The notes under the pieces were generated by a model, which searched no databases, was not told the origin of the DNA, and worked only from the letters and a program-made list of their open reading frames with translations. From Porpolomopsis calyptriformis (taxonomy: Eukaryota > Basidiomycota > Agaricomycetes > Agaricales > Hygrophoraceae), in NCBI GenBank assembly GCA_951640195.1, contig OX621171.1, forward strand, positions 496,001 through 560,000: 64,000 bases of DNA. Reading direction: 5' to 3'. The position numbers and the translations under genes are program-made. Within the stretch, counting starts at the first letter, position 1; each line of letters opens with the position of its first letter. Shown here in pieces: positions 1-64,000 of this stretch.

Positions 1-711
1 CTCAAGTGCAAGCTCGAGGCATTGTCGATCGAAGACGGAAGCTTTTCGCTTCCAAGCGTTAAGGGTGGCGGGGATGGGATCAAGGGCATAGATTTTTTCG
101 AGAATTCCGGGATTGAGGCCGTTCCGGTAGAAAACTTTGAGGGCGTCGTCGTTGAATCCAGTTTCATCCGCGAGAGCTCCGAATCGTACGTTATAATTGT
201 CCACAGTGGAAAGTCCTTGGGTTACCTTTTGAATTTTGACTTGCGCTGTCACTCTCGCATCAACGTCTCCAAAGCACTCCTCGAGCTCTTCCATGAAATC
301 CTCGTAATCGGCTCCGATCCACTGAGCACGTTTGAACTCTTGGGTCTGTTGTCGGGCCCACGACTGGGCGACTCCAATCTTCATAAACGACAAGACATAA
401 GTAATTTTCTGTCTGTCGGACCATTGGCTGTCGTCAAGGACTAGACGACAAGCTTGGATGAAGCTGAGACATTTGGCAGCAGACCCGTCGTATTCATCGG
501 GTTTGGCGATCTTGATGGAGGGGGGAGTAGGTTGTTGAGGCAAAGGAGGCTGTTGGGGTTGTGGAGGAGGTTGGGGTTGTTGTTGTTGGAGCTGAGTAAT
601 TAGCTGTTGTTGTTGGGTGATGGTTTGTTTGAGTTGGCGAACAGTGGCCACCAAAGTCGCAATATCAATGGTAGGGGGGTTGGTGGGGGTGTTAGCGGAT
701 GTTCCTGACAT
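1..711 (-). CDS. Ty3/Gypsy gag protein, 5' part (runs off left edge)
   Basis: The minus-strand frame is open from 711 to the window edge (237 codons), so the C-terminus with any CCHC knuckle lies outside. The start is placed at the ATG at 709-711 (MSGTSANT); the frame is open further upstream to about 1095 but has no earlier ATG. The first ~70 residues are low complexity (Gln/Pro runs). Then a gag-type helical domain begins: SIKIAKPDEYDGSAAKC, LVLDDSQWSDRQKITYVL, GVAQSWARQQ, then an ADYEDFMEELEECFGD helix and a VDNYNVRFGALA motif. This order is typical of fungal Ty3/Gypsy gag, which forms the virus-like particle and packages element RNA. The LTR just upstream supports the call. No stop is seen in the visible part. 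Confidence 0.88.
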   Translation of the reverse strand, partial: MSGTSANTPTNPPTIDIATLVATVRQLKQTITQQQQLITQLQQQQPQPPPQPQQPPLPQQPTPPSIKIAKPDEYDGSAAKCLSFIQACRLVLDDSQWSDRQKITYVLSFMKIGVAQSWARQQTQEFKRAQWIGADYEDFMEELEECFGDVDARVTAQVKIQKVTQGLSTVDNYNVRFGALADETGFNDDALKVFYRNGLNPGILEKIYALDPIPATLNAWKRKASVFDRQCLELALE

Positions 712-1153
712 ATTGGTAGATGTCGGTTGTTGTGGAGTTGTTGGAGCTGTTGGTGTTGGTGTGGGTGTCGCAGAGGAAAGTTGGGAGTAGAGGGAACCAT
801 ATCGTCCTGGTGGGGTAGCAGTTCGTTGATGAACTGGTCTCGTTGCTGGTGCTGAAGATGAAGTGAAGAGTCCTCTTGTTCTCGATCGAGTCCGTGGTCC
901 TAGAGAGGTAGGAGCAGGGGTAGGAGTAGCTAACGTTTCTTCAAGGACTGAAGAAAAGGATGGTTCTTGATCTCGAATTGTAGCTGAGAAAGTCGATCTT
1001 GAAAGAGGGTCTTCGTAATGTTCTTCAACGTCTGAGTTGTCGGTAGAAGCCAGGATGGAAGTAGGTAAGGGGCAAAGAGGTGATGTCGATGATCACAGTG
1101 ATGGGGATGTTTGGATAAGCAGGTGGGAGAGAACCAGAAGGAAGTCTGATTCT
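712..1153 (-). other. 5' leader of the Gypsy element
   Basis: This lies between the LTR end and the gag start on the minus strand. The gag frame stays open without ATG to about 1095. The internal region begins directly after the LTR with AGAATCAGACTTC. I could not match a tRNA primer-binding site with certainty. Confidence 0.45.
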
Positions 1154-1745
1154 TGTTATAAACCGGTTGTTCAGAACGCGTTTTACTTCGGTTGTTCTGT
1201 CCCAAGAGATATAGAGGATGGTTCCAAGTCCTTGTTATGAGTAGGCTAACGAGGAATCAGACTTAAGGTCTGATACGTACAGAAGTACTCTTTATATACT
1301 GACTACTTATCTGTGTGAGTCAGTGCGACATAACATGAGGTAGAGATAAGGATGAGTCATTGTGATCGATGACGAATCATAAAGGGGTTGAAACATAACG
1401 GAAATGAAGTGTGTCCGCATATGGGTAAAGTAGTGGGGAATCCCTAGGGAATCCCGGAGAAAGGTAATGGGGAATCCCGATAACAAATAGGGGGGAATCC
1501 CAAGATAAGAGATAGGTTTGCATACGATAAGATAAAGAAAATGAAGGAAAATTACGACCGTGACAGTGTTGAGAAATGAAGCAGAGGTCGAGGGGTTAAC
1601 ATAGGCTTCAATAATGAGCTCATCCAGGGGGTCAGGGGTGGGCATAGATATTGGGGGGGCAGGTAAAGATTGTGAGGAGCAGTTGAGGCATGTGGAGTGG
1701 CAGGGTGGTTGAATACTGAAAAGCAGACATATTGAACCCCTCACA
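1154..1745 (-). mobile_element. Gypsy LTR, 592 bp (5' LTR of the gag-bearing element)
   Basis: Read on the minus strand it begins TGTGAGGGGTTCAATATG at 1745 and ends TTTATAACA at 1154, giving the usual TG...CA ends. A TATATAAAGAG promoter element lies near 1285-1293. The 3' limit is supported by a second copy of the last ~140 bp at 62263-62403, which stops at the same TTATAACA and then runs into unrelated DNA. The 5' limit rests only on the TGTGAGGGG start and is less certain. Open frames in it are chance frames. Confidence 0.65.
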
Positions 1746-2157
1746 GTGGGCTCCAATTATGTAGAAGGCATGAGGGATCTCAAGGAAGATTCCTCTTGTT
1801 TGTCCAAGGGGTATCAGAACACATAGGAATCAATTCAGTAAGTAGGTGATAGTGAGAAGGGGCTTCAAGGTTTTAAAGGCTTGATATATTGTGCAGGAAG
1901 GAAAGATATGTATTGGGGGAAGGTGTGTCTATGATTAAGTGACTATCTACTTGATATATATATAGAGGAGGTGAATAAAGGGACTTCTTTATAGGTATGT
2001 GTATAAAGGGTAGTTCCTTTGTAAGAGTATGTGAGTGGGATTTAGATAGATAAGTGAAAGGAAGATAGGATAAGGTAGATAAGATAAGAAAACAAAGGTA
2101 AGAGACTTTTCCAATAGGTTGAAGGTGTTTCTGATGGAGTTTGTGTTTTTAGAAGTG
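1746..2157. other. No gene seen
   Basis: Purine-rich, AT-rich sequence with scattered TATATA and GGTAAG-like words. I see no coding frame, RNA gene or repeat. Confidence 0.5.
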
Positions 2158-2413
2158 TGTTAGGTCCAAAGTTTTGGAGTTGATTTCGGAGATTGGTGTT
2201 GGATAAACCATGGGACTTAGTCGATATCCTGTCTACAGATACAGGGAAAAAACACAGTACTTATATACCTGCTAGATAATTATATCTGAGACATAGTGAC
2301 AACAGAGGACATCATAAGTAGGAAACATGTGAAAAGTACAGAGTGTTCAGAGTTGTTGGAGTTATCGGAGTTCATCAGAATTCATCGGAGTTCATCGGAA
2401 CTGGGATGTAACA
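2158..2413 (-). mobile_element. Probable 3' LTR of the second Gypsy element, 256 bp
   Basis: Reading the minus strand, a polypurine tract (AAGAGGGAGATAC) ends at 2414 and is followed by TGTTACATCCC, the usual PPT-LTR junction. The proposed end GGACCTAACA at 2158 gives matching TGTTA/TAACA tips. A TATATAAGTAC box lies inside near 2258. No partner 5' LTR is visible because the element is cut off at its 5' end, so the far limit is unproven. The start contains repeated CGGAGTTCAT words. Confidence 0.5.
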
Positions 2414-2539
2414 GTATCTCCCTCTTAAGGGCGAGCCCTTGAGACCGCATACTGAACTTGACCATATTTAGTAATGACCAAGAAATCAGAGTTTCGGAAT
2501 GTGGCAGATTTCGGAGAATCGTCAGAGTTTGACATCGGA

Positions 2540-2553
2540 ACATATATAATAAG
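2540..2553 (+). promoter_or_regulatory. TATA box of the cysteine-rich gene
   Basis: ACATATATAATAAG lies about 40 bp before the ATG at 2583 on the plus strand. This spacing suits a core promoter. It overlaps the interior of the minus-strand Gypsy element, so the gene has its own antisense promoter. Confidence 0.4.
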
Positions 2554-2582
2554 GTCCGGTGGACCACCCTTCTTCATTAACA

Positions 2583-3354
2583 ATGCCTACTTGCAATGAG
2601 ATCCAAGCCCAACTTGCACAACTGCAAGTCTTGCTCGAAAACGAAGAACAACGAGAGTACGAGGAAGCGGAGAAACAAGTGGAGGAGGCCCAGAGGGTGG
2701 AGGAAGAGTGCCAGTTGGCAGAGGAACGACGGGTGGCCAGACAGGCAGCCAAAGCTGCAAAAAGGGAGGCAGCAAGGAGGGCGAAGGAGGCGGCTCGAAC
2801 AGCGGAGATGGCAGTGGAGGAAAGATCAGGGCAAGAGGCCTTGATCAGGAGGCCGTAAGTAATTTCTTTTTTATCCACTTTATTCCGGAGTTGACTGGAG
2901 TTCATTTAGGAGGGCTCCATGCAAGCCTTGCATCAGGAAAGGGAGCGCAGAGGGGTGTGTGTGGCTGACTGGACAGGGGAAGGCCTGGGGCTGTATTGCC
3001 TGCCAACAGGTAAAGGCCAAATGCTGGGTTGGGGAAGAACCAGCAAAAAGGAAATGCATCTGGAGTACCATGGAGGAACCGGAACATGGAGGAAAGAAGC
3101 AACAAGGAAATGCGGAGTCATTGGAGATGGCAAATTTGAGGGAGGAGTTGCAAGGAGTTCGGGGGGAGATGAGGAAGATGAGAATAGAGATGAAGAGAAT
3201 GAGGAAGTCCATGGAGAGGACTGAGGAGTTGCTAGATGGGGATTATAAGGACAGTGGAGAAAGCAGAGAAAGTTCGGAGGAGGAGGAGGAGGAGGAGATG
3301 TCGGAGGAGGAGGAATTACCCATAAGGGATGTAGAAATAGTCCCTTTGGAATAG
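2583..3354 (+). CDS. Cysteine-cluster protein antisense within a Gypsy element
   Basis: Two exons, 2583-2854 and 2910-3354, join through a GTAAGT...TTTAG intron that keeps frame and gives about 238 residues. The N-terminal half is a charged coiled coil rich in Glu, Arg and Ala (QLAQLQVLLENEEQREYEEA). The spliced junction creates a cysteine cluster: PCKPCIRKG, then GCVWLTGQGKAWGC and IACQQVKAKCWV, a zinc-binding-like CxxC pattern. The C-terminus is another charged helix and an acidic tail of about 15 Glu. Similar short proteins are common in Agaricomycete genomes, often near retroelements; their role is not known to me. The gene points opposite to the surrounding Gypsy pol. Confidence 0.65.
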
Positions 3355-3403
3355 ATAATGATTTTTTTGAATCGAAGAAAAGAATAAATAAGAGCGAAAG
3401 AAA

Positions 3404-6150
3404 TCAATAGTCAGGTCCAGGTTTCTCCAGATAAACGGAGTGGAACTCCAAGATGAGTTCCAAAGCATGTCCTAGCTCAGTAGCGAGGATCCATGAAGTT
3501 TCTTCATTGGTACCTTCATAGCCTTCCCAATGAACCAAATACAATAATTTGCATAAGCGATGCCTATTATCAATTTTCGAGTCTAGGATTTCGGAGATCT
3601 CGAACTCCAGTTCTCCATCTATGATTACTGGAGGAGGCAGAGGTTGTACTCAGTTTGGAATCGTATTCGGTGAGGCTGGTTCCAACTGTGATACATGAAA
3701 GACAGGATGGATAGCTTTCATGGAACTAGGCAAACGGAGAGTATAGGAATGGGTTCCAACTCGGGCAATGACCTTGAAAGGACCTAAGTTCTTCTCCGAG
3801 AGTTTTTTGGAGGGTCTGGTAGTTCGGAAAAACTTGGCCTTTACGAAGGCTTGAGTTCCTATTTCGAAATCAGGGGCCAGAATGCACTTTAAATCAGCAT
3901 AGTGCTGATAACACTTTTGAGCTTCGGAGATGGTATTTCGGAGTTCTGAGTGGAGTTCGTCCAAATCAACAGCTAGTTCTCTGGCTTGAATGGAAGTAAG
4001 ATCATGCTCAGGGGTACTGAAATATTTGGATGATAACCCTTGTTGGCAAAAAAAGGGGATATCCCAGTAGTAGCATTTGGAGCATTGGTATATGTGAATT
4101 CCGCAATAGCCAGGAGATGGGACCAGTTGTCCTGTTGATAGTTACAATACATCCATAGGTATTGCTCCAAGGTTTGATTAACTCATTCGGTTTGTCTGTC
4201 ACCTTCCAGATGATACCCAGAGGTAAAATGGAGATGCATGTCAAGGACTTTACCCAATGACCAGAAAAAGTGGGAGACAAATTCTGAGCCTCAGTCACAG
4301 GTGACATGTGAGGGAACTCCATGTTTGGAGAATACATGGACAAGGAAAAGTTGAGCGAGTTGAGGAGCAGTGATGGTGTTGAAGGTTAGTATGAAAATAG
4401 CTTGTTTGGAGAATTGATCAACAATGACAAGAATAGCGGAGAATTCATCGGAGTTAGGGAGTTGCTCGATAAAATCCATGGAGATGGAATTCCAAGGCTT
4501 CTCCGGAATTGGGAGTTGCTTGAGCAAACCATAAGGTTGATGGTGAGGGACTTTGGACCTAGCGCACATAGTACAGGAGTTACAGTAGTCCTTTATGAAG
4601 GTCCGGAGTTCAGGCCATGTGTATTCTCGTCGGATCAATTCAAGCATTTTGTTTTGACCAAAATGACCAGCAATTGGATGATCATGCTTCATACGCAAAA
4701 TTTGAAGTTGTAAGTCATCTACGTCAGGCACATAGATACAACCATCATGATGAAGGAAACCGGAAGTGTCAATAGTCCATCGGAGATCAGAGTTGGCATC
4801 AGAGTTGGACTCCGCAACCTTCAGATGCTCCATAGCCACTGGATCATCACAAAGTGAATTCCGAATTTTCAAGTGGAGGGAGTCTACATCCATAATGAAT
4901 GCAGCCTTTAACACTGGATCCAATAAGGATAAAGCTTGTAGGGACGAAGCCAGTTGCTCTGAGGTAAAAACCGGTCAGAGGTTCTGAGGATTGATACTGG
5001 CATAGTCGCTATCTCCCTCTTTAGGATTGATGTCATATTGACGCGTTAAGAAGTCTGGTTTTGCTCCGAGTTTTCTGGGGTGAAAACGAATAATGAGATT
5101 AAAGCCTGATAAAAATTCAGACCAACGAGCCTGACGTCGTGATAGGAGTTTGGTTGTAGAAAAGTATACCAAATTCTTGTGATCAGTGACAACGTCGACC
5201 GGGTCAGAAGAGCCTTCAAGGTAATGATGCCAGTTGTGAAAACTATCGTGAATGGCTAATAGCTCCTTGTTGTGGATATCATAGTTCAACTCCGGCGGAG
5301 TTAAAGTCCAAGAGTAGAACGCAATGGGATGTAATGATTCATCCTCAGCTTAAGTTGATAAGATGCCTGCTATAGCATAGTCAGAGGCATCTGTTTCTAC
5401 TACCAGACGTGATCCCAGAGTGAAATTGACAAGAACTGGAGTGGAAGTGAAGGCCTGCTTCAGAGATTCAAATGCAAATTTGCATTGAGTATCGAAATTC
5501 CACGGAACATTTTTCTGGGTCAGTTGCATAAGCGGACATACCAATCCCAAGTAGTTGTTGATAAAACGCCTATAGAAATTTCCAAAACCTAAGAATGACT
5601 GGACATCCTTGATTTTCTGTGGTTCTGGCCAATCTAGGATAATCTGAACTTTGGCAGGGTCCATGGTAATTCCACTAGGGGAAAGGATAAATCCAAGGTA
5701 TTCAATCATATCTTGATGGAAGAAACATTTCTCCAGTTTTCTGAAAAGACTGTTAAGTCAGAGTCTTTGGAGTACCTCACGGACATGTCTCCAGTGATCC
5801 GCAATGTTATCCGAGTAGACAAGGATATTGTCAAGATATACTACAACGGAGATATCAGAGAGATCAGAGAAAATCTTGTTCATGAAACGTTGAAATGTTG
5901 ATGGGGGATTGCATAGACCTAAGGGCATAACTAAGAACTCAAAAGCACCATACCTGGTATGGAAAGTGGTTTTCCATTCATCCCCTTCCATGATTTGTAC
6001 ATTGAAGTATCCAATTTGTAAATTGATTTTGGTGTAGATACGACCTTTGCTGGCGCAGTCTAGGAGATCGGAGATGAGTGGAAGTGGGTAACGATCCTTC
6101 TTGGTGATTTTATTAATACCTCAATAGTCCACGCATGTCAGAGATATATT
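3404..6150 (-). pseudogene. Degenerate Ty3/Gypsy pol (RT, RNase H, integrase, chromodomain)
   Basis: Minus-strand fragments in the canonical order: reverse transcriptase ([13 protein letters not shown], then [10 protein letters not shown]), RNase H with VVETDASDYAIAG, integrase zinc-binding and core domains (AGHFGQNKM; MDFIEQLP), a C-terminal FHVSQLEP segment and a chromodomain (ISEILDSK...YLVHWEGYEG). It is dead: stops interrupt the frame at 3650-3652, 4183-4185 and 6123-6125, and the RT active site reads YLDNILVYS, with one catalytic Asp changed to Asn. The three TGA stops sit where the family normally has arginine. The element is cut at about 6150 inside RT, so gag, protease and the 5' LTR are missing. 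Confidence 0.9.
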
Positions 6151-6540
6151 TTTTCCTTTTCCTTTGCTCATCTATTCCCATTTACATCAGACAGTTTACA
6201 CCAATAGCCGCTTAGCCACCCAAGCTCCGCTTAGTAATACAAGGTGACCAAGCCATATCTATATTTAGTCAACCATCACTCTCCTTATCTACATGACTCA
6301 TCCATAGTCGTTACGACTCACACGTAGTCAATATGACTCATACTTAGCTAGTATATAAAGCTAGCAGTAGATAGACTTAGGATAAGTCTGTTTCTTTCGT
6401 TAACACCCCAATCAGTAGTCTTCCAACCCTTTAAAACCCTACACCCAGAGCCTGAAGTAAAACCTTGCGATCAACCCTAGACTGCCGTCTAACAGCAGGG
6501 CCAATTCCAAGGCTGATATCCTGTCGAGATGACCAGGTTT
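6151..6540. other. Possible LTR-derived sequence
   Basis: No coding frame. It contains a hairpin-like CTAGTATATAAAGCTAG TATA box near 6350 followed by candidate LTR tips (TTAACA near 6400, CTAACA near 6490). This fits a retroelement promoter region, but I could not find a second copy in the window. Confidence 0.25.
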
Positions 6541-6799
6541 TGAGAGGGGGGTGAATAACAATGATGATGTTATTTCACTCCCTAATAATCTTTTTCCCAC
6601 TCCAGACCACCCTATAGTAGATCTCTATCAGGTTCAACATGAGGTTGAACCCATTAATTTCCACTCCTGAATCTGAAATTTGTACCAAAATGAAGAAAAA
6701 CAAGCTACTCTCCTTCAAGAAAAATATAAAGACAACTGGAAGACCTGAGATGATGGTATTAGGACTTACTTAGACTAGACTTATGTCTCAAAGGACACC

Positions 6800-7967
6800 C
6801 CACTTCATGGCAAAATCATTGCTCAATATCATAACAGTCCTCTCTCTAGACACTATAGCTCCTTCAAGACTGCTGAAGCTATATGTCGCAACTACTGGTG
6901 GCCTACCATCAGGAGAGATGTTGGTGCTTATGTCCACAGTTGCAAAACATGCCAGTGAACCAAGGCATCCTAACTACCTGTGAAGACTCCACTTCACCCT
7001 TTCGATCCTCCTACATGACCTTAGGATATGATCACAGTAAGGTTTCATGAAGATTATTCAGGATCATGTTGTTCAAGATCACAGTGTCCCCCAGTGGATC
7101 ATCCATGATCACAACCCACAATTCATTTCTAAATTTATGACTGATCTCTTTTGCCTTCTGGGCACCTCGCAGAATGTTTCCACAGCCTATCATTTCCAGA
7201 CCAATAGCCAATCTAAATGAATGAATCAGATGCTTGAACAGTACCTCCACATCTTCATCAATCATTGTCAGGATAATTGGAAGGAATGGCTTGCGCTTGC
7301 TGAATTCTTGAACAACAATTCCATACACACAGCCATGCATCAAACCCCCTTCTATGTCAATTACAGCCAGAACTCCTAGACAGGAAACAACACCTTGAGA
7401 GAAGTCCGAAATGAATCTGCAACCCAATTTACTAATCAGATGAAGAACATCCATCAAGAAGCTGAAGCCACCCTTAGAAGAGCTAATGAAACAATGAAGA
7501 CTGCTCACAACAAACACATCTGAGCCTTGCAAGCATATTTGCTAGGTGACAAAGTGTGGTTGGCTGCTACCAACATCAAGACCAGACAACCTATGAAGGA
7601 GATTGACAATAAATGCTTCAGTCCCTTTAAGGTCATTGAGAAGGTCAGCTACTCAGCCTACAAACTTGAACTCCCTCATAAATGGTTGGGACTCTACCCA
7701 GTCTTCAACAAATCCTACCTCTCCCCCTATCATCCTCCTGTTTTCCTAAATCAGAAAAAACCTGCTCCTCCCCCTCCAATCCAACTAGAAGGTGACTCTG
7801 AATACGTCGTCAATGACATCCTAGACTCCCATCTGCAATGAGGGAAACTACAGTATTTAGTGCATTGGGAAGGCTATACTAGTGAAGAAAACACTTGGGA
7901 ACCTGAGTCAAATGTCAAGAACACTCAGGAATTGGTCAATGAATTCCACACCCTCCATTCTGAATAA
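6800..7967 (+). pseudogene. Degenerate Gypsy integrase/chromodomain on the plus strand
   Basis: Plus-strand frames give an integrase zinc-binding motif (YWWPTIRRDVGAYVHSCKTCQ, 6885-6955), an integrase core (WIIHDHNPQFIS; STAYHFQTN; WKEWLALAEF), a C-terminal DKVWLAATNIKTRQP segment at 7527-7841, and a chromodomain (LQYLVHWEGYTSEENTW) ending at TAA 7965-7967. TGA stops at 6956-6958, 7218-7220, 7521-7523 and 7839-7841 each replace an expected arginine or lie in a conserved stretch. RT and gag are absent or unrecognisable. It differs in sequence and strand from the pol relic to its left. Confidence 0.85.
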
Positions 7968-8443
7968 CCAGCTCCTCAACTCCAGATACGTGTTATTCAG
8001 ATAGATGAGTTCTTCAGTATTGATGAACATCTCTACAACCCCTCACAGACTCCACTGGTAAGGACTACAAACTGCCAAAGGTCAGTGATAATATTGATGT
8101 TCTCATTCCATTCCTTGCAATCAAAGTCAAATGACTCCTTGACAATGATTTTGACAGTTCCACCCTTCTTCCTCATCTACCCTCAACTATATGTCAAGTA
8201 TGGATCTATGAATCCAACCCTGTTAATGCAATCACAGCTGTTCTACAGCTGGACAATCAAGGTCAGGTACTCCATCTGTACTAGCTCATCTCTCCCTTGT
8301 CAGCTCTAGAAATTTGTTGCCAATACTAGTATCACCTCCCTGCCCCCCCTTGTTACGCACCAAGATGGTTGCTCTGAGACTGCTCAAGACATCTCCAACA
8401 CCTGTTCTAACATCACGCAGATGCAAATTTGAAGAGAGGGTGA
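7968..8443 (+). other. 3' internal region of the plus-strand Gypsy relic
   Basis: Untranslatable sequence between the chromodomain stop and the 3' LTR. It ends in a purine tract (GAAGAGAGGGTGA) that is the likely polypurine tract for plus-strand priming. No gene seen. Confidence 0.5.
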
Positions 8444-8820
8444 TGTTATGGCCACTTTGATTTTCTCACCATTCTACTCACTTTCCTTGCCTTTCAACCT
8501 TATCTTACCTTTCCCTTATCTAATCTTCTATTTATAGTTTCATAGATTAGAGGCAATTATACTATTGGTTGATGAAGATATGCTCTGCAGTTATTCCACA
8601 GTAGCTGCGCAAGGCTGCACATTGCTATGCATTTGTCAGCTATTCCATAGAATGTTGCCTTAGAGATCACAATCACGATTAGGACTCAGATAGTATAAGT
8701 AGGGTATGGATCACTTGTACTTTCCTTAGTCTTGATCTTCAACATTGTCACTGTTAGCTTATGCACTGACCTCTTTGTGATTTACATTTGAGTGACCTGA
8801 GACACACTGCTGACATAACA
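8444..8820 (+). mobile_element. 3' LTR of the plus-strand Gypsy relic, 377 bp
   Basis: It starts TGTTATGGCC directly after a polypurine tract and ends TGACATAACA, so the tips are a perfect 7 bp inverted repeat (TGTTATG/CATAACA). A TATAAGTAGGG box lies near 8695. No 5' partner is present, so the element is truncated. Confidence 0.7.
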
Positions 8821-9603
8821 CCAAACCAAACTAGAATATTATTTTACAACTATATTTTACAACTATATGATACAACATAATGTGGCAATATGTTGCATTA
8901 TATAGTTATAAATATAACACTATGTAGCACTATGTAGCACTATGTATAGTCCTTCATAACTATATGAATGAAATATGTGTATAATTTCATATTAACATCT
9001 GTATAATGCTAAAATATATATATTAGAGTGGCAGAATTTAGCATAAGGTGTAATATTACAAGATGTATACCATTATGTAGCATTTTATAAATATACAGAT
9101 GTGCAAACCTGTGTACAGATGTGCAAACTTGTGCACAGATATGAAAACTTGTGCACAGATATGAAAACTTGTGCACAGATATGAAAACTTGTGTGCAAAT
9201 ATGTATAATTATGCTAAGTTATGTGTAATTATGCTAAGTTGTGCATAATTATACAAAATTGTGTGCAGAAATATTAATTTATGTAAAATTATGTATAGAT
9301 GTGTAAAATTATGTGCAGATATATAAATATCTATGCATGACTATGCACAAGGATCTAAGAGGATAAACATGATTTTTGTCCAGTATGGTCCTTCATATGT
9401 AACAGATATGTTACATACAGCCACCATGCCGTGTTTGTACGTATTTGTACCAGATACCTTAAGTACTGGTTATACTTAGGTAAACAATAAGTTTACATCC
9501 CACTCCCGCTTATACCAGATTGCCCCAATACATTGGTTCTGTGCATATCCTGGTATTGAGCAAAGTGTGATAACTTATCCCCAATCCTTACACTTTTTTG
9601 CAC
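8821..9603. other. AT-rich spacer before the giant element
   Basis: No gene seen. The first ~500 bp is very AT-rich with repeated CACTATGTAG and TTGTGCA words and one short tandem array. The last ~200 bp is less AT-rich and unique. It shows no similarity to the DNA right of 62262. Confidence 0.55.
9101..9200. repeat. 20 bp tandem repeat, about five units
   Basis: Units of the form GTGCAAACTTGTGCACAGAT repeat head to tail with small changes (GTGCAAAC to ATGAAAAC). There are no spacers, so it is a minisatellite. Confidence 0.8.
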
Positions 9604-10979
9604 ATCAGGGACCCATTATCAACAAAATGACCAAAATGCTGGCACAAAATTAATTCAAAATTCTTTGGGGGATTATTAGGGCATCCCAATACAATCAGTT
9701 TTTAATTTACTAACCCATAAATTAAAAAAATCGGCGGTCCCATTCTTGAGATATATGTAAAATACTCCATTTATACCATTATGCAGCCCAGCTATTGTAT
9801 TGCACTCTATAAATCGCAATTTCATATCCATTCGATAGGCACAGTGAACTAATGGTGAGCCCACCAAAAATTCCGATTTTTAGAGCATTTGGTATGTCGT
9901 GGTGGAAGATGGTAAGGTTTTAGGAGGAAGTATAAGTATAAGTAGCTATAGACTGCTCTAAAAATCAGGGTTTTATATTCAATCGATAGCCCCAGTGTCA
10001 TAGAGGTGGGGAATACAACAATCCCGATTTATGGACCATTTGGGGTACCGCAATCAGTTATATAAGGGGTATGGGGGGGGATATCTCCAACTTATCACAG
10101 AGGTCCTTAAAAATCAGGATTTCATGTTCAATCGATAGCGCTAGTGTCACAGATACTGGGAATACAAAAATCCTGATTTATAGACCATTTGGGGTACCGC
10201 AATAAGCTATATAAGGGGTATGGAGGGGTATATCTCCAACTTATCACAGAGGTCTTTAAAAATCGGGATTTCATGTTCAATCGATAGCAGTAGTGTCATA
10301 GAGGCTCAGAATAACAAAATCCTGATTTATAGGTAGAATAAGGTACCGCAATAAGCCATATAAGGGGTATGGGGGGTATATCTCCAACTTATCACAGAGC
10401 TCTTTAAAAATCTGGGTTTTATATTCAATCAATAGCCCCAGTGTCATAGAGGTGGGGAATACAAAATTCCTGAGTTACGGACTATTTGGGGTACTGCAAT
10501 CAGTTATATAAGGGGTATGGGAGGGGTATATCTCCAACTTATTACAGACATCTTTAAACATTACAATTTCATGTTCAATCAATAGCACCAGTGTCGTAGA
10601 TGCTTGGAATAACAATATATGGATAGAATAAGGTACTCCAATAAGTTATATAAAGGGTATGAGGGACTATATCTCCAACTTATCACAGACCTCTTTAAAC
10701 ATCACAATTTCATGTTCAATCAATAGCACCAGTGTGATAGATGCTTGGAATAACAATATATGGACAGAATAAGGCACTGCAATAAGCTATATAAGGGGTA
10801 TGGGGGAGTATATCTCCAACTTATCACAGACCTCTTTAAACATCACAATTTTATGTTCAAACAATAGCACCAGTGTTATAGATGCTCGGAATGACAATAT
10901 ATGGACAGAATGAGGCACAGCAATAAACTATATAAGGGGTATGGGGGGGTATATCTCTAACTTATCACAGAGCTCTTTA
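9604..10979 (+). repeat. Left terminal inverted repeat with subterminal array
   Basis: About 355 bp of unique terminal sequence is followed by about seven direct units of 141-150 bp. Landmarks of each unit are TATATAAGGGGTATGGGGG, CTCCAACTTATCACAGAG and TTCAATCGATAGC. TATATAAGGGG recurs near 10059, 10208, 10358, 10504, 10646, 10788 and 10929. The last unit is broken by the MITE that starts at 10980. Arrays of this kind often bind the transposase of their element (inference). Confidence 0.8.
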
Positions 10980-11289
10980 CAGCTGTTTGCACATGGCTTG
11001 ACACACTTTTCCGTGGATTTGAAAAAAGAAAAGAGTCGACTCAGTGCTGTTATGACTGATTATTAATCATTTAAATACAACTGTTAGGCTGTTGTACCAA
11101 GATCAGGCTTAATGGCAACCTCAAGCTTGTCGGAAGACGATTCAATGTCACCAGGATCAAGCACACTGTTGGGTGGTACCATTAAGGTGATGAGCAATGT
11201 TAAGAGTTACAGTAAGAGATTGTACAAGTTATGGCTGGTCAACTTTTCTTAAATCTCTGGACAAGTGTCAAGCCATGTGCAAACGGCTG
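10980..11289. mobile_element. MITE of the Tc1-like element, 310 bp
   Basis: Flanked by TA on both sides. Both ends carry the inverted tip CAGCTGTTTGCACATGGC / GCCATGTGCAAACGGCTG. Inside it keeps both ends of the full element at 13925-16778, including part of the first exon of its minus-strand gene (GGATCAAGCACACTGTTGGG), with about 2.5 kb deleted. It is non-autonomous. Confidence 0.88.
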
Positions 11290-11535
11290 TAATCCTAATC
11301 TACCTGTAGTTAAATGGAATCGGATCATCTATTTACTCGGCTCGACTGGCCTGGGTCTCTTTCGTCTGACTACCAGAGTCTACTGCTGGTTACCTGAGTT
11401 GAGCTCACGCCACGTTGAGTTGACCAAGTTGAACGGTGTTGTTACTACCCGCCTCTGAAACACAGTGACTGGCACTTCGTAGAGAGTTTGTTGAACTCTA
11501 TTTCGGGGACTGCCTTGTGACAGTCACCTCACATG
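11290..11535. repeat. Duplicated MITE flank (copy of 24765-25010)
   Basis: About 240 bp after the MITE, from the TAATC border to GACAGTCACT, is nearly identical to the DNA after the second MITE at 24764. The MITE was therefore copied together with its right-hand flank, not inserted twice independently. No gene is evident; the short frame common to both copies is probably chance. Confidence 0.8.
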
Positions 11536-11569
11536 GGTGTGACAGTCACTCAACTCACGTGGGTGTGAC

Positions 11570-12151
11570 TCCATATTAGAACCAGTCAACTGCTTCCTGC
11601 ACAGCGTATTTCTCGAAAATATGACAAGGGCAAATATGGGCAGATTTGTGTAAATTCTGAGACATGACCACAATTTGATGAGAACTTGCTGCATCAGGAA
11701 TACAGTATAACTGGAGCACATTCCCGTCAATACAAAATATGACGAGAAGAATATATCCCAGCTGAGGGAGTAAGCATTTTCTGGCATGCGTAACCTCATT
11801 AATGGACGCGCCCATAGTGACGCGTATACCAGGTATTGCCCTTGGAATACCTCTCGGTGCTGACTGGTCATGCCTGCCGATATCCCACACTGATACGAAC
11901 CAAAATATACCTTAGATGCACCAGATTGGTGAACTTCCTTGTTTGACGGTGGTGACACTGGTACATGATTGGATGAGCATCAGTTCTCCGTAGATATTGG
12001 TCCGTGCACCCGTACATAAATACTCGTCGTTACCTTGTACTTCCTCACGTGTTTGCCTCACGAGCTCAACGAGGTCCAAGCCGTTCCAACACATGATACC
12101 ATATTCCTTTTGTTCTTTCACAATGTTGATAGTTTCCGCAAGGAGTGCCAT
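11570..12151 (-). pseudogene. Unrecognised minus-strand gene fragment
   Basis: Minus-strand frames read like real protein: KEQKEYGIMCWNGLDLVELV, then RQTREEVQG before a GT, NDEYLCTGARTNIYGEL, and further on TMGASINEVTHARKCLLPQ and LGYILLVIFCIDGN. Exon joins are plausible but I recognise no domain. Part of it (11985-12100) is repeated in opposite orientation at 17440-17560, where the same NGLYLIELVRQTREEVQG reading appears, which supports a genuine but fragmentary coding family. Confidence 0.35.
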
Positions 12152-13045
12152 CCGATATCATTGAACAGCGTAAATTACAAGATATGTCTACCAGGACCCG
12201 AGGTCAAGGTCTTAACTGATGAGATCTCCTCCAAGCGTCGCAGGAGTGGTTGACGGTGTAGGCCTATTCCAGGCCTCTCTAGAATGACAGTGTGAAGATC
12301 TACAGCCTCTGTAAGCCTGTTAAGCCTCCACCGAGACCAGAAATCATAATGATGATTCTCGTTAATCCAGCAGGGTATCCCTTACATGCAGATCACCGAG
12401 TCACATATATATGGTTGCACTCCCAAGCAACTACCAACATATACGTCATTTTCCTGATGTAATGTGAGGAGGGAGTGCTGTACCACTGAAAGGATTCATG
12501 CCTCGACGGGCACGGCGGGCAGCACGTTGAGCGAAAAGTAGTACACGGTCGTTCATATTGCCATTCGAGTCTTCCAGATTCGTCACTGCCAGGACTGCCG
12601 GAAGCATCGCACACACGCCAAATAAGAATTGATTGTCAGTCAGGCTACAAGTATGGGAGTACGCATAATAACTATTTATCCCACCAGGTCAAGGTATCTG
12701 TGGCCCATTCTTGATCGTCCAAGTCTAATGACACTGGATCTGGTTCGAAAAGTTGTAATATTGCATGATGGAAACATACCAGATCAAAATTGCCGCCGTT
12801 AAGTCCCCACACTTCAATGGTACTCAGAAGGAAGTGAGCCTGTGATTAATCTGTGTTATTCTCGTCGAGTCTCGGTTACCAAAATGGACCTGCACTGCCG
12901 CATAAGCATTGGTGTCTGGGGTAACTTTCGTCATGTTATGTAACTTGGCGTTTCCAGAGGGTGTCGCATTCGATCCTGGTACATCCTTGAGTGTGGAAGA
13001 TGGTGGGGTAAAAATGTGTCTGACTTTACTTTACAGGCCACAGAC
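12152..13045. other. No confident gene
   Basis: Mixed-composition DNA with short frames on both strands, none with a recognisable motif. The last ~60 bp (polypyrimidine stretch ending TTTACAG at 13036) looks like an intron end, so an upstream exon of the next gene may lie here. Confidence 0.4.
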
Positions 13046-16000
13046 ATGAGGCGATATAGCACCAGGGGTGGGGCCACGCCATTTCCAGGCAAAAAGTTTA
13101 ATCCAGTCCCAGCACCACGGGGCCAGCAAACTCCCTGCTTTGCGCATGGACAATCTTTACAAAAATCAATTGCCAAGGAAGCGTCTTTTTTTCGAAAACG
13201 GGCGGCATGGTTAAAAGATTTTTTAGACCAACCTGAGAGTGAGTAGTCATAATGTATCCATTTCACTATTCTTATATGACTAGATACCATTGTATGCAAA
13301 GGAGTGAGGCTTTCCGACCTTCGCCTACGCACCATCACAAGCCAGGTTTCAGCCTTTGCAGAGAAGCGCTTCCACGATATGCAAGCATCCAATATCATTC
13401 CCTGGGGTATGTCGTGGCGGTGGGTCGAAGATGTTGGCGAGGATCCTGAATGGTTAGTGATATATGCCTCAGAGCGAGTGAAAGATGGTCATATAGTCAG
13501 GGATGGGTTTTATGTGTGTTCATTGCATTTCAATAACATCATTCACTCATTGAAATGTGGTTATTTAGGAAAATGAAGCTCAATTCGTCTGGGAGGCCAC
13601 TCAAAAACTGTTTTCTGAAATTCAGCCTGTTTGTCCAGCTCTGGGTGGGGATAAGAGACATCTGGAAAGCGCTCTCTACCCACTAATGGACTTTGATGTC
13701 CTTGAAGAAGAGGACAATATTGTACATTCATGTAAGCTCAACTAGGATTCAAGAGTTGAACATTGATATTTTGAAGCAGCATCACTTCTCCAGACCAATG
13801 TTGGCACATGTTTAGACATCACTGATGGTCATGAGCCTGTTGGATTACGCCACGACATTCAAGCATGGTACGAGTTAGGACATAGGGTGTGTCATAAACT
13901 TATTTATTTACATGATTTGTTTTACAGCCGTTTGCACATGGCTTGACACTATTCCGCGGATTTGAAAAAAGAAAAGAAGTCGACTCAATACTGTTATGAC
14001 CGATTATTAATCATTTAAATACAACTTTTAGGCTGCCGTTCACGACTCTGTTGTAATGCCCTATCGAAAAATTAGTTCGAATGTAAAGCTCGCAGCTGTC
14101 AGGCTCCATGATCTCAATCTGCTTGACCTCGAGACCATTCTGCATATTGTTGGGTTCTCTCGCAGCACCTACTTTCGTGTTCTAAAGCTTTGGCACGAAA
14201 CTGGCGACGTTACTATCCACAGATTGAAACTTGGACGGCCTCGGCTTCTCCACAAGAGCGATGTTGATTATCTGATCTGTCTTGTGCACCACCGGCCTCA
14301 CTGGTTCCTTGACGAGCTCCTAGCTCTTCTCAAAACCAATCGATTCATTTCTGTTCACTATACAACCATCTTCCGAGAGCTGACTCGCATGGGTATGTCT
14401 TTGAAGAAGCTGAAGAAAATTGCACAAGAGTGGAACGAGAATGCTAGAGCCGACTTCATTGCAAGGATGGCCCAGTACGAGCCTGAGGAGTTGGGCTTCA
14501 TCGATGAAACTTCCAAAGATGAACGAACACTCTCACGTCGGAGAGGTAGATCAAAGAGGGGGGCTAGGGCTGAGGCAAGGGAGGTTTTTGTTCGAGGAAT
14601 CCGTCTCAGTGCAGTAGGCCTTCTCACAATTGATGGCATAATAGCAAGTACTGTTGTTCAAGGCTCAATGACGAAAGCAGGATTCCTACAATTTCTTGAA
14701 TTTACAGTGGTACGTTTCAGCCATTTTTGCAAAGATACAACTCATTTATTGTAACAGATACCACACTGTGTTCCCCATAGCAACCTCCATGTGCTTGTAA
14801 TGGATAATGCAAAAATCCATCGAGGCCCTGAAATCCTAGAGTTGCTTGATCGTTTTGGTGGGTTTCCCACCTACATAAATGAACCCATGCCAATCAACTC
14901 ACAGGAATCCAGCTGGAGTACTTGCCGCCATACTCGCCAGATTTGAATCCAATTGAGGAGGCCTTTTCAAAAATCAAAGCATTCATTCGTCACAACCAAG
15001 ATATTTTTACAGCTTCGACAGAATTTGGTATAATGTATGATATATATGAGGCTATGGATGTTATCTTGCCATCCGACGCAGCTGGTTATTTCATTCACAG
15101 TGGTTACTTTTAGTTTTGAACGCTATAAACTGTTAGGCAATTCTATTGACTGTATCTGCAAATAATACGGACGTCTAAGTATTATGACAATGCCCACGAA
15201 GCAACAGCATGTTTCAGCTCTGCAATCTCCCCACTTTTGAATCCCATCTCCTTTAGTTCACTTATCTCAGTGTAAGCAAAGGTATGTGTTCCCGAGTACC
15301 CATTTGCGACAAGTCGGTCTTGAATAGCTTCGGAAAGTGAGTAGTTGTTGCAGAAGTCAGTTATTGTCATTTTTGGTCTAGATGGATTTGCAACAGAGAT
15401 GAGCAGTGGTGATTGAGAAACAGTTGAAGAAGGAACAGCATTGGGTGCAGGTGCGACATGAGACAAAAGTCTGAAGAGAGCGTCAGGAATAGAGAAATGG
15501 TTGTGAATTTGCATGGGTGCAGAAACGGCCTGATCTTTTGCTACAGCTTGTTGACGGCGTTGATGAAGAAGTGATTTGGGGCCAAGACTGTCTGGAGACA
15601 AGACGTCGAATGCTTTATGGTTTGGAGGTTTATCAATTGTTGCACTCCCGTCATCCTTAAGCTTTAGGTGAATGGGTTAGTGTTGCCAACTCAAGTGATT
15701 ACTTCACGACTCACCAAGGCAGAAGCCCAGACCTCAAAGTGAGTCATGCTTAGAGGGAAATGCTCAGGGTTGTCAGCCGGCACATAGCAGTGATCACTTG
15801 AGCAGTTGCGTGTATTGCAAGCCCATCGATTCCTAAGAAACTGGATCTTTTCGTTTCGGGCTACATTCCCTGGCAATATTTTATCGGGTTTCTATATATT
15901 ATAAATACTATTAGCATCAAAATGGTAGCGAAACACTCACTTTTTTCTTTTTCTTTTTTGGCCGGTCATCATCAGTATCGGTGTTCTCTTTCTCACTGTC

Positions 16001-17385
16001 GGTACCCCTCTTTCTATTCTTTCTGCCATGCTAGTTGACGCCTTGCCATTTAGTATAATAACTATAGATGTTACGCAACATACCTTAAGATCAGATGTCT
16101 TCTCTGTAATAGTGACGTTCACAATCGGATCTTTTGCTTTGAGGGCTCGCTCGACAAGAAAGCTGTAATTGTTATGATGAAGATTCATGGCATTTGGAGC
16201 ATGACGAGGGACTGAGAAGGAGACATCGTAATCTTCGAAACTGAGGTTTTCTGGGTGATAATACGTATCAATCTTGACAAGTAGTTGGGCCTTGACCATG
16301 TCCCAAGGATCGGCAGATGAGAGTTTCAGAAAATCGTTATGGGGTACATGTTTGTGAGCTGGTTTCTTCATTTCTTTTGCATGAAACAGGGAGAGATTGT
16401 AGGTGATTTTCAAAGGAGAGGTTGCATCTAATTACTTTGATATGGTTATATTTGGGTTTGGATGTAGCAAGGACATACTTTCATTATGCTTTCCGACCTC
16501 CTTTTCCTTCGGCATCTTGAGTTTTGGCGGAACCGTCAGTGTGAGCAAAGGATCAGGTAGCGTGCCTAGATCAGGCTTGATGGCAGCTTCAAGCTCATCA
16601 GAAGACGATTCGATGTTGCCAGGATCAAGCACACTATTGGGTGGTGCCATTAGGGCAATGAGCAATGTTAAGAGTTACGGTAAGAGATTGCGTGAGTAGT
16701 AATTAAAGTTATGGCTAGTCGACTTCTTTTTCTTTTTTCAAATCTGCGGAATAGTGTCAAGCCATGTGCAAACGGCTGTAATCTGTCTCTTTCAGCATGA
16801 TAACCCTATCCCCTCTTCTGACCTTATTGGCAATCATTCAGCCCGAAAATCAAAAAATCACACGTCACTACTTGCAGGCAACTGAGAAGCAAATGAACTA
16901 CCTTGACAAGCTACTAGAAAAATTAGCACCAAAGGAGTGGAACCGCTTAAAACGTACTTATAAAGCAGGTCGTTGGTACCAGGACCTCAATGAATCCTGC
17001 TTTTTTAGACTCGCAACTATTTGGAAGCTTCAGGTTGATGTGCACATCAACCACAACGATTTTGAATTGAGCGTGATCACTTGTGCTGGCAAGTTTAATG
17101 GGGGACATCTTTATTTGCCGGACTTGGATTTGTGCTTAGCGTGAGGTGTTTTGTTCATGTATGTACCATTTTTGAACTAACTGCTGAGCTAGATATAAGG
17201 CTGGAGATATTGTTATTCTGAGGTCTCCATACTTGTTCCATGGAGTTGGGCACTGGGAACCTGGCCCCATGTTGTCCACCAATACATGCACTCCTGGGCG
17301 TATCGCGTGGGTCCATTTTAGCCACCAAGATGTCGTTCGATTCTTAGATGAGAAGCCCGAAGACTACATGATTCGGCTAGGCTAG
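13046..17385 (+). CDS. TET/JBP-like 2OG-Fe(II) dioxygenase, intron carries a Tc1 element
   Basis: Exons by frame and splice sites: 13046-13238, 13353-13513, 13569-13731, 13777-13886, 16796-17140, 17193-17385. The large intron (13887-16795) is long only because of the Tc1-like element at 13925-16778. Family enzymes oxidise 5-methyl pyrimidines in DNA. Signs: the N-terminal PVPAPRGQQ segment, GHRHDNP at an exon join, KLAPKEWNRL, then IWKLQVDVHINHND, GGHLYLPDL, the distal LFHGVGHWEPG and the strand GRIAWVHFSH. Two oddities. The expected HxD reads HIN (an HND follows), so iron binding may be impaired. A +1 frame change lies between SLLA and ATEKQMNYLD near 16880, either a mutation or a sequence error. 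The start at 13046 may not be the true one. Confidence 0.6.
14056..15113 (+). CDS. Tc1/mariner (DD34E) transposase
   Basis: Three exons (14056-14709, 14758-14857, 14905-15113) keep frame and give 320 residues. The N-terminal part has helix-turn-helix sequence (LDLETILHIVGFSRSTYF; KLGRPRLLHKSDVDYL) for binding the inverted repeats. Catalytic acids: Asp in GFIDETSKDERT, Asp in VLVMDNAKIH and Glu in PDLNPIEEAF, with 34 residues between the second Asp and the Glu. The family cuts at TA and inserts at TA, as seen at both ends here. The start has the usual PYRKISSNVK opening. No stop or frameshift was found, so it may be active. Confidence 0.9.
15182..16650 (-). CDS. Tc1-borne accessory protein with SAM-like C-terminal domain
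   Basis: Minus-strand gene inside the Tc1-like element, about five exons: 16650 down to about 16510, about 16430-16084, about 16031-15941, about 15900-15710, and about 15660-15182. The start is MAPPNSVLDPGN at 16650; an ATG at 16665 is an alternative. The protein has an acidic N-terminus, a segment with HVPHNDFLKL and WDMVKAQLL, a basic nuclear-localisation-like stretch (RPKKKKKK), a Cys/His segment (WACNTRNCSSDHCYVP), and a C-terminal SAM-like bundle (DFCNNYSLSEAIQDRLV; ISELKEMGFKSGEIAEL). SAM domains bind other proteins or RNA. Tc1 elements normally carry only the transposase. A role as transposase partner is inference. Confidence 0.65.
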
Positions 17386-17394
17386 GTTAATTAT

Positions 17395-17575
17395 ACCCCG
17401 AATGAACTTGGGTTCCTATTTCTTCAACATGATGTGCACCTTGTTGGGGAAACGGTTTGTACCTCATTGAGCTTGTGAGGCAAACACGTGAGGAAGTACA
17501 AGGTAACAACGAGTATTTATGTACGGGTGCACGGACCAATATCTACGGAGCGCTGACACTCATCCAAAAACCAAC
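17395..17575 (+). pseudogene. Inverted partial copy of the 11985-12100 coding fragment
   Basis: The plus strand reads NGLYLIELVRQTREEVQG and, after a GT, NNEYLCTGARTNIYGAL, matching the minus strand of 12100-11985 at about 90% of bases by eye. It sits just after the TET/JBP stop and lacks the rest of the gene. The pair encloses the TET/JBP gene as an inverted duplication. Confidence 0.55.
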
Positions 17576-18068
17576 ACACCTCCCTACCCACCGATGGAGA
17601 CTCCAACCAAGACGCAGCGCACAAGCAGATGGATGATACCACATTTCTTTCTTTGCTCTTTTCTGTTGGATTTATCCGTTCTATAGCCAGCATAGATACT
17701 TAAAGGAGGTTAAATGCAAAGAGGTTCAGACCTCTTGGATGAGGGATGGAGTGATGCACACAAGAGTCTCTAACCAGACCAAGGAACTGCGCGGAAAAGC
17801 CTACACAGGTCTGGCGAAACAGCTAGGTGCTCAACCAGCAGGCTGTGGTCAATAAGTCATTTTACACTTCTAAATCATTCAGGTGTAGCAAGGACCAAGC
17901 GCTAGAAGACAGGCCTTTAGCCAGTATGGAGAGGCAGATAGGTGCCGATCACCCCTCCTCCCATCCTAATGAACAACCTCGTGGATGTATAAGTCATAAG
18001 GGGCTATGATTGCGGTGACAGGTTCTATTCGGTAAGGTACTATGTTACTAGGACCTCCTCAAACTTTT
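17576..18068. other. No gene seen
   Basis: Unique sequence with only short frames. The stretch 17700-17880 repeats AGGTCTGG-type words but no array is formed. Confidence 0.4.
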
Positions 18069-18687
18069 TCACCAAGTCAAGTGTATGCAGAATCTTGTCC
18101 AATCAGACACTTTACAGACAGTCATCACCAGTTTGAGGATATTTCTGTTGTCCCCATTGGAAAAGCGAAGAACCTCAGGATGTCCTCTCGTGTAACAGGG
18201 ACTGTCTCTACTGTTGTTGGTGAACACATCAACAATGGCGAGTTGCTCAGGCCTGGTATGCGGTAGTTTGACTATGGTATGATTCTGAATTGAAGTTGGA
18301 TGTGATGTGAGGCTCTGGGATTGTATTGGACATTGAGGCACGTATGTTAGATGAAGTTATTTCAAGGCTAACCCTCACAACTGTCTACAGACGTGTGTAT
18401 TGTATGGATTGACACTCATGGGGAGCAACATGGTAGAGTCTACAAAATGTGGTACGCTCTGGATCCATCCTTCTGATAACCACGCCTATTTGACGTGAAG
18501 TGGATTTCTTTCTTGCTTGGTAATTGGCAGTAAAAACGCCATTTGCCTTGGGTAAAATACATCTTGAAGCCCCACCATGTGGTTGACATCGGACGTTGAC
18601 ATATGCGAAAAGCGTATTCTGAAACAATATGGCATCAGAGCTTTCTGCATACACGAAGTCGACAAATTCGGGATCAGACGATGGCAC
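18069..18687 (-). CDS. Unrecognised two-exon protein
   Basis: Two adjoining minus-strand frames read like protein and could be joined by a short intron. The first starts at 18687 (MPSSDPEFVDFVYAESSDA, then TFCRLYHVAPHECQSI). The second runs to 18069 (LPHTRPEQLAIVDVFTNN; GHPEVLRFSNGDNRNI). Together they give about 190 residues. I recognise no domain. The gene diverges from the JmjC gene at 18817, so the 130 bp between may be a shared promoter. Confidence 0.4.
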
Positions 18688-18816
18688 TAATGCGTGACTG
18701 TCACATTCGGTGGCTGTTACTTTCGGTGACTGTCTTTGCCCTTCGTGAAATTTTCAATATTTGTTCTTCTACTTTAACTAGTGTCCCAGAGTCTATGATA
18801 TTTTAATGTCCTCTTG

Positions 18817-21800
18817 ATGTTTTCCTCCGCTTCTACACCCTCTGCTTCATCTTTGACCTCATCACCGATGAATACAAACTTGAAGCTTTCTCAGTTTCGT
18901 GCATTCCAAGACTTCCCGTGGCGTCATGGCCTACCCCTTTCCCCACGTCAACTTGGGGAAGAGTTTATGCAACTAATGGGGCCAGAAGAATTGGAGAGGA
19001 ACTCCGGTGCAGCAGACTTGCTTCTAGTAAGTCATTGCTCTCTGAATTGTATTATACTATCAATGACCCTCATGCCACTTCCACTTTACATAGATGCTCT
19101 GCTGTGAGCTCAACAACAGGGCTATCCCTGAAACTCTGACCCCAAACCAGATCGTGTTCTTACAACAATACTTCGCATCAGACAGCAGTAGTCTGAGGGA
19201 AGCCAACCGTTGGTCTAAGAAGCATCCCAGGGATGTATTTCTTGCAGCCCACATGCTGCTCCGCTACAGTCTTCTCGATCACTTGGTGGACAGTATTTCC
19301 CCCACCCCCTCAAGCTGTTTGGTGCGCAGGCCAAGGTGTTCAAGACCCAACATAACTGAGAGATTGCAGAGTGTAAGTACAATTTATATGGGTTATTACA
19401 ACTGATAGATGCATGTATATTTTAGCTCATCCGACCTATCGAAGATTGGGTTACACTTATTGAAGATGCCATGTCCGCATTAAGCGAGCTCCCTGTCGCA
19501 GAGTCTAAAGTCTCATCACAAAGCCCGTTTGAGACCGGTGATATGACCCCTTGGTCCCCTGAGGTCCGGAGGACATGTTCCACATATCTACGTGATCCTC
19601 CAGACGTCTACTACACTACTACGATGTCCCCGACTACGCGATTCGGCTTCCTGTCCAGCGATTTATCTCCGAATGCTTCGGATTTCTGCGAATTTCTTCG
19701 AATTCTCCGATCCTTCTATTCGTGATTGCAGCTCATATCAAAGGATGCATCTGATAGCCAGACGTCCATTGTGTAGATCCTCATCGTTCCCATTGACCCT
19801 TTCACTGGTGGCTTCGTTCAGAAGTCTCATCCCTTTACTATATAGCATATAAAGGGATCTTTGTTTTCACAGATATATTTACTTGTAGATATGTTTGTAT
19901 CATAGAGAAGGAAGATAGATCCCATCGTCCCACGTCTAGTCCTTCATGTTTGAGCCTCTTCGACCGCCTCTAGCACTCTAGAGAGTGCTCCGAATTTCTG
20001 ATTTCTTCTATTTCTTCGATTTGCATGATTTCTTTGATAGCTCCTTTCTATTGTGCCTCCCACCATCTCTTGGGGCAGATCCCAGAGCTCAGACAGCTCC
20101 ACATCGCATCACCAGCGTTCCAAAAGACTTGTCCCTCAGACAACGCCATCTCGTCTGTGGAATCAAAGCGCTACATCGTGCAGCTGGGCACATGAGCACA
20201 GCAGCTGTGAGTGAAATCCTCACTAACATAGAACTCATGGCTTTTGCAATCACTTGGTTCAGCAAGGTAACTTTCTTTGACTATAAAGGAGATCTATCCT
20301 TGCGGCTAATGCTTCATTTTTCTTCCATAGCCTCAAACTGCATTCAACATCGATGCTAAGTTATGGAACCAACAGCTGGAAAGGTGTGTATAGCACACAT
20401 CATCTAAGGATGATTCTGATACCCCTTTTCAGCATGGCAGTTAATATGCAAGCTCCACTATCCCCGACATTCAGGGATATGCTCTCCAGAAATTCTAAGG
20501 CTCTTTACGAACGCATGCGGAGCATATTCCATCTCACAACCTCCATCTCACCCCTCCTTGTTTTCCTCCCTCACAGCCTTAGCAGGGCAGAAGTTAGTCG
20601 TGACCAACTTGTTGCGGTAAGCTCGTTTGGCGATCAATTACTCACTTATTTATTGATTTCATCCAGCTGACGTTTTCTTTGGGTAATGAGCATCCCCAAT
20701 TCCTCGCGAACACAGAGAGAGCACTCTGGCACTCTTTTATTTCGATTGCAACCGGGTCAACTGCTATGGACGCCATCATTGGATTTTTCTCTCAATTTTC
20801 AGCTACTTCCCATCAAACCCAATTTAATGATGCAGACCACTATTGGTTCCATTTGCCCGGTATGTCTCCTTCTACTATTTCTTGATTTACCACTCATTAC
20901 CTTCCTCTAGTTGATTTTATCTCTGATCTTCCAGTGGGGGCCCACTCATTGGCATTCCCGCTCACAGCTAGGCAACCACTGGCGATATCCTATGAGCTAG
21001 CCGAGAACGAGTCTCAGGGATCAGGAGAGAGGTCCTCACAGCAAGATGGGGAGGAACCAGTAGTACTTCCGGCTCAGGAGCCAGGAGAAATTGAGGAAGG
21101 GGTAGCGAAAGAGGTAGCGAAGGAGGTAGCGAAAGAGGTAGTGAAAGATGTGCCGGAAGAGATAGCAAAAGATGTGGGGGAAGAGATAGCAAAAGACACG
21201 GGGGAAGAGGTAGTGAAAGATGTGGGGGAAGAGATAACGAAAGATGTGGGGGAAGAGACTGAAATACGTGGGGAAAGGGAGGGTGGGATCAATGCGGAGA
21301 GCACAGAAGGGGGTAGAATGAGAGAGCAAAGGGAGGGTGGAATTGATAAGGAACTAGTGGGGGGTGAAACAAACAAGGAAAGAGAGGATGAATCGAGCGA
21401 GGACGAGGGCGAATCAAGTGAGGACGAGGAGGAACGAGTCAGTAATGAATTGGAAGGGAAGGATGACATAGACGATGAAGGGGAGGATGAAGTAAACAAG
21501 GAAAAGGAGGAAGAATTTGGTGAGAAGCGGGTGGAGGAGAATGAACCGGGCCAGAAAAGTAAGCTTGGTATCATAAATGATACCAGTGATTTACCAGTTT
21601 TCAGAGAGAGAACGCATCAGGAAACAGGAAATCCAATGGAAACAGTCGCAGCCCACGGAGAAGTCTTCCTTCCAGGTCTCATCTAGCCGAATCCAGCGCC
21701 CACCTCCAAAGCTAAAGAGACAGCATGGTTCAGCTCCCAACCCAAAAACTAGGTTCAGACCTACATCGCCAGATAATGAACTTCCCCATAAAAAGGACAG

Positions 21801-24262
21801 AGGCAAAGACCCCTCAACGACGCTCCTCCCAGCTAAAAAGAAAAATATCATCTCAGCTACTACGCCGCTAGAAACAGCTACCAGCCAGTTTGGGGAAAGA
21901 GCGAGTACTAGATGAGAAAACCTTGTTCTTTGTTTTCAAAGATGATCACAGGATCTGAAATTGAAAAAACTCTCTACCCTCCCACTCCCAGAGGTATTGT
22001 TCCCTGCTCCCAGCCTTGTTATATCTTGGCTGACAATAGTCATAGTTGGTCGCTAACCCCATCAAAGTCCCCATCTATGATGCTTACCCAGAGAATGACC
22101 CAGAGATCTTTGAATATCGACCACCTGTCAAAGTGGTGAGTGACTTTCTTTGTGTCTAGGCTGTTAACTGATAGCTAGCTGGTATAGGCAGAAATCGAAG
22201 GCGCTTTCTTGAATAGGGTTCACAACCTCATCCAAAAAAGCTATGTCGACGGCATTCCCATGCACCGTCTTCACTCTTCCCACCTTGCGAAGTTTGACCC
22301 AAAGGCATCTTGTATCTTTGTGACAGAGTACGAGGATTTTGTGAAGCTATCTGCCACTGAGGTCCAAAGGATATTTCGACGTCGACACATCCTCGTCCTC
22401 AATAACCCCCAGGAGAAATTGAATTTTGATCGATCTGGCTTAGAAAAACTGGGAAATCTCTCCACACTCAGACAAATACAAGGTACGTACAAGTCATCTT
22501 GTATCTGGATGTTATAGTGATGGTTCACAAGTGGCAGAGTTGAGGGAGCAACCAGGGGAGGATACCCTCCTATGCGCTGGTACATTGGAAGATATATACC
22601 AGGCAGCCAAGGGTACAACCCCGCGAATTCTGAATGGGCTGGACTTTCCTATGGGGGAAATATGGCGAATGCCTCCACCTCGATTCAGGTAAGTTTGTGT
22701 GCAGTCTTAGATCTTCTTAAATGAAACGTGACATAACAGTGACCTCACATCACATGAATGGGCATGGAAAGAGACACGGCACCTGGAGGGTTTTCCTAAA
22801 GAGAGGCCGATTACAGACGAAATGCGATGGGGGTTGGCAGCGACCAGAGGATCGACAACGTGGTGCCATGTGGATGATGACGGTTTCGGAACCTCAGTCC
22901 AGGTCATGTGTGGGGCAAAGTATTGGGTTGTTTTCCGTCCCATGAGGGATCAGACCAATGGGAACAAAGCTGGTGACCTCGGAACAACCCTGGCATATCC
23001 CCCCCACTGGACTTCGGGATTCACAGGTGAAGGCATATTTGAGGCAGAGGGTGTCTTGCTGTGGGAAAATTCCACTTTGTAAGTCATTTCTTATGCATTG
23101 TGTTCATGTAATTGACTGCACATCTAGTTACATGAGACCCAATACCCTGCATGCTGTGTGGGGGGTAGAAGATACGATCACGTATGGCTCCCACTTCCTT
23201 TCAACGTCATCCATCACTGATACATGCTGTGGGATCATTCACACGTTTGTGATGAGCTGGAATATCACAAATACTGAACACGACAAGACCCGAACATTCC
23301 TTCGCCGTTTGATGTGCATGTGGTCACACCATTTTATGTCAGGGGATGAAACAGGTAAACCTTCTCTTTGTACCTTTCTTATATGAGTTAAATAAGTCCT
23401 ACACTTAGCAACCGATGGCAGGCTTGCACACTTCCCTGACATATTGACTCAAGATGGTCTTCTGGATGTTGTGGCTGTTGGAAACATGCTGGAACTCGCC
23501 CAAGTCATTGGTCGCCAGCACTACCGCAAGGAGGTCTCTTCCTCTGTCATGCAAGAAGAGACAATCGCTCTATGGAATTATCGGCAGTTCATGCAGTGGT
23601 TCATGGACACCTTCGTCATTTTCATCAGGCAAACTTGTGTTTCGCCAATGTATATTTTCCAGCGGTTCCTGGCTGACGTGGCCTCGGCAATAGTTGGCTA
23701 CAAGCAGGCTAACGCCAAGGCATCTGACACTTGCACTGCACATGCTGTAAAGTGAGCTGTCCTCAGTCACTTCCGCAAGGACTGGGTTGAGGTGCTTCCT
23801 CGATTGGAAGGGCTTCTCAAGGAACCGTGGACAGAATTGACCTGGACTGGGCCAGCTTTTGTTATTGTGTGCCGAAAAGGCCACCCCAACATGGAGAGCA
23901 CACCAATCTCTTCTGACTACCCTGAAGAGCCTGTCCTCAGTGGAGATCCCACCCTTCAATCCGTAGTTCAGGAGGACTTGGATTCAGCCCTTCAACCCGA
24001 ATTTCAGGAGGACTTGGATTCAGTCCTTCAATCAGCATTGCAGGACTTGAAGGCTGACTTTTCGCAGTTGACTATGGACGTAGATACTGATAGTCATCAG
24101 TACTCTCCTGGATCACCAGAGAAGACAATTGGTTGTGTACAAGCTTGCTCAGAAAGCCCTGGTAAGTCCAAAGTCATTTATCATATATATAATTCATCTA
24201 TAGTACAATTTCATGACGCAGATTCAACTCTGGAAAATCGCAAACGAGTAAAGGGTGGATGA
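18817..24262 (+). CDS. Large multi-exon JmjC-domain protein
   Basis: Plus-strand exons form a long protein. It has an N-terminal segment (SQFRAFQDFPWRHG; LSPRQLGEEFMQLM), helical exons to ~20900, a very acidic repeat region (21000-21560) and a basic region (KLKRQHGS; HKKDRGKD). The JmjC core follows at ~22700-23230. JmjC enzymes are Fe(II)/2-oxoglutarate hydroxylases, most often removing histone lysine methyl groups. The iron triad is visible: TWCHVDDDGFGT (HxD near 22867) and MRPNTLHAVWGV (distal His near 23150). Strands GAKYWVVFRP and YGSHFLSTSSI fit the fold. A helical tail follows, ending NRKRVKGG at 24262. The start at 18817 is the first good ATG after a pyrimidine-rich stretch. Exon limits upstream of the core are approximate. 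Confidence 0.6.
21088..21260 (+). repeat. Heptad-like acidic coding repeat in the JmjC gene
   Basis: GAAGAGATAGCAAAAGATGT-type units of 21-24 bp repeat about seven times in frame and encode EEIAKDVG-like blocks. The protein here is a charged, probably helical linker. The region is prone to length change by slippage. Confidence 0.75.
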
Positions 24263-24342
24263 AATTATATACTGGGTAGTTTCTCTAGTATTTTCAAACA
24301 TCAATTGTACCATAGACAACTATATGTACTGTATTATTATTA

Positions 24343-24764
24343 CAGCTGTTTGCACATGGCTTGACACACTTGTCTGCGGATTTGAAAAAAGGAAAGAGTC
24401 GACTCAAGTGCTGTTATGACTGATTATTAATCATTTAAATACAACTGTTAGGCTGTTGTACCAAGATCAGGCTTAATAGCAACCTCAAGCTTGTCGGAAG
24501 ATGATTCAATGTCACCAGGATCAAGCACACTGTTGGGTGGTACCATTAAGGTGATGAGCAATGTTAGGGCCTGGACGGTAACGTAGCGTGGCTAACTTTG
24601 CCAGCCTAAAAGTGTAGCAAACTCCGCCAGTTTAGCGCCAAAAAGCTGGCATTGCTAAGCTGCTGTCCAGGCCCTTAAGAGTTACAGTAAGAGGTTGTAC
24701 AAGTTATGGCTAGTCGACTTTTCTTAAATCTCCGGACAAGCGTCAAGCCATGTGCAAACGGCTG
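24343..24764. mobile_element. Second MITE of the Tc1-like element, with a nested MITE
   Basis: Same structure and tips as the MITE at 10980, flanked by TA, about 95% alike, but longer because a 108 bp element sits inside it. Its right flank to about 25010 is also shared with 11290-11535. Confidence 0.88.
24567..24674. mobile_element. Nested 108 bp MITE with TTA target duplication
   Basis: Perfect 10 bp inverted tips GGGCCTGGAC / GTCCAGGCCC, flanked on both sides by TTA. The unfilled site ATGTTAAGAG is preserved in the sister MITE near 11200, so the insertion and its 3 bp duplication can be read exactly. A TTA or TWA duplication suits PIF/Harbinger-type elements; that assignment is inference. 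Confidence 0.85.
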
Positions 24765-25146
24765 TAATCCCAATCTACCTGTAGTTAAATGGAAGCGGAT
24801 CATCTATTTACTCGGCTCGACTGGCCTGGGTCTCTTTCGTCTGACTACCAGAGTCTACTGCTGGTTACCTGAGTTGAGCTCACGCCACGTTGAGTCAACC
24901 AAGTTGAACGGTGTTGTCACTACCCGCCTCTGAAACACAGTGACTGGCACTTCGTAGAGAGTTTGTTGAACTCTATTTCGGGGACCGCCTTTTGACAGTC
25001 ACTCGACTGCTGAAATCAGCCACTTGTTGACCCCTCTTCGCCAGTGGGAAGCTAGCAGCTGCCAAATCTCCTAGGGTCGTTTTACAATTTGAAAAGCAAA
25101 GCAGTGGATATTCTCTGTTACTTCTCGACATCATCATACACTTCAA

Positions 25147-25186
25147 CATCATCATCATCTTCTTCTTCTTCTTCTTCTTCTTCATC
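25147..25186. repeat. Trinucleotide microsatellite (ATC)n(TTC)n
   Basis: ATCATCATC runs into nine or so TTC units. Simple sequence downstream of the membrane-protein gene. Confidence 0.85.
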
Positions 25187-25229
25187 AACCACCCGACACT
25201 GATACATAACAACTAATTTTCGATATCAA

Positions 25230-27324
25230 TATCCCTTTTAACGGCGTCAGCCATCATCTGGGTATTCAGCTGGAAAAGTTAACAAAAGTAAAAGGATATC
25301 AACAAATGAGTGATAGCTAACCCTGTCCATCATTATGATCAGTGAACTGCAGGTGGTTGAAGTTATCGTGAGTGGTAGACAGATCGACACCTGCGGTTCA
25401 AGGTTTTGCTGGTTACGGAAATCTTCTCGTGCCATTATACTTGGTGAAAGGAGATTAGCTTTCGGTCCAAATCTATTATCGCTTAACTCACCCTGCCATT
25501 AAGGAAATGAAGTACACTATGGGATCCATTTTTCGCAGACAATCTCGCAAGATATAAAGCATACGCACATTTGTTTTGAGCAACAAGGCCAGGCCAGCAA
25601 TCAAAGTTGTTGGCGTGTTGGAACTGTCGAAGGAATTAATCATTTAACACAATCAAGCAGAGAAATCTCCCTACAAATGCGAACGAGATCAGCGAAGCAA
25701 TGCTATGTTTTAAACCGCTTGGTTCATCAAATCAGAACTGATCTGATCAGAAACTTCTTACCAGACAAGTACAGGTGCAATAAGCAACAGTGAACCACTG
25801 GCAGAAATCATGTACATTAGCTCTGCATACTGGTATTCACAGTGTAAACCATCGAAACCCGAAGGATTGTGTCCATCCTGAAGGTAGATTATCAGGTGCG
25901 TAACGCTCGAACAATAAAATCGGCACAGCGCACCGCCTAAACCCAGTTCTTGATTTGTACAGATAGTAGCACAGCGCCATGGCGAGGCTTATGTCTGCCA
26001 CCAGCAAGGAAGTTTGACCTGCAATCGCAAGGTTATAAAACTCCTGGAGAGGAAGGTGAATTTATTAATAAGTTAGAAGGGCGCACAGCGGTCATCTTGG
26101 AATCGTCCTAGACCTGCTGCTTACTTGGGGGTATAACACAAGGGTCCGGAAACCAAAGCTAGATGGAAATTAATCATCACGACATGGATCCATCAAGAAC
26201 ATTTTCCGAAACAAACAGCTGTACAGTGATGGCTGCCACTCCTATTAGATTCCTATCATATCAATTTGAGAGTGGAACGTACTTGTCCCGATCGCTGCAA
26301 AGAAACCTGCTCGTTAGGTGTCTTGGCTCTTGTTAACCCTAACGTCTCACCGAACTCGGCTAACGACCAGGCTACCTAAACAGGCATGAGCAACGTCTCA
26401 ATGAGAAGAACTGGTGAATTTACAATCCACGCTGTTAAAACTATGCTCCCTTTGCTCACTATCATTTTAACATCAGCGGAAGGAGTAGGTGGGCTTATAG
26501 AGGCCCACTTGCTGATGAACAGTCGACGCAAGAACATGCTGCCATCGCAAAGTGAGTAACGCGGACATTTTCAACCATGTATTGCGCACCATCGTGTGCA
26601 AAACATCTGAAGTTCCTACCCATTAATCCCATTCAAGTAAATATCAATGGCATGGCCAAGATCACGGAAGTACCCACCCTCACAGCATATATCACCTGTG
26701 GGACCATTGATTTAAAGTGCAAAGTAATAAAATAAAATAACAATGAAGCAGACTATCACCTACATCGAAACTCCTATCGAATCATCAATTGGAGTTACGG
26801 AGAATTGTGAATGCTGAGGGCATAGATCATACCAGAATGGCGTAGCAAGGGCTGCAGGGTCTCCAAAGTTTGTAATGAGAAAGGTGTAGCCCACATGGGC
26901 GATTGCAGCAGTAATCACGCATTCAAGACACCTTAGGAGGGTGTAAGCTCGACCATCATACTCAAGGCATTACTTTCCATTGAAATCCCACCTGAAAATG
27001 AGCAATTAACAGGGGAGACATGACGAGGTGATCACTCACCAGGAACTTCATGTGGAAGGGATCTTTAACCAGTCCTCTAGTCGAGAAGAAGTACTGATAC
27101 ACTTGGAGATATATTATGCCAAACAGACTGTTATATTGTGTCCAATCAAAAAGTGTGTTCAAATTGGAACGGTTAGACGCACGCAAAAGTGAAGTACTCT
27201 TCGTCCCCACACAATTAGCACCAGACGAGAGGCAGATGGGTTAAGTCACAAACCCGCAATGAGAATCAGGCTGTGAAATTGATTTTCGATTGCTTTGAGC
27301 TCGCCAACATCAGCGGTAGCCATG
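25230..27324 (-). CDS. DUF6534-like fungal seven-helix membrane protein, possibly decayed
   Basis: Minus strand, start ATG at 27322-27324 (MATADVGELKAIENQFH). Later exons contain hydrophobic segments in the order expected of the basidiomycete DUF6534 family: NSLFGIIYLQVYQYFF (~27110), CVITAAIAHVGYTFLITNFG (~26900), MIVSKGSIVLTAWI (~26440), LLVADISLAMALCYYLYKSR (~25990), VSMVYTVNTS (~25840) and MAREDFRNQ near the C-terminus (25435). The protein would sit in the plasma membrane; its function is not known to me. Many short introns are implied and some spacers are long, so I cannot exclude a pseudogene. It looks like an ordinary fungal gene carried as cargo. Confidence 0.5.
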
Positions 27325-27959
27325 ATTTCAATGTGAACTTTGCAACTCTGTAAGTGTATCTGATCTTTGAAAGTTGAGAAGATATACCCATCACTGAAAT
27401 TTCAAATCAAGATGGCCCCACGATTAATATTAAATCAGTGTTTCTGATCCATTAAACTAATCGGCGATTACATCCATCTCTCCGCGATTCTCAGTTGAGT
27501 TTGAGTTCAGCGTTATGAACCACCTTGAGTCCTCTGACCCCTCTCGGAGGTGGAGAGGGGTAGGAGTATCGGCGGATAAGGGGGTTGGTTACAGCAGGCT
27601 GCCTCAAATGATAGACACGCCCTAAGGCCTGCTCATTTAGTGCCCTCTCGCGTTACCGCTGAGGCTGCTCAGTGGAGAGGTGGTGGCTGACAGCAAGAAG
27701 CTGTGGGAGATATACTGCCCCTTTCACGCTCTACAAAAATGGAATGATTCATAAACAAGATAATACAAAGCATTTTGTCCCGGCGGCTGAGTTCAAAAAA
27801 ATTTTGACTCTGTTTATGCCCTCCCGATTCTTACTGAATGCGAGATGCAGACAGTCCAGTCAGGAGGCGCTCCTCTGGCTCTGGGTTCAACCACTGCGCG
27901 AATACTCGCGCCCGGGAATACGCAAGCAGTGCCTACCCATCCTCAGGAAACACAGATTG
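27325..27959. other. No confident gene
   Basis: Upstream region of the membrane-protein gene, then GC-richer DNA. A short plus frame (GGAPLALGSTTARILAPG, ~27870) precedes a possible GT donor and could be an exon of an unrecognised gene. Confidence 0.35.
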
Positions 27960-28920
27960 GCCAGCGGGTTTGGGATGCAGGTGGTGAGTGTGCGGCATTA
28001 TACAACCGTTCGTTCACCCATCGGTTTCTGACATCTTGATTTGTAGACCAGTGTACATTCATCTCCTCTCGATGAACACTGATAACTGCGTTATGCAATC
28101 AGTGGGTTCGACACGGCGTCATGCCATCGTTTGCTTGTCAATTGGGTTGAATGTCTGGCTTGTTGGTTTCTGACCTCGGTAAGTTCATATTCTGTCAGCG
28201 GACACTGAATGCGCCATGCACTCAGCCGGTGTTGCACTGCTCATTGTCTGACATCTTGATTTGCAGACCGGTGTACATTCATCTCCTCTCGATGAACACT
28301 GATAACTGCGTTATGCAATCAGTGGGTTCAATGCGGCGTCATGCCATCGTTGGCCGTCGATTGGGTTGAATGTCTGGCTTTTTGGTTTCTGACCCCGGTA
28401 AGTTCATATCCTGTCGGCGCTATGCACTCAGCTGGTGTTGCACCGTTCAGTTGTTGATTGGCTTGGTTTTCTCACCTCCTAGTTTATAGACCGCTCACGT
28501 GCTGTCGGCGAACACTGACTCTTATATACTCAGTGTGTGTTACTGACCTGTTAGTTTCAGACTGCGGTAAGTTCATGTCCTGTTGGCTAACACTGAATAA
28601 ATGCGTGATGCAATCAGTGGGTGTAACACGTCTTATGCCGCCGTTCATCACTCGATTTTCTGGCTTGTTGATTTACTTCACACGGGTAGGTTCACATTCC
28701 GTAGGTGAACACCGAATGAATGGCGAATGCGCTATGCAGTCAGCAGATGTAACGTGGCATTATGCTACATTCACCTGTTGGCTGGCTTGGTTTTCTTTCC
28801 TCTTAGTTTTCAGACTGGGGTAGGTTCATGTCCCGTTAGCGAACACCGAGTGCTATGCAACCCCACTGGGTGTTGCATAGTGCTATACTACCATTCACTG
28901 TTGATTGGCTTGGTTCTGGC
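27960..28920. repeat. ~210 bp and shorter degenerate tandem repeats
   Basis: The segment with CATCTTGATTTGTAGACC and CTCCTCTCGATGAACACTGA recurs 210 bp later (28033 and 28243). Looser units follow at ~100-200 bp spacing with the landmarks GGTAAGTTCATGTCCTGT, CACTGAATG and TATGCAATCAGTGGGT. Short frames inside are by-products. The same family reappears at 30930-31265. Confidence 0.75.
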
Positions 28921-28961
28921 CACGCTACCTTACTGTCTTGGGGCCTAGACAGTAAGGTAGC
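28918..28961. repeat. Imperfect hairpin at the truncated MITE
   Basis: GCCACGCTACCTTACTGTCT pairs with AGACAGTAAGGTAGCATGGC around a short loop (one mismatch). Confidence 0.6.
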
Positions 28962-29028
28962 ATGGCTAACTTTGCCAGCCTAAAAGTGTAGCAGACTGCG
29001 CCAGCTTAACTGGCATTGCTAAGCTGCT
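28941..29028. mobile_element. Truncated copy of the nested 108 bp MITE
   Basis: GGGCCTAGAC followed by TGGCTAACTTTGCCAGCC and GCATTGCTAAGCTGCT matches 24567-24665. The right tip is missing. Confidence 0.75.
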
Positions 29029-30037
29029 TCACCGCACCACAAAGAGCACAATTGTGGCTGTACAAGGAACTGAACCACATTTTGGTCAAGTCCACTCTGT
29101 TCGGAACAGAGGGGTTCAGAAGGAGTTCACTGAAACTGTGGTAGACCCCTCTCCCACACTAACTTCCAACAGACGTTCATTTCAGCCATGGCTCAATAAC
29201 TTGGTAGTGATTCCCATTCCCCCTGTTCACCGCAAGGAGACAGGTGCTGAATATCCGCTGATACTTGATCATCATCGAGGTTGGAAGGATGATGGCCACT
29301 GTGGAGTTGTGAACCACGCATAACACTGGTAGGGCATAGGCAGGGCATCATCACAGTGATACTTGCCCAGTGCAGTGAGACATGAGCATCGCTGAATACA
29401 GTATATGACTATCCCTTGCATCCCGTCCTAGGAGAGATAATTGGACTGGAGGTCGGGCCATGCTGTAGGAGTCCTATGGCTGCATGCTTACGGTCTCGTT
29501 GTGACAGTTATAGACTTGCAAGGGTGGTTTTACTATTAAAAGACATCTTTGTGCTTCAGACGACTCAGAATCACTTATTTCTCACTTTGTAATGGAGCGT
29601 GACTGCCATCCTTGATGATGTTGGAGAAGCGGTGAACGGTTTGCACCTTGGTGAGTGGTCATCTGGATACCAACACAAAAGGTCATAATGAAAATTCGAT
29701 TCATAGGGAATATCCGACGTGCATGAGCAGATGAAATGTAGGAAAAGAGAGTGCGGGAGTGAGAATGAGTACGAGGGCCACCCTGAGAAGAAGGTAAAGA
29801 GGAAGTTGGCTAAGGGAGAACAAGGTGGAATCTACAGACGGAAGGGATGGCATGGCTCGCCATCCATGCTTCTCTACTGCATCCGAGAGATTGCGTGCCG
29901 AATCTTGATAACCATATTATTCAACACAGGGGCCTGATATTCAGATTTTTTAACGAAAGCCCTACCGTTCGATCCCAACCTCAGCATTTCCATCTTCTCG
30001 CCGTAACTGTTCGAAATCGTTTTGATCTCTCTGACCC
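29029..30037. other. Repeat-derived spacer
   Basis: The first ~160 bp (CACTCTGTTCGGAACAGAGG, then TTCATTTCAGCC) matches 31120-31265, so it belongs to the tandem repeat family. The rest holds only short frames (for example 29719-29937, lysine-rich) with no recognisable motif. Confidence 0.45.
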
Positions 30038-30778
30038 CTAACCATCAATCCCATGGCTCTCCGTCGACTGTGGTCCAATGGGGTCATTATCAGTCTCCGG
30101 CTGGGTTGGCGCAGTGACGATCCCACAGTGGATTGTTTGCTGGATCTCTTTGGCCATCTTGCCATCGCCATCTGTTGTCGACTGGGTGTTTACCGATGGT
30201 TCCGGCGAAGTTAGCCTGAACATGACATCAAGGATGCCCTTGGTGGTGACCAGTGGCATGATCTTGTTGACCTCCTCCACAAACAGAGGGCCTAAAATGT
30301 GCACAGATTGAAGGGAAGGTCTCGAGGAAAGATATGCGTTGAGGGCCCAATTGACGTTGACGCAGTTATCCAGATTGGCCCGTGTAAGATCCAGAGTGAA
30401 CTTGGTCAAAGCACTCATCAGATATCTAGCAAATATCCTCGAGATATCGATTGTGTTGTAGTGACCCAGCATTTTTAGTTGTAATCCAGAGAGGGTAACT
30501 TCCCTGAGTTCTAGGCAGTCATCTTTATGCGGGATTAGTGATAAAGCCCAGACATATAGGAATAAACTGAAACACTTTATTCCTATATGTCTGGGCTTTA
30601 TCACTAATCCCGCATAAAGATGACTGCCCCACTCCGAAATGGCGGTGAACTCAACAAGGTGGATAGGGTGTCGCGGCTGTGGCAATGGATTGACAATGGC
30701 ATATTGGGCCAGGGAGGGTAACACAGCGGAGGAAAAATCCCTATTCACTAGGGATGGTGCGAGCAGATCCCTGGGCAT
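30038..30778 (-). CDS. Unrecognised 246-aa protein with LRR/F-box-like spacing
   Basis: One open minus-strand frame from ATG 30776-30778. Leucine-rich blocks (LELREVTLSGLQLKMLG; NWALNAYLSSRPSLQSVHIL) are spaced as in fungal F-box/LRR proteins, but no F-box is visible and the call is weak. A perfect inverted repeat at 30514-30628 codes for residues from about 51 to 88, which is odd for a folded protein and suggests an inserted hairpin. The C-terminal third is polar and probably disordered. Its role in the element is unknown. Confidence 0.45.
   Translation of the reverse strand: MPRDLLAPSLVNRDFSSAVLPSLAQYAIVNPLPQPRHPIHLVEFTAISEWGSHLYAGLVIKPRHIGIKCFSLFLYVWALSLIPHKDDCLELREVTLSGLQLKMLGHYNTIDISRIFARYLMSALTKFTLDLTRANLDNCVNVNWALNAYLSSRPSLQSVHILGPLFVEEVNKIMPLVTTKGILDVMFRLTSPEPSVNTQSTTDGDGKMAKEIQQTIHCGIVTAPTQPETDNDPIGPQSTESHGIDG
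30514..30628. repeat. Perfect 53 bp inverted repeat with 9 bp loop
   Basis: Left arm 30514-30566 and right arm 30576-30628 are exact reverse complements (53 of 53); the loop is CTGAAACAC. It lies inside an open reading frame that it does not break. No target duplication is visible at its ends. Confidence 0.92.
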
Positions 30779-30929
30779 GTCCTAAATGTGGGAGATTATT
30801 TTGAACCACAGCTCTAGGGGAAGGAGGATCATGATGGATAGTGGGTGGTGGCTTAGGGAGAAAGTGGAGAATTGGGGTTGAGAAAAAATGAGGGGATTTT
30901 ATAGTGTGGATGCCACGATTATTGTGGCT

Positions 30930-31265
30930 TGTGGCAAACGAGCTCTGCCCATGCTCACTGTCGATTGGCTTGGTTTTCTCGCCCCTTAATTCTCAGACCA
31001 CGGTAGGTTCATGTCCTGTCAGCGAACACTGCATGCGTTATGCAATTAGTCAGTGCTACACAGCGCTATGTTACCGTTCACCTTCGGTCAGCCTGGTTCT
31101 TGCCTCTTAGCTTCACTGCACCACAATGTATCACCACCTTTTAACCAAGTACACTCTGTTCGGAACAGAGCGGTTCGGTTCAGAGGAGTACACTGAAACT
31201 CTGTTAGACTGCTCCCCGACCTTTGCTTCAAATGGAATGCATTTATTTCAGCCAGGCCTCTAAGT
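30930..31265. repeat. Second block of the 27960-type repeat
   Basis: GATTGGCTTGGTTTTCTC, GGTTCATGTCCTGTCAGCGA and ATGCAATTAGTC match units in 28450-28920. CACTCTGTTCGGAACAGAG to TTCATTTCAGCC matches 29085-29190 at lower identity. Confidence 0.7.
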
Positions 31266-31480
31266 GAACGCAAGGGAGAAGGGCAGGTGGAAGAAGGTGG
31301 CAGGATCAGGATCGAATGGCGCAGTGTTATTCCACAGTTGTCCTCTACTTTTTAGCTCAACCTACAGCTCCATCGACTCAATACGGTATATGCAGTGAAG
31401 TATAGTAGGCGTGCCCAGGGTGAGATAGCTGATAAATCTCGACAAACAAACCATACTTGCCCCGATCACTTTAGTGCATC

Positions 31481-32825
31481 TTGCTACATCTCTTGATAAA
31501 ATCCATGGAGACTGATTTGCATGCTCTCGAAACTAGCTGGTGGCCTGTTGGAAAGGTTCCGCAGGCCACGGTTCCGCTATCCTCACGATGTTTTATCAAA
31601 AACACCACTCAGGATGGACTCATGTCAGTCCAAGCGGCTCAACATATTTGTTCTCTCCCGATAAAGTGGAGGCCAATATTCACCATCATTGACTTGTGCC
31701 AGCTTCAGCTGCAATTTCAAAAAGAGGATGGAGGGAGTCATCTTGGAAAGTTGATGGTATGGTATGGCATGCTTAGGACGTATATCATAAAGGAAGCGCA
31801 AAGAGAAAAGCCTGCGTCTGGTAGTCTTTGGATTCCTGATGTCGTTCATCGGTTCTGTGTTCGACTGGAGCTAGGGAAGGCCCACCAGCCCAAAAAACTC
31901 AAAGCATTCGAAGCCGAGCTTAGAAGCCATTATTCTTCTAGACAATACTGGTGGTATGGTGAGATATCGATATTTTCAAGGCTAGGCTTGAGTAATAAAC
32001 GCCTGTATACCCAGACATTTTATCCTGGAAGCAGAGCAAAGAATTTTACTGGCTTCCCCAAGTCCTAAAATCCATTGATCCTTTCAGTGACCAATCGAAT
32101 TGCGCCACCTGGCTTGACAGTTTCGAAGCAGACTGCATCTTATTTGGGTTCACCAATCGTTTGGAGGCTGTCGCAATCTCCTCCGTGGAACTTGAGCATG
32201 TACCTGAGCTTGAACTTGGACCTGGATATGAACACGAACACGAATATGAACAAGATGATAACGATCAAGGTGAGGGTGAAGGTGAAGGTGTGTGATCCTG
32301 ATATTAACTCGATAGCTTGTTAAGTACTTATCATTCAATTAATTTCATGAGCTCCAAAAAGGAAGTGAGGATGCCCACGCAAGGACAAGCATGTTGAATT
32401 ATCTAATGATTTCCCCAAAGCACGGATTCTGAGGAGTGGAGAGAGGGTTGCATCTTGCCCTACAGATTTCTTTCAGACTCTCCCTGCATTAACGGGGGGT
32501 GATGTCCCCAGAAAAAAGGCCACGAGAAAGGTACCGACTATGGTATTTTTCAATGGCATCATATTCACTATACACAGAGAATTCAAGCGAATACAAAACC
32601 AGAAGCAGAAGCAGGCGTCTCAGCAAAGTCACTACCTGCTTCTCCTGGCAAGGACTTCCAGGTTCGTTTGTAGTTTTATGTTCGTATTTGAATGATTTGT
32701 ACAGGTAAGACGCCCCAAGCAGCCCTCATTGGCAAAGCGTATACCCTTCTCAGCTATACCATCTGTGTGTTTCCCCCCAGTTTGATGATGATGCAGACGC
32801 TAGGAAGAAGCTGATGCCCCTCTGA
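31481..32825 (+). CDS. Unrecognised multi-exon protein
   Basis: The first frame (31481 to about 31957) ends TWWYG before a GT donor; a ~55 bp intron with acceptor CCCAG at about 32010 joins it in frame to SWKQSKEFYWLPQVLKSIDP and WLDSFEADCILFGFTNRLEA. An acidic EHEHEYEQDDNDQ stretch follows. Further exons to 32825 (KARILRSGERVASCP; VFFNGIIFTIHREFKRIQ; DDDADARKKLMPL) are plausible but joins are uncertain. The core block HLGKLMVWYGMLRTYIIKEA is alpha-helical. I recognise no family. A start before 31481 is possible, since the first ATG (MLHLLIKSMETDLHALETS) has no clear support. Confidence 0.45.
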
Positions 32826-32879
32826 TAGCTGAAAGCAGTGAATCATCCTCAGCAGGTGGGTCTTATCTTCTTCATACCT

Positions 32880-33560
32880 AGTCAGAAGCAAGGGCGATTT
32901 ATCCAAGAATTCGTCCAGAAAAATTGAAATCGAAAAGCCTGCTTGTAGGTCCGGATCCAGAAATAGAGGTTGAGAAAAGGAAAAGGGTATTGTATTTTCC
33001 GCATCATGTGCCTCGTGTATGCTTATATGTATGTCTCCTAGGATACGAAGGAAGGGGCGCGCTACAGACACCACTCTGGTGGGTATCAGGCTTGCATTCG
33101 AGTCATTCGGAGTACAAGTCCAGATGGATGGTGATGGTAGCCATCCTTTTTCTTCTAGGTCGTGGATAATGGTCACGATAAGCTAGAACCAGAACCCATC
33201 CCACGTTGGGTGAAATTGCTCCTTCAGCAACTCAGCGATAATACAGATGACCTCACAACCCACCTCCTTGATCTATCGGATGCAACGAAAGGATACAACA
33301 AGAAAGGCATATGGGTCGATTTGTCACACTTCGATGTAGATGTGGTATGTCTTTCTGTCAAATATGGGGGTATTGCATCCATCCATTTTTCTGACTAGAT
33401 CAAGAATCTGGTGATGGAGTGGAAAAAGTGACAAGACTTGGCAAATTTCGCTATGTTTGAGGACAACGACGAGTTGGTTTTCATGAAGAGAACGTTCAAA
33501 GGCATACACGCCCTCGTTTCCAAAGGTGCCATGCACAACTTTCATAAGTATGTTGAGGAC
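32880..33560 (+). CDS. Fragmentary unrecognised gene
   Basis: Plus-strand exons: AIYPRIRPEKLKSKSL, YEGRGALQTPLWWVSGLH, then NGHDKLEPEPIPRWVKLLLQ with LLDLSDATKGYNKKGIWVD (33162-33343). An intron GTATGT...GACTAG follows, then IKNLVMEWKK before a stop. It converges on the Ulp1-like gene. No domain recognised; the stop after EWKK followed by more protein-like frame hints at decay. Confidence 0.35.
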
Positions 33561-33706
33561 ATGATGAAATGAAGACGAGGTTGCAATGCACAAATGAATA
33601 GAATGGCTGAATGAACGAATGCTGAACGAATGCTGAATGCTATCACAGCTAATAAAGCTACCCCATCTTCAGACAAAAACCAGGTGAATAGTACAGCGAG
33701 TGTATA

Positions 33707-35314
33707 TTAAGATTCCTTGCGATCGCCAATCCTAAGCTTCCCAGAAACCAGCTCCATGATCATCATATTCCGAAAATCAGCAACATCAGCCTCTTCCAAA
33801 ACTGAAGGTATAGCCATACCGTTGACCAGCCACTTGAGATATTGACAGGTATACACCCCGCAATCTGTGAACCCTTTTTGTTGCGGCACGGACATATCTG
33901 TTTCGCAATTCCACCCAGAGAGATTATAATTCACCTCAGTGGTGAGATAATCGCTGACAGCCTTTTTCGATGCCTGTCAGCATTTAATCAGGAACTCTGT
34001 GGCTTGAAAATCTCACTTTAATAATGCCTGCCCGGGTCTTCACATTTCCGCATGCAGTCATACTATCATAGAACTCCCAGCATCGATCCGTGAAGTTCAT
34101 CCTCAGCAGCAGCCAGTGATTTTGGTTTTGGTTTACGGGGATATAAAGGGACTTCAAGGTTTCCAACGTCTCGTTGATGGAGGACAAAGCAGCTGCATAC
34201 CATCCACGTTTGACCTTTTGGCTATTCTTGGTAACCTGTCAGATCGATGGAAGGAAGGAAACGTTTGGGAAAAGGGCTTACCAACTCTGCAGAGAGCAAC
34301 CTTGTTGTGCCACCATAATCCTTGTGGTCTAGGTTTGATACCTGAGGCCAGAAATATGTCGATATCAGTTTTACTTCTTTATCCTTATTCTGAGCCCGAC
34401 AGAGATCAATGTATGAGCCTAGGATAGAGTCATCCAATTCGGCGCCTGGGTTAAGCTTTTGTAGAGCTTTGTGGTCAACAAGGGAGGTGGAGCGTGAGCA
34501 TACCAAGGATGGGTCTGCAAGCAGACGTATCCAAGGCATTGTGGAACGCTCTTTCTTGGAGAAAAAGGCATAGATCGGGGTGTCGACAAATTTCAATAGT
34601 TTGTTTGCCTCTTTTACACCAAATAGTTAGTCTTCAACAAGCAGAGAAAACGCAATGTCTTACCAGCTGCAATAGTACTGCTTGGGCATGCTCGCAAAAA
34701 CACATGGAATTGCCAGGCGTAAAGTCTTCTCTTTTTCTCTGGGAAGCCTAGGTGGTCTTTTGAAATTTCTAGCCACCTGGGCAGATAAAGCTGGACACTG
34801 GGGGTTTTTAAAGCCCTTTCCCACTCTGCGTGTCAATTAAAATTAAAATCGAAGCGTGAATAAATATCTCATTACACTCACCGTCCAGGGAGGGCGCAGG
34901 CATGCCTTCATCCTTCCAGGCACCATATCTCTTAATGAGTTCCATAAAGTCATTGCGGCCCTCTGGGATATGGGTGCATCCACAGAATGTTCGCCATAGC
35001 CATGGGGTGAGGACTTCAGGCGAGCGCAAATTACGCCCCTTCACCCCCTTGAAGTAGTCTTCTATGGCAGCACGCAACCAAGTGTGGTAGTTGTAGCTAT
35101 GGTTGTACTGGCCAGTAGCACTTGTATGCCAATACATGTAGTGCGCATCAAAGAGCGCAAGCTTGAATGCTAGGAGGCCATCATTATGCAATTCGCAGCA
35201 TATCGTGCCTATCCAGATGAAATTATGTCCAAAGGTCCATTTAGTGAACTCCCTAACAGGGGGGGTTGTCAACTGATTCCAGAGGCTTTCATCGTTGGCG
35301 AAAACTTCAGCCAT
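33707..35314 (-). CDS. Ulp1-type (C48) cysteine protease
   Basis: Minus strand, start ATG at 35314 (MAEVFANDESLWNQL). An N-terminal exon and a linker exon (EWERALKTPSVQLYLPRW; FHVFLRACPSSTIA) are followed by KLLKFVDTPIYAFFSKK and the protease domain. That domain has a LNPGAELDDSILGSYI entry helix, KLISTYFWPQ, the catalytic His in NQNHWLLLRMNF, the Asp in WEFYDS, the oxyanion Gln in VPQQKG and the Cys in FTDCGVYTCQYL. The full triad is present. The family removes SUMO or related modifiers; Ulp1-like domains also occur in several fungal transposons. The protein ends at 33707. Exon joins were checked only by eye. Desumoylation of chromatin proteins is a plausible but unproven role here. Confidence 0.75.
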
Positions 35315-35496
35315 TCCTTAATTCCAGCTTAAGTTGATTCGCGTACACTAACAGAACCCACACATAAACACTCACCTCACAAAGCGACTCTATGTGAGGC
35401 TTCGGGGTTTCCTAGAAACCCTTATAGGACTAGCCACCAGTTCACTTTACTTCACTTCTTGCAGCCTTCGTTTGCCTGTTGATTAAATCAAATCAC

Positions 35497-35652
35497 AACA
35501 CAGCTCATGAAACTCACTGTGTGACCCAAAGCCCTGGGATAACCCACTTATAAGGCTGCGAACAAAGTTTCAGAGTTGGTTGTGTATAGTAATATAGAAC
35601 TAACTAGTGCATCTTAGCGCATACATTTGCTGAATTCAAAAAAAAAAAAAAA
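35497..35652 (+). mobile_element. 5'-truncated LINE tail with target-site duplication
   Basis: A fragment from AACACAGCTCATGAAACTCAC to a 14-17 A tail resembles the 3' end at 40020-40185 (AAACTCACTG.GT.ACCCAAAG; TTAGC..ATACATTTGCTGAAT..A). It is flanked by the 12 bp duplication AAATCAAATCAC (35485-35496 and 35652-35663). This is target-primed insertion of a Tad/L1-type element in the promoter of the gene at 35722. Confidence 0.75.
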
Positions 35653-35660
35653 AATCAAAT

Positions 35661-35666
35661 CACGTG
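35661..35666. promoter_or_regulatory. CACGTG E-box upstream of 35722
   Basis: TCACGTGAG lies 55 bp before the ATG. The same palindrome stands before other cargo genes (40193, 49840, 54573). bHLH factors bind this site; use in this element is inference. Confidence 0.4.
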
Positions 35667-35721
35667 AGTCTCTTTTTCCTTAGCGCCGTTACAACAGACT
35701 TTTCATACACAATTAGCCGCA

Positions 35722-38700
35722 ATGCCCCATACACAATCAGCGACTAGCAACTTTCATGGGGATAATTACTCTGATAGTGATTCCTCCCAAGGCAACCCAC
35801 CCTCTCCGATGAATATCTCCCCGACCCAAGGCCACACAACCAATCAACCTTCACCACGCTATACCCCTGAACCCAATGAAGGTGGTTGGAATCCCAATGA
35901 TTTCCTGAACATCTCACCTTCTCCCAAAATTTCTGCACGCGGCATAGAGTATGAACAAACAAACAAACATATCTTTATGTCTCTTTATTAACATATCATC
36001 ACCAACTAGCACACAGCCAAACGCCCTCATCCACCAACCACCCCTTACCCAAGCCACCCAGCCTCCTTCCGATCCTGGCCAAGAGCGCCAAGTAGGTGAA
36101 CAGACCCACCAGTCGGCTCCATCTCCATCTACCTCCACATCTCAGCCCATCGATCTCATGAAAGACAAGGCCGACTCACACAGGTATGTATTGGATCTGA
36201 TCTGTGGCATAGCATAATGACCCACATTCTGTGGTAGTCTAGAGCCATTGTTGGCAGCATTGGAACAGGTGCAAGTCAGAAACAAACTAACGCTCGCAAC
36301 ATTTGAAAATACCGGCAACCAAGCCACCGCCCCAGCCCAGCCCATTCTTGCATCCAAACCCACCACCCCAGCCAAACCCACCGCCCCTGCCAAACCCGCT
36401 GCCCCTGCCAAACCCGCCGCCCCTGCCAAACCCGCCGCCCGAGCCCAAACCACCGCCCCAGCCAAACCCGCCACCACCACCAACCCTGCTGCCCCAGCCA
36501 AATCCGCCCCCCCAGCCAAATTCGCCCCCCCAGCCAAATCCACCGCCCCTGCCAAACCTGCCACCCCTGCCAACCCTGCCACCCCAGCCAAGGATACAGC
36601 TAATCAACCTGCTGCTGTGATGCGCGGCAGTATAGCAGAGAACCAGCCCGAGTTCAATTTCAACCTCAGTAACTCGGCAAACATTCCATGTACATCATCC
36701 TACATTGTTTCTTTGATGAACAGTTGTTGACATTACACACTCTTTTTAAACAAAGCAACCAGCTCGAACAGAGGCAAGCTGACATCACCTCCACTTCAGG
36801 ATGAAAACTTCGGCATTGATCCGATGCTCACAGCATCATCTTCAATCAACAACCATCCGTTGCCTGCATCCTCCCCCTCCCTGGATCCACCATCTCAACC
36901 CAATGCGAAGCATGTGGGTGCAGAGAGGAGGAGTTCGTCAAGTGGAGTCACAAAAAAACAGACTTCCAACCGTGTGCCCGAGAAGAGGAAGAGGAAGGCT
37001 GCTGCAGGTGGCCGTGCAGTGAAGCGACGGCGCTATGGGTTTCACACGTCAACCTGCATCACGGATGCACTGCCAGGAAACCCTGGCGAAGACTTTCTCC
37101 ATTCATTGGAGAACATGGATAAACTGATGTCGGAAATGGCATCATCATCTCAAGATGATGATGAAGCACAAGGCAAGGGGTCGGCAAAGATGGTAAGAAG
37201 AGGGGAGGAAAAATAATTTATTATGAGTCCCACTAATATGCTGCATGTTTTGGATAGTTTTGCCAATATTGTAGTGATGGTGGGTCATTTGTGGTATGCA
37301 GTGAACCAGGGTGTGGTGTCATGCTGTGTGTTTCCTCGGACTCGACTGCGTGTGTCCAGTGGGATGTTCCTGAGGGAACTCCATGGTACTGCCTGAGGCA
37401 TTGTCGCCTCAAAAGAATACTTCCCAAGGTTTGGATCTACTTCATGCAAGACAACACCACTGATTTTCCTTCTTCAGTATACAATCAACTCACGAATAAA
37501 ATCATTCTTCCATGGGGGGAGGGTTATAACTCCCCTCCTCTACATCCACATATACACATGTGAGGCAAGAATGGTCAAAGAGACACTAACCGCCCCGAAT
37601 ATCGCAGGGCGATTGCAAGACTTTTACAAGCACAAGCAGGATGACCAGGTGAGGGACGTTTCCTCAAATGACCGAGCGATTTAGGCTTATAGTATTCTAT
37701 AAACAGCTCCGGACTATATACGTTTACTTGAATAATGGACACACTCTCAAAACATTGCGCTCACAAGCGGCGGAGTGGATAAAGCGATTCCCAAACTCAG
37801 TAGTCCTTGTCGTCCTTGAAGGCCATACTACAGTTCAAACGGGGGAATTAGTCTACGCATTCCCAGGGGCCAAAACCAACCGCCACGCCCACATCACCGA
37901 AGTAAGTAGTTGTTGGAGGACTTCATAAGAAGATGCTATCGTCGAACTGGAACTGAACCGGAACCGGTTTCCCCAGATTCTACGCGCTACTATGCAGGAT
38001 GCATATGATCCCGTGTTTATACAGAACCCATCAATAAAGGGCTTGATTGCCCTGTGCTGTGGGCACACATTTCACCATGAGGGAAGTCTACAGTCGTGGA
38101 AGTCCCTGGTTGAAAGGTATGCAGGATTTCCCTCTTCCCCTTCCCCTTTGCGACTTCTACCCAACAATCAATAAACCGTTTTATCCCTCCTTCTAGTAAT
38201 ATCTTCACTTGGGTCATTGGATTCTCCGCAAAGGTGTTATCGCCTATCAAAGTTACATCTGCATTGCCGTTATTCATTGAGCTGGCATTCCTTCAGCAAG
38301 AGAAGAACGTGCAGGATGTGGAGGAAGCACTGCATCGGTCATTTGACCAAGTAGACATCCTCTCACACACACCCATCCTGCTCATTCGTGCATGGAAGGG
38401 ATCGGAATCGGAATCAGGAGGTGACATTTCCGTCACGCAATTCGCGCTCTCCAACGAGGACTGCCCATGGGGATTGGATCCTCCAGCATGTCCGACATGT
38501 GGTGTGGGCTGTTTTGTAATGTCAAGCATGCTTGATAAGAAGGGCGATTGGTGCCGCCTTTCATGTGGATTCTGCAAGTCGCGTGTGCAGAAGGTTCGTC
38601 AACCTAACTTTGTACAGGACTATGACAAAAAGCACTTGCGGCCATACAAGTACTGTATTTTGCCGTTCCCTGTGCCACCTGACGCCTGGGCACATGCTAA

Positions 38701-38749
38701 GTGGAAGGAAGGTGGAAGGAAGAAGGTGGGCGAAACCCAGTCAACATGA
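35722..38749 (+). CDS. PHD/ADD-like zinc protein with putative CHAT/caspase-like domain
   Basis: Frame-consistent exons: 35722-35948, 36010-36183, 36238-36689, 36756-37192, 37258-37428, a short one near 37570-37648, then 37707 to about 37910, about 37978 to about 38117, and about 38197-38749. The N-terminal third is disordered with a long PAKPAAPAKP repeat. A basic KRKRKAAAGGRAVKRRRYG is a likely nuclear signal. A zinc finger follows (FCQYCSDGGSFVVCSE, CGVMLCV, PWYCLRHC), spaced like the PHD of ADD domains that read histone H3. Then comes an alpha/beta unit with a His-Gly motif (VVLEGHTTVQTG) and a Cys motif (GLIALCCGHTF), followed by WVIGFSAKVLSP. This order resembles CHAT/caspase-fold proteases, but the assignment is inference. 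A second Cys cluster (CPTCGVGCF, CGFC) closes the protein. Confidence 0.6.
36340..36595 (+). repeat. PAK/PAA coding minisatellite
   Basis: About eighteen 12-15 bp units of the type GCCAAACCCGCCGCCCCT encode PAKPAA-like blocks in frame. Glycine-rich and proline-rich frames in other phases are shadows of it. Confidence 0.85.
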
Positions 38750-39599
38750 GTGGTGTGGACCTGCCCATGTATACAACTATATTGTACCACATCTTCCTTT
38801 GATACAAGTTGCCTCCTGAGCATGGGGCAGTGTTCGATAGTATCCTCTGTGTGATCAACAGATAAGACCTTCCTTTGTTGCAAGCCTGAGCATCATCTTT
38901 TACAAGCTTCTTCCAAGTTCAGTGCAGCAGAGGCCAGCATTTATTGGTCAAAATCTGGTATTTATATATCAGTGGTATGTTGTTCGCAATACGGTATTAG
39001 GCCCTGCCTATTCGCCCACACCCATCCTCATTCCCGCCGTTGACTCTGATCCGCACCTTGCCTGTTCCTTCTCATTCACGATCAATCTTTCTCCTCTCCC
39101 GTCATGTATTTGGATAGTATTCTCGGCTACTGCAGCTTAGTAGGCCAAGTCATCGATACTGATTAACTGAACTGGAACTGAACTGGGACTGGAGGCAAAG
39201 AAAGAAAGGAACGTTAATCGAAACATTCCTTTCTACAGCCTTTCTACAGAAATGTGCATCACGTTGCCCTGGAGTCATTCACTGGGCCGTAGCCAACTAG
39301 GGAGAAAATCCCTGGTTGGGCTCGAGAGGTCAAAATCCATCACCGGTGGGTCTCTGAGAAAGGCAGAGCGTACCCATCCATGTTGTTACCACGTCGGTGT
39401 AGTGGTTAGTGTCCATGTGTGTGTGCAGCTGGGTGTGATCCCCACCTGTACCCTTTAGGGAGGTCGTAATGACCAACTCTGCTATTGGACTGTATCTAGC
39501 TGGGAGGTCTTTGGACCACTGGTTTCTTTGCCACACCAATTAGGGAGACTTACGTCGACCTGGTCCAGGTAGTACACCTATAGGGGAGATGCTACATCG
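38750..39599. other. Spacer with a tRNA-like A-box stretch
   Basis: No gene seen. At 39391-39470 GTCGGTGTAGTGGTTAGTGTCC matches a pol III A-box (RRYNNARYGG) and is followed 40 bp later by GGTGTGATCCCCACC, a poor B-box. It could be the head of a tRNA-derived SINE; there is no foldable tRNA. Confidence 0.3.
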
Positions 39600-40185
39600 C
39601 TGAGGGCCACACACACGTCAAGAAGCATTGCTTTACTGCACTCAGGGTGCCCACAAGGGACCCTTTAGACGGGTTACAAACGTGAGAACACATAATACAA
39701 GAGTGCCCGCAATGCAACGAACACCAAAACCTCCTCCAGAAAGCATCAAGAAATATCTCACTGCCAGAGATTGTGGGTACAGAAAAAGGCGTAGACGCCC
39801 TCGCCACGTTCATACTCAAATCTGGAGCATTCACCAAGACAGGCAGACCCTATGCCAAACCCAAACCCCCCACATTCGATGAAGAACCCACAGTCCCAGT
39901 CCAACAGGATAACGACACAACCGAGGGCAACCTAGCCCAGGAAGGCCAATCTATGGCCACATCCCCAAATGCCGAAAACGGTGCAACTCAAGCACAATAA
40001 GAAAACACCCAACTCAACCCACAAATCACGAAACTCACTGCGTCACCCAAAGCCCCAGGGATTGACCCCCTCATATGTATATAAACAAAGTAGCAGGGCT
40101 AGTCATAGATAACCAGCCACCACGTCTTAGCACGTACGTTTGCTTGTTGCGGTATATAAATGCTGAATACAAAAAAAAAAAAAAA
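39600..40185 (+). mobile_element. 3' end of a LINE (Tad/L1-like) with poly(A)
   Basis: The plus strand codes for the end of ORF2: an EHIIQECPQCNEHQNLL zinc-knuckle-like CxxC...H segment, then KGVDALATFILKSGAFTKTG, ending TQAQ at 39998. A TGA (39683-39685) replaces the arginine expected before EHII. About 170 bp of 3' UTR and a 14 A tail follow. The reverse transcriptase core is missing, so it is 5'-truncated and dead. A related tail lies at 35497-35652. Confidence 0.75.
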
Positions 40186-40192
40186 TGTGTGT

Positions 40193-40198
40193 CACGTG
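40193..40198. promoter_or_regulatory. CACGTG E-box upstream of the second TET/JBP gene
   Basis: GTCACGTGAGTC directly follows the LINE poly(A), in the same relation as at 35661. Function inferred only from recurrence. Confidence 0.3.
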
Positions 40199-40283
40199 AG
40201 TCTAAGTTGAAGCCCACTGTGAGTTGCAAAGTCATCAAGTACTACCCATTCTTAAAGTGAAATGCCTGTGAGAGGAACCCCAC

Positions 40284-42136
40284 AAGTTCCACAACGAATG
40301 CATTGACTCATGGCTAACATTAAAGGATTTGCTACGCAGTAACACATTGTTGGAAGCTTCTGGCATACCGATCCAGACCAACATCCTCCTCCTCCCTCGC
40401 CTCCAAGCTGCAATTGACATCAAGCAGCATCCAGACTATGACCCAACTGAAGGGCAGGCATTTTTGCCCTATAATCAGCCTCCTCTGGTAGGGGATATGT
40501 CATATATGATGGGAGCCAACAATCTTGATGGTAAGGCAGAAATATCATAACTATTAAATGAAAACATAACATTCCTATACAGGACATCCAGGAGATACAT
40601 GCTGGGGAACAAAGAAAGCCAACCTCTTACCAATGATCACAGGTACGAACATACTGGCCAATAAGGGACTAAACCCCCCCCTTTCCCCCCTGCATGTAAG
40701 GAAGAGTATTCCCTCCGTCAAAGGTCACCCTCGAACAACTTCAACTGTGAAGAGGTCAAAGAAATCAAGCCACAAGCATCGCAGGGAGCGACGGCAGGAA
40801 GCATCGCAGGGAGCGACGGCAGGAAGCATCCCTCCACACGATAAAAGTGGGATGCGTCAAGCCTACCAACGTCAGACTGAAACACATCGCGTCATCCACC
40901 CCAATATCAACCACGGTAGCAATGGAGACCCTTCCTGTGACTGGCCCTGGGTTCACAGCTCTGCGGTCAGAGAAGAGCAAGAGGATCGAGATAAAGGAGT
41001 ATTCTCTGGAGGATGTGTTGAGAAACGCACCCCAATTTGGGTTTAGAATCCAGGAATGGGATGGCATGTAGGTCGATTTTTACCCAATCAAACAAGATTC
41101 TCGATCTGATTCGGTGAAAATGTACTGCTAGTCGTGCGACGCCAATCCTCGATTCTGAGGGGCGTGTGGTAGCTCTTCTAGGTGGACGTCCCCAGTCTCC
41201 TGAATGGGAAATCATACACAATGAGGCTGCCCAAAGAATCTCAGAAGCTCGGGGGCTTTGTGAATTTTCTGCAAAGGATGCATCCCACCGCCGGTGCCGC
41301 TCTCCATCCCTCGCCTGCGGTTTTTCATTCGGAGGAGGACAAAAAGTACAGTATACTTTTCCTCTGCCGCTATGTTATTTTAATCACGATCTTGGAACAT
41401 TTTCGTAAAGGTTCCAGGAAATCTTGGCCTTACATATAACAATCACGCGGTCATGACAGATTTGATACAATGCTCTGCCATCCAAAGGATAGCAGGGTTC
41501 TCGAATGGACTGTTTGCAGCTTGGGCACCACGCCTGTACAAGTACTACTCTACCACAATGTCGGGGCTCCTAGGCCACCATCCACAGCTTAGGATGAACT
41601 TCAAAAATAGCGTCTGGAGTGCTATGACCTTCAACTTTGGTCCTAAGATGATATGTCTGCCTCATCGCGACTTCTCGAACCTTGCCTTTGGGTGGTGTGC
41701 TATTACTGCGTTAGGAGACTTTGATCCGAAAAAAGGAGGCCACCTTTTACTTTGGGATATTAAGTTGGCGATAGAGTTTCCCCCCGGTTCCATGGTGCTT
41801 ATTCCTTCTGCAATATTCTGTCACTCCAACACCAAGGTGCAGGCACACGAGACCCGTGTTTCGTGTACACAATATGCAGCTGGAGGGCTGTTCAGATGGG
41901 TCGAGCATGGATATCGGACAGCGAATGATTTCATGATGCAGGATCCGATTGGGAAACTAGCCTGCGGCTTGCAATCCTCCCCACGATGGAAGAGGGCATC
42001 GGAACTTTTCTCTACCTATTCAGAGCTAAGAGGGGTAAGCAACTTTCCATACTGCGACTCTTGCATGGCTCCGTTACACAACAACAACTTTTTCAGGAAT
42101 CTCCCTCCGGTTCATAGCAGCATGTCTACTGTATAG
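40284..42136 (+). CDS. Second TET/JBP-like 2OG-Fe(II) dioxygenase
   Basis: Exons by frame: about 40284-40531 (FHNECIDSWLTLKDLL; NQPPLVGDMSYMMG), a lysine-rich region, 40847-41067 (IEIKEYSLEDVLRNAPQFG), about 41125-41346 (RVVALLGGRPQSPEWEII), then about 41408-42136. The catalytic core has FNFGPKMICLPHRDFSNL (HxD intact), FGWCAITALGDFDP, GGHLLLWDIKL, EFPPGSMVLIPSA and the distal FCHSN, then AGGLFRWVEHGYRT. In Agaricomycetes this family is expanded and linked to transposons (Iyer and colleagues on TET/JBP and KDZ elements). The expected activity is oxidation of methylated bases. The core looks intact, unlike the first copy. The start is uncertain because a LINE lies immediately upstream. Confidence 0.65.
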
Positions 42137-43501
42137 AAGCTATGTCACAGTGAAATATGTTTAGATTTTGATTTTGTACAAAGCTAGTTCTTCGTTGTAA
42201 GTATGGAACGCAAGATTTTCCTGCTAAGAAAACTTTAAATGCCATCAATCCGTCAATCTATGACATGCCGAGGTAAAGGACCTTGGGTACACTGTATGAT
42301 ATTTACTGTTTGAAGTATAGTAATACATGACAATCTGAACAGAAAAAAAAAAAACCTACACCTTCGCGCTCACGCGAGTATGAGAGACGCGCCCCGATCA
42401 AACGATTGAGCTGAACCCGCTCCTTTCGTTTCTGACCATATCGGTGATGAAACTTTGTGGGAAAGTTAGCACGAAGGAGAATCCCACATTTAAAAAAAAC
42501 TCACTGGAACAATTTGCGGGAAACGCGGATAAAAAATCGCGCGGCACGGACGGTGAGTGTTTTGAGGAAATGGGCTGGGTCCGAAGGATTTTTACGCGTG
42601 ACAAATGGCTTGGGGGGACGCTCCGGGAGATGGATGTTAAGAATGTCACCTCCAGCTAAGTAGAGGTTGCATTGATTGAACTGAATGGCAGACATGGCGG
42701 CGGTGAAGCGGGATAGGGCAGCGCAAGAAAGAAAGGTGGTGTGTAATAGAAAAAAAAAGACTTGCTCGCTGTACTCTTTGCAATGTCCCTGCATTGTATG
42801 AATGTATGCACTTCGAGTTTCATTGAGGTAGTGATATTCTCATCCTAATACTCCCTTGATAAACTTGAGCCTGTTATGTCCCGTACAGCTTGTAGTTGAG
42901 GAGGAAAGTGTCTGATTCCGTTAGCCAAGTAGGTTCCATGCATCTTTGGCTGTAGTGTCTGCACTTTACACAGTGATCAGCATGAGCACGAAGAGTTGAC
43001 GAATGACTTGATGCCTAGAAGTTAGAGTTGTAGCCATTCTTTAGTGCGTTTCACTGCAATCAGGGTGCTGGTTGAAGTTTGAGTGATTGCCTGAGTTAGT
43101 CATTCACTCGTGCCCACTTCAACACAAAGCAGCAATTGAATGACCATCCAGCTCACAAGTATCAGCTTCGAAACTCACTGAGAGACCTCCAGGTTAACCT
43201 AGAGATTGGTTGGTTCACCATGCAAGGCTAATTCAATAGCAATCTGCAACTCAAGCTCAAATAACCATTACAATGAAAAGAAATTAAATTTGGAGATTAA
43301 AGCGAGGTATCTGAATTAAATAAAGGGAATGAAAGCGTACGAGAGTATACGTGCATGAGTATGATTGAGTGTGCGAGAGTGTATCTCGGAGAACATATGT
43401 GCGAGGAGCGCCGTGCGTATGAAAGCATATGTAAAAGAGCGGTGGATGTGAGAGCATATGTACGAGAGCGGTTATTCAAAGGACATACATGCGGATTGGG
43501 A
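42137..43501. other. Non-coding spacer with purine-rich repeats
   Basis: A short A12 run occurs near 42343. 43330-43480 holds loose repeats of GCATATGTACGAGAGCG. No coding frame with recognisable features. Confidence 0.45.
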
Positions 43502-44563
43502 TTACAGTCCAAGAGACGTCAAGGAGATGCTTATATTAGTGAGCTCGCGGTCGTCGTTCATTGCTGCTGCTTTTGCTGCCGCTTTTTTGTCTTTGGCTTC
43601 CCGCAGCATCTGTTCAAGTGATGCACCAAAAAGGGGTGCCTTACCAGCTTTTGCCTTGGGGAGACCTTCCGGAATGTAGTAACAACAGAATCTATTGCAA
43701 AGGTGATCATCAGTGAAATGTTGAAAACAGGCCCCTATGTTGCCGCCAGCGAAGAGGTTTCCGGAGAGTTCACTAAATATCATTCCATGAGTGAAATTGA
43801 TGTGAGAGCATGCAACAAAATTTACGGGGCTGCTATGATTTGGGGATCAGAAAGTAGTGATGTACCACCTATTCTCAGGAAATAATCAGAATGCGGAATC
43901 AGTTAAATGCGAAAACAAACCTTGAACATCTGAAACGAAAGCCAACTTTTGAGTCTTCAAATATTGAACATGCTGAGTGAAGGCAAGAAATTCGCCTATC
44001 TGTTGTCGCTCAAGGTTGTTGGGGTGGGAAAGAGGAGAGCTACGGTCATTATTAATGTACTTGAGAAACTCGCCGTTGGTGTCCTCATCAATACACTCCT
44101 CAATCAAGAAAGTATGCCGCTCTTTATTGTCTGCAACGGCTAGGGCTACCCGAACGAAATGCAATCGAGGAATCGGGAACGATGGAGGACCGCGTTGTGC
44201 ATTCTCCTGCTCCACAAAGTCATACACGAGTTGCATCAAAGCTGCACCCCATGTCGCACAGTACGACTCTACCGCCAACTTCTTTAATTGGGTATGGCTA
44301 TTATAAACAATGCGGGATGGTGCATGACCGAGCGCCCCATCAGCATCATGATAAAAGCATTGCTTGACGCACACTTTTGTGGAGGATGAAGTCGACTGGA
44401 AGATAGGGATATTCATATGACCAATGTGTGCAACTTTGAAGGCGCCGGCCTTTGGTTTCATCTTCGGATTGAATGCGATTGTAGCTCGAATGGGGGGTTC
44501 TTTTGGCACACCATCGGCACCTTGAGCATGGGCAACAATGTCGTGGTATTTTGAAACGGCCAT
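43502..44563 (-). CDS. Alpha-kinase (MHCK/EF2K-like) domain protein
   Basis: Minus strand, three exons: 44563-43921, 43868-43826 and 43772-43502; phases fit exactly. Alpha-kinases phosphorylate Ser/Thr in helical contexts. Signs: VCVKQCFY with the ATP-binding lysine, LKKLAVESYCATWGAALM, FLIEECIDEDTNGEFLKYIN, then IGEFLAFTQHVQYLKTQKLA, the FVSDVQG loop restored by splicing to GGTSLLSDPQI, and GNIGACFQHFTDDHLCNRFC with the zinc-site Cys/His. All key blocks are present and uninterrupted. The tail is Lys/Ala-rich. The start may be further upstream, since a short frame at 44624 could be an earlier exon. Its substrate here is unknown. Confidence 0.78.
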
Positions 44564-45367
44564 AACACGAGCTGTGCAATTGAAGGTTCACGTGTTCACT
44601 AGTCTTCAATTTAGCCATGTACACTTGCGCACCGTACTTTAATCTTATGTTGCTATACTAGGTGTACCCAAGGCCCTTTACCTCGGCATGTCGTAGATTG
44701 ACAGCATTTAAAGTTTTCTTAGCAGGCAAGTCTTGCATTCCATAATACAGGCTATTGATAACATTAGCAAACCTTTGCCAAAATGAGACTGTTGGAAGGA
44801 AGGGAAGGGAAATCAATGAAAAACAGTAACTAAATCACTCAATCACCCCCTCACATCTTTTCAGTGATGAAAATTTCTAGTTACTGAAAAACAATACCAC
44901 AGAGTAGGTTTGTAGGTGCGAATCATTAGCAAATTGGAAAACTTACATTTAGCTAAGGCGGCAGCTGACTAGTCTACATTAAATTGACTTCACCATGCCC
45001 AAAGTACATCTAATCATTGCATGATCACCACGAATCAGTGCCAGTTGATCTGTTTATCAGTAAATTTCAGTTACAAATGCTGTAATACAATGAGAAAGTC
45101 GCTACTATTCAAACGAGAAAAAGAGACCTTCGGTGATAAAATTTCATCAATTTTAGTTCCAATGGAGATGACCTCAACATCTCACTTGATTTTATAGTTC
45201 ATCCTTCTTTTATAATTACACTCACGATTGTCCAAACTGCCTCTTTTGAAGTGCGCAGCCAAGCATAAGTTATGCTTGGCTCGATTTGAACACCTACCAA
45301 ATATAGGATCAACAAACATTCACAAGTTCCGAAAGCACTACCGAAAGCACTACCGAATCCGAATCCA
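44564..45367. other. No gene seen
   Basis: AT-rich spacer between the divergent alpha-kinase gene and the gene at 45368. Not repetitive. The last 200 bp probably holds both promoters. Confidence 0.45.
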
Positions 45368-46762
45368 ATGGCAGATCTCGATTTTATTCTCAACGATACC
45401 CATAGATGGCAGGATGACATATCAGAGGTTCAACCAAGCAGCTGGCTGTGTCTATTTGAATTGGAGAATTCAAAGAACTACCTGTTCAAACCGATGGGTT
45501 CCAACACAAAGATACGCTGGAAGTATTTTCCATTGGAATTCATTGCCTTTAATATCATCATGAATCAGTCTCGCCACTTTTCCTTGCCATTCATGCTGTG
45601 ACAACAGGTTGCATTTCTTGATCTTCAATATTGGGCTAGCCTGGTTTCTGGAGATAAATCCATGTCGTGCTATTTAGAGCTGCTAAGGGATGACCTCCTT
45701 GAAGAATTCTTCGCAATGGAACCCCCTTCCAGCTTTAATGAACAACCTTGGAGTACCCGGCCTTGGGCTGTTCGAACGATGCACTCCTTTGGCCACTCGA
45801 AGCCTGACTGTGACGCTTATCTCACCACATGCAGAGAACAGGGCTGGGAGAGTTATATGCATGGCGACCCATTGGAATATCGTACATGATGAATGGCTCC
45901 CAAAGTCCTGATGGTTTATACTACGTTCTATAATAGGATGGACAGATATTTTCAACAAATATAAAAACAAAATACCTGGATGAATTCAGGTCATCAAATT
46001 ATAGACAGCCTTGCAAGCGCACTGAACAAAGCGAGGGAACATATCTCTGTGGGCCCTTCAAATGTTTTACTCTCTGCAGCCGACCTTCTCGACAAAGGCG
46101 ACACCTGTTTGGCACAACAAGCTGGTGTGTGAATGGGATCCATCGCTCTCATGCTACATCAGATATCCTGACTAAACGATCAGCCACAGTCAAGATCCCT
46201 GAGTTCGATATAAGTATCGAACCAACACATGTGGATAAATCACCATTGGATGTCGTATCGGCACATTCTACCTCAAAAGCTGGTACGTGAATGGGATCTA
46301 TGGGTCTCATGCCACACCAGGTATCAAATATCTAGACTGATGATGATGATCGGCCACAGAGGAGATTTCTTCTTCATTCGCAGGCGAAATCGAACAGAGG
46401 CTTAGGGCTCCATTGCCAACATGCATTGTGCAGCCAAACAAGTTAGTTCATTCAGCCGCTCGATAACTTAGCATCCTTTGACTACTGTATAGCAGACAAT
46501 CATCTACACGTGTGGCCATGGTACGAACCTTGGAACCTCCAAGTAGGCAGGCTACTCAATGTGAATTTATTTATTGCGTATTGATTTATTAACTTATTCT
46601 TATTCTTATTTCTCTCCCACTTCAACAGCACAGGTTGAACGAGGGAAAAACTACAAACAAAACAAGTGGAAGCGGAATAAAAAGAAGAAAATGAAGGCAG
46701 CTCTATTACGAGAGACAGAGGCTGAGTTAGCTGTGCGCAACCCACCCAGCCAACCGACGTGA
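45368..46762 (+). pseudogene. WAVR/FGHS-motif protein 1, one premature stop
   Basis: The first exon starts MADLDFILNDTHRW at 45368 and is continuous to 45889 except for one TGA at 45599-45601. Alignment with the paralogue at 51453 shows no gap there (LPFML-x-QQVAFLDLQYWA against LPLSTTLQIALLDLEYWA), so the stop is a substitution, probably CGA to TGA. The domain ends with PWAVRTMHSFGHS and a GWESYMHGDPLEYR segment. Later exons (SLASALNKAREHISVGP; DLLDKGDTCLAQQ; FAGEIEQRLRAPLP; KRNKKKKMKAALLRE) make a charged tail ending at 46762. No known domain. Two more copies lie at 49815 and 51453, so it is a small family of this element. Confidence 0.5.
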
Positions 46763-47135
46763 CCCAACCATTCAACCACACGGGTGAACTGAGGGAGATA
46801 ATAGCTTCAAGGGTGTAGCGCATCTGCTGGGCCAAACACTAACCGCAAGTACAACGTGGGGCTCTATCTCCCTAAGGGATAGGGAGTCTAGAAGCTGCCA
46901 CCTTTCTGTATATGTAAATAAAGCAGATTGTGTTTGGCATATCTACTAGGTTACATGAGGTTGTAATTGGTTTCATCGCAGGCAAGGTAATGTATGTATT
47001 CATGTATGTTTTTTTTTTTTTTTTCACGTGAGACATGAGCATCAAAGTCCAACTCAATTGTATCGATTGTAAGACTGTAACAAAGTACAGGCATATGATA
47101 GCAGCACATCAATAGATAATGAATAGAAACTGTCC
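46763..47135. other. Spacer with an 18 T run
   Basis: A T18 tract (47008-47024) abuts CACGTGAGAC. It may be the poly(A) of a minus-strand retroelement, but no LINE coding sequence is visible. No gene seen. Confidence 0.4.
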
Positions 47136-49815
47136 CTATGGCGGTGGAAGAAAAAGTTCGGTGGATAAACATTTTTCTTCACTGAGCGCCATCCAATGCT
47201 CTCCACTGACGAGTACTTCTGACTCCATAGCTGTCAGGCTGATTCCTGCCCTTTCTAGTATCGCCTTGATCTGTTTCTGGGCCTCGTTGATTTCTCCTTC
47301 TTCCTCCTGAAAAAGGACATCCCACTCGGTCATTGGAAGGTCTGGCCTTTTCTGCTCACCCGGCAAAAGGTACTCATTCGATTTGAGAATCATTCTGGCC
47401 AGCGCCAAGAATGGCCATCGATATATTTCTGGAAAGCTAGCTTTTAAACAAAAATGAGGGGATATCATTCATTCACGTGCTCACTTCGACTTTTGGCGAC
47501 ATGTGGAAGTGCTAAAACCATGCGAGAAAGCAACCTTGAGACGTGGTGATTTGCATTTGTTGAAAAATGACCATGCATATGGTCGAAGTCCTGCGATTGT
47601 TCAGTGAGGTGAAGCGTCTCATAGGTATAAAAGTGACCTCCCGAACAATAGCTTGGCGTGGGGGTGTATACAGCATGCCAAATGCCAGGAGGCATAATTC
47701 TGACACATAGAATCAATATATGAGCATGAGTAATCAATTTTTAGAGTGTTAATAATATAAAAACTTACAGAATCTCCCCTGCAGAAAGAAACGTCATGAA
47801 AATCTGAGCATGTTGATTCAGTTGGTGTAGTTGACTGAAGCAAATATCCTTGTGCAGGCTGCACAACTTGTTCCGGGAGTTGTGACTTTTTGTGTATCTA
47901 GGTCAAATAATGGCCCAAATTTTTATCCCGGCATGCGCATAGATCCAGGTACACAAGCCGTTAGCATCCTTGTGGGGGAATGTTACGAAGCCAGCATGTG
48001 TCAGCAGGTTCCACTGCATCATTTGCCAGGTGCACATCCGAATAACCTGTGGCCCTGGAAGGACTAGTTCTTGTCGAGTATTTGGCATCTTGTGATGCTT
48101 CGACTTGTCCTTTGGAGGGTGCTTCCAAAACTTCGCGAATGATTCATGTTTTGTGAGCTGGAATGCGAGTGCTTCGTCACTTATTCGACTGTTAAGGTTA
48201 CTTGTTGAAATAAGCCAATGTACAAGCTCTCAGCACTCTTACCATATAATAGAGGGGGCGGCATTTCTCAGTGAAGGGGCATCCAGGATATTTCCACAGA
48301 TGTCTACACCCTCAGATGCCTTGATAAACTCCCCCAGGGAAGAGTGGCTGTGGATGATGCCATCTGACTCCTTCTTGGACCTACCGACTGCACGCAATCT
48401 TGCGTCTATACAATATTAAACCACAGTAATCGTAGAGATGGATTTTACGTACCATGCCACTGAACTGGCTGGCTTAATGGACCCCTTGCTGCCTCGATCT
48501 CCTCCTTACAAAACGTCTCCGGACCTTCAAGATGTTGACCCTGTAATATAATGCATCGCTGATTAGCGAGATGGAGTCGCACGGCTTCATCGATGGCATG
48601 AAGTGGTTGGGAAGGTTCTCTTGGTGGGATAACGACATAGTTAGTTTCATCCAAGTCCCAGTTGTTTATCGAATGGGTTGCAGATGAACCATCAGGTGAT
48701 TTGGCAAGCACCTCAACTAATTTAGCATCCTTAACAAAGCTTCAGTTAGCTGATCAAGAACGAGCACAAAATGATGGACGGACTGGATTTTGATGGCCTG
48801 GAACGTGAACCCATGGAAGTACGGTTTGCGACCCATTGGCCCATTGAATCGAGGATGCGTCCTGGGGAAAGTTCACTCCCCTCAACGAAGTAAAGTAGTC
48901 GTGCTTATTCTGGGTGAGGGGTGCTGATGTTATGCATTATCTTCTTCTTCATAAGGATGATGCGATGCGAATAACTTCACATACCAGATATCGTAGCTGG
49001 TTGATGTTTTTTTCGACTCGTGGGTTCTTCATCATCGGACAAAGATCGTTTTTGGGGAAGACTAGCAGCGCTCACTCCTTGGCCCAGTTCATTGGGATGG
49101 TTGATGAATCCGATCGCAATAAGATATTGCAGCGAGTCAGATTTCTCTTGAGCGGCATCGCTTGAAGTGCCAGCCGTCGCTGGAGAGTCTGACCAAGTGT
49201 CGGTCGCAAGTATCTCGTTCCCAAATGACACGACCCTGGATATGTGACTCTTCCAATCTTCAGTGAGCGATTTAATATCAGCTGTTGCACCCAATATTGA
49301 TAAGATTACTCACCATATTGAGTCGGATCGTCATCTTCATAAGGCAGACGGTTCTCGTTTTTGCAATGATCGGCATAGAGTTGGCGACCTGTTTGAGAGT
49401 GTCCAAATGAATGGTAGACTCTGACGGCCCATTGCTTCACCGTCTTCAATCGCAATGATGCTTGAGTGAGCAGTTTACGATCCTCAAACCACAACTCATG
49501 CTGCACGGCCAAACAGAGGTTCTGGAGGTACTGTTTGATTCGTCCTGCATGTCGTACCTGGTTCTCTGCTTCAAGGCAGCTGTGGCAATGACTCAGGTCA
49601 AGGAAAGCAAGGATAGAGTGGTAATGGATGTGTATTTCGCGAGATCGCAGTGAGTTGTTGTGGTAGAAAAAGAGCTTGAATGTTGTTTGGGTTGATAATT
49701 CTGAGAAGCGCCAGAAATTGGACGGTTTATTCAAGAGGGTGGATGTCTTGGCTGGCCATAAAGCCTCATCATCAAATAGCTCTCCTTCTTTGTTGGCTAT
49801 CGGTTGGGTGGCCAT
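47136..49815 (-). CDS. JmjC protein with N-terminal WAVR/FGHS domain
   Basis: Minus strand from MATQPIANKEG (49815) to 47136. The N-terminal exon has the family motif KQWAVRVYHSFGHS and DDDPTQY. Splicing (GTGAGT...CAACAG) leads to ADIKSLTEDWKSHISRV and a basic segment, then an exon FPQDASSIQWANGSQTVLPW joined to EVLAKSPDGSSA, NYVVIPPREPSQPLHAIDEA, HDARLRAVGRSKKESDG and LAFQLTKHESFAKFWKHPP. The JmjC core has THAGFVTFPHKDANGLCTWI (HxD near 47973) and MPPGIWHAVYTPTPS (distal His near 47674), then GGHFYTYETLHLTE. A C-terminal helical exon ends at 47136. JmjC enzymes are Fe(II)/2OG demethylases or hydroxylases. No stop is needed within exons, so the gene may be functional. The fusion to the small-domain family is the notable point. 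Confidence 0.65.
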
Positions 49816-49839
49816 GATAATGAACGTATGTGTGGGGGT

Positions 49840-49845
49840 CACGTG
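49840..49845. promoter_or_regulatory. CACGTG E-box upstream of the JmjC gene at 49815
   Basis: GTCACGTGGG lies 25 bp before the minus-strand ATG. An in-frame ATG at 49842 overlaps the box, which favours the downstream start. Confidence 0.35.
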
Positions 49846-50641
49846 GGTATTTATTCGATTAAAGAGTTTGAAAGCTACAAAGACGATATGATTCTATCCA
49901 GGACTTGGATTAGATCATGTGCTATAAATGAATGCCATATTCTCAAGTTTGAGGGTGACAAAGAAGCCCTGACGTTTTCTTTGCCATTTGATTCATTCCA
50001 CTACTCCTTCATCTGGTTGAAGGAGTTATAAATATTACGGTGAAAACCATCATCCTCATTATAATTTATTGAAGTGAAGGATACAGATTGTGGAGGTGTG
50101 AGGTATACCGCTGAGGAAAGGTGGCTACAATGATCTGTAAGTCCCATGGTAACTTGCAGCTGCTGTTCGCATGTAAAAAAACAAAAAACATCAAGAAACT
50201 TTCATTATCATCTTCGTCTTCATCTTCATCTTCATCTTCCTTTCGAATCGTGGAGGAATGGTAACACTGTTATCGGAGAATTGAGGCTGCCCCCCCTCTA
50301 TCTCAGCTTGGATCTTGGATCAGTATCAGCTTGGTAAATTCATCTGAATGAAATGCACCATGGGATCCCACTGGCTGATCATTATCAGCTGAAAGATTCA
50401 TTGCTAGCTGTGAAATACTAAATGATCACAATGAGTGAATGTGAACCATGTGTGTCTTACAGACCTACCCAAGATCAGCCTCATGGGTAGGTGATGATGT
50501 ATTTACACCGTATCCATGGGAATCTGGGTTGATATTCTTCTCCTGAACATCGTTAGCCCACTGTTGGGCTGTATTTTCATTGATGCCAGTAGCAAAGAGA
50601 AGCATATAGCATTAGAGCATCCCTAAGCCAAGATGTTGATT
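49846..50641. other. No confident gene
   Basis: Contains a (TCATCT)n stretch near 50210-50240 and possible terminal exons of the next minus-strand gene. The short frames have no recognisable motif. Confidence 0.4.
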
Positions 50642-51453
50642 TCATTTACTCTCACCGTTAACTCCAAGGAACAAAGCAAGCGCACAGGTCACAGAGTGCC
50701 CTCTGTCAAACCGGGGAGGTTTCGTGTGTGATTCTAGCTGCTGGAGACATAGCTGGAACCCCCTGCTTAGCCAGTTTGTATGGGTTTCGAATAAAGTATG
50801 CCATTCTATGTAGTTTGAATTGGAAAGCATGATGAGATAAGGGAAGCTTGTGTATGCAGAAGCTGCCTCTTACGGTATAAGGTTGGGTCTTCATAGGTGT
50901 ATGGAGTCCACCCATTTGCCTTGCATTTCTGAAGGTACTCCCGTCTGCCGAAGAAAGAGTGGCCAAAAAAGTGATTCATTCTAACTGCCCACGGTATTGT
51001 CGTTTTAGGTTGGAAGCTAGAGCCAAAGCTGCCATGGTTTTGTGATAACTCAACCCAGAGATCAGACCTGAGCCTTTCCAGGTAACATGTGATACGATTT
51101 GCACTGGGATGAGGGTTAGCAACATTCGCCCAGTATTCAAGGTCAAGAAGAGCGATCTGAAGTGTGGTCGATAGAGGGAGAGTGTAGTGTCGATGTTTGT
51201 TTCTGCTTTTGCAAAAAGCATGTAAAATGATCTGCTTTTGCTGGTTCAATTTGAGGGTCAAGTCAGGTTGTGTGAAAGGGTGGCTGATTTCCTCAAAGAG
51301 CCAGATGGTGTCGCTTGGTGGAACAGGAGAGCGATCGTTCGACCACCGATTATTATCCGCATCCAAGCATCGAGAAGAACACATCATTTGGTTCCAAGGG
51401 TAGTTACATTTGGGGGTGGGTGGATAACTGCATGAAAACAAGATAATCAGCAT
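50642..51453 (-). CDS. WAVR/FGHS-motif protein 3
   Basis: Minus strand. The main exon (51453 to about 50865) encodes DTIWLFEEISHPFTQPDL, then RHYTLPLSTTLQIALLDL and EYWANVANP, CYLERLRSDLWVELSQ, PWAVRMNHFFGHS and NGWTPYTYEDPTLY. A GTAAGAGG donor then joins a short exon (AYFIRNPYKLAKQGVPAM), and the gene ends soon after. Start codons at 51453 and 51387 (MMCSSRCLDA) are both possible. The domain is closest to the copy at 45368 and is found alone here. Its histidines and arginine are invariant in all three copies, which suggests a binding or catalytic site, but no function is known to me. Confidence 0.6.
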
Positions 51454-51921
51454 AAAATTTATCTAGATGTGGTGAAAAAATAAGCATTCATTCAATCGCA
51501 TGCATATAGCCATTGTGGTGCTGGAAGTAGTTTCGTGTGTGAGTCACAGCTCTTGATCACTACTTAGGCTCCTCACACATCACTTCATAGCACATCACTT
51601 CATAAGTACATAACAGCTAGTTGATATTCACGCATACACAGACAAGATAGCTGGGAGTTAATCAATACAGTATCAAAGCAACTTGATATGTTATGCGTGA
51701 CATCACATTTGCATACCAAAATGGGATGGGAGTGGCGCATGTGAACTTGCTAATTTACACCTGCACACAGCTCAACATGTCTACACAGGTTTAGCACAAA
51801 TCGTATGTAGTAGACTTATATAGTAACTAGCTTGGAATGCAGCAATACAAGTTGATTAATATTTGTGGAAAGTTTGATGCGACATGCATGCAGCGTAATA
51901 GATGCTAATTCAGTAATTTTA
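51454..51921. other. No gene seen
   Basis: Short direct repeats only (for example CACATCACTTCATA twice near 51580). Likely 3' region of SIR2 and 5' region of the gene at 51453. Confidence 0.45.
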
Positions 51922-53072
51922 TCAAGACCATAACCTCCATGATGGTCTGTAGTTAAGCTTTCTGTCTCCATAGAGAACCTGAACCTGAGTGTGGTTGCTT
52001 TCGAGCATTTCACCTGACGCAATCATCTCCTCCATCCTTTTCAATGCCAACCGTGCAAACTCTTCACAGTCCATGTCTATCCAAGCGTCAAATATACCAG
52101 CCCACGTAGCTGTGTTTGTAAAGGTATTATTGAGATATATAACTTGAGGTGATGCTTGTAAACTGGATTTGGGGGAATTTTTTGCTAAGATTCTAGCGGA
52201 CTGCTTGATAAAGTCAGTAGTACCCTTCACTTTCAAGCTAGTGCCAACCACAAGGAGAAGATCTAGTTGGCGACTGGGGGTGGTAGTTAACCCAAGATCA
52301 TTTTGCTGCACGTTTGCTATTTCTTCTCCTCGAGGATGTGGTTCTCCGTAAAGAATGATATTGGGTTGGAGTCGAGGCACAGTCATTCTGCGTTTGCCCT
52401 GCTCTACCCTCTTTTCCATATTGATTTGACATTCAGTGCATTCTGGTAGTTGGCCCTCTTTCAAAGAGGGGTAGTATGGTTCGAGGATAAAAATGGAGGA
52501 GCAGCCAGGGCATCGTAGTTCCTCTAGGGATCCATGCAATGGAATGCATCAGGCTGGTCCATCACTGGGGTGAATTTCTGAGGACATATGTAACCCAGCC
52601 TTGAGCTCCAAACCATCGATATTTTGAGTGTAAACACGGAGTAACACTCCTTGGAGGTCTAGAGCACGAAGGAAATGGTGGAAGGCAGTGGGTTGTGCGA
52701 TCGCCGCTTTCTCAGCAAGGGTGGCAATGAGCTGACAATGCAGTGATTGTTGCTTTTGGGTCTAGAACATTAACTTGGTCAACTAATCCTCACTTGAACA
52801 TATATTTCTCACTACGAGGGATGAGCTAGTAAGCAGATCAGTCAGGTTGACTCCGGTAAATCCAGATAGTGCGTTGCCAGTATATAAGCCATCTGGTCCT
52901 CTAAAACATGGAATACCTGCAGCCACGGATATTCCTGCTCCTAGAGAGTAGGTAAGTATTTGAATGAAACATGATGATGGGTCGATTGACCACAGAGCAC
53001 GACGATTCTCTTTGCTTTCAGTATTCCATCCATTAGATCTGTTGCACTTTGTTTTATAGTGGAGGGGAACAT
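51922..53072 (-). pseudogene. SIR2 (sirtuin) deacetylase with one premature stop
   Basis: Minus strand, start ATG at 53070-53072 (MFPSTIKQSATDLM). Three exons give the full sirtuin core. ILKAKRIVVLCGAGIS is spliced into AAGIPCFRGPDGLY (NAD loop), then FHHFLRALDLQGVL, the TQNIDGLELKAGL motif, LHGSLEELRCPGCS with the first zinc CxxC, CTECQ with the second, PNIILYGEPHP and LDLLLVVGTSLKVKG. Sirtuins use NAD to deacylate histones and other proteins. One TGA at 52549-52551 lies just before the catalytic LHG histidine (DGPA-x-CIPLHGS), probably from CGA. Everything else is intact. It is either a recent pseudogene or the base is wrong. The stop position would remove the active site. Confidence 0.8.
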
Positions 53073-53144
53073 AATAGCTGAGTTTTTAGTAGTAACACGG
53101 TGAAGGATAGTAGGTATTAGATAAGCTAGAAGAATGGTAAGGTA

Positions 53145-54511
53145 TCAAATAAGCAAATCTGAGCTACACCGAGGGCAAGTATAGTATGTTTGGTCTGTAA
53201 CGACTAATGGCTCATAAGAGTCTGTGTTATCTATGCCGAATTCTGCCTCAAGCCAGTTTTCCCAGTCAGTGTCTATCATATTTAACTGAGACTCCTCAAT
53301 GAGGTGAGCAGCTATCCATCCAGAGGCTTGGACGACACTGCGTTCCTGTGAAGAAAGCAACTTTCTAGCCTTGTTCACGATCCTAATATTTCTGGCTGTA
53401 AAATAAGTGAGACCTCCCCTAGCTGTGGGTTGGAAAGCAACTTGAAGTATAATTTTTGGGGTGTCGGCAAACTTCTCTATAGCATAGAGATTGTTAAGAT
53501 ACTGCTGCTGGGTAATGTTGGCAGGGGTTCCTAGGCAAGTAAGATGGGACCATCTTTTGCAGGACCAGCAGTAGCGTTGTTCCTCTGTATCGGGGGACCA
53601 AAGTGAATAACAGTGAGTTGCGCCACATATTTCTGGCTCGCCCTGCCACCCAATAGATTACTACAGGGTATATGTTTAGTTCAATGAATGCACCTTCAAT
53701 GCCTGCCTATGCGCATCCCAGAAGTATCTAATAGAAATTTTAGTATAATAGATGGGTTGGTATTATCGTCAAGCTTACCGCATGTAATACGCGGTTACTG
53801 GAGGTTGATCTTCGATCTGATTTTTAATAATAACAATGTCGATTGTATCTACAGTTTAATTTTCAGTTCAGTTCAGTTCATTCTTTTATATCTGCTTCTC
53901 GATATAATAACCCTCACCTTCCAAGGCTTGCGCATCAATGATATCTGTAGAATCAGAGCCACACAGCTCTTGCTTTCCAAATGTGTTTATATACCTGTCA
54001 AGAGTAAGAAGAACATAGAGTGACAGGAGAAGGAGTAGGTTTTGAGATGCAACCTTTTAGTATCAGCCTTAACATCACTTCTCTCCAACAACTGCTTGGC
54101 TGTATACATCCATGAAACCTTAGCAAGATACTTGTTCTAAAGCACATTGTCAACATTGGGTAGGGTAGCTTGAGCAGGTGTATCACCTTAGTAGTTTTTC
54201 TTATTTGTAGGATCAAACCTTTCCAGTAGTCATCCATTATAATATTATTTTCTTCCTTTGCATGGAGGCCAAGGTGACGGATGAGGCAGCTGTGTTTGAG
54301 GGAAATAATCAAATGACTACTATTCAAGCATTATCGATAAACACTTACAAGTCATTCTTAACGAATTTGCAAGGAGAGCCTATAAAGTTTTGATTCGGAA
54401 CAAATAGAACAAGGCATAGGTGATATCTCACCATCATTTGGATTAGGAACCTCGAGGTATTCTACAACTTTTGCAGATTTCCATTGTTTTTCCTCGGTTG
54501 TAGGTGCCATA
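53145..54511 (-). CDS. BAH-PHD-like chromatin reader
   Basis: Minus strand, start ATG at 54509-54511 (MAPTTEEKQWKSAKVVEY). Exons: an N-terminal piece, IIMDDYWKGLILQIR, then ILAKVSWMYTAKQLLERSD and NTFGKQELCGSDSTDIID, the strand pattern of a bromo-adjacent-homology (BAH) domain. TYYMR-like and YFWDAHRQALK segments follow, then a PHD-like Cys pattern (ICGATHCYSLWSP; QRYCWSCKRWSHLTCLG) and a helical C-terminus ending YTCPRCSSDLLI at 53145. BAH-PHD proteins bind nucleosomes and methylated histone tails. Exon joins are approximate and the BAH call rests on motif order only. It starts next to, and diverges from, the large gene at 54640. Confidence 0.5.
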
Positions 54512-54639
54512 ATAATAAATCTACAGACCAATGTTGATTATTCATATTATATTCCCACAGCTATATATATGTCACGTGAATGTAGATACACTTTGTCTCG
54601 ACTATTGCACAAACATAGCTCTCGATCTTAACCTCCAAT
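54512..54639. promoter_or_regulatory. Bidirectional promoter with CACGTG
   Basis: 128 bp separate two divergent ATGs (54511 minus, 54640 plus). It contains a TATA stretch (CTATATATAT, 54561-54570) and GTCACGTGAA with the E-box at 54573-54578. Shared control of the reader gene and the large gene is inferred. Confidence 0.5.
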
Positions 54640-57600
54640 ATGGCAAACCAGGCAAATGAAGGTGCAGATTATGACAGTGATATAGATAGGATCATAGCTA
54701 TGTCCTCACTAGCCAAGGTAAGCCTATCCCTAGTAGTTATGTATCTAATTCGATTCACACAATTAAATCATTACGAGGCTAATAAAACCATAATAAACCA
54801 GGAAGGGGATTCGACTTCTAGTGGTTCAGATGATAGTGATATACGTAATATCCTGAATATGCCTTGTGCAGAGAAGATGCCAATGCCAATACCGATGCTA
54901 GGAGAAAAACATATGCCTTCCAAAAAACATATATTAATCAACAAAAAGCCAGTATACTCAGTAAGTGTATATCTGTTTTCAAGGTTAAAGTGCTCACATT
55001 ATTACAGACAACGTTAATTAGCCTAAATCATCTTAACATCCAGAATTCGGATCAGCAATATATATCGATACCTCCATTGGCTCCCTTAGGTCCCCAGCCA
55101 GGTCCTTCAAGGGTCCAAAATGCAATAAGTAGAAAGGATAATGGCGCTGTATGTCTCAATTAACCTATGACAATAATAACTTACATTTATTTATTTTCCA
55201 GGTGGCAAAAGCATGGTATGTATTTTAAGAGAAATCATAAGATACTTGCGTATTAATACTGGTTAGGTTTAGTGATTATAGCTCTCCTTCAGAGCCTTCG
55301 GTGGATATTAGAAGGAACAACTCGCGATTTGAAACCAGACACCGGTGAATAAATCTATCATTCGAAATGTTAGGTTAAATACTAAACTTTTAGAAGCTCA
55401 ACAAGCCGATCATCGTCACCAGCTAGCAATAACGGATCAGATTTCATTGGATCCAGTGAAAGTGACAGCGCTCATTCTCATTTACTAGCAAAAAATGCCA
55501 TTCGATTGAATCTACCACGATCTGAGCAAGAGCTTTTTATAGGTATGTTCTTATATTATTGGTGGTGATTAGACTCATCAAGGATATTAGACACGAAGCT
55601 AGCAGATCCAAGGATATGGGCTTCAGCTTGTCAATCATTGGGATCTGCTTAGCCTGGAAACCACCTGGATCACGCGGTCATAGAAATTTACCTTTTGAAA
55701 TCATGGTATATGTCTATTCAACCCCAGATGCCATCTCAGAGATATTCCTACTATCTAGACTCAGAAATGGTGAGCAGGGTAATAAGAGAAGAAGAAGACA
55801 TCCTGTCTACCGAAATCCATAAAACTCTCCTTCTTCCACCTCACGTTGCTATCCCGAAAAAGCCTGTGTTATTTTTCCCTCCACTATCATGGCAATCTTC
55901 TGCAACCCAAAGGCTAGCTTTATTTGATTACCAGCAGGAGAAGGTTCTTGTTTTTAGCCATGGAGCTCCACTCAAAACCAATATGTACTCAGATTGGATG
56001 GAGTGGAATGGCAACTACTATTGGAGGGCTATTGCTAATGTGTTTGGGTGGATCCTGGGTAGTGAGTTGGATGAGCGAGGTCCCCAAGTAATCGAACCGA
56101 ATTGGAATACAGTGAAAATCTCGTTTCTATACAGAAGAAGCATATTCATATACATATTTCAACAGAGTGAGGCCGACACTGGTTCCTGGATGGCATCGCT
56201 TTGCCAAGAAATCTTTGATAATGGTTGGATGTATTCCACAGACATTAACCAACACCCACTTGCACCCAAATTGCAATGTGTTCATGCGATGCGAGAGAGA
56301 ATATTTCTCACTGTGCTTCAAACTGTACAAAAATCATATGACTTCTGGAACAAGACTCAGACCCTGCTTCGGTATTCCATGGAACCCAATTCTGAGGTTG
56401 TGAATGATATAAAGGCTGGGCTTTTAAAATTCAAGCGTTTCGAGGTAATAGCACTTGCGCTTGCAACTGCTCGTATGAAGTGTGAGTATTATCTCATTCC
56501 GATTACCTGTGATAATCAATCTAAAGAGGCTACCTATATTAATCAACTAGGCCATCTTCTGGATAGTCACGACAAGGATGGCAATGCCAGCAATGACGAC
56601 AACAATGACAATGATGATGACAATGACAATGACAATGATGACAACGATGATGATTCCATTGTAATCAACCTACCACCTCAGCCTTCCAGAAGGTCTCTAC
56701 CTGAAATCCAACTTCCAGAGGTTGAGCTAAATGGGAATGGGGGTGAAGAAGCATTAGCAACAAGCGTTGATGAGCGGCCTTTTGATGACTACGAATCAGC
56801 TATGTTGGTTTGCTCCGAGGATCAAGCTGATATCATTCCAAACACGTGGACCTTTGACACCAATGGAATGCTTGTATTGGGCAAGCACTGGAGTATCTGG
56901 AGGGATAGAGGCTATAGGTTGCAGGCCGATTTTTTCTCTATGTTCAATAACCAGGAACCGGTTCTCCTCAATGACCACCTTCTTCCACACTGGGATTCAA
57001 GTGATCAAGCAAGTGGATGTTTACCATCATCTCCAGTTGCATACCCATCCTCGTTATCTTCTCATTCTTCTGAGGTGCCGAATTCCCTACCAGCTATGGA
57101 CAACCCAGATGTAACTATGATGGGTGCTCAGGATATGTTGGATGAGGCGGGAGGGGTGGAAGGGACATCAGAGAGCCAGGGTGTGTTTGTAAAAGGTAAA
57201 GCACGCAACAACAAATTCATCTACTTCGACTTGGAGAAGGATAGAGTAAACCTGGACGATGAAGAAGTGTCAGTGTCGGTGGATATCGACAGTGTCATAT
57301 GGGTCACGCATAAACCACAGTTCATTGGTCCAATCAATATTCACCTTCTTCCACTGTTAGATGACAAACCTCCATTCTCTGTCAACAATCATGTCTATGT
57401 CCAGGTTCTACAACCACCTACCACTCGAAATCCTAGGCAGAGGTCTAAAAGGTATCCACTTAGTGCCTTGCCACATACCCATTTCGGGCAGATGGGTCAA
57501 GGATCAGGCCAATTTAACACCTACGTCTTCTTCCCTCGTATGATTAGGAAAGACCCAGGAACGCATAGAATGACTACTCTGATGCCAAGGGAGGTACAGG

Positions 57601-60007
57601 AGTTGTGGTTCTCACAAGTGATCATGCCTGCTCTGCCAGTGGTTTTAGCCAACTACACCGGAATTATGGAGTATCTTCCTACAAGCGTCAGTAATCTCCA
57701 ATGGAAAATAGGGACAAGACGTACGACCAAGACCATTCCCCTCACACCTGAAGCATTTTCTTCCATGCGAACCACTCTCTGCGACATCATAAATAACCAG
57801 CCCGATCTCCTAGGCCGATTCGGGTCCTTTTTCTTTGTTGTAGATGCTCGAGGTATCAAACTGCTCTCTAAGCAGCACCACCCAACCGAGAATATATATC
57901 AGGCACTCTGTTCGATGATTCCTAACATGGACTGGGATTATATGAAGGACCGATCGCATGGAGAACTCTTGCTTGATCTTGGGATTTCATACCATCCTCC
58001 TTCTAGGGAGGATCAGGAGCCATTGGTAGGGCTGTGGAGGTTAGATAGGATCGACGACTCGTACGACCTTATGGGGATGAAAAAAGGAATGACCCATTAT
58101 ACTGCCATGTTTGGAGCTTATGGAGGGAGACAGGCTGAAACCAAGTTGAAGAAAAGTCGGCTTGTACACCTTTGCTTCCGATCCAGCTACAACCTTTGCT
58201 TTGAGGTGGTGCAACTTCCTGGCCAAACGAACTACCTATGTGATGACTGTGATGCAGTCAAGACAAATGACCAATTCATGACTAGCTGTGATCACTGGAA
58301 AAAGCTGTTTCAATCTTCTCAAATCCAGTCATTCGGCGTTAGAGAAGAAGTTAGAGGGAGTGGGTTAGCCATTATAAAGCTTCTTGATGTAGCATCTGAA
58401 AAGGTAAGCAGCGAAATAACTGCAAACTAGAAATGTCTAATGATTGCCAGGCACAAGACTATATGTCGTCTGACCCTATCATTTGGATCAAGTCGAGCCT
58501 CTTTTTCAAGTTGTTGGCAAGAAGGCTAGCAGAGTTTCAAAACGTCCAACTACACCTTTCACGAAATCGACCAAGCAACTATGGAATGATGGCTACGCTT
58601 ATCATCCACCTGATTAAGCACACCATGGTCACGCCAAGGATAAAGCACACATTCTTGAATGATGTGTTGCGAGACCTTCGTTTCAGTTCGATAATGTGGA
58701 GGTTCGGAATGTTCTTTCTTCACGACCTCAAGTTGAAGAAAGGAGTGCTATCTCTAAGAGAACTACCGGAGGAGGATCCAGCTGAGGTTATCCAAGCGTA
58801 TGGACAGTCCTTGAAGAAGCCACAGGCAACTCAAGCCAACCAGCCATATCACCTTATTCAAATGTATCAGCAAGATGTGTGCCCTTGGGGTCCCGATCCA
58901 TCTTGGTCAAGAATTCAGAAACTGTTGGAAACCGAGCCAGAGATTTTCCTTAGGGAATGGAGGTTGGATGATGACTGGGAAGCTCCTGAACTGCTTTACA
59001 CAAAGCTGTTGTTTGTTGAGTTCACGCATCAGCTGTGGCTAAGTCTGGCAGAGCAGTTTGCATCAGCAGGTGTTTTACCCAAGCCAACCACAGTTCAGGA
59101 AGCAATGGAGACTTGGACGGTACCTGCGATTCAGCATATCATAGGCATTGACCATTGCTGATTCCTTCCTTCGAGCTGTGGCCTTAAAGGAAAGCTTCCT
59201 TTGAGTCACTCCCATGATCTATCATTTTCAGCACGTCGGGCAACCTTCTTCCCTGAACAAACTATCCAGATCCCAGAGAATTCAGTCTGGAAACCATACA
59301 CCCAGCCTGGAGGATATATCTCCACTTACCACCAATATCTTGTGGATTGGGATATGGATGAAGGTGATCAGCTCTGCCGTGAATTGGACAATATATTTGG
59401 CCAGTTACAATGCCTTCCTGTAGGTGGCCTATCGAATAAAAAGGGGAAACAAGTCATATGGGGGATGAAATCAGGCAAGATCAACTTTATTTCGAATTCA
59501 AAGTTCTATCGGATTGAAGAAATTGGGAAAGAGGTGGCTGCGCGTCCACGAACTCAGGTCCTAAAAAGGCCTCATGCTTCAAAGAATATACTTCAGAGAC
59601 GACTAGATGAAACCTTGGGGAGATTGATAAAACCACCTATTCGGAGCCGAAAGTCTGCCAAAATCTACCAAAAACAAAAGCCTCCTGTGAGACGGAAAGC
59701 AGACAACAATCCTTCAGGTTCAGAGAGCGGGAAAGAGCAACAGGTTAGGGTTACTCGCTCAAAGGCCAAGGCTGCCCAGAAAGACGAGGGAAGAAAGGGG
59801 GTGAGTGGTGTGCGGATAACTCGGTCAAGAATGAACGCTGCTAGGAAAGATGCGGAGAGAGAAGATTCAGGTTCAGGAAGACATATAGTAGGTAGATCTC
59901 AGTCAAGAGTCAAGGCTGCTAGGGAATGGGCAGATTTAGAGTCTGATTCCGATTCCAATTCATTAGAGTACACAGATGAGCCAGGATCAGAGCAATCTAG
60001 TAGCTAA
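54640..60007 (+). pseudogene. ~1,670-codon gene beside the right end, two in-frame stops; candidate core gene
   Basis: Eight exons keep phase throughout: 54640-54717, 54802-54960, 55008-55148, 55202-55215, 55267-55344, 55394-55542, 55573-58403, 58451-60007 (5,007 nt). Two codons interrupt: TAG at 55650-55652 and TGA at 59159-59161. The N-terminus is Ser/Asp-rich. The middle has conserved-looking blocks (SDWMEWNGNYYWRAIANVFG, LKFKRFEVIALALATARMKC), an Asn/Asp run, then FGSFFFVVDARGIKLLSKQH, NMDWDYMKDRSHGELLLDLG and LVHLCFRSSYNLCFE. The C-terminus is basic with repeated RVTRSKAKAA / RITRSRMNAA motifs that suggest DNA binding. I recall many unnamed Agaricomycete proteins of this type; no function is known to me. 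Its place against the terminal repeat makes it the best candidate for the mobility protein (inference). Confidence 0.6.
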
Positions 60008-60062
60008 TGTATCGATTTGAAGATTATATATTCACAGGTCTATTCTACCTATATGTATTACA

Positions 60063-62262
60063 CTGCTCATTGTGGTACCCCAATCAGTCTGCCCATGGGG
60101 ATGTGGTTATTCTGGGATGTTATCACACTAATGCTATTGATTGAACATAACATGCTGATGGTTAGAGAGCTCGGTGAGAAGTTGAAGGTATAACCTCTGA
60201 TACCTCTTGCATGCTAATTACGGTACCCCAATTATTCCGCACATGAGGATTGGACTACTCCTGATGTTTGTAGCACCAATGCTATTGATTGAACATAAAA
60301 TCCTGATGCTTAGAGGGCTCTCTGATAAGTTGAAGGTATACCCTCCCATACCTGTTGTATACTTATTGCGGCACCCTAGTTAATCCACACATGATGATTG
60401 AACTATTCCTAACCTTTGTAATACTCATGCTATTGATTGAACATAAAATCCTGATACTCGGAGAGCTCTGTGATAAGTTGAAGGTATATCATCCGATACT
60501 TCTTACATACTATACCCCAATCATTCCACACATGAGGATTAGACTACTCCTGACCTTTGTAACACTAATGCTGTTGATTTAACATAAAATCCCGATGATT
60601 AGAGAGCTCTCTGATAAGTTAAAGGTATACCACCCCATGATATCTTATATACTTATTGCGGCACCCTAGTCAATCCATACACGAGGATTAGACTATTCCC
60701 AATGTTTATAACACTGATGCTATTGATTGAACATGAAATCCTGATGCTCAGAGAGCTCTGTGATAACTTGAAGGTATACCCCCCCCTACCTCCTGTATAC
60801 TTCTTGCGGCACCCCAGTCTATCTACACATGATGATTGGACTATTCCCAATGTTTGTAACACAGGTGCTATTGATTGAACATGAAATCCTGATGCTCAGA
60901 GAGCTCTGTGATAAGTTAGAGATATACCCCCCTATACCCCTTATATAGCTTATTGCAGTGCCTCATTCTGTCCATATATTGTCATTCCGAGCATCTGTAA
61001 CACTGGTGCTATTGATTGAACATGAAATTGTGATGTTTAAAGAGGTCTGTGATAAGTTGGAGATATACTCCCCCATACCCCTTATATAGCTTATTGCAGT
61101 ACCTCATTCTGACCATATATTGTTATTCCGAGCATCTATAACACTGGTGCTATTGATTGAACATGAAATTGTGATGTTTAAAGAGGTCTGTGATAAGTTG
61201 GAGATATACTCCCTCATACCCTTTATATACCTTATTGGAGTGCCTTATTCTACCCATATATTGTTATTCCGAGCATCTATGACACTAGTGCTATTGATTG
61301 AACATGAAATTATGATGTTTAAAGATGTCTGTAATAAGTTGGAGATATACCCCCCCATACCCCTTATATAACTGATTGCAGTACTCCAAATGGTCTATAA
61401 CTTAGGATTTTTGTATTCCCCACCTCTATGACACTGGGGCTATTGATTGAATATAAAACCCAGGTTTTTAAAGACCTCTGTAATAAGTTGGAGATATACC
61501 CCCCCATACCCCTTATATGGCTTATTGTGGTACATTATTCTACCTATAAATCAGGATTTTGTTATTCCGAGCCTCTATGACACTACTGCTATCGATTGAA
61601 CATGAAATCCCAATTTTTAAAGAGCTCTGTGATAAGTTGGAGATATACCCCCCCATACCCCTTATATAGCTTATTGCGGTACCCCAAATGGTCTATAAAT
61701 CAGGATTTTTGTATTCCCAGTATCTGTGACACTAGTGCTATCGATTGAACATAAAATCCTGATTTTTAAAGAGCTCTGTGATAAGTTGGAGATATACCCC
61801 CCCATACCCCTTATATCACTGATTGCGGTACCCCAAATGGTCCATAAATCGGGATTGTTGTATTCCCCACCTCTATGACACTGGGGCTATCGATTGAATA
61901 TAAAACCCCGATTTTTAGAGCAGTCTATAGCTACTTATACCTATGCCTCCTCCTAAACTGTTACTATCTTCCACCACGACATACCAAATGCTCTAAAAAT
62001 CGGAATTTTGGGTGGGCCCACCATTAGTTCACTGTGCCTATCGAATGGACATGAAATTGTGATTTATAGAGTGCAATACAATAGCTGGGCTGCATAATGG
62101 TATAAATGGAGTATTTTACATATATCTCAAGAATGGGACCGCCGATTTTTTTAATTTATGGCTTAAACTGATTGTATTGGGATGCCCTAACGATCCCCCA
62201 AAGAATTTTGAATTAATTTTGTGCCAGCATTTTGGTCATTTTGTTGATAATGGGTCCCTGAT
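60063..62262 (-). repeat. Right terminal inverted repeat with subterminal array
   Basis: Inverted copy of the left end. About twelve units of ~145 bp run from just after the last gene to 61920, then ~350 bp of unique terminal sequence. The units nearest the tip match the left units in order, for example the CAATCCCGATTTATGG unit then the CACAGATACTGGGAATAC unit. Inner units drift more. The array is about 800 bp longer than the left one. Confidence 0.8.
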
Positions 62263-62403
62263 ATAAAGAGTACCTCTTGTACATATCAGACCTTAAGTCT
62301 GATTCCTCATTAGCTACTCATAACAAGGACTTAGAACCATACCTTTATCTCTTGGGACAGAACACCCGAAGTAAAACGCATTCTGAACCACCAGTTTATA
62401 ACA
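62263..62403 (+). mobile_element. Truncated Gypsy LTR end abutting the giant element
   Basis: ATAAAGAGTACCTCTTGTAC through ...TTTATAACA is homologous (~90%) to the reverse complement of 1154-1293. The break is exactly at the tip of the right terminal repeat, within the LTR's TATA box. The rest of that LTR is not at the left end. Confidence 0.85.
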
Positions 62404-62918
62404 GTAAGCTACTTGCTACACTAGATGGTGGTCAGGAAGTAAGGGCCTGCTATGTCACAAGTCCAGCACTGTTCCATTTGCCTCACTTTACTGGGCATTT
62501 GTAACTAAAAATCATTTTGAATCTAACAATAATAATCAATAAAAATGGATGTTAATTTATTTATTTGACATGGGATGAACAGCAGAATGATCAGGTGAAG
62601 CCTGCGTGAGTAACCCTTTTCCCTAGTCTTTGGTACAATACAAGAAATGTGAATATCGTTGATACATATGGTTGCCAGTCATTGGACAAAGACACGTCAA
62701 GCAGAGAGAAAACCAAGAAAAATGGTAAGAACAATTACGAGCAAGCTCAAATGAACACCAAAGGTTATTAACGAACAGGAAGACAAGTATAGATCACTTA
62801 CTAAGTCATACAAGGATCAACAAAATAGATGACGAGAAAAGGATGCCATTCCGTTTAGGCAGGTATTGGGGGTATCAGAGTCAAGATGCATGCAGCTCGC
62901 GCACTGAACTAGAAGAAA
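62404..62918. other. No gene seen
   Basis: Unique sequence between the LTR remnant and the stop of the Nik1-like gene. Probably the gene's 3' region and terminator. Confidence 0.5.
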
Positions 62919-64000
62919 TCAAAACATGAGGGTTCTGGCAGACGGTCGGTGTAGCAGTGGGTGTTTTAGCATCCTCTCCTTTTCGCCTGCAAATTTATTG
63001 ATAGCATTCAAAAGGTCACCACGGCGGAGAGGTTCTGTGAAAATAACATGGGATTATGTCAGAGAACACGCAAAGGGCAATCCACATACTTGTAATATGA
63101 TCGTCCTACCAAACAAACTCACCGGTCAGAATGCCGCACGGAGAGGCAAAATGAAGGGTGTACCATTCCTGCCTGTATACATTGCTCCCGGTCGCCAATC
63201 ACTAAACAGGCATGTTGAGTAAGCAATTAGAAAGGAAACAACCGAGAAACTTAACACGGACTGGCATGAGCGGTGAGTGCAATGATCAGTGTCCGCTTTA
63301 ATCTGCTTTGTACCTCCCACGCTCGAATCAACTCCGTCGCTTCCATCCCTCCCATGAATGGCATTGATACGTCCATCTACCCCAAACCCGTGAGCTCGTT
63401 GGATGGTTTTGAATGCAAGTTAAGGACAAGTCGGAAACACACCAATATTATATCAAACGGCTTATTCCGACACACCCTCGCCTTAAACGCATCCAGCGCC
63501 AAACTCCCATTCTCAGCAATCTCTACAGTGTGTCCGTATTTCTCCAAGATTTTTACCGCCAACTTCTGGTTCATCAAATTGTCCTCGGCGAGCAAGATGT
63601 CGAACACGATGTTATTAGGTACAGAGACTGGGCTGACAGTGTTCGATTCGAGTGCAGATATCAGGGCTGAAGACAAGTCTTGCCCGCTCACAGGAGTAGT
63701 GAGTTGCGAACTGATGCTGTTGTCTAGGCACCATTTGACTGGATCGCGCATAAGAAGATGGTCCGTCAGTCAAACTGTCACTTCTAGAGCCGATAAAAGC
63801 TCACGGTTCAGACGAGGCATCGACGGGGCTAGTGGTACGATCGGGATATATCTCAGATGCTCATACTCTTGCATACACTCCGTCTAAGGCACACACAGTG
63901 AGGATGGGTGACCCCAACTAGCAGAAACACATACCACGTTGAGCAAGTCCAGTACGATGGTATCAATGTGTGGACAGCGACCCTTATCCGCGACGTCGCT
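62919..64000 (-). CDS. Group III (Nik1-like) hybrid histidine kinase, C-terminal part
   Basis: Minus strand, entering at 64000. Exons by phase: 64000-63935, 63883-63805, 63739-63443, 63376-63262, 63201-63164, 63105-63090, 63035-62919. It shows the end of one receiver-like segment ([16 protein letters not shown], then [16 protein letters not shown]) and a complete response-regulator receiver: [20 protein letters not shown], phospho-acceptor Asp in [18 protein letters not shown], Thr in [16 protein letters not shown] and Lys in [14 protein letters not shown]. The tail [12 protein letters not shown] ends at 62919. This enzyme class feeds osmotic and fungicide signals to the HOG pathway through phosphotransfer. 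The 16-nt exon is unusually small but phase-perfect. The kinase and HAMP repeats lie outside the window. It is presumably a resident gene, its 3' end about 660 bp from the giant element. Confidence 0.85.

Follow-up and report, generated by a model that had tools for sequence, protein, structure and literature searches.

A probable giant mobile element with one precise end and an orientation toward chromosome ends in Porpolomopsis calyptriformis

The repeated DNA found in the analyzed stretch of 64,000 nucleotides ("the window," C9:496001-560000 of the 33.5-Mb genome with 17 contigs) belongs to a mobile element of roughly 100 copies, which attaches by one exact end and has its body toward the chromosome tip. 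With a probability of about 0.6, the window contains a rearranged interstitial block of this giant element, which is oriented toward chromosome ends, measures about 41 kb or more, and has ONE precise end; it would spread by a Rep-driven run-off process. The feature in the window is neither an ordinary feature nor a transposon with terminal inverted repeats (TIRs).

The first-pass annotation had described inverted ends of at least ~800 bp with the outermost sequence and the order of the subunits in common. The arms are longer still, since positions 9604-10976 aligned with 62262-60900 at 95.05% over 1,374 columns when the window was compared with itself by blastn. Both arms indeed start with the outermost ATCAGGGACCCATTATCAAC, followed by tandem subunits of ~141-149 bp, and in the right arm, diverged subunits extend on to about 60,060. 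The interior had been called "dense in cargo genes," and some cargo-like genes were found there by Pfam in 49 of the 58 in-element open reading frames (ORFs) of at least 110 aa (Table 1); a DUF3435 captain was not among the matches of these ORFs. A difference from ordinary KDZ elements had been proposed and agrees with the absence of the KDZ transposase domain from the window, with 19 matches in the genome. The claim of an undescribed giant element holds in that the element is giant, gene-rich, mobile, and outside the described fungal classes that are testable, but not in its paired-TIR structure.

TABLE 1 Features of the element and its surroundings in the window
Feature	Position	Strand	Remarks
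Dispersed 209-bp sequence, taken for a solo LTR	9398..9606	.	TG...CA ends; multicopy
Left tip	9604..10976	+	Second outward-facing tip copy, ends after seven repeats; 95.05% to right tip
Secondary Tc1/mariner-like element	13922..16781	+	Inverted ends; DDE_3 ORF 14032-14751, E 4.7e-6, just under cut-off
Inverted segment	29512..44632	.	Window opposite to C10 copy; C13 agrees with C10 where overlapping
TET/JBP-like dioxygenase exon	41384..42133	+	PF12851, E 2.1e-6, under gathering score
Alpha-kinase gene exon	43889..44587	-	PF02816, E 5.3e-8
Tip-proximal 17.6 kb	44632..62262	+	98.9% to C13 copy
SIR2-domain (sirtuin) gene exon	51925..52548	-	PF02146, E 1.4e-10
PHD-finger-like ORF, weak	53148..53657	-	PF00628, E 0.0045, under cut-off
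ORF1 exon 1	55653..58403	+	Open from 55653, putative start; homologues found
Rep_trans-like domain of ORF1 (predicted)	57090..58403	+	D65/D67, D296, Y367, E372, R418-x-E420 (domain numbering; add 479 for ORF1)
ORF1 intron, 47 nt, GT...AG	58404..58450	+	Read from sequence; acceptor region in 3/3 copies compared
ORF1 exon 2, basic C-terminal tail	58451..60007	+	Stop at 59159-59161 in window copy; C12 copy open
Subterminal array, ~141-149-bp repeats adjoining right tip	60065..62112	-	Possible protein-binding repeats
Right tip	62113..62262	-	Precise mobile end, read inward (W)TCAGGGACCCATTATCAAC...; 103 copies, 74 flank clusters

One exact end joined to many flanks

A pattern search allowing up to three mismatches found the 103 tips in the genome (48 + 55), of which 100 places were listed, while the reversed pattern used as a control gave no match in the genome, so that the repeats are not a chance finding. 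Flanks were read for 93 tips and pooled into one cluster when 32 of the last 40 bases were identical. This resulted in 75 clusters, one of the left type with 12 members and 74 of the right type, including C1:203806 and an array on C16, which lie within the same sequence at a distance of six bases and may represent a single event. The base preceding TCAGGG was A in 39 clusters and T in 36 but never G or C, all right-type junctions being W directly followed by TCAGGG, and the second base before TCAGGG was C in 40 clusters.

The uninterrupted target was known from another copy of the flank for 23 rows, and the next base was T in 22 of them, followed by C in 19; these rows are partly dependent, with two representing one C5 array, C1:201013 and C7:2217902 representing one site, and two representing the window/C1 pair as judged on a 91% paralogue, which possesses the T but not the C. 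The single row lacking the T was C1:305793, where the alignment ends short of the junction. Three further targets are ACT^TTGG at C13:1597754, GATA^TCTG at C10:41049, and, via an 85% paralogue on C11, CACA^CC at C13:1536645. Most targets have 1 to 4 nt of the tip in common with it. The right-type end is thus one exact end, TCAGGGACCC... behind a W, which is joined to 74 differing flanks, mostly at W^TC in the uninterrupted target. The evidence from this junction series is strong, and it is less affected by the assembly caveats than copy number and arrays because it is based on distinct flanking sequences. Folding of the tip yielded no hairpin beating shuffles, and the repeats of the subterminal array are possibly protein-binding repeats.

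The position of the right-type tips is polar. On the 14 large contigs, 76 of 84 face the contig center and 80 are at most 400 kb from a contig end, with sequence within this distance making up only 34% of the total. When each distinct flank was counted once, 64 of 71 face the center (p 6e-13 if independent), with the element body on the contig-end side of the tip, and 68 of the 71 lie no farther than 400 kb from an end. The exceptions in orientation are C5:332514, C6:125564, C10:150417, C13:1536645, and three tips on C9 at 1.87 to 1.93 Mb. No such bias was present in the nine left-type tips on large contigs (3 versus 6). Contig ends serve here as a stand-in for chromosome ends. Telomeric repeats were seen at 2 of the 20 ends sampled, on the left of C12 and on the right of C1, as irregular CCCTAA/CCTAA; a pattern of four TTAGGG units gave no match.

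Where the flank was itself element DNA, the new copy stood head-to-tail with the old one, in 8 of 8 cases in the tip-proximal 17.6 kb and in the one case at 26.3 kb. Seven more junctions in 29512-44632 are head-to-tail if the old copy was arranged as on C10 and C13, and counting these conditional seven, the total is 16 from 15 distinct flanks; the C6:125564 junction, inside the element (91%), was left out of this count. Stubs of only 57, 116, and 129 bp precede a new tip.

The left tip, the distal side, and the composition of the window

Rather than bordering unique DNA, the left junction adjoins the dispersed 209-bp LTR-like sequence. Of the 247 candidate places for this sequence, 40 were scored; 28 matched bases 1-209 alone and 12 were tips. 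At the 3' end of the LTR-like sequence, the left tip is joined at ACA^TCA, a W^TC site. Ten tips match the left arm at 99 to 100%, all of them with the LTR-like sequence outside the tip, and in seven of these ten, the entire 1,500 bases of flank read are common; the left-type tip at C9:1953338 has 354 bases of flank in common. Two further tips, C4:126909 and C9:2005817, combine right-type repeats with the left-type flank. The 12 members of this cluster represent one flank, and since it is common to the copies, the left junction was made once and then copied. The window and its C1 relative have only the LTR-like sequence in common with the other left-type tips. In both, the common flank stops precisely where the LTR-like sequence begins at its 5' side, so the left junction of the window was probably re-flanked via LTR-mediated recombination. 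In the C13 copy, the further left flank includes a stretch that looks by eye like a FAS2 gene fragment. The labels FAS2, TLH helicase, JmjC-like, and solo LTR were assigned by eye.

Several left/right tip pairs exist 28 to 53 kb apart, which are duplicates because the left flank is common to all of them. None of the pairs among the 93 tips read has differing unique flanks on both sides, and no target-site duplication was seen by eye at the window and C13 copies, the sole two with both ends compared. The region C1:3543807-3596458 has the same flanks as the window element on both sides, with a 200-bp difference on the right; both are one insertion event in two copies and not independent. Paired matches suggest a large duplication of C9 at ~0.23-0.56 Mb and C1 at 3.54-3.88 Mb. 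The right flank of the window (62700-63900) is also multicopy.

The distal side of the element differs between copies. On C10, with the tip at 41,049, the body reaches the contig start. Over 19.3 kb it aligns co-linearly with the C13 copy at 99.4%, and, except for the inversion and local repeats, it is co-linear with the window as well. The C12 copy has its body truncated at 51787 and the copy on the right of C1 at 59567, with telomeric repeats assembled 10.4 kb and 6.8 kb further out, respectively. A common distal end was not found in the four copies read at length. The assembly breaks at the element, since 13 of the 20 sampled contig ends stop within it, and the exact spacings of 29,310 on C5, 25,054 on C2, and 49,281 on C16 may be assembly loops. 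A TLH-like helicase ORF was observed distally on C12.

The block in the window consists of two outward-facing tips around 52.7 kb. The left body is just the 1.37-kb array, followed by other sequence and secondary elements, and most of the remainder is the right element plus the inversion. The block now lies at least about 0.45 Mb from the C1 telomere, with a duplicate on C9.

ORF1, the gene linked to the tip

ORF1 is read toward the tip, with an open frame at 55653-58427 and the start 6.6 kb from the tip. A search of the own genome yielded 73 candidates, and the 49 scored ones were 98 to 100% identical; 45 were stop-free, and 48 had a tip 6.2 to 7.1 kb downstream of the start. The dN/dS ratio of 0.23 to 0.50 among three copies with 11 to 20 differences hints at constraint. 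When residues 500 to 925 were used as the query, 114 relatives were obtained; those named were from Boletus, Phlebopus, Suillus, Gyrodon, Leucogyrophana, Amanita, Athelia, Cerioporus, Dentipellis, and Tulasnella. With the whole ORF1 as the basis of a profile, the search for additional homologues returned only seven, all already known, and none of five pattern matches in IMG/VR was confirmed. ORF1 showed no convincing match to a Pfam family. PF02486 matched none of 37 homologues at a listing threshold of E 10, with the HMMER filters dropping most above ~0.1. Sequences from the PDB gave no match to ORF1 alone and one irrelevant match at E 1.1 to a profile.

An AF2 model of the region 57090-58427 (446 residues, the last 8 of them intron-encoded; 98 sequences) reached a pLDDT of 94.2 and a pTM of 0.91, and a run with all 925 residues and 10 sequences gave no usable model (pLDDT 34.6). 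The best fold-search matches of the domain were Rep_trans (PF02486: RepDE, RepSTK1) and the archaeal Rep-Arvir, and families missing from these match lists may nevertheless have the same fold. Residues Y367, D65/D67, D296, and R418-x-E420 are invariant and belong to the predicted strands 361-368, 61-73, 292-302, and 417-424, the layout being judged by sequence order and secondary structure. An E or Q is located at Y+5 on a helix, and the Lys at Y+2 is lacking. By sequence and prediction, ORF1, which is conserved across Agaricomycetes, thus appears to resemble the Rep_trans rolling-circle initiators in its fold and in the layout of its active site. Its assignment as a Rep_trans-like endonuclease is good but not proven.

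Proposed mechanism, alternatives, and known systems

In the proposed mechanism, the ORF1 protein would nick the tip at WTC^AGGG and the target at WTC^, joining the element strand, through its 5' end, to the 3' end of the target. Rep chemistry, in the accessible part of its description, allows a tyrosine enzyme on a 5' end to join this strand to a target 3' end. The junctions of W^TC to AGGGACCC would be explained because the tyrosine-bound 5' end of the AGGGACCC strand joins the target 3' end WTC. Displacement synthesis from the tip may run off the chromosome end, since the 5'-to-3' direction of this strand leads from the tip toward the telomere, and a second end would not be needed. The new arm would acquire all DNA beyond the donor tip, including the telomere. 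This run-off step is hypothetical but would account for the polarity, for the missing second end, for the way copies stack head-to-tail, and for how distal blocks spread. The simplest reading of the window block is that two capped ends became fused tail-to-tail, the first lying in the LTR and the other at the right flank, which would lead to two outward-facing tips that look like long TIRs.

More tentatively, the element may represent a eukaryotic class of giant rolling-circle-type elements in which a Rep_trans-like (TBP-fold) endonuclease mobilizes whole chromosome ends with the telomere as terminator, in a family that is Agaricomycetes-wide. The displaced strand, reaching from tip to telomere, would then be attached to a different arm at a WTC site. 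If true, a DNA-based element that has just one functional end colonizes chromosome ends, a third option in addition to telomerase and telomeric retroelements, and its ORF1 gene family is a main shaper of the subtelomeres of Agaricomycetes. A Rep_trans-like enzyme would also occur in eukaryotes, while the accessible part of a 2026 paper names bacteria and a related archaeal family (PMC13107129). The spread of cargo blocks (SIR2, TET/JBP-like, alpha-kinase) between arms could be explained, as could, in a testable way, the failure of chromosome ends in this genome to assemble, and the junction rule leads to a direct biochemical assay.

It is unlikely that the element is an ordinary rolling-circle transposon following Helitron logic, with an unrecognized second end and a bias caused by selection against interior insertions and by the direction of replication close to chromosome ends. 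The precise end starting with TC, the target beside a T, the gene cargo, and the head-to-tail arrays are Helitron-like, and 35 Helitron_like_N matches elsewhere in the genome agree with this. However, none of these matches is in the window, and ORF1 is without a Helitron domain. Helitrons have TC...CTRR termini and an AT target, but here A and T are about equally frequent directly ahead of the tip, and a distal end recurs in none of the four copies read at length.

Alternatively, albeit rather improbably, the element may be an RNA-mediated telomere element like the bdelloid Terminons or Drosophila HeT-A, with the tip as an RNA 3' end copied onto broken ends and the distal loss as a result of incomplete copying or erosion. 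TCAGGG resembles the telomeric repeat TTAGGG, and Terminons, as far as the accessible part of the source describes them, have the same geometry of a precise proximal end, 5'-truncated head-to-tail arrays, and captured genes (PMC6431247). Against this, Pfam revealed no reverse transcriptase in the 49 of 58 in-element ORFs scanned (small exons could be missed), no convincing YxDD motif was seen, no Rfam family, the hammerhead ribozyme included, reached the gathering score in the window, none of the 75 flank clusters contained a telomeric-repeat array within its final 45 bases, and the W^TC target implies sequence recognition. The intron of ORF1 is retained, although some retroelements keep introns.

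Subtelomeric segmental duplication plus break-induced replication with microhomology at TC, and no dedicated mobility, is highly unlikely. It would agree with the C9/C1 duplication, the left flank that many copies have in common, and the short tip/target identity, but homology or 1- to 4-nt microhomology would hardly yield 74 flank clusters that all meet the tip at one base, always preceded by an A or T lying outside the tip, and the junction series speaks strongly against it. Least probable is the ~52.7-kb transposon bounded by functional long TIRs of the first-pass annotation, a candidate suggested by near-identical inverted repeats and the left/right pairs but rejected on the basis of the flank series, since the tips are largely single (one left flank in 12 copies against 74 right clusters), target-site duplications were not seen in the window and C13 copies, the common flank ends at the LTR in the window, and the pairs with the same left flank are duplicates.

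Returning to the single-ended element, no fungal element of such a kind was among the entries listed by searches of the open-access literature. Helitrons (HUH Y2 Rep plus helicase) and Replitrons (HUH Y1) are similar in their eukaryotic rolling-circle logic, one defining end, and gene capture. The element differs from Helitrons in that ORF1 has no Helitron or helicase domain by Pfam, its predicted fold resembles the TBP-like Rep_trans, and its location at contig ends is polar.

Terminons, giant bdelloid Penelope-like elements of up to 40 kb, and the telomeric HeT-A/TART likewise possess a precise proximal end, distal truncation, head-to-tail arrays, and captured genes, and some Terminons also bear rolling-circle Rep genes, according to the accessible part of the source (PMC6431247). 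Both are reverse-transcriptase elements, whereas no reverse transcriptase was found in the ORFs scanned here, and the present element joins ordinary sequence at W^TC and has a Rep-like gene near the tip. A TET/JBP-like cargo gene is present as in KDZ (Kyakuja/Dileera/Zisupton) and Plavaka elements carrying TET/JBP, and Kyakuja have 7-bp target-site duplications and no TIRs in the accessible part of their description (PMC12730594). Unlike in KDZ elements, there is no KDZ transposase in the window. Y'-like or TLH helicase regions are likewise multicopy subtelomeric blocks, with the C12 helicase ORF as a parallel, but they spread by recombination, whereas here the inner boundary falls on a single, exact base and has a target motif.

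Rep_trans (RepDE, RepSTK1) and Rep-Arvir are described as bacterial and as a related archaeal family, respectively, in the accessible part of PMC13107129. The predicted ORF1 domain resembles them in the Tyr on a strand, the D, D, and E on separate strands, the R-x-E, and the E/Q at Y+5 on a helix. In contrast to Rep_trans, ORF1 is eukaryotic, about 1,430 aa long, undetected by Pfam, and part of a giant chromosomal element.

Sequences within and beside the window block

The Tc1/mariner-like and MITE-like sequences inside the block (see the table) share the ends CAGCYGTTTGCACATGGCTTGACAC and are bordered by TA. The tip-proximal region, on the side of the right precise end of the giant mobile element, contains several minus-strand ORFs of unknown family, which, together with the SIR2 and PHD-finger-like exons, possibly represent one or two spliced genes. 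The JmjC-like stretch was seen by eye only, and Pfam gave no support for it. The right flank of the block is multicopy, with near-full copies on contigs C5, C9, and C12 and partial copies elsewhere, at 96 to 100% identity; one ORF in it weakly resembles a response regulator.

Features in and around the block (window coordinates)
Feature	Position	Remark
Gypsy-like retrotransposon ORFs	1-6120	left of element; read by eye as gag, RT and integrase
Tc1/mariner-like element and MITE-like sequence	10977-11291, 13922-16781, 24340-24404	
Second TET/JBP-like ORF	16782-17141	weak, E 0.028; adjoins Tc1/mariner-like copy
ORF with JmjC-like stretch	22732-23383	
Minus-strand ORFs	47139-53657	
Right flank	62700-63900	

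Large duplication and tip arrays

Because LTR and Helitron matches pair up between both stretches, C9 at about 0.23 to 0.56 Mb and C1 at 3.54 to 3.88 Mb appear to form a large inverted duplication; a second haplotype or a misjoin could account for it. Spacing of the tips is exactly equal within the arrays on C5 (29,310), C2 (25,054), and C16 (49,281), and these arrays are possibly assembly loops.

Telomere-side block

On C12 (positions 1-21100) and at the right end of C1, a distal block adjoins the telomere and meets the element at differing truncation points. By eye, the C12 stretch also carries a TLH/RecQ-like helicase ORF. Proximally, the distal block stops at a hairpin together with CTAG, as judged by eye, an arrangement that resembles the 3' end of a Helitron.
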